Below, in pieces: positions 1 to 64,000 of a stretch of 64,000 nt of DNA. The DNA comes from Chondrosia reniformis (lineage: Eukaryota > Porifera > Demospongiae > Chondrillida > Chondrillidae). A model generated the notes under the pieces. It saw only the letters and a list, made by a program, of their open reading frames with translations. It was not told where the DNA came from and searched no databases. The first letter of the stretch is position 1; each line of letters opens with the position of its first letter. The stretch is from NCBI GenBank assembly GCA_947172415.1, contig OX359190.1:9052001-9116000 (forward strand), written 5' to 3'. The translations under genes and the position numbers were made by a program.

Positions 1-124
<124 letters not shown>

Positions 125-702
125 TTATTTAAACTGGGAATGGCCACTAGCCAAAATGATGGGCTTCTATAAGACACCCAGTGAAAGCAAATACAAAAAC
201 ACACATAGAAAAGTCAAATAAATTTAGTTATAAGTTTAAAACTGTCATAAAATTAGGTAAAAATACAATTGATTGCTTATCAGAGAGTACGGTAGTACTC
301 TCTATGTAGGGATGGTACAGGTTGTTTCGTTCTCCCTATACATTTGTATATATATATATATATATATAATAAAAGAGAGAGGTATTATACAGAATAGAAG
401 TGAGAGCATACACAGGAAGGTACGTAAATTGAGATAGGGATTTACAGTTGGTCAATGTTATCCCTTTACATATGTGTACGTATCTCCTATTTGATGTTAT
501 ATTGTAAATTAAGTTACACTTTCAATAGTGAAACCAATTATGGGTTAGTAATTACTTTTCTGTGATTTCTCTTTGCTACTGAGAAGAGAGTGTTTATTTG
601 TTAGAATGTATATCTTAACCTTGATGTGATTGTCTCACTTCATATTTAACGGTGTTTTAAAGTATTAATTATTGAATCAATATATGTTCATTTAATTGGC
701 AG

Positions 703-3700
703 AAGTCAGAAGTGAAATTGGTCAAATTGTTGCAGAGAAGCACCCTATGGCAATTGAAAAGAATAAAGTATGTGATACTGTGGTATTTTGTTTATAACTT
801 GAGTTATTTTTAAGTTTTCAATGTTTTATAATAATGGAGCTTATAATTTAAGTGAATTTTTAATGCTTCAAAAGACTGCTGTAGTAATAGATCAAATTAA
901 CTATTTTGTTATTGTCTAGTTACTTTTGTTTTACATCAGTAGTGATTCTTTTCACTTGAATATGCATCCATATGTAGGTGTTTCCTATTAGAACTGCATG
1001 TTTCTTTGTAGAATTTATACATTTGTTTGTATATTTCAGTTTTCATATGCATACATGTCATTAATTAAAATTGATAATATGTTTTTTCTAAAGTATGTAA
1101 GAAATGCATTTATTTTTCATTTCTATCTTCTGTTCAAAGCAAAAATTTACACTAAAAGACTAATAGAAAAAATGTTTGTAGACAAGATGGAGACTGGTTC
1201 TTTTAATTATTAAAATGAAAAATTAATCTTTTGGATGGTTCATCTTTCGATAATTTTGAGTGTCTAAAGATGCAGTTTTCTGTTCTCGACCCTGGGGGTC
1301 TTCTTCAGCAAGTCAATAAGTTTGACACAGTTAGAAGAAATATTTATTCTATTTGATAAATTAAACAAGAAACTCATTGAATGAAGTGAAGGATTCTCAT
1401 CTGGCGCTTGCATAATTAAAAAGAGTTACGTATCAGAATACCAGTTCAAAAATAAATTTTTAACACTACCAATGTTTCGACTAACTGCTCTAGTTATGTT
1501 CTGCAATGGACTGAAAATATTGAATGTTTAGAAGTAATATAGAATGGACAGAAATATTGTCTTGTAGTCTTATTTTAACACTAATCATCTCTCTTCTGTA
1601 ACTCTTCGTAGCTTCTCCTGCCATCATCGTATTCAAAGTTCTTTGGTTGGGGCTACAATGATCGAAGTGCCAGGCTGTGTACGGCAGAACAGGAAAGGGT
1701 AATATTAAAAGATAATTTTGAAGAGTGTTTGCTTATAATGTCAAGTAGCTGTCTGTTATGAATATACTTCTTACTTCATATTTATTTATTCTAACATGCC
1801 ATTTTCCAATATGTTTCATCTATTTTAAGTGTAAAAGGCCTTATAGGGTGTTAAATATGGCAGTTGAGGATGCAGAGTGTACTTCATCTTCTTCACCAAT
1901 AGGCAATATGTAATTACATATATGGTATCCTTCTTATAATTGAACACTAATTAATTATACCTTTTGCAGTCTGACCATGTATTGGAACTATGCATACCTC
2001 ATTTGTAGTACAAAATGTTTTGAGTTTACTCAGATTTCTTACAGTTAGAATTAATCATTTTAAGTGTTCACTTCAATGCTATCACTTTCCACCCATCCTC
2101 TGTTAGGTAATTAGGACTAATAATTGCATTAAGTAAAATTTTGAAATGTTGAAACATTTAGTTGCTTCTTCATCAAGAGAATACAATGATTCTTTCACAT
2201 AATAGTGTTAGATACTTTTGGGATGGCCCAATTGTATATTAATTAATAATTTCAATGGTATACTAACTTATATAAAAACTTGTTTCATGTTGCCTTTTTC
2301 CTTGTTTCATGTTGCCTTTCAGACGCTTGCCATATTTGAAGGTCTCCATCAAGGACAGATTTTGTGTGCAACTGCCCCTAGTGAGACAATTATATTAACC
2401 GGAGGTGATAGTACCGTGGTTTGTGTCTGGGAACTAAAGAAGGAGGGACGAGACAAAGGGAAGCTTACAATGCAGCTGACTCAGGTAATAAGGGGGAAGA
2501 GCCAATGTGACTGCCTTGATGGATGGACAGACAGACGGACAGACGGACGGATGGATGGACAGATGGGTGGATGGGTGGAAGGACTGATGGATGGACGGAT
2601 GGAAGGATGGAAGGACTGATGGGTGGATGGGTGGAAGGACTGATGAATGATAAATGGAAGGCCTATGGACAGATGGATGGACAAATGAGTGGATGGGTGG
2701 ATGTGTGGATGGATGGACGGACAGACGGATGGATGGACAGATGGGTGGATGGGTGGACGAGTAGATGAATGGATGATTGATTGTAATCCTTTTTTTCAAT
2801 ATGACCTTATATAGAATGCACTTATTTTATTTAGAATGTGTGTTTTTATATTAGTGTCAATAAGGTCACATACTTGATCATGCTGTAAAATTGCCAAATC
2901 ATTTTTCAATATTTCCTTTTTGCACAATCATATCCATAGTGACTTGTCGATGTCATTTCATTGTAAAATGGTGTGTAGTAAGTTGTGACCTATGATAAAT
3001 TAGTTAAGATTTTACTTAATTTCTTTGATGATATATTCTTGACGTCACACAGAAAGTGAATTAGTCGCATCCCTATCCCCTTTACACTTGTACTTCTTCA
3101 CTGTGATTGTCATCCTGGATTTCTCTGACCTCATAAAGATCTTGTAATGTTTCATACTTTAATTTTTGGTGATTCTGTGCACATTCCAAGAAGACCCAAT
3201 GTGATTTTATTTTCATTTCATTGTGTAGGTTTTGTATGGTCACACAGATGGTGTTGTCTGTCTAACAGTGTCCAAGACATACCGATTGATAGTGTCTGGG
3301 TCTGCAGATGCTACTTGCATAATTTGGGACTTGAACAAAATGACTTTTATCCGCCAACTAAGTAACCATGCTGGACCAATTACTGCTCTAACAATTAATG
3401 ATCTTACTGTAAGTCTCTGTTTGCATATACACATACTTTGAATCCTCAAAAGACCCAACCTCCCGTCTGCACTTGGTTGGGTATGCTGTCTCCTTTGTAT
3501 GCATATTGCTGTTCTTACTGTAGCATAGTGTGTATATACTAGATATGAACACACTGTATGATAGTCTATCTTAATAGATATCCCTGCTTCATATCTTAGT
3601 GAAGAATTGTAATGAGCTCTTATTACACATTCACATGGGCTCTTATTACACATATGTAATGAGCTCTTATTACACATTCATAATGGGCTCTTATTACACA

Positions 3701-6700
3701 GATGTAATGAGCTCTTATTACACATTCACATGGGCTCTTATTACACCTATGTAATGAGCTCTTATTACACATTCACATGGGCTCTTATTACACATATATA
3801 ATGAGCTCTTTTTACATATTCATAATGGGCTCTTATTACACATATGTAATGAGCTCTTATTACACATTCACATGGGCTCTTATTACACCTATGTAATGAG
3901 CTCTTATTACACATTCACATGGGCTCTTATTACACATATATAATGAGCTCTTTTTACACATTCATAATGGGCTCTTATTACTCATTTATAACAGGATCTT
4001 ACTGGTACTCTAATTTCACATCTATAATTACCGAAACATTCTCACACCATATCACATACATATATACATACGTACGTATATGCCTTGCAATAATGCTTTG
4101 AATGTATATTGTAACTTGCACTATAATTTATGTATATGTATATATGTATTCTTTGGGATGGTACATCCTTTGACTTTTGAGTGTTTAAAAACGCAGTTTG
4201 GTTTCGTTTCTTGGTCAAACATTTCGACCCTGGGGATCTTCTTCAGCGACTGATGAGAAGAAGATCCCCAGGGTCGAAATGTTTGACCAAGAAACGAAAC
4301 CAAACTGCGTTTTTAAACACTCAAAAGTCAAAGGATGTACCATCCCAAAGATAAGTTCGATGCAATTAGAAGGAATCCTTATTCCATTATATATGTATTG
4401 TATGTTCATAGGGTGACATAGTCACATGTATTGTATGTTCATAGGGTGACATAGTCACATGTATTGTATGTTCATAGGGTGACATCGTCACATGTATTGT
4501 ATGTTCATAGTCACATGTATTGTATGTTCATAGTCACATGTATTGTATGTTCATAGTCACATGTATTGTATGTTCATAGTCACATGTATTGTATGTTCAT
4601 AGTCACATGTATTGTATGTTCATAGTCACATGTATTGTATGTTCATAGGGTGACATAGTCACATGTACACGAAACAATGTCCATCTCTGGTCTATCAATG
4701 GGGAAGAGCTGGTGTTTGCGACTATTACTCAAGGGCCCTACTCCTCCATCACCTGTTGTGCAATGTCTGAGGTATTTAAACTGGTTAGAAAAATTAAATT
4801 ATTAGAGTACCAATTAAATAATTAGTAATCACCTACTACAAAGTCCTATATATTATTTGAAGTTTTAGTCTTAAATAAAGACTAAACTTTCATGGGATTG
4901 AAGCCTTCTTTGATTTGAATTCTAGATATGTCAATGAACCTGCTACTTATACAGTCTTGCATAGGAAAGCACATTAGTAGCAGTTCGTGTTGATTATTGA
5001 GAACAAAGATGAATCAAAGCTGGTTTTGTCTTGACTAGCAGAACTGATACCTTTTTGGCTCCTACTGTAATTCGTATGTACATTTTTGTGTTTATATTTA
5101 CTTAATGTTTTCTACTCTTGTTTTTTAGCTTTTTGCTTATGATAAAGACAATGTAATAGTAGTTGGATGTTCAGACGGAGTTGTTCGTGTAAGTGTCACT
5201 GTGTGTCCTTTATAACTTAATTTAATTTTTTATTCTGATATACGTAAATGGACAATGCAGCTCAGTGATTAGACAATTTGCCTTATTAATCTAATTTACA
5301 TTATACGTATATACAGTAAGTTCTACAAATTTGTAATAACCCATTAAACGTTTTTAAGTTTTTAAGTAGGCATTTAATCTTTAATTAAAATGCTTCATTC
5401 TCTGATAATTAGACATAATTTATTCTTTATTTCTGGTTAACTGAGAAATTTGAACAAACTGTATTCTGGTTATCATAATTTTCCTACAAGGAAGATGATC
5501 TGAGAACACAGTTAAAAACAATCCTACTTCTGTTACATGTTTATCAGCATAAATTCTGACCATTATTTTTCCTGGGATTAATAGTTTTGGATCATGAAGT
5601 TTACCTTAAAGGTTATAAGTGCTATTGATCCTTATAGGTGTTTTCAATGACCTATGTTAACGAAACACATTCTAAACAGCAGAAAGAGGAAAAGAAAATG
5701 GAGAAAAATAGTAAGGATGTGATTGTTCCGATTAGAATCACTCATATAATAGTCAACTGCAAAGTCTTTAAATGTGTAATTAGTTGTTTTTGTAATTGAA
5801 TTATGAAATTCAAGTAATTGTTATGTTTCAAGTCATGAGACTGTATATTTCCTCATCAGCTAAGTATGTAACTATTGATGCTTAAGATGGTCTAACAGCT
5901 AAATTAGAAGAATTAACCACATCCATGTATGCAATAAAATAGATATCTTGATTATAACTTTGATTTTTTGTACGTATTTGTTTTAGCAACTTTTTCTTAA
6001 GTAAATGGGACACACGCGCATTATGCAAGGTTTTGGTTTATTAATCTTCTCTTCTCTGTCACTGCCTTTAGGATCGTCTGATTCACTAGTCGAACCCAGA
6101 AGATCCAAAGGGGAAGATCAGAGTGGAATGGAAGAGGAGAATATTACTTCTGAACAGGACCTGTCCATACATTCTGAAAACCCTATGGTCAGCAAGGAAG
6201 AGACAAATGGTTAGTGTGACGTTGATTACCTCAGCTACTTATCCGTACCTGACAATAAGTGTGAGGTGTGTCATTATGCTATGTATAATCTACAACATCT
6301 TTTCCTACGTATGGACGTCGTTGACATCAATATGTGTCAAAGTAAAAAGTAAAACTATTTAGAATAAATTTTCTATGCTCATTGGTGTTACTTTATTGCA
6401 CATGGTGCCCCCATGTGAGACACTATTACTGTAAATTAGTCTTTTTTATGCATTCCTTGTAAATATGGGTCAACAGACAGCTGTTGCATTTACGTAGCAC
6501 TGAGTGTCCAACAACTGGTAATTATTATGCTATTCACTCAACATAACAGTGTGTTGTCGGAGGACCCCAAAGTACTGATGTGAAAATAATAGTCTGATTT
6601 GTAGCAATCTCAATTGTTCTATGTATGTACTTTTGTAGTTTCCAAGAATAGTAGTGCACTTGAAAAAGAACAGACACTGAAGAAATGGGAAGCGTTAGGT

Positions 6701-9700
6701 CCCAAACAAGTTGATACTTCCGCTTGGAATGCTCACAAGTCAAGTAAGTTTTCGTTCACAAGTCAAGTAAGTTTTCGTTCACACGTACATAGATGATTAT
6801 GACAATTGTGTGGTAGATTGTTATGTAATATTATTATTGTGTGTGATTGTAACTTCATTTTTTCCTTCTTACGTAAATAGATGATTAAGAAAAGTGTGGT
6901 AAATTGTTATGTGTATTGATTATTATTTCATGTGGTTGTAGGTTCGTGGACAAGACAGCTTGTGTCTAGAGGCTCATTATCCGTTGAAAGAAAAGATAAT
7001 GCTACTACTGCTAGAGTCACGGCCATTGCTATATCCAAGTAAGCCTATATATATATGTCTGAGTGCTTCATAAAATATGCACAAGCATGTGTGATTTTTA
7101 AGTGAGCATTTGTATTCATGTAACGAGTATAATTTGTTTAAGCAAAGATTGCTATATTTGTCTATTGAGGAAGTCCGAAACCATTTGTACAACTACTTTT
7201 TTGGTCATAATGTTTATTAAATTTATGCATTTAATGTCTCTAATTATAATATGGTTAGAGGGAGTAAGTGGATATATTAGTCTATAATCATGTTAAGCTC
7301 TCATATATATACATACATTTTACATAATACATACATACAATTAAAAGTATATGACTATACATGTGTATATGGTCCTCCTTCAAACTAACTGAGAGAATAG
7401 TTAAAGTGTTGTCAATATTTATGATTTTGTTTACAAAAAATTGTGATTTGTTGTGATGTTACCTTTTGTGTACGTATATCAAAGGGATCATCGTAAACTT
7501 TTCGTTGGAGACTCTCGAGGCAAGGTGTATTCCTGGATGACTGGTGATACCATAGGTATGGTTATCATGCATAAAATGAGTGCAACTGCCATTTGATTAG
7601 TGTCTTTTAATGAGTCAAACCCTTCTTTGATAGAATTAATGCTTGGTTGTTAAGATGGACACTCTATTGGGAAGTAGGCCTGATTGTCAGCTTGTTCTGG
7701 TGAAATTGCATCACCTATAATTAGTGTGAAGGGACACTGATTGCTTAGTGTAAAGTTAGCGTAAGAGGGAGGCATGAATGGTACATTTTGGTTACACACT
7801 AAACCATCTGTTCTTTGTTATTTCCTGCTTAATTGCTTATATTGTGTTTCATGTTCTGTTCATGATGTTTGAGCAATGATTACTTGTGCTAACTTTGTAG
7901 TAGTACATGAAGGAGGCATCTGTTCTTTGTTATTTCCTAGGAATCACTTATATTGTGTTTCATGTTCCTTTTCATGATGTTTGAGCAATGATTACTTGTG
8001 CTAACTTTGTAATAGTACCTGAGGGAGGCATGAATGGAGCATTGGTGTGGGTACTGTTGCTAAGTGTCAAAACATTTGTGTTAAGAACAGCTGCCTGGGT
8101 TCAGTTTTTAGCAATTGCTTCCTTCCTTCATGATGTTTGACAATGATCACTTGTAGTTGGAATAGATCTATTAGTCACCATATCCTCTGATATGCCCATA
8201 CCTTATATTTAAAAAACGAAACACGTGTACCTCAGGCTATCTGACATATGTAATTTTTACTGTCCTTTACTAAATTAATATGTAGTATACTAATTGATGA
8301 GTATGTTATAATAGATACAGGATTTCCAGATATGTAGCTAACTTTAAAGATGATAAAATTTTCAGCTGAATTAAAATATCAAGAAAGTGGTGATTGAATA
8401 AATTTCAGTGATATCATCATAGCCTTTGCACAAACCAAGCAAACGACTTCCTTCACAAGTGGTTTTTAATTAGTTATTAATCATATTTTATTTCATTTAG
8501 GCATGTCAAAAGATACAGCTAAGGAAGAAAACTCTGATAAGTGCATGATATGCAAAAATCAATATTCAACACTGGACAAGAGGTTTCACTGTAAAGAATG
8601 TAGTAGAGCATTCTGTCATAGGTAAGCCGACTTCAGATAAAAATGTCTTATACATTCCCAGATTCTTGTTTGCAGCCATTATTTTGAATATTCCAAAAAT
8701 CAGACAAAATGGTATCCTTACATTGATATTTCCCCAAAGGTAATCAATTCATCGAATTTCTTCTCAATCCAGCTCATATTAATACAATAACTGTTCAAAA
8801 TGTATCTAAAACTCATACAGTCCGGTATTATCTTAAACTTAGTACTTAGGATAAACCTAGTATAGAGCTTTGAATGAGGATACTGGTTTGTTCTTTCTGA
8901 ACCATGTGGATATTTAGATTTGTTGTACATATTTTAATGTATGCATACTAGCATTCTAACAAATTATAATAATTGTGTTGTACATGATCTGAGCTATTAT
9001 GCACACCTATAGTGGCAACATTGAAACAGTTTTAGTATGCACCATGGGCCCTGCCTAATCCTTGGCTCTCTATGCTAAATCTAAGGGTCTTATATACACA
9101 ATTTTGGTGCCAAAAATAAGGTATAGCTTTGTGTTATACAATGTTCTGAAACAAACTGTTTTATCATATACCATGGACCCTGCCTAATCCAGCCACCAAT
9201 GGAACCTAATTTATCTAAATTAGACAGGTGACTGGATTATTCAGGATTTAAGAATATTTACAAGAAATTTTGGACTAAACTGAAGTTCCTACCTTAAGTT
9301 AATGACCTTTAGAGAGGTGACCATTCATACTAGTGTCATTGTACGCAAATATTTCTCTAGGAATGTATATTATGACTGAAATTTATGGTTGTAGTCACAC
9401 TCCTACTTACGTAGAAGGTGTCTGTAACTATATGTTAGACAAACAGACAAATCAATATCTATCACCGCTGAATGAATTCCTGTAATGTGCATCTGAAACC
9501 GAATCCCTTCCTGTGAATATGTAGTTTATGTAGACTTGTGTGGGATAGTCTTGCCATATTTAAACAATGTTTGGATTTCTTTTGTGTACTTTAAACCTAC
9601 GCAAGACAGAATGGCGTATGGACCAGGCTAGCTTTTGAAGTATATACAACCATGCCACTTAATTTATATGGGCTCTATAATAATATATACGTATATGCAT

Positions 9701-11071
9701 ACTGTCTATTCCTAGTCTTATTAGTTTATTATTTCCAAAAATTTGTTTCATATGCGTATTTACATACTCTTGTTTGCTCTAATAGTGTATATATGTAACT
9801 TTTTAAATTACAATTTTAGACATTTATCTCTATAGCATTGCCCTTGAAATGAATATACTCTTGCTCAACTCAATAGAGTGGCTATGGTGAAGCTATAGAT
9901 GTATTAGTGGTTGCCTCAAAGTATCATTGTCTCATCTGTGACTGGCTTTAAATCCATAAGAATGTGTTTAACTTTAGGTCTTTATCTGCCAGTCAACAGA
10001 TCTAGCATTAATGATATAATTAATTAGGTTAGATCTGAATGCAAAAGAATGGAATAATATCACTTAGTACCTCAAAGCTGTGTTGCCTCCTGTATACTAG
10101 GAAGGATGTACTATATAAAGCCTGATGATTTTAGTAAAAGAATATAATCATGGAATAATTTTACAAGTATTACCAAATCTTTCACCTATGTATATACTTT
10201 TGATCACATTTCATCCCATTGCACATTTGACACCTTTATTAGTGATAATGGACTTACAAAAACATCCACATCACTGATTTAATAAATCTTGTTTACACTT
10301 AGTACATATATATACTGTAATAAAGCATACATTCTCAGATCTCCAATCTTAATTAAAACCACTATGTTTACGTATACTATAACCTTATCAGTAACCCATG
10401 TAATTCTTGTGTAACTTTCTGTAATGTAAGTAAACCTTTAAGTAAGCCCTCTGTAACCTTTTGTAACATGGGCAAAATGGTGAAATGTTAAGAATGTAGT
10501 ACATACCTGTTGTTACAGCTGTTGGGGGGTATACACGAATTATTCGAGCTCTCAAAGCAAGCATTTTACGGAAAACCGTATACTTCCTTTGTAGATTCAA
10601 GATGGCGGACGGTCGCTATAAGCATATTCGTCACGCCTTTCTCGACAGACCCCCTAAGGTCATAGTCTGATAATTTGTCATGGGGCAGATAAATTTTCAT
10701 CGCTTTCTGTTGGCTCTTGCGGAAAGAGTTCACAAACATATGTTTGGGTGCCTGAGAACCTCTCTAGATAGATAATGTAGTAGTTGGAACCGTTCAAGCT
10801 CCTATTATGTAGCCTGTAGGTACTTGTGGTTAACATTATTCGTAAAGTTTGTACACTGTAAATCTATGTACTTGTAAACTCTAACTCTCTCTGTTGGGAT
10901 CTGGTGTCTTAAGAACTTCTGCAAGACGAATGATCTAGGATTACTTGATTAGTATCTCGCTCATTTTATATATGTAGGTGTCTTCCAGTTGAATCTTCTA
11001 CAATTGGCAAGAAAGATTTATGCAGAAACTGCCATGAAAAAGCCAACTTTTTGAAATTCAAACGACCTTAG
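703..11071 (+). CDS. WDFY3: WDFY3/ALFY-like WD40 + FYVE protein, C-terminal part (13 exons)
   Basis: The 3' end of a WDFY3 (ALFY) orthologue, a large BEACH-WD40-FYVE scaffold that in other animals links ubiquitinated aggregates to autophagy membranes. Exons by eye: 703-767, 1612-1698, 2323-2484, 3229-3408, 4649-4771, 5129-5188, 5638-5710, 6072-6209, 6639-6743, 6942-7038, 7485-7555, 8501-8621, 10978-11071. All junctions are GT-AG, phases agree, and the sum is 457 codons plus TAG. WD40 landmarks are [43 protein letters not shown] and [10 protein letters not shown] poorly conserved Ser/Glu-rich linker follows (exons 7-9), then RKDNA and [14 protein letters not shown]. The FYVE domain (exons 12-13) keeps eight zinc ligands (CMIC, HCKEC, FCHRC, CRNC), but its basic motif is RFHCKEC instead of the usual RRHHCRxCG. 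The BEACH domain and N-terminus lie upstream of the window. FYVE presence favours WDFY3 over WDFY4. Confidence 0.93.
1228..1309 (-). repeat. hammerhead-core-like hairpin-family fragment
   Basis: One arm of a dispersed family also seen at 4150-4351, 30618-30707 and 46281-46390. Read on the minus strand it begins CTGAAGAAGACCCCCAGGGT, continues CGA, and later carries the conserved segment GACACTCAAAATTATCGAAA. The first part looks like a decayed hammerhead core (CTGATGA...GAAA). It lies in WDFY3 intron 1. Confidence 0.6.
2518..2768. repeat. GGAT/GGAC tetranucleotide minisatellite
   Basis: An imperfect array of GGATGGAC/GACAGATGGGTG units starts about 35 bp after the exon-3 donor of the WDFY3-like gene. 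Reading frames through it (Asp/Gly/Trp or Pro/Ser/His repeats) are by-products of the repeat. Confidence 0.9.
3603..3985. repeat. minisatellite, GAGCTCTTATTACACAT units
   Basis: Alternating half-units (ATGAGCTCTTATTACACATT and CACATGGGCTCTTATTACAC) of about 22-24 bp repeat some 16 times in WDFY3 intron 4. Adjacent half-units pair as higher-order units of about 45 bp. Confidence 0.9.
4150..4351. repeat. perfect 95-bp inverted repeat with hammerhead-like core
   Basis: Arms 4150-4244 and 4257-4351 are exact reverse complements, 95 bp each, separated by only 12 bp (4245-4256). The spacer supplies CTGATGA, and the right arm continues with GATCCCCAGGGTC and GAAA, so a hammerhead-like core straddles spacer and right arm. 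The element sits in WDFY3 intron 4 and would form a long hairpin in the pre-mRNA. Absence of mismatches implies a recent insertion or gene conversion. Confidence 0.9.
4395..4665 (+). repeat. minisatellite made from a splice-acceptor junction
   Basis: Units of 33 bp (GTATTGTATGTTCATAGGGT plus GACATAGTCACAT) and shortened 23-bp units (lacking the GGGTGACATA part) run directly into exon 5 of the WDFY3-like gene. Each long unit contains the intron end TTCATAG and the first exon bases GGTGACATAGTCACATGT. Only the last copy continues into coding sequence (4649). Use of an upstream copy would meet an in-frame TAG within the array. Confidence 0.9.
6734..6779 (+). repeat. 23-bp tandem duplication of a splice donor
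   Basis: CACAAGTCAAGTAAGTTTTC plus GTT occurs twice in tandem (6734-6756 and 6757-6779) at the end of WDFY3 exon 9, producing two identical donors (GT at 6744 and at 6767). Only the first keeps the frame into exon 10, since the offset of 23 is not a multiple of three. Confidence 0.85.
7805..8027. repeat. tandem duplication in WDFY3 intron 11
   Basis: Two diverged copies of about 110 bp, each beginning CATCTGTTCTTTGTTATTTC and ending near AACTTTGTARTAGTAC, followed by AGGAGGCAT. No coding capacity. Confidence 0.75.
8622..10977. other. large last intron of WDFY3 with dispersed repeats
   Basis: This 2.36-kb intron splits the FYVE domain. At 8725-8930 (minus) it holds a repeat whose other copy is at 22795-22875 (+). 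Both read SWIEKKFD in one frame, suggesting an old mobile-element coding scrap. About 10500-10930 is less AT-rich and has several CpGs, including the start-like CAAGATGGCGGAC at 10589-10601, which opens only a 22-codon frame. I see no real gene here. Confidence 0.5.
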
Positions 11072-13249
11072 TAACCCTTATGGACATAACTATATTGCAT
11101 TTAAATTTCTATGCATGTACATAACAACACATTAAAATTGTATTATACATTATATTGAATTGAAGTGAGTGAGTATAGTATATACTATAGTTGTACTTAG
11201 TCTCTCCAAAGGCGATGAAAAAGATGGCATTCTAGATCTATTATGATAATTTTCCAATTTGGGAGATGATTGTTTTTCTTTTCACTATAATTGAACTAAT
11301 AATATTATTATATAGACAAACACATTATTGTTTGATGTTGATTCTACATGTTGCATGTCATGAAGTAAGGGGGTTGTATAATTGCACTTAACCTATATAT
11401 ACAAAAGACTTTGATGAATATAATTAAAGTGATCATGAAAAAAGGTGAGTGTATCCATGCAGTGATTGCTTTTTCTTATTGTCATTTTAAATACTGTCAT
11501 GTCATGTGATTGATCATGAGCTATTATAATATTTAGCTATGTATGTGAGCTATATATATTACAATAATGGAATCTCATTACTGGAACAATAGTTCCTTTA
11601 AATGTGAGACATATGGCCATAATCATGCATGTGCACCTATTATACATATAAGATCTATAGAGAAGGGTATATATACATATATAATATAATATTATATGTA
11701 TTCCATAGTACATATATAGTCTCTACACTGACTAGACCCAATTAAAGATTCATACCTGCACATTATGTGTGTGTGACTGTCACAGTATATATAGCTTCCC
11801 CAGATCAGTTTACCACTGCCAGATTGTGCCAAATGCTTTTTAATTGGACAATGATATTATTCTTTGGGACACATCTTAAAAGATATTCTATATATGTACA
11901 AATGTGATGATCTTAATGTCTCAAAATGTAGATTTGATTAAATCCTGCTGTCATTATAACATTTTGTAACTTGAATAATGTAAATAGGCGTGCATGTGAG
12001 TGAATAATATGAATCTGGCCAAGTTATGATATACCCATATACATGTATTGATCATGTGCATATATAATCATGTATATAAATATAATATCCATGTTTCAAG
12101 TCAAAAGCTCATCATAAAATTATTATGGCTATCAGCCTCCCATGCAGTGGAGACAAATGACTCCTTCTCAATTAAATAATTAATTAATGACATTATGTTG
12201 TATATACATGAAACAATAAATAAGACTCGCAAGTACTAATAGTATGCACTCTAGACAGTGCAGGTACTAATTTAATTAGAGATATCTTACTTTAATAAAT
12301 TAGACTGTCAGGGAGAAGAAGTATAGTGTAATTGTAAATAAACTGCATTGAAGGACATATTTAAGCATATCTACAGTACTGTTAGTATTGTATTGCTGAT
12401 ATATGGACACCCATATAAGTACATGTAAAATGTACATGAGTATATCCGATCTACGACACCTGTAGATGTTAAAAAAGACCCTGAGATCTTCTTCAGCAAT
12501 AGTGAGGAAAGGGGGATTATACAGGCCTTTTTTTAGACAGAGTGTGACATGTGATAAGTGATGATGCAATCGAAACACTAAATGTGCTAATGATTTGAGT
12601 CATCCTTGTCATCCTAACTCTTAAAAATTTTATTTTATATACACAATGTCATACATACCTAATGTAAGTTAATATACAATAGATTACATAATTGTGGACA
12701 TACCCAATTGTAAACCTAAATTTAGTTTTTTTAGCTGATTTATCATAGATATATATCACTACTGTATATCTATATGGAAGCCAAAAACGGAATGTCTGTT
12801 CTAGATCCAACTAAATGTGTAATAGTCTATGCATGGTACAAAGAGGCTGCTTGATAGTGGATAATGACAGATTTGTCGATGATGACATAGAACAGAAAGG
12901 AAGTATTTTCATGTGAACACATAGAAGGAGACTGATGTCCTGTTATTTGAGAAGTACATGAACCTCATTTATTCCACAATCTTTGACCCATTGATTATGG
13001 GGATTGATTGAATATTGTATATGCCCTTTCTCAAGTATATATAGCACTTGTAATGTAGTTATTACGTTAGCACATGTATATATTATATTATATCAAAGGG
13101 TGTATGCTCCCGAGACAATATAGCTTATGCTAATTAAGTTAAATTATTGTGTTGATGTGATCATTGGACTAGTTTCATATCTACGTATATATATATGAAA
13201 TCTAATACACCATTTTCCTACATGTTATGTCACTTCTCTGTAAAAAGCC
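11072..13249. other. intergenic, AT-rich
   Basis: The WDFY3 3' UTR presumably ends near ATTAAA at about 11130. The rest holds AT-rich simple sequence and a short fragment of the hammerhead-like hairpin family on the minus strand (12474-12500, AGATCTCAGGGTC preceded by CTGAAGA). No gene supported. Confidence 0.5.
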
Positions 13250-13425
13250 TATAGGGAACTAAACCTGGAGAGAGCTTTGGATGAAGATACAGGAGTCTTT
13301 TCTCTTCTTTTCTTTTGCTCCATTGGGTGTTCTGGGAATTCCACCCTTCATCAGTAACCCTGGGAATCTTTGTCTTTTTCTTGATCTTGATCTTTTGTAA
13401 ATCCTTGGCTATGTATGTAAATACA
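13250..13425 (-). repeat. dispersed repeat 'R1' with decayed hammerhead core
   Basis: Reverse-complement copy of the repeat at 56110-56310. Shared blocks are CCTATAGGGAACTAAACC, AGAGCTTTGGATGAAGATAC and GGGAATTCCACCCTTCATCA. The core on the minus strand is CTGATGA then AGGGTGGAATTCCC, then GAAC where a hammerhead needs GAAA. Partial copies occur at 8855-8915, 58012-58065 and 60648-60800. Confidence 0.7.
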
Positions 13426-13558
13426 ATTATTCAGTATATCTGTGAATGTTATTTATTATATACGTGGGAGTCGGGATAGGAATCACACGTAATTCGACCC
13501 GTATATCTACATGAAATAAGTGTGTAGGGCTGTGCATGTATATAGATATTCCTACTTA

Positions 13559-13582
13559 GAGAGTACTACCGTACTCTCTGAT
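13559..13582. repeat. short palindromic repeat, second copy at 283-303
   Basis: AGAGAGTACTACCGTACTCT is nearly self-complementary. Its reverse complement occurs at 283-303 next to GTAGGGATGG, and related GTAGGGATGG ends occur near 41090 (minus) and 51553. It may mark termini of small non-autonomous elements. Confidence 0.4.
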
Positions 13583-13896
13583 AGAGCGCGATGCATGGGA
13601 AAACTGTTAAATATCCCGCCTATTATATACGGTTAATAATTCAATATTCTTCTATTACATTAGCAGCTTAGCACCTGTTTAAACTTTCAGAGGGTGTACG
13701 TGTGGGATTAGCTGAACGCGATATGCATAAGAGCACATTAGAAAAAAATATGCTGTATAGGAAATACCACAAAGATAACAGCATTGACTTCCTGGAACCC
13801 ATAAAGGTCAGGTGTTTATATTAGCTAGAAGCCAGACCCCAGATTGATTGGGAGTATTATATATTCGTAGAAGACTTAGTCTAACTTTGTTGAATA

Positions 13897-16800
13897 ATGG
13901 CGAACTACGAACTTCAGACTATAAGCTGTTTCTTAAGAATTTTAGTAATTTTGTCCATGGCCAGTCAAGCTTATTGCTACTGCGCTCCTATAAGGGAAAG
14001 GTACTACCCGAGCTTGGACAAATCACAAGAAAAGTTAGGGATTTATACAGGAGAAGAGTAAGTTAACCATTATTCTTTAAATTATATCCTTTGTCGATAT
14101 TTACCATATATAATTAAGAGATTCAGATTTAATATGGTGCCCTTGTTGCCATAGCTATATATAGCTATTCGCTATATATGTATTCTGCACTACATCAAAC
14201 ACCTTAAAGGGAGAATTTTGATATAGTTCTAATATTGTAACAGTACAAACTCGCTCAAATTTAAATTACAAAGTTTGGGTGCTTTACAATTATACAACTT
14301 AAATTAAATATACAATATGACTATATAATTACTAGCTTTTTCTGAACATGTAACGTGTATGTAAATGCATTACTGTGTATTAGTTTTCTTAATGCTATAT
14401 AAAAATAAAAATTATATAGTAATGTAACGTTTAAAGTGATATGTGATATATAAGTTCATTTGAAATCATCTATTTGATCAAGACAACCATAACATATGAA
14501 AATAGTGCCATTGAAGAAATTTTTCTGATTTATCAATGTGCCTGATTATTACTATGTACAGAAAATATACAATGGCTCCATAGATTACTGGAATTTTAAT
14601 CCATTTAATGTAAAATTTGATCATTTTGATGTATGGTCACAATAACCTCAAAGTGCTATGCATATGGTATTGGTTAAATAGTGAATGATGTGAGGGAATG
14701 GGATATCCCATCTTATGGCTTCTCACCCCTTTTGTGTAGGTCCCATCTATATGGAATCCTCACATGTACATATTACACAATATACCCTATATATAGCTTT
14801 TCATGATAGAAGTTTCTTGCAATAGGGACCCATTATTAAATAACATATGAGTACCTTGTACAATGCATAATATACAAATGCTTTATAATTAGAAACTAAG
14901 GCGGGTGTTTGAATTCAGATGGTGTTTGGGTATGTGTTCATAGAAGTCAGGCATGTGAATTATTCCATGATAATTATATCAACAGCAAATTAAGACATTT
15001 AGCATTCTTCAATCTGTCATTTTCAGTTATTCAAGAAAAACACTAGAATTAGCCTTAGGCTGTATATACAATCAGTACTAAGAATTTACATATACATAAT
15101 GTCTCTCTAATTATATTATTATAGAGAGACATTATGTATCTGTAAATTCTTAGTATCTTTAGGAGTGTAAAGTAGGAGTGTACATATTCTTAGTATGTTT
15201 AGAAGTGTAAAGTAGGAATGTAGGAAATTAAAGCTATGTATGTGATTGTTATTCATGTTATATATATACGTATGTTATACTCCTACCTTGAAAAGCATAT
15301 GAACCATAAAATTGAATTTGTAGAAAGCAGTGGAATAATAATATTAAGCAAACATATTGCTAATACACATGTATACATACATCATTCTGATCAATGTTCA
15401 ATAACAATGGTGTCAGATAGTTGCATACGTATATAGGAAAACAATAAAGAACAGATCTAGAGATAAAAACATTTGATTAGCACTGTAACAAAAGTCAAAT
15501 AGCCACATGCAATGCTATATATATACACTGTAGTTCTGTCTGAATTATACTCAAACAGTTAAAACTTTATGGCTATAAAGTTTTATGAAACGGTCATTTC
15601 TATAAAATTCATTGTTGCTCGTTAATCATTAATTCATTCATTGTGCGATATGTATGTATGCTCTACCGTACAGTAGTTATATATTTTATATAACAACATA
15701 TTAATTCTTCAAAGATACATTAGTAGACTAAATTATACAAAGGTGATTGTTATCAATCAAAGTTCCTTACCTACCCAACTGCCTATATTCCATAGTCATC
15801 CATTTTTTAGGATGCAAAGACCTGACAGTGTATAATTAACTCCTGAAATTTCCCAAATAGAAAATAAGCAGATTTTCAAAACTGTGTAATTACTCGAATG
15901 TAGAACTGCATTTCAGTCTAACTTGTAGGAATCTGAAAGGCCATAGGCTATGTTGAGTCCTATAGTTAACTGGCGCAAACCCACAATATTTTCATTGACT
16001 CGTTTAATATACTTGCTAACTGTGCTAATTCCTTGGATGTTTCTGCATGTTTGCACCACTTGTTTTGTTGACTGTTTTCAATTGTAGTGAAGTTAATTAT
16101 ATATAATAAGGTTTAAAAAGTCTGTCTTACTCAACTTTTTAAACCTTATGTATTATGTGTATATATGTGACATCTCCAAAATGTGAATATGGAAAAAACG
16201 TCCCACTAAAGAATATCTCTTAATATATGGTTGTCCCAACGCACGCTGTTCATTTGGAGGTTCCACATGCACTGTATCTAAATATGTATATAATAAATAT
16301 ATATCTTAAAGTATACATATGATATTTCTCCTGTTCAGAGTCCCCCAAACTTTTATGGTTTTCAATACTACTGAGAAGGAATTTCTAAAATGTATAAAAA
16401 GAAGGAGGAGAATGTAAGTATGTACAACACACTAATAATCATAGTTTAAGTACTAGTATCAAATAAATTGTATTGTTGTAAAATTAAAATTAATTATAAT
16501 ATTTATATGTATATAGCTGTGATAGAGCATATCTATTATATGTACTTCATGTTGTATGTATGTGATTGACCAATAGCAACAAGTGTATAAGGTGCAGAGA
16601 GTATAATTATCTATATAGTATAGATAAATCTATAATAAATGTGCTATATATATATACAGTGTAACTGAGTATTATATATATTGATAAAGTGACTATAAAT
16701 TTCTTCATACTTTTGCTGATTGATATATACAACAAAATTAATGCATATGTACAGCTCATAAAACAAAAGTTAATTTCATATGCATACCTCTCTATACGTA

Positions 16801-17234
16801 GTTGTTATGCTTGGGATTATGTCACTAAGCCTGCAAGGAACGATGTGCCCATTGCATGTGAAAACATTTCAGAACAAACAGATTGTCAAAAAGCCACTTG
16901 GGGAACACAGCAGTTGGAAGAATATGCCAACCAGTCCTTCATGGCTGTATGGACATTTACAGTACCAGCCAAAAAATGCGTAAATATCCAATTCAATATT
17001 AGCAATTTCACAAAGGATGATGATAGGCTATTTGTAAAGTTCAGTGATGGACTGGATCCCGTTCACATGCACCAAGAGGAATTGTTTTCAATCAATAGGA
17101 TGGCGATGAACAGAACAGTTATCAGTATTTTCTTCTCCTACCGATCACTGCAATTTCCCAGAATGCATTTCACATTCAAGTTGACCAATTTAGACTGCAG
17201 TTGTGAGCCTCCAAACATATCATTAAATAATTAG
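13897..17234 (+). CDS. secreted YTGE-family protein A (two exons)
   Basis: Exons 13897-14057 and 16802-17234 are joined in phase 2 across a 2.7-kb intron with a GTAAGT donor and a CGTAG acceptor. The protein is 197 aa. Exon 1 encodes a signal peptide (hydrophobic core FLRILVILSMASQAYC) and ends in the family motif GIYTGE. Exon 2 starts at a Cys and holds a domain with AVWTFTVP, an Asn-glycosylation site in NISNFTKDDD, and a C-terminal FTFKLTNLDCSC. The pattern W-x-[FI]-x-[VI]-P, then a beta-rich stretch with Asp-Asp, then FTF near the end resembles a divergent CUB domain; that is inference. Paralogues are B (22217) and C (25244). Length, phase and the EN-x-S/Q...W/FG...W block align across all three. 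Likely extracellular; function unknown. Confidence 0.8.
15077..15154. repeat. 33-bp inverted repeat (MITE-like hairpin)
   Basis: Arms 15077-15109 and 15122-15154 match 32/33 around a 12-bp loop, inside the long intron of gene A. A partial direct copy of the right flank (TTAGTATGTTTAGAAGTG) follows. No coding capacity; small hairpins of the same style occur at 15559-15582 and 16108-16150. Confidence 0.8.
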
Positions 17235-17448
17235 CCATTACACAAAATGTAACATTTAATTCATACCCACTGTTATCCCACATTATACATTTTTGATCAA
17301 TTTCATGTATACACAATTGCAAGATAAATCATTATTCATTGTATCAACTTTTGTATTAGTCACTTTTTTATTCTCAATATTATATATATACGTACTATCT
17401 ATTCATTTTGAATTGACTTTAATATCTATAATATATATATCTATATAT

Positions 17449-18648
17449 AATTGCTTATAGCGAATGTCTATAAGTATAGTGAAATACTTTGTTAGCTAAT
17501 TACACTCAAGTACACTACACAGTGCAAGTTACTAGCAAATATATAAAATATTAAATTACAATCAAGTACTACACAGTACAAGTTACAAATTTAAGAGATC
17601 CAAGTGACTATGTAATATTAAAATTACAATCAAGTACTAGCTACACAGTGCAAGTTACAAATTTAAAGAGATCCAAGTGACCCCTAGGATAATCAGTATT
17701 TTAAACAGTACAAGACTTTAGTCACACTAGTACTGTTGCAGGCTTTGAAATCCTCAACTACTGCATAGAGAGTAGTAGTTGATACAGATCATCCAATTGC
17801 AAGGTAGAACACATGGCCTACCAATTACCTTTTCACACCTTAGTATAGACTGAAGATGATGCATCTGCATGCCATATATCAACAAAGGCTTCAGTATTAA
17901 AGGGGTCTCAGCTAATAACCACAGCAGATTTGATTTGCCTTGTGAGGGAGCTAAGAACACCGACGGTTGGTTGCATGCATTGGCATAATCAACAGGGTTA
18001 GAGACCATTTTGTAACTTGTACACAAGGGAAATAAAAGGCCAAGGCCTTTATATACGTATATGATGTCCCTTGTGTACAAGTTACAAAATGGTCTCTAAC
18101 CCTGTTGATTATGCCAATGCATGCAACCAACCGTCGGTGTTCTTAGCTCCCTCACAAGGCAAATCAAATCTGCTGTGGTTATTAGCTGAGACCCCTTTAA
18201 TACTGAAGCCTTTGTTGATATATGGCATGCAGATGCATCATCTTCAGTCTATACTAAGGTGTGAAAAGGTAATTGGTAGGCCATGTGTTCTACCTTGCAA
18301 TTGGATGATCTGTATCAACTACTACTCTCTATGCAGTAGTTGAGGATTTCAAAGCCTGCAACAGTACTAGTGTGACTAAAGTCTTGTACTGTTTAAAATA
18401 CTGATTATCCTAGGGGTCACTTGGATCTCTTTAAATTTGTAACTTGCACTGTGTAGCTAGTACTTGATTGTAATTTTAATATTACATAGTCACTTGGATC
18501 TCTTAAATTTGTAACTTGTACTGTGTAGTACTTGATTGTAATTTAATATTTTATATATTTGCTAGTAACTTGCACTGTGTAGTGTACTTGAGTGTAATTA
18601 GCTAACAAAGTATTTCACTATACTTATAGACATTCGCTATAAGCAATT
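17449..18648. repeat. 1.2-kb near-perfect palindrome (582-bp arms, 36-bp spacer)
   Basis: Arms 17449-18030 and 18067-18648 are reverse complements with no indel (outer and inner coordinates both sum to 36097). I saw no mismatch where I compared them. The spacer contains the smaller palindrome AAAGGCCAAGGCCTTT. Each arm carries tandem 55-70-bp units with ACAGTGCAAGTTACAAATTT and one 90-codon open frame that is identical in both arms. It matches no family I know. It may be a foldback element, an inverted duplication or an assembly artefact. Confidence 0.92.
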
Positions 18649-18693
18649 TCGTTACTGTATGTAGTACACATGGAAAACGTACTAACATGGATA

Positions 18694-18857
18694 AGAATAA
18701 AGCCTAGTTGAAAGTCAGCAATATGAATTTACTAATTCTGGACGTTTCGACCCAGAGGTCTTCATGCATCAGCAATATATGAGGAGTGGGAATACAATTC
18801 AGTATAAATAGGAAATTAGTAAATTCATGTTGCTGACACTCAACAAAGCTTTATTCT
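18694..18857 (-). repeat. inverted-repeat element with hammerhead-like core
   Basis: Arms begin AGAATAAAGC and end GCTTTATTCT and share ATGAATTTACTAATTC-type sequence. Between them, on the minus strand, is CTGATGCATGAAGACC, TCT, GGGTC, GAAACGTCC: a hammerhead-like core with an apparent CATG insertion. Same architecture as 4150-4351 and 63634-63820. Confidence 0.65.
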
Positions 18858-19599
18858 CGTAATGATCGCAACAAACACTCCTAATTCCTACACATGGACA
18901 AGTAAAAATATTAACAGATAACGTAAGAAGAGAAGACAGAGCTTAAATTACCAAAGTAATACGGTCGACCAAACGAATCCAGTCTTTCGCATCAATATAG
19001 GAACAACTCTGCCTCAAACTTGACGGGAACGTATACAAAAACGCTTTATCTAACCTTCGCTACAACTCGCCTGTTCGGTAGCTCCTTCTCGTAGGAGAGC
19101 GTCGACTTGTCATAGCCGTTCTCGAAGGATGATCTTCTTTAGCAACGAGTCGGTGACGTTTACGCAACGTCACATGATTCACAAAATGTGTGTACGGAGC
19201 GACATACGAAGGTGTTGGTGACGCATTAGAAAAACATCACCATACATCACCAGCTTGCGCAATCGTAACTTTGAATTCTTCATTATATCTTGATTATTTT
19301 GCTCATTTAATTAAGCAAAACTTCGTCAGACGTTTCTTATACACATGTACCATGATATATGTTGATTTCACAGTTATCTGACAAATTGAAATTTTTTATC
19401 AATATAACACATTGTTTGCATATAAATTTCCCATAGGTTTTCTATAGTCCTATGGCCTTTTATATGCAGACTTTGTCCTCTGTTTTCTAACAAACGGAGG
19501 CCTAAATTAAAAATCCCTTAATTTAAAATGAGTTTTATACCCTAAACTTTATGATGTTATGCCCATTTTGTTTCTAGGTCCTTTCTTGGAGCCATATGA
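18858..19599. other. intergenic; CpG-containing patch, no gene seen
   Basis: From about 18940 to 19260 the sequence has clearly more CpG and GC than its surroundings (for example GAGCGTCGACTTG and GTTTACGCAACGTCACATG). It could be a promoter or untranslated exon, or a foreign insertion. The only frame (63 codons from 19190) has no recognisable feature. Confidence 0.35.
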
Positions 19600-20617
19600 A
19601 TTATTTAATTAATTATATTATTTATTTATATTAGATTACCTTAGTATATTGTAACTTGTACTGTATATAATCTGTACAATCAATTAATGTATAATTACAA
19701 AATATTATATAATATAATAATGTGCATAATCATTCTAAATAGTCAAATAGTCAAATAAAAACATTGTCTGTTGGGGGAGAAGTGCCCCTCACTGCGGCCG
19801 CATTGCCCCGCTGGACAGCCACCGCAATACCTTGCATCAGGAACTGCAAGGAGCGTGGCTCCCCGGTCTCAGCCCTGATCCTGTGACTCAGCTCCTTGAT
19901 GAAAGTAATGGCCTCTGGCCCAAAAACCCCTGATGTTTCGATTGCAAATGGAACGAAATGGTGGCTGGTACCAAGAAGGGCGTACTTCTGGGTTTTTGCC
20001 TTCTCTGCTTGGCTGGCCACCAATATATATAAAGCTGCATAATTTCATCATCATTGATTTAGACTGCATGGATTTATATAATAACCCTGTCTATATATAT
20101 ACTCACGAGTCTTATGCTAATATAGTTTATATAATTACATTGTTTATATCCGATTAGTCCCAATCACATGCAGCTATCATGCAATGGCTTGATCATCATT
20201 TGAGTGGTGACACACAAGTTGGCTTGATAAATCCAGAGTTAAAATTGATAATTTTTGGCATATTTTGAATTGCTATATATTTACTGCATGTATCAATGAA
20301 ATCATTATAATTATCTAATGATTATAACATGTACAGATATGCATATATATAAAATATAAATGAAATCATATGTATAGTTTCAACCCTCAATGTAAAGAAT
20401 CTCTTTTATATCTAAAAATAGGCAAATAAAATTTCCTGAAAAAGCATGGCACACCTGTATCCTCATCAGAGCTACTACTTATCATGTAGTATATGCCCTT
20501 ATATGTACTGGGTTAAAATTCCCTATATATATATATATATATACAGTACAAGTTACAATATACTAAGGTGATCTAATATAAATAAATAAATAATATAAAT
20601 AATTAATATAAATATAT
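19600..20617. repeat. inverted repeats (about 75 bp) flanking an RT fragment
   Basis: The left copy (about 19600-19675) reads TTATTTATATTAGATTACCT then TAGTATATTGTAACTTGTAC. The right copy (about 20540-20617) is its reverse complement with few changes. The pair encloses the reverse-transcriptase remnant at 19751-20023. Single copies of the core TGTAACTTGTACTGTATA occur near 26268-26320, 37987-38006, 37520-37545 and within the 17449-18648 palindrome. Confidence 0.65.
19751..20023 (-). mobile_element. non-LTR retrotransposon reverse-transcriptase C-terminal fragment
   Basis: The translated frame contains HFVPFAIETSGVFGPEA, FIKELSHRI, ETGEPRS and VAVQRGNAAAVRGT. This is the conserved C-terminal tail seen in many metazoan reverse transcriptase-like retroelement proteins (FVPxAxET.G..GPEA...RGNAAAVLGT). 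No catalytic domain remains, so it is a dead fragment. Its higher GC than the surroundings fits an insertion. Confidence 0.7.
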
Positions 20618-20721
20618 ACGTATATGTACATTTTAAGATAGGAGGAGTTTGAATATACAAAGGACTGAAGACAAAGATCAAAGTGCATGAAGGAAGTAGC
20701 AAGAAGAGCTCAATTCATATA

Positions 20722-21091
20722 CAGTGCACTCTGCTTAATCCGCCGCAATTGGTTCAGGCAATTTTATGGCGGATTAATGAGTTGGCAGATTAAACAAAAT
20801 GAAGCTCAGTTTATCACATTCGTTTCTTAAGTACAATAAAAATGTAATTTACCATAAATAAGACTTTTGTTATTGAAAATGTGTAAAATGTATATAATCT
20901 TACATGCATAAAAGTGTAAGATTTTACTATATATATAACGTACAAAATAGATAAATTAGTCCCTTGAACGTTTTGACGCCATACGATAGACAACTGTAGC
21001 AAATCCTGAGGTGTTACGTAAACGACTAAAGCGTTGTAAACGACTGAAGAAGTGTTAAAAGGGCCGATGGCGGATTATGCGGAGTGGACTG
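20722..21091. mobile_element. pogo/Tigger-type MITE with TA target duplication
   Basis: Terminal inverted repeats CAGTGCACTCTGCTTAATCC (left) and CAGTCCACTCCGCATAATCC (right, read inward) match 20/23 over the repeat. They are flanked by TA on both sides (20720-20721, 21092-21093). CAGT...TAATCCG termini with TA duplication are typical of pogo/Tigger elements of the Tc1/mariner group. At 370 bp it has no transposase and is non-autonomous. Confidence 0.8.
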
Positions 21092-21224
21092 TATAATTCT
21101 TGTGACTCCTAGACTAGTGACTCATGGGTCCAGCTTGGGCTAGTGCATACACATACATGTGTTACTCTAATATACAGTTATTATTATTATTATATACACT
21201 AGTAAATTCTCATTAGTATACATA

Positions 21225-21712
21225 CATACCAGTTGTTCACAATTTTTTTTTCACAGGCAGTCCCTATATCAATGTTTCATTCTGGTTCTTGTGCTCATCT
21301 CATTGATAGAGTTCAAGTTAAATAACGTTTATATTTATATAAGTATTTGCAAATGGCGGGTGTTCAGTAATATAAGCAAGTAAGTTTTAAATGTCGAAAA
21401 TGAAGCCATTTTAAAATATCCAGCAAATATTAATGCAAAAATAATGATAATTGAAGTGACACTCAGTTGTCATACCAGTTGTTCACATTTTTTTTTTCAC
21501 AGGCAGTCCCTATATCAATGTTTCATTCTGGTTCTTGTGCTCATCTCATTGATAGAGTTCAAGTTAAATAACGTTTATATTTATATAAGTATTTGCAAAT
21601 GGCGGGTGTTCAGTAATATAAGCAAGTAAGTTTTAAATGTCGAAAATGAAGCCATTTTAAAATATCCAGCAAATATTAATGCAAAAATAATGATAATTGA
21701 AGTGACACTCAG
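21225..21712. repeat. 242-bp direct tandem duplication
   Basis: Copies 21225-21466 and 21471-21712 are almost identical (one homopolymer shift) with a 246-bp period. Each has a strong acceptor-like TTTTTTTTTCACAG and a donor-like GCAAGTAAGT around 125 bp of sequence without a continuous frame, so each resembles an exon trap but not a supported exon. Confidence 0.85.
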
Positions 21713-22216
21713 TAACTGATAAACAAACCAAATTAACTTATTTGCACATTTGGTGGAGAATGGTTAGTATATAGGTGAATAATAATGTCCCAATTGGTAA
21801 GGTATATATATGTGTACAATATGTATATGGAAAATGAGTATAATTCTCAGCCACACCTCCCACATGCAGCATAATTGGCAGATCGAGCCTCTGTCCAAAT
21901 GATGTGGCAGGGTAATGACCAACTCCTACATATCAACTAAAAGGCTACATACATATATGTAGCTACCAATTCATCTATCTCCAGAGTTTACTGTCATATC
22001 TATTCAGTTAATAGTGATTAACTTAAGGTCATGGGTTAAAGGTGGAAGGTCATCATACTTGGTAGAGTGCCATATTGGAACACCGGAAATTGGTATGATA
22101 GACGTTTACGTAGCAAACTAAGTCAAGCAAACCACATCTTATATAAAGGTGCTAAAAAATACATAGCAGCTTTTTCGCTTGAATATACCAATAGTACTAG
22201 ACTAAGTGCTTTAGAG

Positions 22217-23368
22217 ATGTATTTCGCGTATCGATATGCAATCTTATATTCATTTTTTATATACGTGTGCTTTTTACCGACAATCGCGGTTAATTTCACT
22301 CCTGATTCGTCTGCGAGAAATGATGCCTGCACTGGAAAGTTCTACCCTTTGACCGACAGAGATGCCGAGGAGAGTGGGATATATACCGGAGAAAGGCAAG
22401 TATATAATTAGGCTCCTTTTTATTTAGTGCTTCAATAAATTGTATTCATATATAGAATAATTTGATTTCTTGCATGTAGGTATGTATATATATATAAAGT
22501 TGCACGGTTCAAAAAATACGGACCGTATAGATATAGAAAGGCCTAGGAATTTCCTCTTTCATTCCACCACATTCATTGGGACATTGAGTCTGTATACTAA
22601 AATCGTCGTATATATATAAGGTCTCTTGAATTCTTTAGACTATAGCTGCATGCTAATAATCCTTATTGTTTCGTATCTTTTCACATATATAATCGGCGGA
22701 GATATATACGTGTCAGATATATCACGGGCTAAATTTATAGTTCCCATGCATCTGCTATATATATTTATGTTAATATATATATATATAGAGAACCAGGAAT
22801 GTTGATGTTGTTCAATATAAGCTGGATTGAGAAGAAATTCGACGTATTTATTAACTTGGGGAAAATATCAATGTAAGTTTAAACTGCCTGTTACAATCTA
22901 AATGTATTCATGTGTTTAGCCAATTATATTGATTCTATAAATAGAGTAATTACAGATTATGAAAGTGTTATTGAGAGGAACACGTCAACCTGCTTTTGTG
23001 AAGCAATTGAGAATCAATCTTGTTGTTTACCAGAAGCTAATTTAACAAGCTTTGGAACACAATGTTTCCGGAATCTTGAACACTTTATAGCCATTTGGAC
23101 AATGACAATTCCTCCATTTAAATGCATCAAGTTTAATTTTCAGCTTAGAAACATTTCCAATGACGACAAGGTATACTATGAACATCACAGTGAAAGACAT
23201 TTCATCCAAAATCCTGCAGACCAAAGATCCATTCCAGCTAGAGTGCAAAACTCTGGAAATAAAAGCATAGCTGTTTCAGTGGTATTTTCACGCTTATCAA
23301 AGTTTTCACCCTGGCCACTGTTTTCATTCACTTTTAATCTTACTCCTCAGTCTTGTAACTGCCCATAA
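22217..23368 (+). CDS. secreted YTGE-family protein B (GC-AG intron)
   Basis: Exons 22217-22395 and 22945-23368 give 200 aa. Exon 1: signal peptide (core ILYSFFIYVCFLPTIAV), then ARNDACTGKFYP and the motif GIYTGE. Its donor is AG|GCAAGT, the classical GC-AG consensus. The acceptor AAATAG|A is weak but restores phase 2 and gives a 20-residue segment matching paralogue C exactly in length before IENQ. Exon 2 has CCLPEAN, AIWTMTIPP, NISNDDK, FSFTFNLTP and a terminal CNC. The upstream in-frame ATG at 22067 is not used in my model because the signal peptide starts at 22217. The better-looking acceptor TTTAG at 22919 is rejected because it leads to a stop. Function unknown; extracellular. Confidence 0.78.
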
Positions 23369-25243
23369 AAACTACAGTTAGATCTTGTATGTATATGTGA
23401 AAGTATGCAATTATATACTTCAGATTTTCCTTAAAAGGTTTGAAAATATTGTTCTATTTGTTTTGTATGTATCTTGTATTTACACCTCAATCAAATTATT
23501 TTCAAATAATAATACATAATCAGTCTAAACATTGGTCCAGATATATAGATATTCTGTTAATTAGTCCACTGGTAGCTGCATGGTCCTAATATAATCAAAA
23601 GAATGTACAATATATACATTCTAGCGGGCAAAAACACCTTAATGCATGCACCCCAAGCGAAAATATTAAAGTTTGACTGCAGTCATTATGTCTGCTTTGG
23701 GTAACTTTTTTCTTTTTCATTTCTTGAGAATGGAGTGTATGACACCCCATTTATATGTTTACATTATAACTGTATAGAGACATTGACATATATATTATAA
23801 CGTTTGGGTGGATTGGTTCCACCACAGTGAATACCAATATATCTGGTGAAAATAGCCACCACCTTTTTACAGTGGATCCAGTGGATTGTTAGGTCTTTTG
23901 ATTGTCTCAGGTAAGCCATCAATGCAAGGAGTGATCAAACTATATAGTCCTCATGATCAGTAGCCAATGCATGCATGCATGGACAACTCTTGTTGGATCC
24001 TCTACTGTTTAAGTGCTTATATGGATAAAACTCAGTATAGGTATAACTATATAGCAGCCTCAGTTCTTTCTCAGTGCCATATATTAACAACATTCTTAAA
24101 ATTTCCTTCACCACATACTCCATAACATTTGAGGATAATGCATGTGCTGCCACAAGATATTGTGTAATTCCAAAGAAAAGGTATTGGTGTACATGGCTTC
24201 CCGCATATATACTGATCATGAGGTGGTGATAGATCCGTCAGCCACTCTGCACAGACATATATACATCCAAAAATGGTATATTAATGTTGGATCTGACTGA
24301 TTATCAATGTACATGCAGTGAACTGAAAGTATGGCTCAATAATGTTAAGGTGGCTTATTTAGGAACTGCTGCACTATAACTAGGTCACAGATCTATAGAG
24401 TGATAGATAGATGGACTTTAATATATAGCAGGATCGTACTAATAGTGCATGGGCCAATGTTAAAGACAATTAAGCCGGCCTATGAAGTAGTCAAGCTGGT
24501 CTGCATGGTGTTTGGCAAGACCACTTTTTACTGATCAACAAACTTTTAAACTCTCACAACGTCTCCTCTATATATAGCTATAGGTCGATGTCATCACTAG
24601 CAAGTTGAGTATGAGGTACTGGTCAAACTAATGAAAATTACTCCAAATACTTAATTGGGTACTTGGAGTAATATTCATAATATTTTTAACTATATACTAG
24701 CTAGTTGTAACAGTTTATGTACACATATTATATAGCACAGTAACGCAGCTATTGTGTTATACTGAGCATATTTTCACCAAGTGATTTTAACTAAAATTTA
24801 CTCCAATAATCATATTTACTTCCTTAAAAACTATTAATTTTATTATCCATGTTTTAATTTCATCACCCTTATAGTAGATGGACATTTATTTAAAATCACT
24901 TAACTTCAAAAACGAGGATGTACAAAATCATTTTATATATCATATACTATATATGCGTTAAATTCTGCTACATAGCTCAATATATATGTAATACAGTCAT
25001 AGGCGGTGTTTTGTAGTCATAAAGAAATTCTGATCTCTATATAGCACTACGTTTATATATCAGGAATGTTCATGATCTAACACAATGTATTTATGTACAC
25101 ATCGTATATATTTATAGGGCTTCTAGCATGGGCTATAAAATGCAATGAATTCTTTGTAGATCTCACACTCTAGCAGTAGTATCAGTCGTATAAAGTAGTC
25201 GCGACAGCTCGGCTTATTAACTGTAGTGAAAAATACTTAGAGG
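23369..25243. other. intergenic, no gene supported
   Basis: AT-rich sequence with TATATA runs and a short imperfect inverted repeat at about 24632-24672 (ATTACTCCAAATAC against GTACTTGGAGTAAT). A 94-codon minus-strand frame at 23935-24219 shows LLIYG and DHEDY fragments faintly like the palindrome frame, so it may be an old repeat copy. Confidence 0.4.
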
Positions 25244-26821
25244 ATGACCTTTTTCTCATCTATATTTGTGTCTCGAAATATTGCAGTTTTGACTGTTTTA
25301 CTTTCTTATTCATTTGCACAAAACGACGAATGCACGGGAAAGCATTATCCTGCCGCCAACAATGAAGAAGAATCAGGAGGCGTGTACACAGGAGAGCGGT
25401 AGGCTATCCCTGTCAACAGCTATAATATTATTATTACATTATTGAAGCGAGGATAATCAATGTATATACACTATATATACGGTCAAAAATTCAAGTACAT
25501 GCGTTTAATCGCATATATATTAATATATGCTAGCTAGGGCTATATATATCCTATATTCTCGTATATATACATGACATTCACCCGTCTATCAGCAGCAGAA
25601 TTGTGCGAGTTCATATAATTGCAGCAGTTGTACGTAAATTTTTGCCTCATGCAAGTTGAATTCGTTTCTCAACAAGCGCGCTTTATATTTCTTACTTTCG
25701 ATTTCCTAATATTAGTGATTTAAAAAAGTGTTAAGTGTGATTCGCAAAGACAAGTCACATTTATTAAAATACGTAGCTGGGTGAGTTAAATTGGTAAGTA
25801 TACACGTGTATAAATGGATAGTCGACTTATATACACTATGCAGTATGTATAATACAGTCACTAGCATATTACAAATATTACACATTCATATCATAAAAGT
25901 TCACATATATAATACATACATACAATAATTACTATATACAATGGAATACTTTTATTATGTAGTGAGAATTCTATGATGATGATGTTTAAACTGAAGGTTG
26001 TGGAGGTACTAACTTGTCGTTACATAACATTTGGAACCATTACGTTGTAAGTGCAACATGCAGTGAAATGTAGTGGACTAGTGAATTTGTAATAAGAGCA
26101 TGTATACCTGTTTAACACTTATATTCCCGTTTACTTTTATATATATTTGGTTCCTTTTATTAATTAAAAGATGTACGTATGGGGAAAATGTTTACAATAG
26201 TAATTTTATATATAATAGCATAGCAACTATATATAGATACTTTAATTATTCCTATAATTATATATTTAGATTACCTTAGTATATATATATATATGGTAAC
26301 TTGTATATACTGTATATATATAAAGTTTATGTAAAGTTTTCTTATGTATATGTAGCTGTTTGCCAATTTACGAGAAAGCTCTAGTCAGAGATGTTTTGCC
26401 ATCATTATGTAAAAAGATTGAAAATCAACCTCCATGCTTGCCAGAAGCCAATAAAACTATCTGGGGTATCAGTGACATGAGGAACTATACAGATGAAAAG
26501 TTTATGGCTATATGGACAATTCCTCTTCCTTCATTACATAGAATTAAGTTGAATTTTCAAGTTACAAATTTTACCAATCAAGATAGAATTTATACGGACT
26601 ATGAAAGGAATGGGAAAAGGGAACATTCTCAAATTGATACAGCACACCTCTATACTGAGTTTGAAGTGCAAAATCTTCAGAATAAGAGCAGTGCTATATC
26701 AGTAGTACTATTGCATCATTCCCAGGAGTTGCCATTCTTTTCTTTTACTTACAATATAATTCCTGAACACTGCACCAATTGTTCATGTGAACAAGGACTA
26801 CAGAAAAACAGAAAACATTAA
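25244..26821 (+). CDS. secreted YTGE-family protein C (two exons)
   Basis: Exons 25244-25398 and 26356-26821 are joined in phase 2 (donor CG|GTAGGC, acceptor TGTAG) and encode 206 aa. Exon 1: signal peptide (core IAVLTVLLSYSFA), then QNDECTGKHYP and GVYTGE. Exon 2: CLPIYEKALV, IENQPPCLPEAN, AIWTIPLP, an N-glycosylation site in NFTNQD, FSFTYNIIP and a terminal CTNCSC. It is closer to B than to A (shared ECTGK/ACTGK, IENQ and CLPEAN). ATG 25244 starts directly before the hydrophobic core. Confidence 0.8.
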
Positions 26822-27459
26822 AGTATAAAAACAGATGTTTTGTATATAGTCATTATATACTGTTGATATACTGACATTGCTATCCATAAAATGCTACGGA
26901 CTTTGAGATTTATGTTAAATGTTTAAACATCAGTTCTTCGTTATATGGATAAACTGTTTATATACAAATTAGGTGATGGGATTTTATTTTCAATTCATGT
27001 AAAATTTTGTGATTTATTATTATTATTATTATTAGAGTGACTATGAATACACATAGTAGAGGTGTAGATAACGTTAATAACAATATACAGTTAATGCTGA
27101 CATTAAGACAGTAATATATATTATATAGAGCAAAAGCTTTCAGATTGTAAGCTGGACCCACCTGGCTTATCAGTTACATTTTCACACCTGTAGACTGTGT
27201 GTACCTAGGTGGTATGTGATAATTCAATTCCTCACTGTAGCAGATATATATATTTGGATGCAGCGTACCACGTACGTAGGTCAGGATAGTTGTTGTATGT
27301 TGAAATGTACATGGAGCAACGTGTTGTATGGTAAGCCTTTTTGGTCTTAGCTATAGTCCCCTTAATCAAGGGAATACCAAATCTGCTGTGCATGCATGAC
27401 TTTTTATAAAGTTTACAGTGACTTATTACTATTATAATTACTATTATTGGAAAAAATAG

Positions 27460-27700
27460 GGGAACTTTAAGATCTAAAGCCGATCTTAAAGCAGCGATGT
27501 CATCATCAAACTTCCATCGTATGCCATACTGATGAGTCCTAATAAGGACGAAACAGCTGTCTATGGCTCGACCATCTTTTTAGTGGCTAGGGGGAGACTC
27601 TGGTTCCCATCAATCAAACTTCGGTTCCACCCATTAGCTCATTGCGCTCCTCAGGGGACATGAGTGGGCAGGGGTAATACCCAGAGTTTAATGATGATGA

Positions 27701-27782
<82 letters not shown>

Positions 27783-27835
27783 ATTATTATTATTATTATT
27801 ATTATTATTTATTATTATTATTATTTGAGTACCTA
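27460..27835 (+). mobile_element. SINE-like insertion with (ATT)n tail and hammerhead
   Basis: A GC-richer block (about 27460-27700) without coding frames is followed by a long (ATT)n run to about 27835, the usual layout of a short retroposon with a simple-sequence 3' tail. The 5' part carries the hammerhead at 27523-27567. Boundaries are approximate. A second GC-richer block (27880-27990) follows and may belong to the same or a neighbouring element. Confidence 0.6.
27523..27567 (+). ncRNA. type I hammerhead ribozyme
   Basis: All core elements are present in order: stem I 5' strand GCCATA (27523-27528), CTGATGA (27529-27535), stem II GTCC/GGAC with loop TAATAA (27536-27549), GAAA (27550-27553), a very short stem III CAGCTG (27554-27559), cleavage triplet GTC (27559-27561), and stem I 3' strand TATGGC (27562-27567), fully complementary to GCCATA. 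The tiny self-complementary stem III is typical of hammerheads in schistosome SINE-like repeats, Penelope-like elements and metazoan retrozymes. Cleavage is predicted after C27561. Confidence 0.88.
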
Positions 27836-28317
27836 TGCATACAATGAATGTATAAAAAGCAAATCAAAAGTGGTTAAGGGGCACGGCTATACATGGACAT
27901 GTATAAACCATCACCATTTAAGGCTACCAGGCCGTCCACCCAGGTACATAGCACGGTTGCCTGGGCGCATTAAGCCATCACCACACATGTACATAATATA
28001 ATAATATTAGGTAATTTCATTGAGAGAATCCATCAAGATATATGTAACAGTAAACGGAACTACATACATGCCTCTGATATGTATTATCATTAAGTGAATT
28101 TTTGAACAATTGCATTCAATAGTGAATTAGTGAATATACAATATTTAGGACATGCTTAGGTCCAGCAAATGATAATATGTAGGTATTTACAATATACAGC
28201 TTACAATAGATTATTGAGATATTCTAGGAATATACAAAATTATCAGATTCTACCTATGTGGTTTACTTAAATAGTATTAGTATTATGCCAGTGAAATAGA
28301 TACATATGAAAAGAGTG

Positions 28318-28325
28318 TATAAATA
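28318..28325 (+). promoter_or_regulatory. TATA box of gene S1
   Basis: TATAAATA lies 69 bp upstream of ATG 28387. A start of transcription about 30 bp downstream would fall near 28350, which disfavours the earlier in-frame ATG at 28351 as initiator. Confidence 0.55.
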
Positions 28326-28386
28326 GGAAAACTACTAAGAATAAATCTCTATGTGGCTTCGATCATACAGCAAAAAAGGTTTGGAA

Positions 28387-29983
28387 ATGAAGCTTCTGTC
28401 TTTGCAATTGGTTCTCGTGTGTCTGCTCTTGCCCTCTGTTATCAGAGGAATGGTTATACATTCTAATGATGAGGAAAAGAGTGATTTTCAAGATGATATT
28501 GACTTAGAGGATTTCGACTTGGATAATATTGTTAAAATCAACAGTGAAGAGATAAATAAAGAAAATAAAGAAAATGGTGAGATAGAATTTTTGGTTTTAT
28601 TTATCTACCTGAAATATAATACAAATTCTGTCCCACTTAGATTTTCCTGTTACATTGGAAGAGTTTTTGCAAAGTGATGAAGTTCGAACTTCAGCATATG
28701 AGGCTCTCCATGCGGTCGGAGAATATATTAATGCCTTCAATGACTTGGCCAAAGAAGCTCAGGAATTAGGCCTAGGGATTGAGGAAGATGTTAATAAGGA
28801 TGAAGCTGAGATGGCTAGAGATGAAGAAAAGGATATTAGTGACGAGGCACTAGGGTTGAATGAAGACAGTTTCTTGAAAGCAATGGAAGAAGACATACGT
28901 GACTTAACCATAGCAGATCTTGATAGAGAATTGGATTCCTTGGATAGCGATGATGAGGATGACCAGCTGATAGGAACGGAAGAAGAATTTTCAGATGAGG
29001 AGGATGATTTTGATAATGGCATGTCAGATTTAGACTGGGATGATGATGAGACTCAGTTGGTAAGAATGCAGGGAGGTTTTTTAGACAATGAGGATGATTT
29101 CGATGATGACTGGGATGATGATGATTTTGACGAAGATGAGCTTGGTGGAGTGCTGAGAATGATGTCAGAAGAGGATAATGAAGACGATTCAGATGACTTT
29201 GATTTTGATAAAGCTGTTCATTTAGCAATGTTGAAAGAGCTTGGAAGTGATAGGGTCAGTTCTCAAGGATTTTTTACTAGTTTCTTAGGAAAAGCTGGCT
29301 CAATTGGCTCAAAGTTGGCAGGAAAGTTTGGAAAAGCCGGAAGATACCTAAAAGGAGGTATGTCCAAGATTAAGCAGTATGGTGGACGTGCTGCTAGATC
29401 ATTGAAAGGTGGATTTAACAAAATGGCAAATAGAGTAAGGCAGTATGGGAGTAGAATGAAGGGAATGGTATCTAAGTCTATAGGTAGGGTAAGGCAACTT
29501 GGGAGAAGAGCCTATGGCAAGCTGAGACAATATGGACAAAAGGTAGCTTCTGGAGTTAAGCGATATGGCCAAAAAGCATATGGTGCTATGAGGAGATACG
29601 GTGGCCAGGCATTGCAATATGGGAAACAAATTCTGCAAAGTCCACAAGGGCAGGAACTCTTAGGAATGGGACTTCAAAGTATGGGTTTATCCCCCCAGGT
29701 TAGTCAAGGACTGATGTCAGCTATAAACGGACAAATGCCTCAGAATTTGGGGGGAATGCTTAGACAAATGATGCCCCAGCAGCTACAAGGAATGATCCCT
29801 CAACAGCTACAAGGAATGATCCCTCAACAGCTACAAGGAATGCTTCCTCAACAACTACAAGGAATGCTTCCTCAACAACAACCCCAACAGATGCCACAAC
29901 AAATGATGGGGGGCGGTTATCCACAGCAGATGATGGAGGGCGGTTATCCACAGCAGATGACCGAAGGAGGGTATCCAGGTTGA
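28387..29983 (+). CDS. S1: secreted acidic/basic bipartite protein, Gln-Met tail
   Basis: Exons 28387-28576 and 28641-29983 (64-bp intron, phase 1) encode 510 aa. Layout: signal peptide 1-21 (core LQLVLVCLLLPSVI); Asp/Glu-rich segment to about 265; junction motif SSQGFFTS; Gly/Lys/Arg/Tyr-rich segment about 270-395 with repeating GKxG and RxYG steps; conserved module SPQGQELLGMG...GLSPQVSQGL (about 397-425); then PQQLQGM repeats and a G-G-Y-P-Q-Q-M tail. No enzyme domain. The bipartite charge plan recalls silaffin precursors, in which an acidic prosegment precedes a cationic silica-active part; this is analogy only. A poly(A) signal AATAAA lies near 30054. First of the cluster; shares the SPxGQ module with S2-S4. 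Confidence 0.85.
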
Positions 29984-32341
29984 TAAATTAGTTGTATGTA
30001 ATATAAAGTTAAGGAGTAATTTACTTAATTCTTTAGCAACAGCAACAAATTTCCAATAAACTTTTATATATATAATCAGTAACTACTATAATATATTATG
30101 TATACTGTTAGGAAACTTATAGAACTTGTAGTGATGTAATTCTCTACAATGTAATACTGATATATTAATTGTATTGCAAGCATATTATATGAGATACAAT
30201 ATATTTTTAGTCAAAGGTCAGTATATATGTAGAAGCTTCAAGTTTTATATATCCAAAATAGAACACATTGTCTTTCTGGTCTGCAACAGACTACGTATAT
30301 ATGGAAGGAGGCAGGTATAAGGCTTGATTCCTGTCTAAGTTGGCTCCTGAGGTCTTTAAGGAACTCTGCAGTCAATTGCAGAGGCCCATGCACAAATTAT
30401 ATATAAATATATATAAAATATACATATATATACTGTAATACTTTCCAATTGCAAATGTGCTGATTAATTAAACACAAAGTTGGTGATTATACAAATCTGG
30501 GATCCTTGTAGTACTAATTTTGGCTGTATATATACGTATATACGTAGTTTCCAAGTCATCCATATACGTATATACGTACGTTTACACTTAATAAATAGAT
30601 AAATATTGGATAATGTACTGAAGAAGACCCTCAGGGTTGAACATCCGATTTAGAAGAAAATAAACCAACAGTGTCTCCAGACGCTCAAAAAGACTTAAGA
30701 TGTGCCAGTCAAAATGTATGTTAGCATATATGTATATAAAAGTAAAAATGGTTGAATTTGACAATGGGGATTATGGAAAATCACAGAAAAAAGTTTAGCA
30801 CCAAAACCAGACAATTGCCTGAAAAGCCTTTGCACAGCCATCGTGCAATTAGCTCTCATGTTATTGACAATAGATAACAGACCTTATAGTGTAAATTGTA
30901 TATTATCCAGCCCAAGTGAACTTTAGGCATTTATATATAAAGTATACAGTTGACACACATACGTATAAATGTACATGTTGATGAGGGCATTCAGGTCAAT
31001 TAGTGAATACAATTGTTGCCAAGGCTCAATAAAGCTACTATAGGATACTTATGTGTACATGTATATTTTAAATTTGTAAATGTACACGTATATACATACG
31101 CTTTTAAAGTAGTATACATATTAAATGTTAACATGTATATACACGTATACTGTGTAGAAACTTAGTATGTACATACATAAAATGCATGGTTCATTTAAAA
31201 AACCACTTTTAGGAAACATTCAAAAAGGCATGAATAGGAATAATATCATTGTGAAACTAGTTAGCAATTCATACTATAAAACTGTAACTCTATTAGTATT
31301 CATTAGGCGATTCTGTTGCTCACAATAGCAGGGAAAGGACACATACAGACTAAAAGCAACTAAATGTGTTATAATCAGTTTACTATGATCTCTGTACAAA
31401 AACATATGTACCCTGTATACACAGTAGCTAGGAAAATCTCTCATTCATTGTATGTATGTATACGTAGTTTGGTTCATATTAATGTTGTGTGTTTACAGTG
31501 ATATACGTACATGTACTGTAAATGTACACAATTAACCTATTGAGTTTTGCTTTTGTGAAATAACCAATTAATTAAGGATTTATATTGTAGCAAATATGAA
31601 TTATTAGAAGAGAAAAAAGTTATGGAAATTTGTAACATATGTAGCCCAGGTAATAATTATGTATTCCCTTCAGTACAAAATCATTAAACATGCAATTTAT
31701 AATGATGACAACTCTAAAGAAATATTTATGCATACAATATCTGGCATCATATAGCTGTCACATACTAGAGAAAGCAGTGTTTCAGAATGTTGGTTGACTT
31801 CCTTCTGTCTTTTATGTGGCATTGGAGGTAAGTCCTTCTATATACGTATTATGGTATTCTATTTATTATATTTTCAAAAATGTGCCATTGGAGTTAAGTC
31901 CTTCTATATACGTATTATGGTATTTATTTTCAAAAGTGTGCCATTGGAGTTAAGTCCTTCTATATAATATATAGTCCATATGTTATTCTATTTCCTTCTT
32001 ACTTACAGGTATGAAATCACATAACTTATTCATTCATAGAGAATGTTGAAAGAAAAAGTGTACTAAACCATAATTAGTGTCCATTAGTTACAAAAACATG
32101 CACGTAAAGTAACTTAAACAGATTAAGTGGATGAAGTACGTACATTCATAAAGATGGAACTGCAATTTGCCAGAGACTATGCAATTGTGGATACACATAT
32201 TAAGTTAGAGTATATAGCGTCTTATGTAAGTACATTTTCTTGCATTCACCATAAAAGGGTAGACTAAGCTGATAGACTCTATTCTGCTACGGACTACAAT
32301 TTGTGGTCAATATACCAAGTCCTCACTTGGACTTGTGAAGG
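29984..32341. other. intergenic with repeat fragments
   Basis: Contains the S1 3' UTR, a member of the hammerhead-like hairpin family at 30618-30707 (CTGAAGAAGACCCTCAGGGT, later AGACGCTCAAAA), and a three-copy direct repeat at about 31815-31975 (GCCATTGGAGTTAAGTCCTT). A CATAAAAGG about 90 bp before S2 may serve as its TATA element. No gene supported. Confidence 0.45.
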
Positions 32342-34861
32342 ATGGAAGGATACAAAGTTTCATTTATCCTAATTGTTGCCATCCTTGCTCTCTTTAGCAA
32401 AGTTGGCTTCAGTGCTGATTATGAGTCAAAAGCCGCAGAAACTGAAGAGCATAGCCCTAGCAAGCTGAAAAATAATGTGGATGAGTTGGAACCAGTCTCA
32501 ACTAGCGCTCTGACCCAAGGTATATATATATAGCCAGAAACATATACATTTAATCAGCTAATATACCTATACATACTGACATACATACACTTTTTATGCT
32601 TCTTTATGTCATTAGATCGTGGAGAAAGTAAAACCAGAAGCAGAGAGGAGGAAGATGACTTGTTTAATGTATATCTGATGGAGGATGATATTGAAACAGA
32701 TGATGAATCTTCCACTTCTAGGAATGGTGAAGAAGTGGACACTACAAAATTTGAACATACATTAAGCAGAAACAGGGATAGCGCAGTATCAGGAGAATTG
32801 AAAATGAGAAAAGAGCATAATAAGAATTTAGTAGCTTATCAATGGGGACGAAGATTTAGAGTTAGATTTAGGGGTGTCAGGAGATTAGTGAGAAGAGTCT
32901 CTAGATCAGTAAGAAGATTCAGGGTAAAAAGGGTCTTTCGCAGCATCAGAAGAGTTGCTCGTAGAGTTACTAGAACTGTGAGAAGAGTAGTTAGGCGAGT
33001 AAAGAGATCTGTAAGACGGGTTGCCAGGAGAATATCAAGAGGTGTTAAACGTGTGGGTGGCAGACTGCTTCGCAGTGCAAGACGAATATGGAAAAAAGTA
33101 AAGAAATATGGAGGTAAGGCTTGGAGAAGCGCGAAAAGAATTGGAAAAAGAGTTTGGAGGGTTGCAAAGAGAGGCTGGTCTAACATAAAGAGAGTTGGAA
33201 AAAAACTATGGAGAGGTGCTAAGGGTTTAGCTAAGAAAGCTCTGAAATCTGTTAAAAAGTTTGGAAAAAAAGCATGGAAGGTTGTGAAAAAAGTGGGTAA
33301 GGCTGTGCTGAAGGCAGCCAAATCACCTATAGGCCAGGCTCTTTTGCAGATTGGCATGACAGCTTTGGGGGTTCCTCCTGGTGTTTCAGGCTTAATACTT
33401 GGAGCTGTTACAGGTAACCCAATGAATGGTTTAATGGGATTAATACCAGGAGGAAAGTTTTTGGGAGGAAAATTGCTGGGAAAAACAGTTGGAAAGTTTG
33501 CTTCCAAGTATCTAGGGAAATTTGCCAAATCTGGTGCTCTTGGCAAATTTTTGAAGAAGACTGCCGTAGGCAGGTTCCTTCAGAAGAATGTACTCAACAA
33601 AAAAGCATTACAGGATGTCTTAAGTGGTAATTACAAGGGCCTTGCAAAAAGGGTTGGGGGCAAGATGCTTGGGAAGTTGATTGGAAAAACAAAGCTCGGT
33701 GGTGTCATATCTAAGTATATTGGCAAAAATGGAGTCAATCAACTGCTAAGTGGCAACTTTAAGGGTATAGCAAAATCATTTGGTAAAAAGTATGCCAAAA
33801 AACTTCTCAACAAGGGTGCACTTGGAAAATTTCTGAAGAGGACCATTGGAAAAAAAGGTTTGAAATCCTTAATGAGTGGAAACTTCAAAGGACTTGCAAA
33901 GCAGCTTGGAGCAAAATATCTTACAAGGGGAAGATTAGGGAGTTACCTGCAAAAGAAGTTGGGAAAGGGAGGAATAAACAAACTTTTAAGCGGAAATTAC
34001 AGAGGCTTTGCTAAACAGCTATCTGGTAAATATTTGACTAAAGGAAAATTGGGGAGATATTTGAAAAAAACTCTTGGAAAAAAAGGCTTCAATAATTTGT
34101 TAAGAGGAAAATTTAGTAAACTTGCAAAAGGCATAGGAAGGAAAGCTCTAAAAAAGGTCCTCGGTAAATCTTCAATTGGCAAGACACTTCTAAAGGCTTT
34201 TAGCCGAAAAGGACTCAAACAGCTGAAATTTTCCAGACGAATAAGAGGATACTTTAGAAGAAGTAGATTGTACTCCAGGCTTAGAAAATACACTAAGGGT
34301 CGCTTGTATGGAAGAGTTAGGAAATATATAAGGAGGTATCGTAAAAATGGGAGATACAGAAACATCTTGAGAAGGTATAGCAGATTCAGGAAGTATGGAA
34401 GACGCATTATTAGAAGAACCTTGAGAAGGTACACCAGACTCAGGAGGTATGGAAGAACCTTGAGAAGGTACACCAGATTCAGGAGGTATGGAAGAACCTT
34501 GAGAAGGTATACCAGATTCAGGAGGTATGGAAGAACCTTGAGAAGGTACACCAGATTCAGGAGGTATGGAAGAACCTTGAGAAGGTACACCAGATTCAGG
34601 AGGTATGGAAGAACCTTGAGAAGGTACACCAGATTCAGGAGGTATGGAAGACGCATTATTAGAAGAAGAAGGTCTTGGTCTGGAAGAAGAGGGAGAAGAA
34701 GGTCTGGAAGAAGCAGGAGAAGAAGGTCTTGGTCTGGAAGAAGAGGGAGAAGAAGGTCTGGAAGAAGCGGTAGAAGAAGGTCTGGAAGAAGAGGGAGAAG
34801 AAGGTCTGGAAGAAGCGGGAGAAGAAGGTCTAGAAGTAGAAGGAGAGGGAGATGGGGATAA
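32342..34861 (+). CDS. S2: secreted giant polycationic repeat protein
   Basis: Exons 32342-32519 and 32616-34861 (96-bp intron, phase 1) give 807 aa. Layout: signal peptide 1-25; acidic/mixed segment to about 130; AYQWGRRFR junction; amphipathic Arg-Val repeats (VRRVxR, about 140-195) then Lys-Gly-Trp repeats (WRxAKxxGKK); module SPIGQALLQIG...GVPPGVSGL (about 295-320); about seven copies of a roughly 30-residue repeat (LSGNFKGLAK plus LGKFLKK); Tyr-Arg repeats GRTLRRYTRFRRY (39-bp DNA period, about 34398-34650); and an Arg-Ser-Gly terminus. Acidic residues almost vanish after the junction. It would bind polyanions (silica, DNA, heparin-like glycans) strongly. Poly(A) signal AATAAA at about 34982. 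The high-identity 39-bp repeats imply copy-number variation. Confidence 0.85.
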
Positions 34862-35826
34862 TTTTTGAAGCTACAGCTAGCTTGACTATAATACAATAGT
34901 TTGGAGTGAAATGTTTTCTAATCTTAAAATAAGATCCTCTGCATGAGTTTGAAATTAGGAAGTTACATCATTTATGTTTAACAATAAAACCTTTGTTGAA
35001 TTATTACTGATCCCTTTTTCCCAAATGCTTTTCTGATTAATATTGTATGACCACATACGTACGTACATATCAAATTCAAGTTTTTGTGTGATCAATTTCT
35101 AACATTGGCTTGACCTGTACATGGACACCAATCCTCGTTATTAATTCCACGAAAAGGGCTGGATCTCTGATTATCAACTAGTATATATGTATACGTATAA
35201 ATAGGAAACCAATTATTTATTTACATATTCATTAGTATATATATAGTGAAACATGATAGAATTACTGTAACAATTGCAGCCTATGCAAGGGCAGAGTACT
35301 GGCTATAATGGTCATGTCAGCTAGCTGGAGTATAATTCACTGCTTATTTCCTGGTTTACCTCTTTATTATGTTTCATAATGATTACGTATAATTACTATT
35401 GGTATAACTATAACTTCAATTACGAACATTATATTATATACGCATATGTACATTAGCATTTGGCATGTGAATATACAACATAGTTTGCATCATTACATAA
35501 TTTTGATTGGACAGATCATGACAACATTATTCAAAACTTGATAAGAGAGATCCCTATATTAATATTGATACCAAAGTAGCACATACTCTATATACTTATC
35601 GCATGCTTTGGTCTATAGCTGATAACAGATTGCATCTATATTCACAGCTTTTAGGCTTGCTCTAAGTCCAAAATGTAGGAAATTGCACTTATAGTAATAT
35701 GTAAATAGCAATTCACTAAACCACAGATTACAAATTAGTACCTAAATCTATAGATTAAATATAATGGAACATCAAAAGTCCATTGGAGATAAATTAAATA
35801 ATTCATTTGTGGCCTTCTTCTATGTT
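34862..35826. other. intergenic, AT-rich, no gene seen
   Basis: Holds the S2 3' UTR with AATAAAACC near 34983 and plain AT-rich sequence with TACGTA-type runs. No open frame with gene-like features. Confidence 0.4.
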
Positions 35827-35863
35827 GTCCCAGCGGTATTAGATCCTTCTAATAAAGCTGTAA
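35827..35863 (+). promoter_or_regulatory. conserved leader/promoter block of S3
   Basis: The 37 bp directly before the S3 ATG (GTCCCAGCGGTATTAGATCC, then TTCTAATAAAGCTG) match the block before S4 (38358-38394) at all but one position. Sequence further upstream is much less similar, so this is either the retained core promoter and 5' UTR or simply the edge of the duplicated unit. Confidence 0.5.
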
Positions 35864-37236
35864 ATGGCAAGTTCAGTGACAGTACTCGTGCCAATCGCTC
35901 TTCTGCTCTTGGCACTCTGTTATGGAGAAACAAAAGTGTCTGATGCCACGATTAGTAGGGAAATTAAACAAGAGTTAGATAAAATATTTGAATCACTACC
36001 TGTGAGAACAGAGAATCAGAAACAAGTTCTATCAGAAGACACTAAATCAAGTGATGTCACAAGAATACTTCTCAAGAGAAAACAGGAAGCAGCAGAGAGG
36101 CAAAGCAGAGATTTGCTAACCGGAAACAAGAAAAACTTGGTCAAGTCCCAAGGATTCTTTAGCTCAATTGGGAGATTTTTTAAAAGGGTTGGTAAATCAA
36201 TAAAAAAAGTGGCAAAGAAAGTATATCATGGAGTCAAGAATGTAGCTAAAAAGGCATGGAAAGGAGTAAAGCACATTGGAAAAAAGGTATGGAGAGGAGC
36301 TAAAAAGTTTGCCAAACGGATTGGTCATGGAGTAAAAAAAATTGGAAAAGGAATAGCCAAATTTGGCAAGAAAGTATGGCATAAGGTTAAAACGGCAGGT
36401 AAAAAGATTTGGCATGGTGTGAAGAAAGTAGGCAAAGTTGTTGTTAAGACAGTAAAGAAGGTGGCTGCTGGAGTTAAACATTTTGCTGGGAAGGTTGTAA
36501 AAGGAGCAATAAAAATAGGAAAATCAGTTGTAAACACTGTTAAAAAGGTAGGTAAAGGGATTTACCAAGGTGCAAAGAAATTGGTTAAGGGTGCAGTAAA
36601 GATTGGGAAAGCTATAGTACACAAGGTTGTAAAGGTCAGTCCTTACACAAAACAATAAAGACAAAGTATGGCATCTTAAAGTTGCATATATATACGTACA
36701 CCTAGAATATATATGTACGTATATACGTATATTAATTTATGCAGGTCGGAAAGGCCATTTACAAAACAGCTAAAAAAGTTGGGAAAAAGGTATGGGGATT
36801 TGCCAAGAAGGTAGGAAAATTCGCATTAAAAGGATTGAAGGCAGTAGGAAAGGTTGCATTGAAATTCGCTCAGTCTCCCATTGGTCAAATGCTCATTCAA
36901 GGTGGATTGGAGTATCTTGGAGTTCCACCAATGATATCTGGTCCTTTACTAAGTCTTGGCACAAGTGTACTAGGGAATGTTTTGGGAACGAATAAGGAAA
37001 ACGCTGCACCACAACCTAATGGCCCACCCCCTAATTACTATCAAGGAGGCGGGGCAGGTGGCCCACCCCCCAGCTATTACTATCAAGGGGGCGGGGCAGG
37101 TGGCCCACCCCCCAATTATCAAGGGGGCAGGGCAGGTGGTCCACCCCCCAGCTATTATTATCAAGGGGGCGGGGCAGGTGGACCTCCACCTAATTATTAC
37201 TATCAAGGAGGACCAGTACCACAGCCTCAAGGATAG
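35864..37236 (+). CDS. S3: secreted Lys-rich protein with Gly-Pro-Tyr tail
   Basis: Exons 35864-36634 and 36745-37236 (phase 0, 110-bp intron, donor AAG|GTCAGT) give 420 aa. Layout: signal peptide 1-21; charged prosegment to about 95 (LLKRKQ and RQSRD sites); junction KSQGFFSS; long Lys-Gly-Trp/His repeats (GKKVWxGxKK, period 11) to about 295; module SPIGQMLIQGG...GVPPMISGPLL (300-330); tail of five YYQGGGAGGPPP-type repeats rich in Gly, Pro and Tyr. The 11-residue periodicity suggests a long cationic amphipathic helix; the tail resembles silk-, adhesive- or elastomer-like matrix segments. Reading through the intron would end after VSPYTKQ and lose module and tail. Near-duplicate of S4. AATAAA at about 37275. 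Confidence 0.85.
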
Positions 37237-38357
37237 AATTATATACAAACTCACATAATGCACTACTTACTTGTGAATAAATGCCTCATAGATTGAACTA
37301 TAATTGCCATCGTCAATTAACATAATACACAGATATATAATACATATCCATTATAATTATAAAAATGTAAGTATTGTGATTATATATGTATTAAATAAGC
37401 TTGTATGTATCTATAAAATCAATCAATAAGTACGTGGTCTGTTAGGGGTAAAATATGCAGAAAATATATTTATACAATCAGAGTACGAATTATAATCAAG
37501 TACGTACTATAATCAAGTACGTACTATACACAGTGCAAGTTACAAATGCTGTCACCTAGGATTACTATATATAATACGTATATTATATATACAGTACAAT
37601 CAAATTAATAAAAATAGCATAATATATTTACGTAGTCACTAGGGATAAAGCAGTAATATACAGTTCAACACTTTTGGTTACGTCCAATGTCGATTTTTCT
37701 GTATTGCATTTGGTGTCTCATAAATAATATACTCCATTCTGTGTGGTTAACCTTTACATAATTACTGTCTTGTTTTGTTACTTTAGCACAATATTTCTCT
37801 TCATGTGCATGTGTGATGTCATTGCTAACTTAAAGCTTAATTCCATGTGCTACAGACATAGAACAGAGTATGTTACATGTACTTACGTACATATTATGTA
37901 AAATGTACTGTATAAGGACTCTGTACGTAGCTCATATATGAATATGTACACTGTATATATATATTATTTATAATATTAGTACGTATATTGTAACTTGTAC
38001 TGTATACATGCAGCCATTCATTAAACCACCGATTACATATTAGAATTCAAATCTAATAACTTAAATATATAATGGAACATAAAAACTACATTATAGATGT
38101 ATTCAATTATTATACATAGTTTAAATAACCTTTCAGAATCTGTATTATAATTATTAAACTACGTATATATGCACCTGAATGCTAATTTCATATAAATCAC
38201 ATAGCAATTTACTGTACTGATTTGAATACCCTGTATAACTCATCAAATAAATATAACTATCATACATTTAGATGAAAAGCTGATCAAGGAAATGTTGGTC
38301 ACATTATAAGGAAACAATAAAGATCTTATAACAGATTAGGTTATCATCTCTGATGTC
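37237..38357. other. intergenic, no gene seen
   Basis: AT-rich; includes tandem AATCAAGTACGTACTAT units near 37494-37530 and dispersed ACAGTGCAAGTTACAAAT and TGTAACTTGTACTGTATA motifs also found in the 17449-18648 palindrome and around the RT fragment. Confidence 0.4.
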
Positions 38358-38394
38358 GTCCCAGCGGTATTAGATCCTTCTAATAAAGCTGCAA
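38358..38394 (+). promoter_or_regulatory. conserved leader/promoter block of S4
   Basis: Matches 35827-35863 in 36 of 37 positions and sits at the same distance (0 bp) from the ATG, supporting co-regulation of the two tandem duplicates or a recent duplication boundary. Confidence 0.5.
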
Positions 38395-39833
38395 ATGGCA
38401 AGTTCAGTGACAGTACTCGTGCCAATCGCTCTTCTGCTCTTGGCACTCTGTTATGGAGAAACAAAAGTGTCTGATGCCACAATTAGTAGGGAAATCAGAC
38501 AAGAGCTAGATAAAATATTTGAATCACTACCTGTGAGAACAGAGAATCAGAAACAAGTTCTATCAGAAGACACTAAGTCAAGTGATGCTACAAGTATACT
38601 TCTCAAGAGAAAACAGGAAGCAGCAGAGAGGCAAAGCAGAGATTTCCTAACTGGAAACAAGAAAAACTTGGTCAAGTCCCAAGGGTTTTTTAGCTCAATT
38701 GGTAGGGCATTTAAAAGGGTTGGTAGAACAATAGGACGAGTTGCAAAAAAAGCTTATCATGGAGTCAAGAATGTAGCCAGAAAGGCTTGGCATGGAGTAA
38801 GACGTATCGGAAGAAGGGTATGGAGAGGAGCTAGAAGGTTTGCCAAACGGATTGGTCATGGAGTAAGAAGATTTGGAAGAGGAATAATTAAAGTTGGCAA
38901 GAGAGCATGGCATACGGTTAAAACGGCAGGTAAAAAGATTTGGCATGGTGTGAAGAAAGTAGGCAAAGTTGTTGTTAATAAAGCAAAGAAGGTAGCTGCT
39001 GGAGTCAAAAATGTTGCTAAGAAAGTTGTACATGGAGTAAAATCAGTTGGGAAAAGAGTAGTAAATACGGTTAAAAAGGTAGGTAAAACGATTGCCAAAG
39101 GAGCCAAGAAAGCTGTACATTCTGCAATAAAGGTTGGGAAAGCAATGGTCAACAAAGTTAAAAAGGTTCGCTCTACCATATAGATACAAGTACACAACAG
39201 ACAATGCTTCCATTAGATGGTATGTGTGACTATATATAGGCTTCATGCAATTGCATACTTTTCTAATTAAATTAAATGAAAATAATATCTATTCTTTTGA
39301 AGGTGGGAAAGGCCGTTTATAACAAAGCTAAACAAATTGGGAAAAAAGTAGCTGTATTTGCCAAGAAGGTAGGAAAAGGTGCATTGAAGGGACTAAAAAA
39401 AGTAGGAAAATTTTCAGTGAAATTTGCCCAGTCTCCCATTGGTCAAATGCTTATTCAAGGTGGATTGGAGTATCTTGGAGTTCCCCCACAAGTATCAGGT
39501 CCTTTGCTTCAGGTTGGCACTGGGTTACTAGGAAATGCTTTGGGAATGAACCAACAACCACCACCACCTAATTACGGAAGTGATTACAATCAAGGAGGCG
39601 GGGCAGGTGGACCTCCACCTAATTATTACTATCAAGGGGCCGGGGCAGGTGGACCTCCACCTAATTATTACTATCAAGGGGGTGGGGCAGGTGGACCTCC
39701 ACCTAATTATTACTATCAAGGGGGCGGGGCAGGTGGACCACCCCCCAGTTATTACAATCAAGGGGGCGGGGCAGGTGGCCCTCCACCTAATTATTACTAT
39801 CAAGGAGGACCAGTACCACAGCCTCAAGGATAG
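38395..39833 (+). CDS. S4: tandem duplicate of S3 (Arg-shifted)
   Basis: Exons 38395-39165 and 39303-39833 (phase 0) encode 433 aa. Exon 1 is exactly as long as in S3 (257 codons) and nearly identical over the signal peptide and prosegment. In the basic part many Lys of S3 are Arg here (RRIGRRVWRGARR against KHIGKKVWRGAKK). The donor AAG|GTTCGC is weak; S3 has GTCAGT at the same place. Exon 2 has SPIGQMLIQGG, GVPPQVSGPLL and six GGGAGGPPP/YYYQ repeats. If the weak donor is skipped, the protein ends after KVRSTI without module and tail. Same inferred role as S3. Confidence 0.83.
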
Positions 39834-40136
39834 GAATTACAAACTCACATAATGTATATGGAATAATGGTGATTAGACATCATTTTTAGTTAATTGGTAT
39901 TTAGCAGAATTTCTGATTTGAAGTTTGTTGAAAATTTGCAAACAAATTTATTCCAAAATTTTGTTTTATCAGTTATAGTTAAAAAAGCTATTAAAATATG
40001 TACTTTCCCATACGATGAATCCATATAAAAATGATTCAAATTGGCAGGTTCTCGTATGAACATAGACAAAATTACTTTGAAAAAGGCAAACTAAATTTGC
40101 ACAATCAGCAGTATTAACATTTAAGTAGATACAAAA

Positions 40137-40809
40137 TTATTTTTGTATATAGTGAATACCATTCATAGGCTTTGTTGGGTTAAATAAACAAGAGATATCG
40201 TACATGGAATTTTGACATTTGTGAAGATGATGAAGAATATTCTTTGCTGTCTTCCTTGTAGATACTTTTTTGGGCGGTCTTGAAATATGTATTTCTTTTT
40301 TGGTTGCAGCTGGCTTAGAAGGTTTACCTTTTGGTAATCTTGCTTTGAGATTATGCAAATTTGGCATTTTAGGGATTGGCACTTTAGTTTTGCTGACTTT
40401 TGATCCACAATGCTTCTTCCAAAAGTTTTTGTAGTATGAACTATAGTAACTGGAGTACAATTTTTTGTACTGTGCTTTCAAGGCATCCAGCTTTCGTTCA
40501 TACCACATAGTGCAATTGGGACTTGGAGTATAATGTGATGCTGCTTGATCATCTGGCAGATGAGGACTTTTTACACTTACTGGTAGTATGGGGCCTTTAT
40601 TAGTCTTAACCTTTTTTGCACCAGGTAGTGACTCTACAAAAACAATATATAAATGCTATATTATAAACCGTAAGGTATATATATAGGATTTATTATGTTA
40701 CAAAGTAAATGGCTATAATATCATGAAACATACCAGCAATATTAATTGAAAGCGTACAGACAGAAAATGTTAGTGCCAGATGTATGAAAACTGACAATTT
40801 TGGATTCAT
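40137..40809 (-). CDS. S5: small secreted Lys/Tyr-rich Cys protein, opposite strand
   Basis: On the minus strand, exon 1 is 40809-40734 and exon 2 is 40633-40137 (99-bp intron, phase 1, donor GTATGT), giving 190 aa. Exon 1 encodes a signal peptide (core VFIHLALTFSVCTLSI). Exon 2 is Pro/Lys-rich, then PNCTMWYERKLDALKAQY, LYSSYYSSYYKNFWKKHC, then a Lys/Pro segment. The segment W-x(3)-L...LY..YY.xF.K..C resembles the start of the S6 C-terminal domain (WLQLYHDLYKKYYRKF then LC), so S5 looks like a short relative without acidic and Lys-repeat parts. It is the only cluster gene on this strand. The sequence upstream (plus 40840-40870) has TTAAAAAGG as a possible TATA element. Confidence 0.75.
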
Positions 40810-42258
40810 TTCTCTAATAGCACCCAGACTTTCAAGTGTAGAGTTCAGAAAAAGCTGCCTTTTTAAGGAGAATTCACACCCAATGAACTGTCAGTCTTTG
40901 TTCCTTAGCATTGTAATACAGGGTCATGTAGCCATTATAATAGAGCTAATATATATATATAATGGTGGAATGGAATATATACTGCCTCAAATTTCAGTGA
41001 CTTAACAATACACATCACTTCTATGTTTGAGTGGATAGAATAACAATAACAATAACAATACATTGAATACGGCAACCATTTTTTTCGGGCCATCCCTACT
41101 TAGAGAGATATAGTGGCGGATGTTAGAATATATATTGAAATAAAAATCTAACATCCACCACTAGATTTTCTCATTTGGACAATGCTCTTATTATGTATGT
41201 ATGTAGACGCATCATTCTTATAAGCAGTACTCTCCTAGAATCTATATTCCATTACATGCCCTTGTAGCAGTTACTGTAGTCAAACAATTACATTTAATTT
41301 ATATCTGTGAGTATAGAATTAAGAATAGGACACTACAAAGTACTAAACCTGGAAAGTTTTATACATACTTATATACGTATTATGTGAATCCCAATGCATT
41401 TAATATACGTACATTGATAAACCTCTTTCAGAATGTACCTATTTTACAAAAGATCTGGATCCTCTATGAAGTAATGTATGACCAATAGTACAGTATGGAA
41501 ATGGACTATTGACATGAAAACCTGTAAAAGAATAATAGTATAGTATCTGGGATTGGAGAGGCAAAAGGTAGCGACAGTCAGTCAGTAATAAAAGATGTTG
41601 CTTAATCTTGATAGACAAAAACGCATAAATAAGAAGTACATAAATTTGTTTTAGAGGCCAAATTTTCCAAATTCGCATAAATTTTCACACGCATACAATT
41701 GTACCTTTATGGTATGTTAGGTAATAAAGCATTTCATGTTAGTAAAGCTTGATCAGGTAATTAAAGGAGACTTTATTTACTTCGGTTAAAATCATCCTAG
41801 GATGAGTAACTAACAGTATTACAGTAACTAACTTATACATACATATGTAATATTATTATTCTATAGGAGACGGATTACCTACAGGAAAATTCTATTCAAC
41901 TATTTACACAATACGTATACATATGTACATGAACATTAATAAGTCATGGGAGTTGTAATTGAATATGATGCATATGGTATAGGTTTGTTAACTTAATATA
42001 TTAGCATTCAGAAGAACTTCCTACTGTTACAAAGTTGAAAATTGAATAGTTATATTTTCAAAATGCTCTTTTCCTTGTAGTTTTGTATCCCATTTAGTGT
42101 TTAGGTGAAAAGAGGATATAAGGTTTTAGGATATAAGCTTCTAGGAAACAAACATACATAGGACAATACAGCTTATGAAAGAACATGCATTGACTGCCAG
42201 GAGTAACTGTACATAAGGGTGTTTTAAAACTATGATGTGTTAACAACCTTCGTGATAT
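40810..42258. other. intergenic with a 16-bp inverted repeat element
   Basis: Arms 41112-41127 and 41147-41162 (AGTGGCGGATGTTAGA and its complement, 15/16) form a hairpin preceded by CCATCCCTACTTAGAGAG, similar to ends near 283-312 and 13545-13582. Otherwise AT-rich and non-coding as far as I can see. Confidence 0.5.
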
Positions 42259-42905
42259 ACTAAGCAACCATATTGCTTAGTGATCTGCTGAGCATTACTA
42301 AGCAACCATATTGCTTAGTGATCTGCTGAGCATTACTAAGCAACCATATTGCTTAGTCACATGCTGCGCTTTACTAAGCAACCATATTGCTTAGTGATCT
42401 GCTGAGCATTACTAAGCAACCATATTGCTTAGTGATCTGCTGAGCATTACTAAGCAACCATATTGCTTAGTGATCTGCTGAGCATTACTAAGCAACCATA
42501 TTGCTTAGTGATCTGCTGAGCATTACTAAGCAACCATATTGCTTAGTGATCTGCTGAGCATTACTAAGCAACCATATTGCTTAGTCACATGCTGCGCTTT
42601 ACTAAGCAACCATATTGCTTAGTCACATGCTGCGCTTTACTAAGCAACCATATTGCTTAGTGATCTGCTGAGCATTACTAAGCAACCATATTGCTTAGTG
42701 ATCTGCTGAGCATTACTAAGCAACCATATTGCTTAGTCACATGCTGCGCTTTACTAAGCAACCATATTGCTTAGTCACATGCTGCGCTTTACTAAGCAAC
42801 CATATTGCTTAGTGATCTGCTGAGCTTTACTAAGCAACCATATTGCTTAGTCACATGCTGAGCTTTACTAAGCAACCATATTGCTTGGTAAACTGCTTTG
42901 CCTAT
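42259..42905. repeat. 38-bp minisatellite with palindromic unit (about 17 copies)
   Basis: Each unit contains the perfect hairpin CTAAGCAA-CCATA-TTGCTTAG followed by a variable linker. Two linker types alternate irregularly: GTGATCTGCTGAGCATTA and GTCACATGCTGCGCTTTA. Units are otherwise almost identical, indicating recent expansion or homogenisation. Confidence 0.95.
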
Positions 42906-43877
42906 ATTACTGAGCATTACTTAATTATAATGTACATATATACGTACGTACATACACATTTATTAAGTAATCCTAAGTATGTTGATAAACAATGAAGGTT
43001 ACCTAGCAATATGAATACTTAGCAATGCTTATCTTTAACAGAATAGAAAACTGACATTATTAAAGCTATCTGAAACCTGAGACTAAGGCTTGTGCAACTG
43101 ATACAATTGGTATCCAAAATAGATGGAATACATGAATGTGATTTCTGGGCAACACATTCCAAACCAATAAGGTGTGCACTTCTTAAAATAGTATTTTACA
43201 TACAATACATATATACCCATATACGTATGTACACAAATTCAGATAGCAAGTCAATAATTAAACCTATATATTCCTTGATAATGAAATGTTAAACACTCAT
43301 TCAATATACTATGTATATACTTACATAGTTTCACAGCTACGTACGTACTTTACCTACGTATATACGTATGTACTATATGTAAGATACAGAATTGCTGTAC
43401 TGTTTGTCTGCCTTTTATCTATTGCATCTGGGCAGATATGCATGATATATTTCTACTTTTTAGTGTAACCCAAATTTTAAAAAGAACATCATCATTAATA
43501 TTCAAAGAAAGACTGAAAAAGAGCGGTAATCACAGAAATAGGTGGCTTTGCTAAGTGGAGCAGAAGAACACAGAAAAGGCTTGCATCCTAATCTAAAGCT
43601 CTCTTGATTAATTAACAGTTAAATCTTACAAGCGATTGAGTCCTAAATCATAAGTACGTATAGGAAAAAGTATAAGTAGTACAGCTACGTATAGATAATT
43701 GATAAACCAATAGATGTACGCACACATTACATGTCTGCCTACAGTCTTTAAGATAATTTAATATAGGAGAAATATACAAGGAAATTGCCTGAATGATGAT
43801 TAGCAACTGCGCACAAAACAGTAATATAGCTATACTTATAATCTAATACGTTTCCCAAATCTAGAAAGAAGATTAGG
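42906..43877. other. intergenic, no gene seen
   Basis: AT-rich with TACGTA/TATACGTA runs; the small open frames here lack any gene-like feature. The S6 promoter should lie at the right end, but I see no clear TATA box. Confidence 0.35.
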
Positions 43878-45934
43878 ATGAAAAAGAAAAGGGCCCTTCT
43901 AGTTATAGCTATATTTGTTTGTCTCTCTAGAGAATTCGAAGCAGTTTCAGGGCAGTTTGAAGAGAATGGAATCAATTCAGAGGAATTTGAAACAGATTTT
44001 GTTCTCTCACAAGATAAAGGAGATACAAATGTTTTAATGGAAGAAATGGAGGAAGAACTGAGAAATTTCAGAAAGAATCAAGGTAGGCACTAAACTGCTG
44101 TCCCCTTATAATTATGGCTGTCCCCTTATAATTATGGCTGTCCCCTTATAACAAAAAATACAGTTTTAAGCATATATCTTCTGTCATATTTGTAGCAGGT
44201 GAACAAGAAGCAGACACTGTTGAGAATCTACCAGAAGACATAACAGAAAGTAACGGTAAGACAGGATCTGGTGTAGTTCACCAAGTGACAAAGCAGAGTA
44301 ATAATGCAAAGTGGAAGTATAAAGTTCAAGGAATCCCGGAAGAAAACAGTCCTAGCTATATAAACCTACCAGTTACAAGTCAGGAAGTAGATAACCAACT
44401 AAATACCTTTGTTAAAAATGCTGAGAGAAATCAAAATGCTCTGGAATCCTTTTTGGGAGGAATTACAAAATCTGCTGAAACCTTATTATCAGAAGATGGT
44501 GGAGAAAGATCACTGGAGATGGCAAAAGAACAGAATATAAAGGATATTCATGCATTGCTTACAGACATTCAAGCATATGACAATCAAATTCATAAGTTTA
44601 AGTCTCAAGGAAATGCAATCAAGCATCTGGTTCACCTGATGGGAGTTGATAAGGAAGACTCCATGGGCTATGAAGGAAATGACTTGGAAACTTTGTTAGA
44701 TGAGTTGGAAGAGGACAACTTTGAAGTGACAGAACAAACAGAAAATGAAAATGACCTGGATATATTAGATAATTTATTCCAAGACGTGATGTCTGAAATA
44801 GAAGACAAAAAATCCAAAAAGACTAAGAAAAAAGATTCCAAGAAAGCTAAAAAGAAGAAAAAGGCAGAGCATATAAAAACAAAGAAGAGTAAGGCAAAGA
44901 AGGGAAAGGCAAAGAAAAAAAAGACAAAGAAAGGAAAAGCTAAAGAAAAGACAAAGAAAGGAAAAGCTAAGGAAAAAACAAAGGAGAAACTCGCTGCAAA
45001 AAAGAAGGAAAAGGCGAAGAAAGTCACTGCAAAGAAAGGAAAAGCTAAGAAAGTCACTGCAAAGAAAGGAAAAGCTAAGAAAGTCACTGCAAAGAAAGGA
45101 AAAGCTAAGAAAGTCACTGCAAAGAAGGAGAAAGCAAAGAAAGTCACTACAAAGAAGGAGAAAGCAAAGAAAGTCACTACAAAGAAGGAGAAAGCAAAGA
45201 AAGTCACTGCAAAGAAAGGAAAAGCTAAGGAAAAGGCAAAGAAGGAGAGAGTAAAGAAAGGAAAAGCCAAGAAGGGTAAGGCTAAGAAAAAAGCAAAGGA
45301 GAAAGCAAAGAAACGAAAATCTAAGGAGAAAGCAAAGAAACGAAAATCTAAGGAGAAAGCAAAGAAACGAAAATCTAAGGAGAAAGCAAAGAAACGAAAA
45401 TCTAAGGAGAAAGCTAGGAAAGTCAAGGCAAAGAGTGAGAAAGCAAAGAGGGAAGTAGACAAGACAAATGAGGAAGAGGTAACAAACAAGGGCAAGAAGG
45501 AAGATATGGATAAAAAAATCCAGAAAAGAGAAGAAGAAAATACAAAGAAAAAAGAAAAAGCAGAAACAGAACAACAAGAAATTACCAAGAAAAACATTCA
45601 AAGTCATCATAGAATGAAACGTGATGATTCTTTAGAATATCTTGAAAACAGGAATGCGGAGATTGAAGAATGGAAGAAAAACTGGTTGCAGCTTTATCAT
45701 GACCTGTACAAGAAATATTACAGAAAATTCTCAAAGAACACTAAACCCCTTTGTGAGAAAGTACAGAAGAAAATTAAAGAATTGAAAAGAGATTATTTCA
45801 AGATTCAAGGATGTTCTGACATGGAAAAATGCAGCTTTTATAAAAAGATTCACAGGCAATACAGCAATTATACAAAAATTCTGTACAATGTTTTTCCAAA
45901 AGCAAAACTTTGCATACATCTACCAAGCCAGTAA
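43878..45934 (+). CDS. S6: secreted Lys-Ala repeat protein with C-terminal Cys module
   Basis: Exon 1 is 43878-44082 (phase 1, donor G|GTAGGC) and exon 2 is 44199-45934, or 44196-45934, because the acceptor is TAGCAG (NAGNAG; optional Ala). The protein is 646-647 aa. Layout: signal peptide (core ALLVIAIFVCL); acidic segment to about 240; about 200 residues of Lys/Ala/Gly repeats such as AKKVTAKKGK and KAKKRKSKEK (30- and 27-bp DNA periods), histone-H1-like; KRDD possible processing site; then EEWKKNWLQLYHDLYKKYY and a Cys module CEK...GC...KCSFYKKI...YTK...C. The same Cys module ends S7. The intron holds three copies of GCTGTCCCCTTATAATTATG. A signal peptide and extracellular-type Cys spacing argue against a nuclear H1-like role. 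Confidence 0.83.
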
Positions 45935-47676
45935 TAGAGGAATGTACAGTAACTATTAGGCCTATCTAATAGTTATATTTATAACTAACTTTCTGCTGCT
46001 ACTATTACGTGTATATAATTCTTATACCTTAATAGTACCAACATGTACAACAAAATAGATAGTAAATTTTAAGTATAGGTTGCACATTATTTTCATCTTT
46101 GATTTTTTCTATTTACAAGACACAGTTTGGTAGAGTCTATTGAATGCATGATTTGATTGAAAGTCCTTCTCTTTCAAAACAGGCAAAAGTACATATACAT
46201 ACAAAAATGTCAATGCTCAAACAAATATTTACATACGTATATATTAGAATAAGGATTTCTTCTAACTCTGTCAAACTTATCTCTTGGATGGTTCATCTTT
46301 CTATAATTTTGAGCGTCTAAGAATGCAACAAAGAACAAAAAACTGCATCTTCAGACGCTCAAAATTATCAAAAAATGAACCATCCAAAAGATATGTATAT
46401 ATTCTTATAATCATGAAATGTAATTACTTCTTCAAAAGCTAACGTGATACTGTTTTGTAGAGAATTGGTCAAAGTACAATACAGTATGTAATGAAACGTA
46501 TGTACAGTTGCTACAGGCATTAACACAAATTAACAAATATAAATTTTAATGCATATAATAACAATGTACTTGTATTCCTTTACCCATTTGTGGTCTCCAA
46601 CATTTCCTGAAAATGGTATCTCACTAAAACTTTAACACTATATATCAAGTAGCACATTTCCCAGTTAACAATATATATATATATCCGTATACTTATACAT
46701 ACTGTTAATTAATCAATGTACGTACACATATACATTATATACGCACATTATATTAATATAGTATGCCTACATAATATGCAGTATAATATATAATAAGAGG
46801 CTTGAATAACTACGTATATACAAGTCTTTTGAGGTACGTATAATGAATAAATATGATATAGCAGAGGTTTAACATTTAAACTATAAAAAATTATGTAACA
46901 ATACAGAACTGTAATTGTTTATATACGTAGAGGAATGTATTATTATGATGATGTACATACGTATGTACATACAGTACCTATATATATTACATGGGTATAC
47001 CTAAAAATACTAAGAGAAACACACAAACAAAAGACTTATTTGAGCTTGATTGGTCAAAATTGATACTGTATGGATTTATATATGAGAATATATTATAATC
47101 ATAGCCTATATGCATTCATGTTTCTAGCTTTTCTACACCTTAAAGCTAAAGTAAAACAACCATATACGTACGTACGTACATCAAGTTATATATGAATGTT
47201 GGCACATATCCATATATGTGGTGTCATTGAATTGTGAATTAACTAGTCAAATAGGGATTCATATTCCTGGACCAATAAAGCCAATTATTCAAATGTGAAT
47301 ACCAGGGCCTTGATTACTAATGACAAAGCAGCTTTATAATTTTTAAATTCTAATATAGTTATAAGTTGAAATTATCAATGCATGTATTCCAACTATTGGA
47401 AATTTACACCTTCAACAAAGAACTAAATACATATATACACATAATAGGTTGTATATATGTGTTTACTATGTATAGAACCTCACTTTATTAGTTGTCACTC
47501 TAAGATAAGGAAAACTACAGATATTCACTCTAGATAACTATGATAAGCCATTCAATTGATTTCTATAAAAATAGAATGCAAATTAAATTACCTAAGTAGG
47601 TAGTGAACATAAATAGTGATTTTACACAAAAGTAATCATTATTAAGGGAGCTCTTGAGAGAAATCAGAGAAGCAGA
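45935..47676. other. intergenic with hairpin-family element
   Basis: Contains the inverted-repeat element at 46281-46390 and AT-rich simple sequence. A TATAAAAATA at about 47564, 113 bp before the S7 ATG, may be its TATA box. Confidence 0.45.
46281..46390. repeat. inverted-repeat member of the hairpin family
   Basis: Left arm GGATGGTTCATCTTTCTATA then ATTTTGAGCGTCTAAG is matched in inverse by CTTCAGACGCTCAAAAT and TGAACCATCC. The same arm occurs at 1228-1309. No hammerhead core remains between the arms. Confidence 0.75.
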
Positions 47677-47775
47677 ATGTCTCCTAAAGGTAAGTAATAC
47701 CATAAAATATACATACAAATATGTTAACATGCTAAGATTCTTTGTAGGTTTGTATGTGAGGACCATCCACGGCAC

Positions 47776-47817
<42 letters not shown>

Positions 47818-50800
47818 ACACTATCACCACACTGCTTTAAGCACACACAGACACTGTAAAATACTGCATTTTCTAAAGCCAAAATGCAGATATCTGCCTT
47901 GATTTATGTAATTTACTTTCCATCTTTAGGAGGCAGACTGCCATGGATTCTGAGTGGAGCTGTTTTAGTATTTTCAATCACCACAGTGTATGGATACAAT
48001 GGTTTTGGTAACAGCAATGATAATATTAATGGATGGAGCCAGGAGGTTCTAGACCAGAATATAGAATTTGAAGATATAGGCAAAACAGAGTCCATGGATA
48101 ATGGATTAGGTGATGATAACCTATATTTGTGGGAACAGGATTTTGGAGATTATTTCGATGAAGATGATGATGATGATTTTGATGATGAATTTGATGGTGA
48201 TGACGATGAATTAGATTGGGCAAGTAGCCAGAATGGGTTAGGTGAACTTGACAATCCAAATCACACAAGAACTGATTCGTTTTGGGGAGGTGAAAGTCAT
48301 TTTGGTGAAGGAGATTCTAGCTGGAATGGTGAAAATGGTAATTCTGAATTTTGGGAAGATGTATTTGATGGTGATGACGATGAATTAGATTGGGCAAGTA
48401 GCCAGAATGGGTTAGGTGAACTTGACAATCCAAATCACACAAGAACTGATTCGTTTTGGGGAGGTGAAAGTCATTTTGGTGAAGGAGATTCTAGCTGGAA
48501 TGGTGAAAATGATAATTCTGAATTTTGGGAAGATGAATTTGATGGTGATGACGATGAATTAGATTGGGCAAGTAGCCAAAATGGGTTAGGTGAACTTGAC
48601 AATCCAAATCACACAAGAACTGATTCGTTTTGGGGAGGTGAAAGTCATTTTGGCAAAGAAGATTCTAACTGGAATGGTGAAAATGGTAATTCTGAATTTT
48701 GGGAAGATGAATTTGATGGTGATGACGATGAATTAGATTGGGCAAGTAGCCAGAATGGGTTAGGTGAACTTGACAATCCAAATCACACAAGAACTGATTC
48801 GTTTTGGGGAGGAGAACGGGGTTATGGTGAAGGAGATTCTAGCTGGAATGGTGAAAATGATAATTCTGAATTTTGGGAAGATGAATTTGATGACGATACA
48901 TTTGACTGGGCTACCAGCCAGGACAATTCATTGGCTAAGCCAATGGCTACTAATAATTTTGAATCAAGCAATGGATTTGATGACGATACATTTGACTGGG
49001 CTACCAGCCAGGACACTTCATTTGCTAAGCCAATGGCTACTAATAATTTTGAGTCAAGCAATGGATTTGATGACGATACATTTGACTGGGCTACCAGCCA
49101 GGACAATTCATTTGCTAAGCCAATGGCTACTAATAATTTTGAGTCAAGCAATGGATTTGATGACGATACATTTGACTGGGCTACCAGCCAGGACAATTCA
49201 TTTGCTAAGCCAATGGCTACTAATAATTTTGAGTCAAGCAATGAATTTGATGACGATACATTTGACTGGGCTACCAGCCAGGACAATTCATTTGCTAAGC
49301 CAATGGCTACTAATAATTTTGAGTCAAGCAATGAATTTGATGACGATACATTTGACTGGGCTACCAGCCAGGACAATTCATTGGCTAAGCCAATGGCTAC
49401 TGAGATAGTCACAACAGAAGAAGGTTATAATATGGCTTGGGCAAATGATGATGATGGATATATTCATGTAAATGACGATAATAAAATTGATGATTTAGAA
49501 AACTTGGGATTAGGTCAAGGAATGTATCCTGGTCGGGCTGAGGCAAGAGAATCAGACAGTTTAGCTGATGATGAATGGTATGATGAATTTGGTGACGACT
49601 TTGAAGACCTTGAAGACCTTGAAGACAGCATTCATCTTCAGGAGAATCCTGTTTTGATGCAAGAAGAAGTGCAAGGCCAACTCTTTGAAGATTTAGATGA
49701 ATCAGTGGACAAAGATTTTGATAATTTCAACAATGAACTGAAAAATTTTAAAGATGATTTTGAAACAGGTTTGAATGAGTTAGCTGGAGAATTTGCAGGG
49801 GAAAATGAAGAAATCAGTGTAATGGATACAAAATTAGATGAAATCCAAGACCTGGAAAATTTTATCAATTCAATGGAAGAAAATGATGATTTGGATAACT
49901 TTGCTTCAATAGTATCAATGGAAGACTTGGGCGATACTAATGTGGACAGCCATCAATTTGATGATGATATGGAATTATATGAAGGAACAGATGCTGATAA
50001 AATGGACACAGAGGAGGAAGAAGATGAGTGGGGAACACCTGCAAAGGAACAAGACTTGGAGGTCCAACGTCATAGTTCACATCATAGTTCACATCACAAA
50101 TCTCATCCCACTTCACATCACAAATCTCACAAGAAACATCACAAGAAACATCACAAGAAACATCACAAGAAACATCACAAGAAACATCACAAGAAACACG
50201 CAAGCAAGAAACACAAACCAAAACATCACAAGCACCCCCATCATCGCCCAATGGGAAAATCTCATCCTGCACCACCTCCTTCAAATAGGAAGAAACAAAG
50301 AAGAATAAATAGACTAGAGAAGAGAAAGAGGAGAATACAAAAGAAATATGACAAGAAAATTGCCAAGGCTCCCCCAGCTAAAAAGAGAAGGCTTCAGAAG
50401 AAGAAAGCTAGAAAGGAAAAGAGATTGAACAGAAAAATAAAGCATATAAAACAAGGAAGAGTTCCCTTGGTAACAAAACGGCATTTGGTTAAGAAAATCA
50501 TCCGAAAGATTAAGAGAGCTCGTAGAAAGATTGCAAAGAAGATAAGACATAGATGCCGCAAAAAGGTTGCTAAAATACTTCCAGTTTTGACAAAGCTTTA
50601 CAAAAAACGATACGGAGCTCATTACAAGAAGAAGTTAGCCCGAAAGATTCACCGCATTTGCAAACATGTTAAACATAAGGTTGAAAGGCATTATGCCCAC
50701 AAATTGAAGAGAAAAATCAACAGACTCCATCGCAGATTGAGAAGAAAGCTTCGCCACCATATGAGAAAGGTGCCAAAGAGGGCTAGACACAAGTTAAGAC

Positions 50801-51138
50801 GTAAACTGAGAAATGTAATCAAAATCCTTCCTCATAAGATCCGTCGCAGATTGAAACACTTGGCACACAAATTGAAACATGTCATTGGAAAAAGACGACG
50901 TCACATAATTAAACGCCATGTTGTACCACTTATGAGAAACTACTGTGAAAAAATCCGAAAGAAGGTTTCAGACAGGCGTCGGGAATTCCGCAAGACCAGA
51001 GGATGCAGAAATTCGAAGAAGTGCTCATTCTATGAGAAGATTCGTAATATAGACCGAGACTACACTAAGGTCATAATGAGAATGAAGCCAGCCATCAGTA
51101 TGTGCAATAAAATAATGGATATAAAGATCCAAATCTAA
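47677..51138 (+). CDS. S7: 1073-aa secreted acidic-repeat / His-Lys / basic protein
   Basis: Exon 1 codes only MSPK (47677-47689, donor G|GTAAGT); exon 2 is 47930-51138 (acceptor CTTTAG, phase 1). The joined N-terminus has a good signal peptide (core WILSGAVLVFSITTVYG). Then comes an acidic stretch, four copies of a 58-aa repeat (174 bp; DGDDDELDWASSQNGLGE, from 48190) and six of a 30-aa repeat (90 bp; FDDDTFDWATSQDNSFAKP, from 48886). A further acidic region leads to about residue 710, then SHH/KHH repeats (KKHHKKHHKK), then about 270 residues of Lys/Arg/His-rich helix-like sequence, and the same C-terminal Cys module as S6 (CEKIRKK, KCSFYEKI, DYTK). The His-Lys tract recalls glassin of glass sponges by composition only. 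The intron has a (CA)n run (47773-47816). Confidence 0.83.
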
Positions 51139-52360
51139 TGTATTAAGTTGTTATATAATCAGACAAGCAAGCAAGAAAAATTAGCTTATAGGTTTTACTT
51201 AGAGTTTATAAGTCAGTATAGAAAAACTTTCATCACAATTAATACTGTATGTAGTTTACTCTTAGGCATTGGCTGGACATATGTATCAATATCATTTATT
51301 TACTTTGTAAAATTAAATTTAGATAGTTAAACAAAATAATTTCATGTGGGGAGAGCTAATTATATTAACTGAAATTATAATATATGCTAGCTTTAAACAT
51401 ACAATTTAACAAGAGAGAAGCTTCTTGAATTGTCATGAGCATATTATATAGTCATCTTTTAAAGATGATCTAAGCATTGAACAATCTACAGGCTTACTAA
51501 ACCAACAAATCTATAATGGTATGCTTGGGTGGTATGTATCTCTATAGATTACAGTAGGGATGGCTGGATAATAGGTAAGTATATACGTACAAGGATATCT
51601 ATAGTACCATTGTAGAGTAGGAATGCTCCCAGGTGGGAACCACAAAGTATGAGTGTACTGTAGCTACAGTATACACATAATGTTAAACTTCTTAATTGCA
51701 TAAGTCTCAAATGTAACAGCCGTCAGCAAATGAAAGTGAAACACTAAATACTCCGATTGAATTACACAAGTTATGAAATTTTAGTTCCTGTAAAGTAAGT
51801 GAGCATTTGTTAATTGTGCAATCATGCACTCAGTAGAAGGTTATGCATGAAGCATTTCCAAAGTAGGTACCAGATGGCAGAATAAAGAATTATGAGTTGA
51901 CCCCTACAGGAAATCAAACTTTCTGCCTTATTGAGAGAATTATATTTGTTAAGGAATATAGAAGTTCTATACACTCTGCCCTAAGCAGTATACTAAACAT
52001 GGTCATAGAAATAATATATTTACATTTGATGTCAATACTGTTAGGAAGTGTACGTATTCACACTATATGAACTCCCTTATACAGTAGAGAACAATTTATT
52101 GAAAGCCAATAATATTTCCTAATGGTCGTGGCATGCTAATATCAATTTTCATTTATACATGAATTATTTCCTTTGAATACACTCAGAACCAACAATTTCC
52201 AACTATAGTCTATCGTGAATCAAGTTATATGAAGGCTTCAAACCATTAACAATTCCTTGTTGTGAACCTATCATTTAAATATCGGGCCATATCAATTCAG
52301 ACAAGCTTCTATTTTAGAATTTCTCAATCTAAAAAGTCTGAGAGAGTCTGACTTTGTAAC
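51139..52360. other. intergenic, no gene seen
   Basis: AT-rich; includes a GTAGGGATGG motif at about 51553 shared with the ends of the element near 283-312. No gene-like frame. Confidence 0.4.
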
Positions 52361-53200
52361 ATGGACATACTGAAAGTAGCTTTCCTAATTTTAATCTCTA
52401 CTGATATAGTCTGGGTCAAAGGTAAGGGAACTCCTAGTCAATCCAACCGTCATGAGGAAAAAGTTTCTAGTGAAAAGAAGAAACAAACAATCTCACATTT
52501 GGATGAAGAATCTGGAGAAGACGACATTCATCTAAACCTAAGCAATGAAGAGGATGTCGATACACTTTTAAACTTGATAGGTTTGAAGGAATCTGGCAAT
52601 GAAGAAGCAGGTGCTGATGACATGGTAAAACTTATGAGATTAATGAGTGGAAGTGAGGAAAATTCTGAGGAATTAAGTAACCTTCTAATGAGGATGGGTG
52701 AGGTAGGGAATCAAGGCAGGAACGAGCAGGCAACCAAAGACAAGACTAAAACCGACACAGAAAGCACTAGCAACCCTAAAGAGTCAGCAAAAGAGGATAT
52801 TGAAGATGGAAATTCTGATAATGAAGCTGCTACTACTTCAGATGATGATGACAAGGAGGCCACAGATTCTGACACTGGTGAAACATGTAGCGAAACTAAT
52901 GATGATTGCAATCTAGAGATTAAACATGAGGAAGATGATTTTGGCTTTGTGCATAGTGACAAAATAATGGAGAGTCTCATGAATTTTTTTGGGAGAAAAC
53001 CTCACACAGAGGAAGAAGGGAAGATAGAGGAAGAAGGTGAACATAAGGAAGAAGGGAAGAATGAGGAAGAAGGTAAAGACAAGGAAGAAGGTAAAGATAG
53101 GGATAATCCAAACTCACAGTGTGATGACAGAGAAGAAGATTTGGAGCACTTTCCAAATAAGGCTCCAACTTGTGATAATACTTCTCACACGGGAGAATGA
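52361..53200 (+). CDS. S8: secreted acidic protein without a basic half
   Basis: Single-exon frame of 279 aa. Signal peptide (core LKVAFLILISTDIVW), then Asp/Glu/Ser-rich sequence, an acidic Ser/Thr/Asp centre (SDDDDKEATDSDTGETC), and EEGKxKEEGK repeats (18-bp period) near the end, with four Cys overall. It has an in-frame end (TGA) and no obvious splice donor extending it, so it appears to lack the polycationic half of its neighbours. It could act as a polyanionic partner, or a 3' exon has been missed. No known domain. Confidence 0.7.
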   Translation: MDILKVAFLILISTDIVWVKGKGTPSQSNRHEEKVSSEKKKQTISHLDEESGEDDIHLNLSNEEDVDTLLNLIGLKESGNEEAGADDMVKLMRLMSGSEENSEELSNLLMRMGEVGNQGRNEQATKDKTKTDTESTSNPKESAKEDIEDGNSDNEAATTSDDDDKEATDSDTGETCSETNDDCNLEIKHEEDDFGFVHSDKIMESLMNFFGRKPHTEEEGKIEEEGEHKEEGKNEEEGKDKEEGKDRDNPNSQCDDREEDLEHFPNKAPTCDNTSHTGE

Positions 53201-53845
53201 TATCACAAAACTAGAGACAAAAAGACAAGTAGAATACCTAGAATAGTACATTTGGCTAGTTTTTTTATTTTCAAAAGTATGAATGATAATTTGCAAATCA
53301 GAATCAGTTGATAATCAAACCACAAGTGTCAAGATAATCCTGAGAACAGGAAAGAATTGTATATAATAATCACACACCACAATTTATGTAAATTCACCAC
53401 AACAATGAACATATAAAGACTGTATATACGTACGTATATTAATCCAGAATATGACTCAAGATTATTGTCTTAATATATTATACCTTTAGAAGAGGCTGGA
53501 ACATGCAAAGTTCATTAAAATAATCATGTCATTTGCTTGCACATAAATTCTACAGAAAGTGTTGTCATGAAAAATTGTAAAGGAAACCTACTTACTATTC
53601 ACTAATTAACTAACTGTTTATAAAGTAGTTAATTATGATACAATTGAAACAAAAAAGTAATGTAATATATATAATATACAAAGCTATTCTTTGTCTTAAT
53701 TAGTAAGTATAAGTGCATTGGGAAAGTCTTTCTGTTTTGGGGAAATAACATTCCGGCTAAACAGATTAAACCAGGAACTAACTCTCTAATTTCATTTGAA
53801 ACAAAGTCATTGAAAAGGGAAGCACACAACTTGCATTAACCATTG
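53201..53845. other. intergenic, AT-rich
   Basis: S8 3' UTR and S9 upstream sequence; nothing further recognised. Confidence 0.35.
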
Positions 53846-53852
53846 TATAAAT
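53846..53852 (+). promoter_or_regulatory. TATA box of S9
   Basis: TATAAAT lies 47 bp before ATG 53893. Its last A and T overlap an earlier in-frame ATG (53851), which would lie upstream of the expected transcription start and so is unlikely to be used. Confidence 0.5.
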
Positions 53853-53892
53853 GCTGCTGTTGTTAGAGATCCTTCCAAAAGAAGCCTTTAGG

Positions 53893-55623
53893 ATGAGGTC
53901 CTTTCTTCTAATTCTAGGTCTTCTTTGCATCACTTCACAGGTATTCAGTAACTCCATTAGTAATGACCTTCGCAGACTAGAAAAGGACATAGAAGAGTTA
54001 AAGAGCAAAGAGAAAAGCGAGTATAACGATGACTCAGAGAAAAATGAGATTGATTCTGATTCAGAAGTGGAAAGTGAAGGTTTGAAAGCTGAGCAGGATC
54101 TGGAAGATGAACTGAGAAGACTTGAAGGTCTATTAGGAGATAATGAGGAGAAAAAGGAAACAGATAATGTAGAAACAGACAGTGATCAGGAGAAGGATGA
54201 AACAGAAGAAGAAGGCAACGAAGATTATTTTAACAACCTAGAGAAAAACTTCAAAAATGACTTGAAAAGGTTTGATGAGCAACTGAAAAAAGAGATAGAA
54301 AGTTTACGTTCCTTAGATGAAGCCTCAATCATGAAGGACATATTTGCTGAGAGCAATGAAGACGATGAGCTGGATGATGATGAAGTTGATGAAGAAGATG
54401 ATGATGAAGTTGATGAAGATGATGATGATGAAGTTGATGCAGAAGATGATGATGAAGTTGATGAAGAAGATGATGATGAAGTTGATGAAGAAGATGATGA
54501 TGAAGTTGATGATGAAGATGATGATGAAGTTGATGATGAAGATGATGATGAAGTTGATGATGAAGATGATGATGAAGTTGATGCAGAAGATGATGATGCG
54601 GCAAAAGTAAAGGACGATGATGATAATGATAAAGGTGATTCTGAAATTGATAAAAGAAGTAACAATAAAGAAGAATCAAAAAGCAATGAGGATTTTGAAG
54701 ACATTGAAAAAAAGTTTGAGAAGGCATTGAAAAGGTTAGAGAAATCACTAAAGGAATTTGAAGCTGCTGAGGAAGAAGATAATGAAAATCTAGAAGAAGA
54801 AAATGACGAAGTAGAAGACCAAGATGAACTAACTGAAGATGATGACAGAGAGGAAAAAGAAAAAGATTCTGAAGAGAAAGGTGATAAAAATGACGAGTCA
54901 AAAGAATCTAATGACATTGAAAAATATGATAACATGGAGAGAAAGTTTGAAAGGGCACTGAAGAGATTAGAAAAATCACTAAAGGAAACGTCTAAGAGGG
55001 AAGACAGTGAAAATGTTGAAGCTGAAAGTTATGATGAAGGAGAAGACTTAGGTGATCTAGCTGACGTAGAAGAGGATGATGACGAAGGAGAAGACTTAGG
55101 TGATCTAGCTGACGTAGAAGAGGATGATGACGAAGAAGATCTTGTTGAGCAAGAGGATGAAGCAACAACTATGAGCAAGAAGAAAAGGCGTAAATGTCTC
55201 AGAAAAAACAGAAGAAAAATGAGAAGAATTCGTAGACGCTACTGGAAACAATATAGAAAACTGTTTAGAAAGCAAAAGAGAGGTCTTAATTCATTCTACT
55301 GGAAAATCTGCATCCATAGAGCATCCAAGGAGGACCTAATGGAGCAAATGGGCCTAAGCAAGGCTTTGGTAACTGATGAAAGCATGACTGATTCAGAGCT
55401 GAAGGACTTTCACAATTACCTCTCTGGCCTGGATGAAGAAGATGCACTGTCAGAAGAATCAGAAAATGATGCAGAAGCAGAAGGCTTAAAGAGAAGATGC
55501 TTCAGAAGATACAAGGGAAAGAGAAAGGCAATGAGGCAGCGATTCCGAAGGATGTACAGAAACTTCTTCAAAAGACACATGCGATACATCAGAAATGCCC
55601 TCAACAGGAGATGCAAAAAATAA
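53893..55623 (+). CDS. S9: secreted acidic protein with basic Cys C-terminus
   Basis: One exon, 576 aa from ATG 53893 (chosen because the signal peptide RSFLLILGLLCITSQVFS starts there and a TATA box lies just upstream). The protein is dominated by Asp/Glu. It has two related helical segments (FEKALKRLEKSLKEFE and FERALKRLEKSLKE) probably forming coiled coils, and about ten copies of DDDEVDEE/DDDEVDDE (24-bp period, 54364-54600). An Arg/Lys-rich terminus follows in two lobes, KCLRKNRRKMRRIRRRYWKQ and RRCFRRYKGKRKAMRQRFRR, separated by an acidic linker. Acidic-basic alternation is repeated, as in S10/S12, but the basic share is small. Poly(A) signal AATAAAAATAAA at about 55777. Confidence 0.82.
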   Translation: MRSFLLILGLLCITSQVFSNSISNDLRRLEKDIEELKSKEKSEYNDDSEKNEIDSDSEVESEGLKAEQDLEDELRRLEGLLGDNEEKKETDNVETDSDQEKDETEEEGNEDYFNNLEKNFKNDLKRFDEQLKKEIESLRSLDEASIMKDIFAESNEDDELDDDEVDEEDDDEVDEDDDDEVDAEDDDEVDEEDDDEVDEEDDDEVDDEDDDEVDDEDDDEVDDEDDDEVDAEDDDAAKVKDDDDNDKGDSEIDKRSNNKEESKSNEDFEDIEKKFEKALKRLEKSLKEFEAAEEEDNENLEEENDEVEDQDELTEDDDREEKEKDSEEKGDKNDESKESNDIEKYDNMERKFERALKRLEKSLKETSKREDSENVEAESYDEGEDLGDLADVEEDDDEGEDLGDLADVEEDDDEEDLVEQEDEATTMSKKKRRKCLRKNRRKMRRIRRRYWKQYRKLFRKQKRGLNSFYWKICIHRASKEDLMEQMGLSKALVTDESMTDSELKDFHNYLSGLDEEDALSEESENDAEAEGLKRRCFRRYKGKRKAMRQRFRRMYRNFFKRHMRYIRNALNRRCKK

Positions 55624-57153
55624 ATACAAAATCACTAAAATATACAGTTTGGGAATTTTGTGTGATGTATAGACTTAATTTTACTTAGAGTTTGAAATGA
55701 TTATTATTTACTGCAATTTTTTGGTGTGAGACATTTAAAAGATACATGTGTTAACTACTATTTTTGCAAAACTTTCAATAAAAATAAATCTTACAATAAA
55801 TTATTAGTTTCAGCTAAAATGCATACCTATTATCATCACTATCCTGAAAAACTGTAGATATGATTATATAATATAAGTACATATGTACTCAGTCTTTCAA
55901 CTAGTGAATCTAATTAAGGCTGCTATACTGTTTAGGCTTATAAATATATATAAAACAGACACATCCATATGACACTGTATATATACTAATATTTCACTTT
56001 ATATAGGCGTGACAAATCTAACTAGGTAATCATTTTTTTCCATTTTGGATGACAAGAGAGGCAATCACTGGTTGCATAAGTCACATATACATATATATAT
56101 GTAAGTCTAGGAATGTATGCCAAGGATTCACAGAAGATCAAGATAAAGAAAAAGACAAAGACTCCCAGGATCACTGATGAAGGGTGGAATTCCCAGAAAC
56201 GGCTGTCTGACCCAGTGGAGAAGAAGATGAAAGAAGGGAAAAGAAGGAAGAAAAGACTCCTGTATCTTCATCTAAAGCTCTCTTTAGGTTTAGTTCCCCT
56301 ATAGGCTCTTTTTACAGAATAGGCATATAGCATGTAGGAAAATGGTATATTAGATTTTTCATGCTTTAGTCTATTAAGTCTATTAAATTATGCGCTTCCT
56401 TATATGGCATCACAACCATATATATGGTTAGAGAAATGGCATATTAAATTATTCATTTACACTCTTTCCAACAAATAGGAGTGAAATAGGTAATTCCTAG
56501 CTATAGGGTTGCTATAGTTATATTATACATATACATACCCATATAAGCAGTAATATATGGGGCTTATGTAGCTCATGTGGGTCCCTAATTATAAATCCCC
56601 TCTTACAACCCACCATAGATTATCTAGTATGGATAGTCTATTAACTTACAACTAAGCAATTAGTCACCATTCCCACACACAGGATTTTTGTATATACGTG
56701 CGTATGAATGGGCTAATTTTAATTTCCAAGGTATAAGCATACAAAAATAAGGTACACAAAGTCACCACTCAACACATGTCAGTCTAATAACATGTTTTTG
56801 ATTGATGAGAGATTTCTACCAGTTGGTAAACAAAAGTGTGGTATATACTAGCTACGTATATACGTATAACCAGGTTTTCTCTTCCTAAAGTATGATCAGT
56901 GTACTGAGTAACTGATTTCATTTCAAAGCTGTTTATACCGACAAACGTTTATGCACCTAATGTCATAAAATAACAATCAAAATCTTATTTTCAACAAAAA
57001 ATAGTAAGGAAAAAACAAAGACTTTAAGTCTTTGAATAGAAAATAAAAGTACTCCATACTAATTGTGTATATACAAAGGTACAAATAGGATGCTTATTAC
57101 CTCAAGAATACTTATAAGACAGCGCAGAAGAATTCTCAGAGAAAAGAGCAAGA
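55624..57153. other. intergenic; R1 repeat and S10 promoter block
   Basis: Besides the R1 repeat (56110-56310) it holds, at about 56945-57153, a block shared with 59640-59844 upstream of S12: TTATGCACCTAATGTCATA-type start, then AAGTCTTTGAATAGAAAATA, a TATAAGACAG element about 42 bp before the ATG, and GAAGAATTCTCAGAG. This is the duplicated promoter. Confidence 0.55.
56110..56310 (+). repeat. dispersed repeat R1 with hammerhead-like core
   Basis: The core at 56168-56213 reads GGATCA, CTGATGA, AGGGTGGAATTCCCA, GAAA, CGGCT, GTC, TGACCC. The stem I strands pair in 5 of 6 positions and stem II has GGG/CCC with an A-A mismatch at its base. The layout equals that of the hammerhead at 27523. Flanks contain purine-rich GAAGGGAAAAGAAGG and CTAAAGCTCTCTTTAGG. 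Confidence 0.65.
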
Positions 57154-58868
57154 ATGAAGATCCTTGTTCTGCTCCTGGTTTTTCTTTCTTTGGGAAATAA
57201 TCTTCTAGCTGAAGAGGAAATCTCTGAAGACAAAGATGGCACGTATCTGGAGTCACTGTGGATGAACAATATCCTGGCCGCAGATGAAAGGGATAATGAG
57301 GAAGATACTGACCAAATGGACCTTTCTGAGAGGGGGAGGGATGAAATGGACCAGGAATTGGAAAAGAAGAGGACAGAATCATTCAATGATTTTCTGGATG
57401 TATTAATGGAAGAAGATGATGAAGATAAGAACACGAATGAAGTAACAGCAGCTTCTGGTCATTCTACAACCTCTCAGTGGTGGAAAAGACGGAGATGTGT
57501 ACGCACAGTCTACAGATGCAAGAATCCTAGCCATTACAAGAGATACTACCAAAGATACTATTCCCGCTATTATGCAAGATGGTACAAGAGGTATTATGTA
57601 AGGGTATTCAGCCGCCGTTACCATAGATACTACAAACGATATTATGGCAGATATTATGGTAGAAAGCTTAGAGGGCATAAGAGAAAATTAGCTAGAAAAT
57701 ACCACAAAAGGTACAATAAGTATTATCACAGGCTCTGGAAAAGGTACCATTCCAGGAGATACCGCAGGTACTACAAGCGTTACTACAAGAGGTATTACAA
57801 CAAGAGAAGATGCAAGAAAAGATGCAAGCGTGTTGCAATCCAACATACCTCTGCCTACAAGTATAGTCAAATATATACATATGTGCTAAACTAACCATAC
57901 AAATTAAATATGTACGTATAAGAATGATCATTTCCCTAAAAAGACGTCAATATATGATCAAAAATTATTAGTATAGACTGTTTGCTAAGATTATTACTTG
58001 GGGAAAACATTTAGAGCTTTGGATGAGAATGCAGTTATATACCATATTCTTCCTTGTCCACTGGGCCATATGTACAACAATTCCTAGGCCTGTAGATTAC
58101 CAATAATTGTACATGTACATACGTATATATAACTATATATCAGTGCATATATTATCAAGAGCCACTTACAATAAAGTATTTCACATTTTTGTACATTCTG
58201 ACAGTTATCTTCACCATGGAAACAGTGATGTTATGCAATCCCAAGAATATGGTAAATCTGAGGAAGAAGAATATAGGAGAAATAAGGATAATACTAAAGG
58301 ACGAAAAAATGATGAAATGGGTGATTATGATTATGACATGCTTGATGAAGATCAGGACAATGAAGACCTTGATATTACAGAGCAAGAAATGATGGATTTG
58401 GAGGAGCACAAGAAGAAAGATGGAAGAAAACATTCAGAGGATGATGAAATGGCTTTAGGTGATGAAGAGGATTTTAGGAAGCAAAGGGAAGCAAAGAACA
58501 CTCTTACAAAGTCACAATGGTGGAAAAAACGGTGCAGTACTCGTTACGTAAACAGGTGCTCTGGGGTGGCTAGACGTTATTCGAAGCTATACAAACGTCA
58601 CTACTCACGTTACTACTCAAGGCTTTACTACAAGAAGTACAAGAGATACTACAAAAGATATTGGGCAAGGTACTTTGGTAAGAAAAGCTATTGGATCAGG
58701 CATTACAATTGGAGATATGCTTATGGCCACTATCACAGTAACTACTGGAATAGACGTCATAATAGATACTACAAGAGATACTACAAGAGACACTACAAGC
58801 GATATTATGCCAGAAAGTGCAAAAAATATTGCAAAAAGTCTTCACTTACAAAAGAAGGCTTAAAGTGA
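57154..58868 (+). CDS. S10: secreted double (RYY)n protein, two exons
   Basis: Exon 1 is 57154-57860 (donor AA|GTATAG, phase 2) and exon 2 is 58205-58868 (acceptor GACAG), 456 aa in frame. Each exon encodes one acidic segment plus one Arg-Tyr-rich domain. Exon 1: signal peptide (core ILVLLLVFLSLGNNLLA), acidic segment, TSQWWKRRRC, C-x6-C, YKRYYQRYYSRYYARW-type repeats, ending CKKRC. Exon 2: acidic segment, KSQWWKKRC, C-x7-C, similar repeats, ending CKKYC. Without splicing, exon 1 ends in its own stop 34 nt later, so a shorter one-domain form is possible, but the exon-2 frame alone lacks a signal peptide. Tyr/Arg content near half suggests stacking or cross-linking (dityrosine, DOPA) matrix proteins; function is inferred only. 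Paralogue of S12. Confidence 0.72.
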
Positions 58869-59639
58869 GTGTAACAGCAGTTGCATGAATGCTTTACAAA
58901 ACTGATGGTTTCACATATGCTCGTATGTGATGACATAAAATATTCAGTTTCTCTCTGTATTAGGGAAGAAAAAGAAGTGTGAAAGGTAGACTCAATACAA
59001 TAGTTTGGTAGTGAAACTAAAACTTAAGAGTTTTCTAGTTTATCAACAATTTTGCTATTATAAGATAAAGTAGGCATGCATACGTACTTTAATAATTGTT
59101 TTTGTAACAGTTGTATACAATACATTACAGTGTTTGATTTAAATTCATCAAAGTAACTATATTCATATTGTCAATATGTGCATAAATAAATAACAGTACA
59201 TAACTGCTAAATTCACGCATTATGTTATTATACATCATAAAGGCAACTAACTGACACAATCACCATTAATTGGGCCCTATAATAACTAAGAGGATGTTAT
59301 TCAGTTGTATTTCATGCAGTGGCCATGTTACATATATATTATAGTGTGACTATTACATACAATACAATGTACTGTACAGCATTTATTGGGAGTTTCCTTA
59401 CCAAGTGGCTTGCAATCAATGACTGATTACCTCAGGCGACTACTGGCAAAGTGACCACTGTATAAACATTCTCTTTTCTTTACAAAACAAGCTTACAATG
59501 CAGTGCCCTGCCAAAACCATATTATTTAGGCAATTAAATGACATTCTTAAAAAGTGTATATAAAGCTAAACATTTTACATAATATATCCCACAACAACGA
59601 AAGTAATTAGATTCAACACAGTAATCATATAAAAATAAT
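58869..59639. other. intergenic, no gene seen
   Basis: Mostly unique AT-rich sequence after S10. A donor-like AAA|GTGAGT overlaps the S10 stop, so a 3' exon cannot be excluded. Confidence 0.35.
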
Positions 59640-59844
59640 GTCTATGCACCTAATGTCATTAAATAACAATCAAAATCCTATTTTCTACGTTTAGAGACAG
59701 GAAAAAGCAAAACAACAATAGACTTCAAGTCTTTGAATAGAAAATAAACTACATTAGCTCCATGTTAATTGTATGTTTACAATGTGTTTATTAGCCTAAA
59801 GCATATAAGACAGTGTAGAAGAATTCTCAGAGTGAAGAGCAAGA
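59640..59844 (+). promoter_or_regulatory. S12 upstream block duplicated from S10
   Basis: Shares CACCTAATGTCATAAATAAC-type sequence, CAAGTCTTTGAATAGAAAAT, TATAAGACAG and GAATTCTCAGAG with the S10 upstream region at matching distances. TATAAGA about 40 bp before the ATG is the likely TATA box. Confidence 0.55.
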
Positions 59845-61516
59845 ATGAAGATCCTTGTTCCGCTCCTGGTTTTCCTTTCTTTGGGAAATAATCTTCTAGC
59901 TGAAGAGGAAATCTCTAAAGACAAAGATGGCACATATCTGGAGTCACTGTGGATGAACAATATCCTAGCTGCAGATGAAAGAGATAATGAGGAAGATACT
60001 GACCAAATGGACCTTTCTGAGAGGGGGAGGGATGAAATGGACCAGGAATTGGAAAAGAAAGAAGCTATGAAAGATTTTCTTAAAGTTCTAATGGAAAAAG
60101 AAGAGAATGCTTATAATAAGGATGCAGACAATGATGCTTCTGAAATCCAAGAGACGAACCAACTTTTGAGTAAGAGGGTACTAATGAAGAGACTAAATGC
60201 CAGAAGAATGCAAAATAGCAACTTAGTCACCTCCCAGTGTACAAGAATTAGATACAAATGCTTTAACCCCAGATATTACCAACGATATTACCAGCGATAC
60301 TATTCTCGTTATCACGCACAACGTTACAGCAGATATTATTCAGGAGTATACAAAAAGTATTATTACAAGTACTACAAGAGATATTATGGCAGATACTTTG
60401 GAAAGAAACTTATAAAACTCAAGAAATATCTAGCAAAGAAGCATCATGGTTATTATAACAAGTACTATTACAGCTACTGGAAGGGGCACCATGTTAGAAG
60501 ATACAAGAACTACTACAAGAACTACTACAGTAGATACTACAACAAGAGGAGATGTAAAAGAATGTGTAAGCGTATTGCAAGCCAACAGAGATCAGAGAGC
60601 AAGTATGGTTAAATACTATTAGATAGATGTAATACATTGATATATTAATGCCTGGCCCAGTGGAGAAGATGATGAAAGAAGGGAAAAGAAGGAAGAAAGA
60701 CTCCTGTATCTTCCTCCAAAGCTGTCTCCAGGTTTAGTTCCCCTATAGGCTTTTTTACAGAATAGGCACAGCATGTAGGAAAATGGTATCTTAGATTTTT
60801 CATGTACATATACATATATCAACATCAATAATAACTGTTGCTAACCCTTATACTTACCTTGATGCAGCAGTTACAAGAAGCTACTAAATACTAAGGACAC
60901 TTATGCTGAAGGGGCTACCAAGCTGGATTTAGAACAAGAAAGGCAAGGATTATCATATCAACATGAGGATTCTGATAACATAGACAATATTGGTGTGGAT
61001 GCAACAATTGATGACTATTCTGATTATCTTCAAAATTATGATGACAATGATGATGATGATGATTATTATTCACAAAGACTGAAAGATCACATTGAGGAGC
61101 AGCAAAAGTCTGGTACAGTTAAGAGCATGTGGCCTCGAATCAGCTGGCCAAGAATAAGACCAAGAAGGTGCCGTACTCGCTATGTCAACAGGTGTTCAGG
61201 GACTGCTAGGTACTACTCCACCTATTACAACAGATACTACTCACGTTACTATTCCAGATATTATCAGAGATATTACTCACGATACTACAAGAAATATTAT
61301 GCAAGGTATAAATACAGTAAAAAACGTTACTGGATCAACTACTACAACTGGTACTATGGCTACGGTCACTATCACAACAAATTTTGGAACAAACGTCATG
61401 ACAAATACTATAAAAGGCACTACAAGCGTAAATACAAGAAGTACTATGCTAGAAGGTGCAAAAAATATTGCAAAAAGTCCTCAGCAATACATACAGGTAA
61501 GATGACATTCCAATGA
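59845..61516 (+). CDS. S12: duplicate of S10, secreted double (RYY)n protein
   Basis: Exon 1 is 59845-60602 (donor AA|GTATGG, phase 2) and exon 2 is 60871-61516 (acceptor GCAGCAG; NAGNAG, optional Ser), 467 aa. The signal peptide and first acidic segment are almost identical to S10 (ILAADERDNEEDTDQM). The basic part of exon 1 has diverged: TSQCTRIRYKC, then YYQRYYQRYYSRYH-type repeats, CKRMC. Exon 2: acidic segment with DDYSDYLQNYDDNDDDDD, then RRCRTRYVNRCSG, (RYYS)n repeats, GYGHYH, CKKYC. It lost the QWW of its relatives (SMWPRISWPRIRPRRC instead). A donor-like ACAG|GTAAGA lies before the stop, so a further exon is possible. The intron carries a partial R1 repeat (60648-60800). Confidence 0.7.
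60648..60800 (+). repeat. partial R1 repeat inside the S12 intron
   Basis: Matches 56203-56370 (CCCAGTGGAGAAGATGATGA, CTCCTGTATCTTCCTCCAAA, TTTAGTTCCCCTATAGGCTT). The S10 intron has a degenerate copy in the opposite orientation (58012-58065). Confidence 0.75.
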
Positions 61517-62738
61517 CAGTTTTGCAAGTCTTAATCATGTCATTAATAAAATATCAAAAAACTTCTACGTACATATATAGATAAATTATCCCTTTTGAAG
61601 TTAAGTGAAGTTAAGAAATCCAACAGTGTTTACTTTAAAGAAGTGGTACAAAAATATTTACAATTTTTCTTCTTTTGGAATTATAGATGATTTGGAATAA
61701 AATGAAACAAAGAGTGCCCAGTGTTACTTGGTATATCCGATGTATTTCATATGTAGTGTTGTGTGAACTGGTGTAATAGCTATAGGTTCTTTGCATGACT
61801 AGGTTATGAAATTTCATAGAAATTGACTCACAATTAGTTGATAATACTGTATGATGAAAAATTGTCATTTCAAATTGTGTTCCTATATTAGCCATTTGAC
61901 TCTGGATTTAAAGTCACCTTTTCTACAATCTAGCATATTGAATAAATATTCATTAATACGGTTATTCATATAATTCTTTGTAAATACATAAATACAACTC
62001 AGATGAATTGTGAAATGACTGCATCTGCTATATTAGAGACACCAAACAATTTCAAGAAACATTCAAAGATACACTCTTTAATCATTTGCAATCTAGCATT
62101 ATTCCCTTTGGATTACCAAATCAATTGATCAATAATATCAAGGCTTTTCTCCAGTGTATATATACATATATGTAATTACAGCTGCTGCTTTCAGGGGGGG
62201 GGGCAGAGGGGAAAATTTGTCCCCCCCTGAAAATGACAAATATTAAGGAGTATGTACGTATGTATAATGTACATGAAACACTAAGTCTTCCACAAAATAC
62301 TTATAAGTAGGTAAAATATATATAATAGCATACATTTGTAACAGTAATAATTCTAAACCTTGCAATACCTCTAAGAATGCAGGAAAATCAATCTTAGAAT
62401 GATTTTTTTCTGGAGAATATGCACCCAAAACCCATATAATAGATGATTCTACACTATATGTGCCAGAATGAACATTGATGCACTAAATGTGTTTGCCCCC
62501 CTTCATTTCTATTATATTATCATCATTATGCCCCCTTGCTAAATATAGAAACACTGTATATTCTATAAGATTGCATTGAGCAAGGAGAAAGATGTAACCT
62601 CATATCAAGGTCAAAGTGTTAATCTTTCAATAAGTACTGCTAATGCAAAAGGAATCATCATATAAAATCAGTCCTATAATACATATACACATGTCACACA
62701 GTCTCCAAAATTTGATCACTTGCATTTGGGTGGTTTAA
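61517..62738. other. no gene seen; G/C-run hairpin
   Basis: At about 62193-62235 TTTCAGGGGGGGGGG faces CCCCCCCTGAAA, a short inverted repeat with a G-run. Otherwise AT-rich non-coding sequence. Confidence 0.4.
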
Positions 62739-62980
62739 CACACGCAGTATGAAGGTTGTGCAGTATAAAGGTTGTGCAGTATAAAGGTTGTGCAGTATAA
62801 AGGGTTGTGCAGTATAAAGGTTGTGCAGTATAAAGGTTGTGCAGTATAAAGGTTGTGCAGTATAAAGGTTGTGCAGTATAAAGGTTGTGCAGTATAAAGG
62901 TTGTGCAGTATAAAGGTTGTGCAGTATAAAGGTTGTGCAGTATAAAGGTTGTGCAGTATAAAGGTTGTGCAGTATAAGTT
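62739..62980. repeat. 16-bp minisatellite (about 15 copies)
   Basis: Unit GTGCAGTATAAAGGTT, repeated with almost no divergence; one copy carries an extra G (AAAGGGTT) and one lacks the AAAGG end. The Leu-Tyr-Thr-Ala-Gln-type frames on the minus strand are products of the repeat. Confidence 0.95.
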
Positions 62981-63633
62981 TTCTTTTCATGTATATGTAT
63001 ATCCGCAAATAAGTCCAACAGTTACGGTGCAAAACAATTATAAGTACAAAACATCCTACATTAAGCTTAAAATGATAAAGTTATAGGTATAGCCAAAATA
63101 CAATTACTTCACAAGTTGGAAATAACAGCTATTAAGCATTTACAATACACTAAGAGTTTCCTATTGGCATAAAAGAAACTTGTTTATGCATACAATGTCA
63201 TTTACCAACCAGTATGTACGTATGTATTATGTACTACATTAAGCAGTCATACCTTTTCTTACCTTTGCATGCATGCTATTATTATTATATAATTAAAGGG
63301 AGTTAATTGCACCAAGCCTATGCGAAGGCTACGTATCTAAGTAATCACTGGTTGCCATTTTAAAAAGACTTTGGACCTCAACCATAAATTTGGTCACTTG
63401 GTTGGTCAGGCATAAAAATACTCAAATAAAAAGATTCAAATTCATCAGACTCAACTGTATGTATACCAACAGACAATTATTAAGCAAAGAGTGAACTATA
63501 CCTTTTAAAGTGAGAGAATGCAAATGCAGATTGTACAATCAGAGCCAGTCATATGAAAATATGGCTTGAAAACTAAAAAATGTATATATATACAGTATAT
63601 AGTGCATGATAGGGCTTATTTGCAGCAATTATG

Positions 63634-63820
63634 ATGAGATATGAAGTTCATTGAGCAACAGCAACATATCTTTTGAATAGAACATGGAAAGGTTGGTGTT
63701 TGAATAGGACTTGGTTGGCAACCTTTCCTCACTTTTTTCATAATGCTGATGAAGACCTACGGGTTGAAACATTCTATTCCAAAGATTTAATGTTGCTGTT
63801 GCACAATAAACCTCAAATCT
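63634..63820 (+). repeat. inverted-repeat element with hammerhead-like core
   Basis: The left arm contains TTGAGCAACAGCAACAT and TTTTGAATAGAACAT; the right arm has their inverse (ATTCTATTCCAAAGAT, TGTTGCTGTTGCACAA). Between them CTGATGA (63746-63752), A, GACC-TACG-GGTT, GAAAC forms a hammerhead-like core with a UACG tetraloop. Remainder to 64000 shows no gene. Confidence 0.65.
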
Positions 63821-64000
63821 CACAGTATATAGTATATGGTAAGAAGGTTGACAGGTTGACAGGTTATACAGTAAGAGTATATATGTAAAGATCTTTTTTA
63901 ATTACCATTTTTTTTACATATACTTAAACTCTAGTAATACCCTAAAATACCAGACTACAGGAAAAAACAATTGGTCCATTGTTCATGATCAAGTAACAGT

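What the first reader, a model, noticed from the sequence alone, without database searches (positions are those of the whole stretch)
28387..61516. A cluster of ten secreted acidic-then-polycationic genes, a candidate biomineral or matrix scaffold locus
Seen: ten adjacent gene models (S1-S10, S12), nearly all with a signal peptide, most with an acidic segment and then an extremely Lys/Arg-rich repeat segment; no enzyme domains. Known: diatom silaffin precursors have the same order (signal, acidic pro-part, cationic repeats), and sponge glassin is His-rich. Inference: the locus makes silica-precipitating or polyelectrolyte matrix proteins whose acidic halves keep the cationic halves soluble until cleavage. 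Alternatives are antimicrobial cationic peptides, glue or mucus proteins.
Basis: partly seen in the sequence, partly recalled or inferred. Interest (0 to 1): 0.92.

Follow-up and report, generated by a model that had tools for sequence, protein, structure and literature searches.

The report
Sponge cluster of secreted polycation precursors
A spicule-less Mediterranean sponge carries one tight cluster of at least thirteen apparently unstudied genes for secreted proteins that mostly start acidic and end strongly positive; they probably coat or disrupt negatively charged surfaces such as bacteria or the sponge's own sulphated matrix, rather than building silica.

Summary
28387-61516 carries 13 gene models (11 complete); a 14th lies just outside the window. 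11 of 13 are acidic-then-basic and 11 of 13 begin with a hydrophobic signal-like stretch. The genome is Chondrosia reniformis, a demosponge without siliceous spicules. All 13 cathepsin-family active sites I read carry cysteine, not the silicatein serine, and 0 of 14 proteins meet a published silaffin-like composition rule, so silica is not supported; one His-rich stretch in G7 is the exception to note. Two mature-part families dominate: cationic 11-residue amphipathic helices with an SPIGQ/GVPP module (G1-G4), and (R/K)YYx repeats (G10-G14). Good matches in the sponge genome lie only at this locus. Both families have relatives in unnamed contigs with the same order: acidic part, xQ hinge, polycation. 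One relative, P0017, joins an RYY-type prepro (78% over 49 residues) to a different, Arg-rich amphipathic mature part. Best reading: charge-neutralised stored precursors that release polycations, organised like cnidarian antimicrobial-peptide families; the main rival is a matrix glue or stiffening role. No expression data were available.

The parts
28387..28576 (+). G1 exon 1: signal peptide and start of acidic part
   Evidence: gene model with GT..AG intron; hydrophobic N-terminus
28641..29983 (+). G1 exon 2: acidic part, SSQ|GFF hinge, cationic amphipathic repeats, SPQGQ module, Gln/Pro/Met/Tyr tail; whole protein 510 aa, net -48
   Evidence: matched by P0005
32342..32519 (+). G2 exon 1: signal peptide and acidic start
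32616..34861 (+). G2 exon 2: hinge AYQ|WG, Arg/Lys 11-mers, SPIGQ..GVPP module, Lys repeats with identity at lags 38-42, 13-residue Arg/Tyr repeats; protein 807 aa, net +229
35864..36634 (+). G3 exon 1: signal, short pro part, VKSQ|GFF hinge, Lys-rich 11-mer amphipathic helix
36745..37236 (+). G3 exon 2: last 11-mers, SPIGQ..GVPP module, PPPNYYYQGGGAGG repeats
38395..39165 (+). G4 exon 1, paralogue of G3
   Evidence: (80% identity)
39303..39833 (+). G4 exon 2, paralogue of G3 exon 2
   Evidence: 75% identity
40734..40809 (-). G5 exon 1: signal-like start
40137..40633 (-). G5 exon 2: basic, Cys-bounded aromatic stretch (C66-C101); 190 aa in all, net +27
43878..44082 (+). G6 exon 1: signal and acidic start
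44199..45934 (+). G6 exon 2: acidic part, KKGKAKK repeats, C-terminal Cys domain shared with G7; 646 aa, net +83
   Evidence: (G7 match E=2.4e-7)
47884..51138 (+). G7: long acidic part with near-identical DNA repeats (94-100%), a His/Lys stretch (26 His in 60 residues from residue 730), Lys/Arg segment, Cys domain; 1084 aa, net -50 (N part -184, C part +133)
52361..53200 (+). G8: acidic protein without a basic part, 279 aa, net -47
53893..55623 (+). G9: DDDEVDE repeats, then two Cys-bounded basic aromatic modules (C435-C473, C536-C574); 576 aa, net -119
57154..57894 (+). G10: signal, acidic part, TSQ|WW hinge, (R/K)YYx repeats between cysteines; 246 aa, net +30
58023..58091 (+). candidate first exon of G11 (junction uncertain)
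   Evidence: hydrophobic stretch
58209..58868 (+). G11: acidic part, KSQ|WW hinge, RYYx repeats (coding exon; 5' limit uncertain)
59845..60612 (+). G12: paralogue of G10; first 70 residues 68/70 identical, mature part 75/130
60881..61516 (+). G13: acidic part and RYYx repeats; first exon not found, no xQ hinge

Best explanation
A single-locus cluster of secretory precursor genes, probably restricted to sponges or nearby animals. SHOWN: most precursors begin with a signal-like stretch and an acidic pro-part that meets a strongly cationic repeat part. In G1-G4, G10-G12, G14 and the twelve foreign relatives (P0001-P0005, P0011-P0017) a small residue plus Gln stands at the junction (for example VKSQ|GFF, VKAQ|WGFF, TSQ|WW); G13 and the other genes lack it. 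Two types of mature part recur: long cationic amphipathic helices of 11-residue units with a hydrophobic SPIGQ/GVPP module, and 4-residue (R/K)YYx aromatic-cationic repeats. INFERRED: the acidic part neutralises the polycation in the secretory granule, and cleavage at the hinge frees it outside the cell, where it binds anionic surfaces. COMMITTED GUESS: the main target is microbial envelopes, meaning defence and control of the dense bacterial community of this high-microbial-abundance sponge. The Tyr/Gly/Pro/Gln tails and the co-encoded polyanions would keep the polycations anchored in the mesohyl. This works like the charge-bipartite antimicrobial precursors of Hydra, with much larger, multi-unit mature parts.
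For: Charge order: shuffling p<=0.006 in 11 of 13 window genes. 11-mers: the helical hydrophobic moment exceeds shuffles by z=8.0-12.3 in the 11-mer segments of G1-G4 and z=8.2-9.4 in P0001 and P0005, peak angle 98-100 degrees, lag 11 among the three strongest identity lags in six of six. RYYx: lag-4 identity among the three strongest lags in G10-G14, 6-11 tetrad pairs per protein. The same order recurs in relatives P0001-P0005 and P0011-P0017. P0017 shares the prepro of the RYY-type P0014 (38/49 identical, E=2e-22), but its mature part is an Arg-rich amphipathic segment (moment 0.50; 4 of 2000 shuffles as high). Paralogues keep the prepro and diverge in the mature part: G10/G12 68/70 (first 70 residues) against 75/130, P0012/P0013, on one contig, 151/188 against 58/102. 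Hydra antimicrobial precursors are described with a signal peptide, bipartite charge, cysteine pattern, clustered paralogues and taxon restriction (PMC10945409 passages). Weak leads only: a myeloid antimicrobial peptide (1fry; SMAP-29, name recalled) is listed against the G3 helix and profile A3 at E 0.55 and 0.78 (not significant), and an orbivirus VP5 match (E=0.0018) lies below its curated cut-off. The best solved-structure match of profile A3 is a designed helical bundle (E=5.6e-5), which says helix and nothing on function. AlphaFold gives mostly helix for both types, at low confidence (mean pLDDT 48-49).
Against: No expression, proteomic or activity data. Mature parts of roughly 130-700 residues are far larger than usual antimicrobial peptides. 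The PPPNYYYQ, GYGQ and Gln/Pro tails, the Lys-rich G6, the His/Lys stretch of G7 and the acidic-only G8 look structural. dN/dS is below 1 in six of seven segments measured and unmeasurable (synonymous sites saturated) in the seventh, the G10/G12 mature part, so there is no sign of an arms race. The hinge motif was defined after seeing the sequences, many of which are paralogues, and no protease for it is known. Hendecad KKVGxGIKxA repeats also arise by convergence (a bacterial MAG; probably P0006-P0009), so the repeats alone prove little. P0017's mature part has no significant BLASTP match to G2 or P0005.
Confidence: 0.4

Rival explanations
1. Non-mineral matrix, adhesive or stiffening proteins. 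Released polycations and co-encoded polyanions form complex coacervates with sulphated glycans and collagen; Tyr-rich tails and RYY repeats cross-link or stick. They would stiffen, glue or seal the mesohyl and cortex of Chondrosia.
For: Large repetitive proteins; Tyr/Gly/Pro/Gln-rich tails in G3, G4 and the relatives P0001, P0003, and a Gln/Pro/Gly tail in G1; RYY repeat parts about 24-35% Tyr in G10-G14; an acidic-only protein G8 and strongly acidic G7 and G9 beside very basic G2 and G6. Chondrosia yields a sticky self-healing hydrogel with GAG-like molecules and other proteins (PMC5742840 title, abstract and passages). It is described as the only sponge proven to have a dynamic collagenous mesohyl that stiffens (PMC5867623 passages), with released 'stiffening factor(s)' (Fassini 2014, title seen only in reference lists).
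Against: Strong helical amphipathicity with an aliphatic/aromatic face in G1-G4 fits membranes better than glycan gels. A conserved prepro with a changing mature part is more typical of defence or toxin precursors (recalled). No cross-linking evidence.
Confidence: 0.33
2. Silica- or biomineral-organising proteins, silaffin-like or glassin-like in mode.
For: The acidic-then-basic order and Lys pairs resemble the sil1p precursor (residues 20-107 acidic, 108-265 basic; PMC3820600 passages). G7 has a 60-residue stretch with 26 His, recalling the His-rich parts of glassin and perisilin (PMC10772126 passages). Any polycation will bind silica (established chemistry), and reference titles report uptake of foreign, siliceous particles by Chondrosia.
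Against: The animal lacks siliceous spicules. 13 of 13 cathepsin-family active sites read are Cys-type. 0 of 14 proteins meet the silaffin-like Ser/Lys composition rule; RIL/RNL motifs occur only once each in G3 and G14. Apart from G7 no protein has more than 5 His in 60 residues.
Confidence: 0.06
3. Egg-coat, brood-nutrition or other reproductive or storage secretions that use charge and aromatic repeats for dense packing.
For: Charge-segregated repetitive proteins packed in secretory granules would fit, and Hydra periculins, also charge-bipartite, are made in female gamete precursor cells (PMC10945409 passages).
Against: No direct evidence; nothing in the sequences points to germ cells.
Confidence: 0.12
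4. Nuclear basic (histone- or protamine-like) DNA-packing proteins.
For: A linker histone H1 gene lies about 0.9 kb beyond G14; Lys-rich KKGKAK repeats in G6 recall H1 tails.
Against: Signal-like N-termini in 11 of 13; acidic pro-parts; no SPKK-like motif in 14 of 14.
Confidence: 0.03

Closest known systems
Hydra antimicrobial precursor families (arminin, periculin)
   Same: signal peptide, strongly bipartite charge distribution, cysteine pattern in some, paralogues clustered in genomic loci, taxon-restricted (PMC10945409 passages)
   Different: no sequence relation was tested; here the mature parts are roughly 130-700 residues of repeats, some with Tyr/Pro/Gly tails; no activity data
Diatom silaffin precursor sil1p
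   Same: acidic part, then Lys/Arg repeats (PMC3820600 passages); signal peptide (recalled)
   Different: fails the silaffin-like Ser/Lys rule (0 of 14), almost no RIL/RNL motifs, host has no silica skeleton; here repeats are amphipathic 11-mers or RYYx
Hexactinellid glassin and perisilin
   Same: secreted, low-complexity sponge proteins with signal peptides; G7 alone shares a His-rich stretch
   Different: those are His-rich proteins extracted from spicule silica (PMC10772126 passages); 13 of 14 proteins here are His-poor and there are no spicules; no sequence relation was tested
Echinoderm tensilin and other stiffening factors
   Same: working analogy only: secreted, granule-stored protein that binds sulphated GAGs and bridges collagen fibrils (PMC3500250 passages)
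   Different: tensilin is TIMP-like; no Pfam family passes its cut-off in the ten ORFs scanned here
11-mer lipid-binding repeats (apolipophorin III, perilipin, senescence domain)
   Same: hendecad amphipathic helix (their 11-mer nature recalled); sub-threshold Pfam hits for G3
   Different: net +64 over 204 residues in G3, far more cationic than those families (recalled); below curated cut-offs

Membership tests
Silaffin-type silica proteins | signal, acidic pro-part, basic repeat part | tested here: met
   11 of 13 window genes for each feature
Silaffin-type silica proteins | at least 100 residues with >=18% Ser and >=10% Lys (rule quoted in PMC3820600) | tested here: not met
   0 of 14 Chondrosia proteins and 0 of 6 relatives tested
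Silaffin-type silica proteins | host makes a silica skeleton | tested here: not met
   Chondrosia lacks siliceous spicules; genome identity by exact 8,459,200-base scaffold and 17,451-base mitochondrial contig
Glassin/perisilin-type silica proteins | His-rich segments in the protein | tested here: inconclusive
   present in G7 only (26 His in 60 residues); 13 of 14 proteins have at most 5 in 60
Sponge silicatein pathway | cathepsin-like protein with Ser in place of the active-site Cys (criterion recalled) | tested here: not met
   13 of 13 active-site sequences read carry Cys. The remaining of the 43 matches start after or lie away from the active site; genes behind some of them may have an active-site exon that the search missed
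Charge-bipartite antimicrobial precursors (Hydra type) | signal peptide and bipartite charge | tested here: met
   11 of 13 window genes for each
Charge-bipartite antimicrobial precursors (Hydra type) | clustered paralogues, taxon-restricted | tested here: met
   own-genome searches give good matches only at this locus (counts are lower bounds by the tool's own note); no curated Pfam hit in ten ORFs; relatives only in unnamed contigs (each scoring a capped list of 7999 candidates), so the taxonomic limit is inferred
Charge-bipartite antimicrobial precursors (Hydra type) | microbicidal activity of the released part | not testable with these tools
   needs the expressed mature part
Charge-bipartite antimicrobial precursors (Hydra type) | proteolytic release of the cationic part | tested here: inconclusive
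   motif near the boundary in 16 of 23 sequences against 6.4 expected from shuffles, but two of the 16 (P0002, P0003) are other Q sites, paralogues are not independent and the motif was chosen post hoc
Tensilin-like stiffening proteins | TIMP-like domain | tested here: not met
   no Pfam family over its cut-off in ten ORFs of nine genes
Linker histone / protamine | no signal peptide; SPKK-like motifs or H1 globular domain | tested here: not met

The most novel reading that the evidence does not exclude
A previously undescribed superfamily of animal secretory precursors in which one signal-plus-acidic prepro cassette is combined with interchangeable polycation cassettes (amphipathic 11-mers, RYYx tetrads, Arg-rich segments). 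In Chondrosia its products are the unidentified stiffening factors of the dynamic mesohyl: polycations released on contact that condense the sulphated collagen matrix and also guard it against microbes.
Probability: 0.12. Interest if true: 0.85.

Novelty: new variant of a known kind. Interest (0 to 1): 0.56.

Why it matters
It gives named, testable candidate genes for two open matters: how a high-microbial-abundance sponge controls bacteria in its mesohyl, and what Chondrosia releases to stiffen its collagen. It also warns that an acidic-then-cationic secreted precursor in a sponge is not by itself a sign of silica: here the layout sits in an animal with no silica skeleton. The prepro sharing between different mature parts suggests a modular way to make new secreted polycations.

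Tried and rejected
Chondrosin: the known cytotoxic protein of this sponge is 199 aa with pI 5.11 (PMC7459819 abstract and passages). No cluster protein matches that description, so it was set aside without a sequence comparison.

Viral and bacterial relatives: scans of viral contigs with A2 found none and with A3 found five weak 28-34% matches, not looked at further. Genome contigs with A4 found none and with A3 one bacterial MAG with hendecads. I took these as convergent.

A further RYY match on C14 is a minisatellite-like frame reading RLYTRPYT. Weak matches of G9, G6 and P0005 elsewhere in the genome (4, 3 and 4 rows; E 2e-5 to 8e-4; 23-45% identical) were taken as low-complexity or unrelated and not followed.

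Positive selection: tested with a simple Nei-Gojobori count on two pairs; no ratio above 1, one segment saturated. Synonymous divergence is much lower in the prepro than in the mature part (G3/G4 0.10 against 0.38 in the helix; G10/G12 first 70 codons 0.13 against saturated), which suggests gene conversion or 5' cassette exchange, not faster protein evolution of the mature part.

Literature for the sequences themselves: strings RYYSRYY, RYYNRYY, YYKRYYKRYY, KKVGKKIW, KKVGKKVW, SPIGQ gave one paper, on mussel adhesion, not opened. Topic searches (listings only, of which PMC10772126 and PMC3820600 were read in passages) showed nothing that describes such a locus. This covers the held open library only.

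Structure: both AlphaFold jobs gave mean pLDDT 48-49, so no fold search was run. No NCBIfam scan was made (one search failed on the reading frame).

Full report
Identity of the sequence. The window is G000:C2:9052001-9116000 of a 117,379,552-base, 15-contig genome. A 17,451-base contig and a scaffold of exactly 8,459,200 bases match the published mitochondrial size (17.45 kb) and scaffold N50 (8,459,200) of Chondrosia reniformis odChoReni1.1 (PMC12181767: abstract and passages). The total and the longest scaffold differ slightly from the paper (117,390,217 and 10,413,042 against 117,379,552 and 10,409,357), which I cannot explain but which does not alter the identification. This sponge has no siliceous spicules and is supported by collagen.

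Observation. I model 13 genes in 28387-61516, of which 11 are complete, 12 lie on the + strand and G5 on the minus strand, and a 14th just outside the window. Charges are segregated N to C with p<=0.006 in 11 of 13; G5 is basic only and G8 acidic only. Net charges run from -119 (G9) to +229 (G2). A signal-like hydrophobic stretch is present in 11 of 13. No Pfam family passed its cut-off in the ten ORFs (nine genes) scanned.

Two mature families. In G1-G4 the basic part is a chain of 11-residue units. Lag 11 is among the three strongest identity lags in the segments of G1-G4, P0001 and P0005, and the hydrophobic moment at 100 degrees exceeds composition-matched shuffles by z=8.0-12.3. G2's later repeat blocks B and C score only z=1.2 and 4.5, so they are not of this kind. 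The chain is followed by a hydrophobic module around SPIGQ and GVPP, shared by G2-G4 and P0001-P0005 and, less well, by G1, and then in most members by a Tyr/Gly/Pro/Gln tail. In G10-G14 the basic part is (R/K)YYx repeats, with a CX6-7C pair before and a CX3C pair after them in G10-G13; G14 has three cysteines. G5, G6, G7 and G9 carry Cys-bounded basic segments. The G6 and G7 C-terminal domains are related (36%, E=2.4e-7). I suspect, but did not show, that the aromatic period-4 stretches of G5, G6 and G9 are related to the RYY family.

One locus. Searches of the whole genome with G3, G10, the G7 C-part, G9, G6 and the foreign relatives P0011 and P0005 found good matches only here; the tool states that its counts are lower bounds. 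Weak outliers exist for G9, G6, P0011 and P0005; the P0011 one on C14 is minisatellite-like, and the others, among them two duplicated C7 places (23%, E=2e-5), were not followed. Paralogue pairs G3/G4, G10/G12 and G11/G13 show that the cluster grew by tandem duplication.

Relatives elsewhere. The protein search with G3 returned nine proteins (a capped list of 7999 candidates was scored), of which five (P0001-P0005) share hinge, 11-mers and the SPIGQ module; P0006-P0009 share only hendecads. P0001-P0004 have only a weakly acidic part and no visible signal peptide in the fragment, probably because a first exon is missing. Profile searches with the RYY family returned P0010 (G10 itself, 97% identical, from another record) and P0011-P0017. 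P0011-P0016 have a signal-like start, an acidic part and a YY-rich basic part. P0017 has the same prepro (38/49 identical to P0014, E=2e-22) but an amphipathic Arg-rich mature part beginning VKAQ|FWG. The hosts of these contigs are not named by the tools; I infer sponges or other animals.

Prepro and hinge. In G1-G4, G10-G12 and G14, and in P0001-P0005 and P0011-P0017, a small residue followed by Gln stands at the acidic-to-basic border; G5-G9 and G13 lack it. In a 60-residue window placed by charge alone the motif occurs in 16 of 23 sequences against 6.4 expected. The motif was chosen after inspection, the sequences include paralogues, two of the 16 hits are at other Gln residues, and P0016 and P0017 were not in that test. 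The Chondrosia hinges NLVKSQ (G3, G4), NLVAYQ (G2) and NLVTSQ (G12) link the two families by eye. Paralogues keep the prepro and differ in the mature part. Synonymous divergence shows that the prepro is younger or converted. I read this as a prepro cassette that is exchanged between different mature cassettes.

Silica. Cathepsin-family matches (43) include 13 sequences with the active site that I read, all with Cys. No cluster protein meets the silaffin-like rule quoted in PMC3820600 (0 of 14). With the absence of spicules this makes a silica role unlikely. Against this stand the His-rich stretch of G7 (26 of 60 residues) and the mention of silicateins in non-spicule sponges in that review.

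Mechanism. Shown: the order of parts, the repeats, the single locus and the relatives. Inferred: neutralised storage, cleavage at the hinge, release of a polycation. Whether the target is microbes (0.40) or the sponge's own matrix (0.33) is open. The amphipathic face and the prepro pattern favour the first; size, Tyr-rich tails, polyanion partners and the known biology (sticky GAG-containing hydrogel, stiffening factors) favour the second. Both may be true. AlphaFold models are mostly helical but of low confidence.

Novelty. The closest working analogue is the charge-bipartite, clustered, taxon-restricted antimicrobial families of Hydra (PMC10945409 passages). No sequence relation to them was tested. 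The sequence families have no Pfam model over cut-off in the members scanned (for P0001, P0003 and P0005, and 36) and no trace in the open literature searched.

Noticed in passing
window 16665-17234, 22883-23368, 26324-26821 (+): Three extracellular-looking exons, similar by eye, left of the cluster, without any Pfam hit: perhaps another small tandem family.
   Followed up: partly
C2:9118020-9118595 (-), L026:2020-2595: A linker histone H1 gene (Pfam E=2.4e-29) about 0.9 kb beyond G14; no further cluster-like ORF of 80 aa or more was seen in the next 37 kb.
   Followed up: partly
window 42258-42897: Tandem array of a 38-base unit (copies step by 38 bases) between G5 and G6.
   Followed up: no
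window 62744-62977: Tandem array of about 16-base units right of G13.
   Followed up: no
window 48159-49401: Acidic repeats of G7 are 94-100% identical in DNA, so they expanded or were homogenised recently and may vary in number between individuals.
   Followed up: no
window 56204-56363 and 60649-60804: A 160-base duplicate (91%) outside the gene models, one copy upstream of G10 and one between G12 and G13.
   Followed up: no
window 30617-30718: A short element of about 85-100 bases with 43 further scored matches across the genome, perhaps a short mobile element.
   Followed up: no
L059:4722-5972 (MAG from horse faeces): A bacterial protein ends in KKVGEGIKNAA hendecads and GGFFKKLFGKK, very like the sponge 11-mers, I think by convergence.
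   Followed up: partly
P0006 and P0008: Signal-like start plus pro-part plus KVGNGVKNVA hendecads, fungal-looking by eye; P0006 passes the Pfam cut-off for the suprabasin repeat (34.4 against 31 bits). A similar layout may have arisen independently.
   Followed up: no
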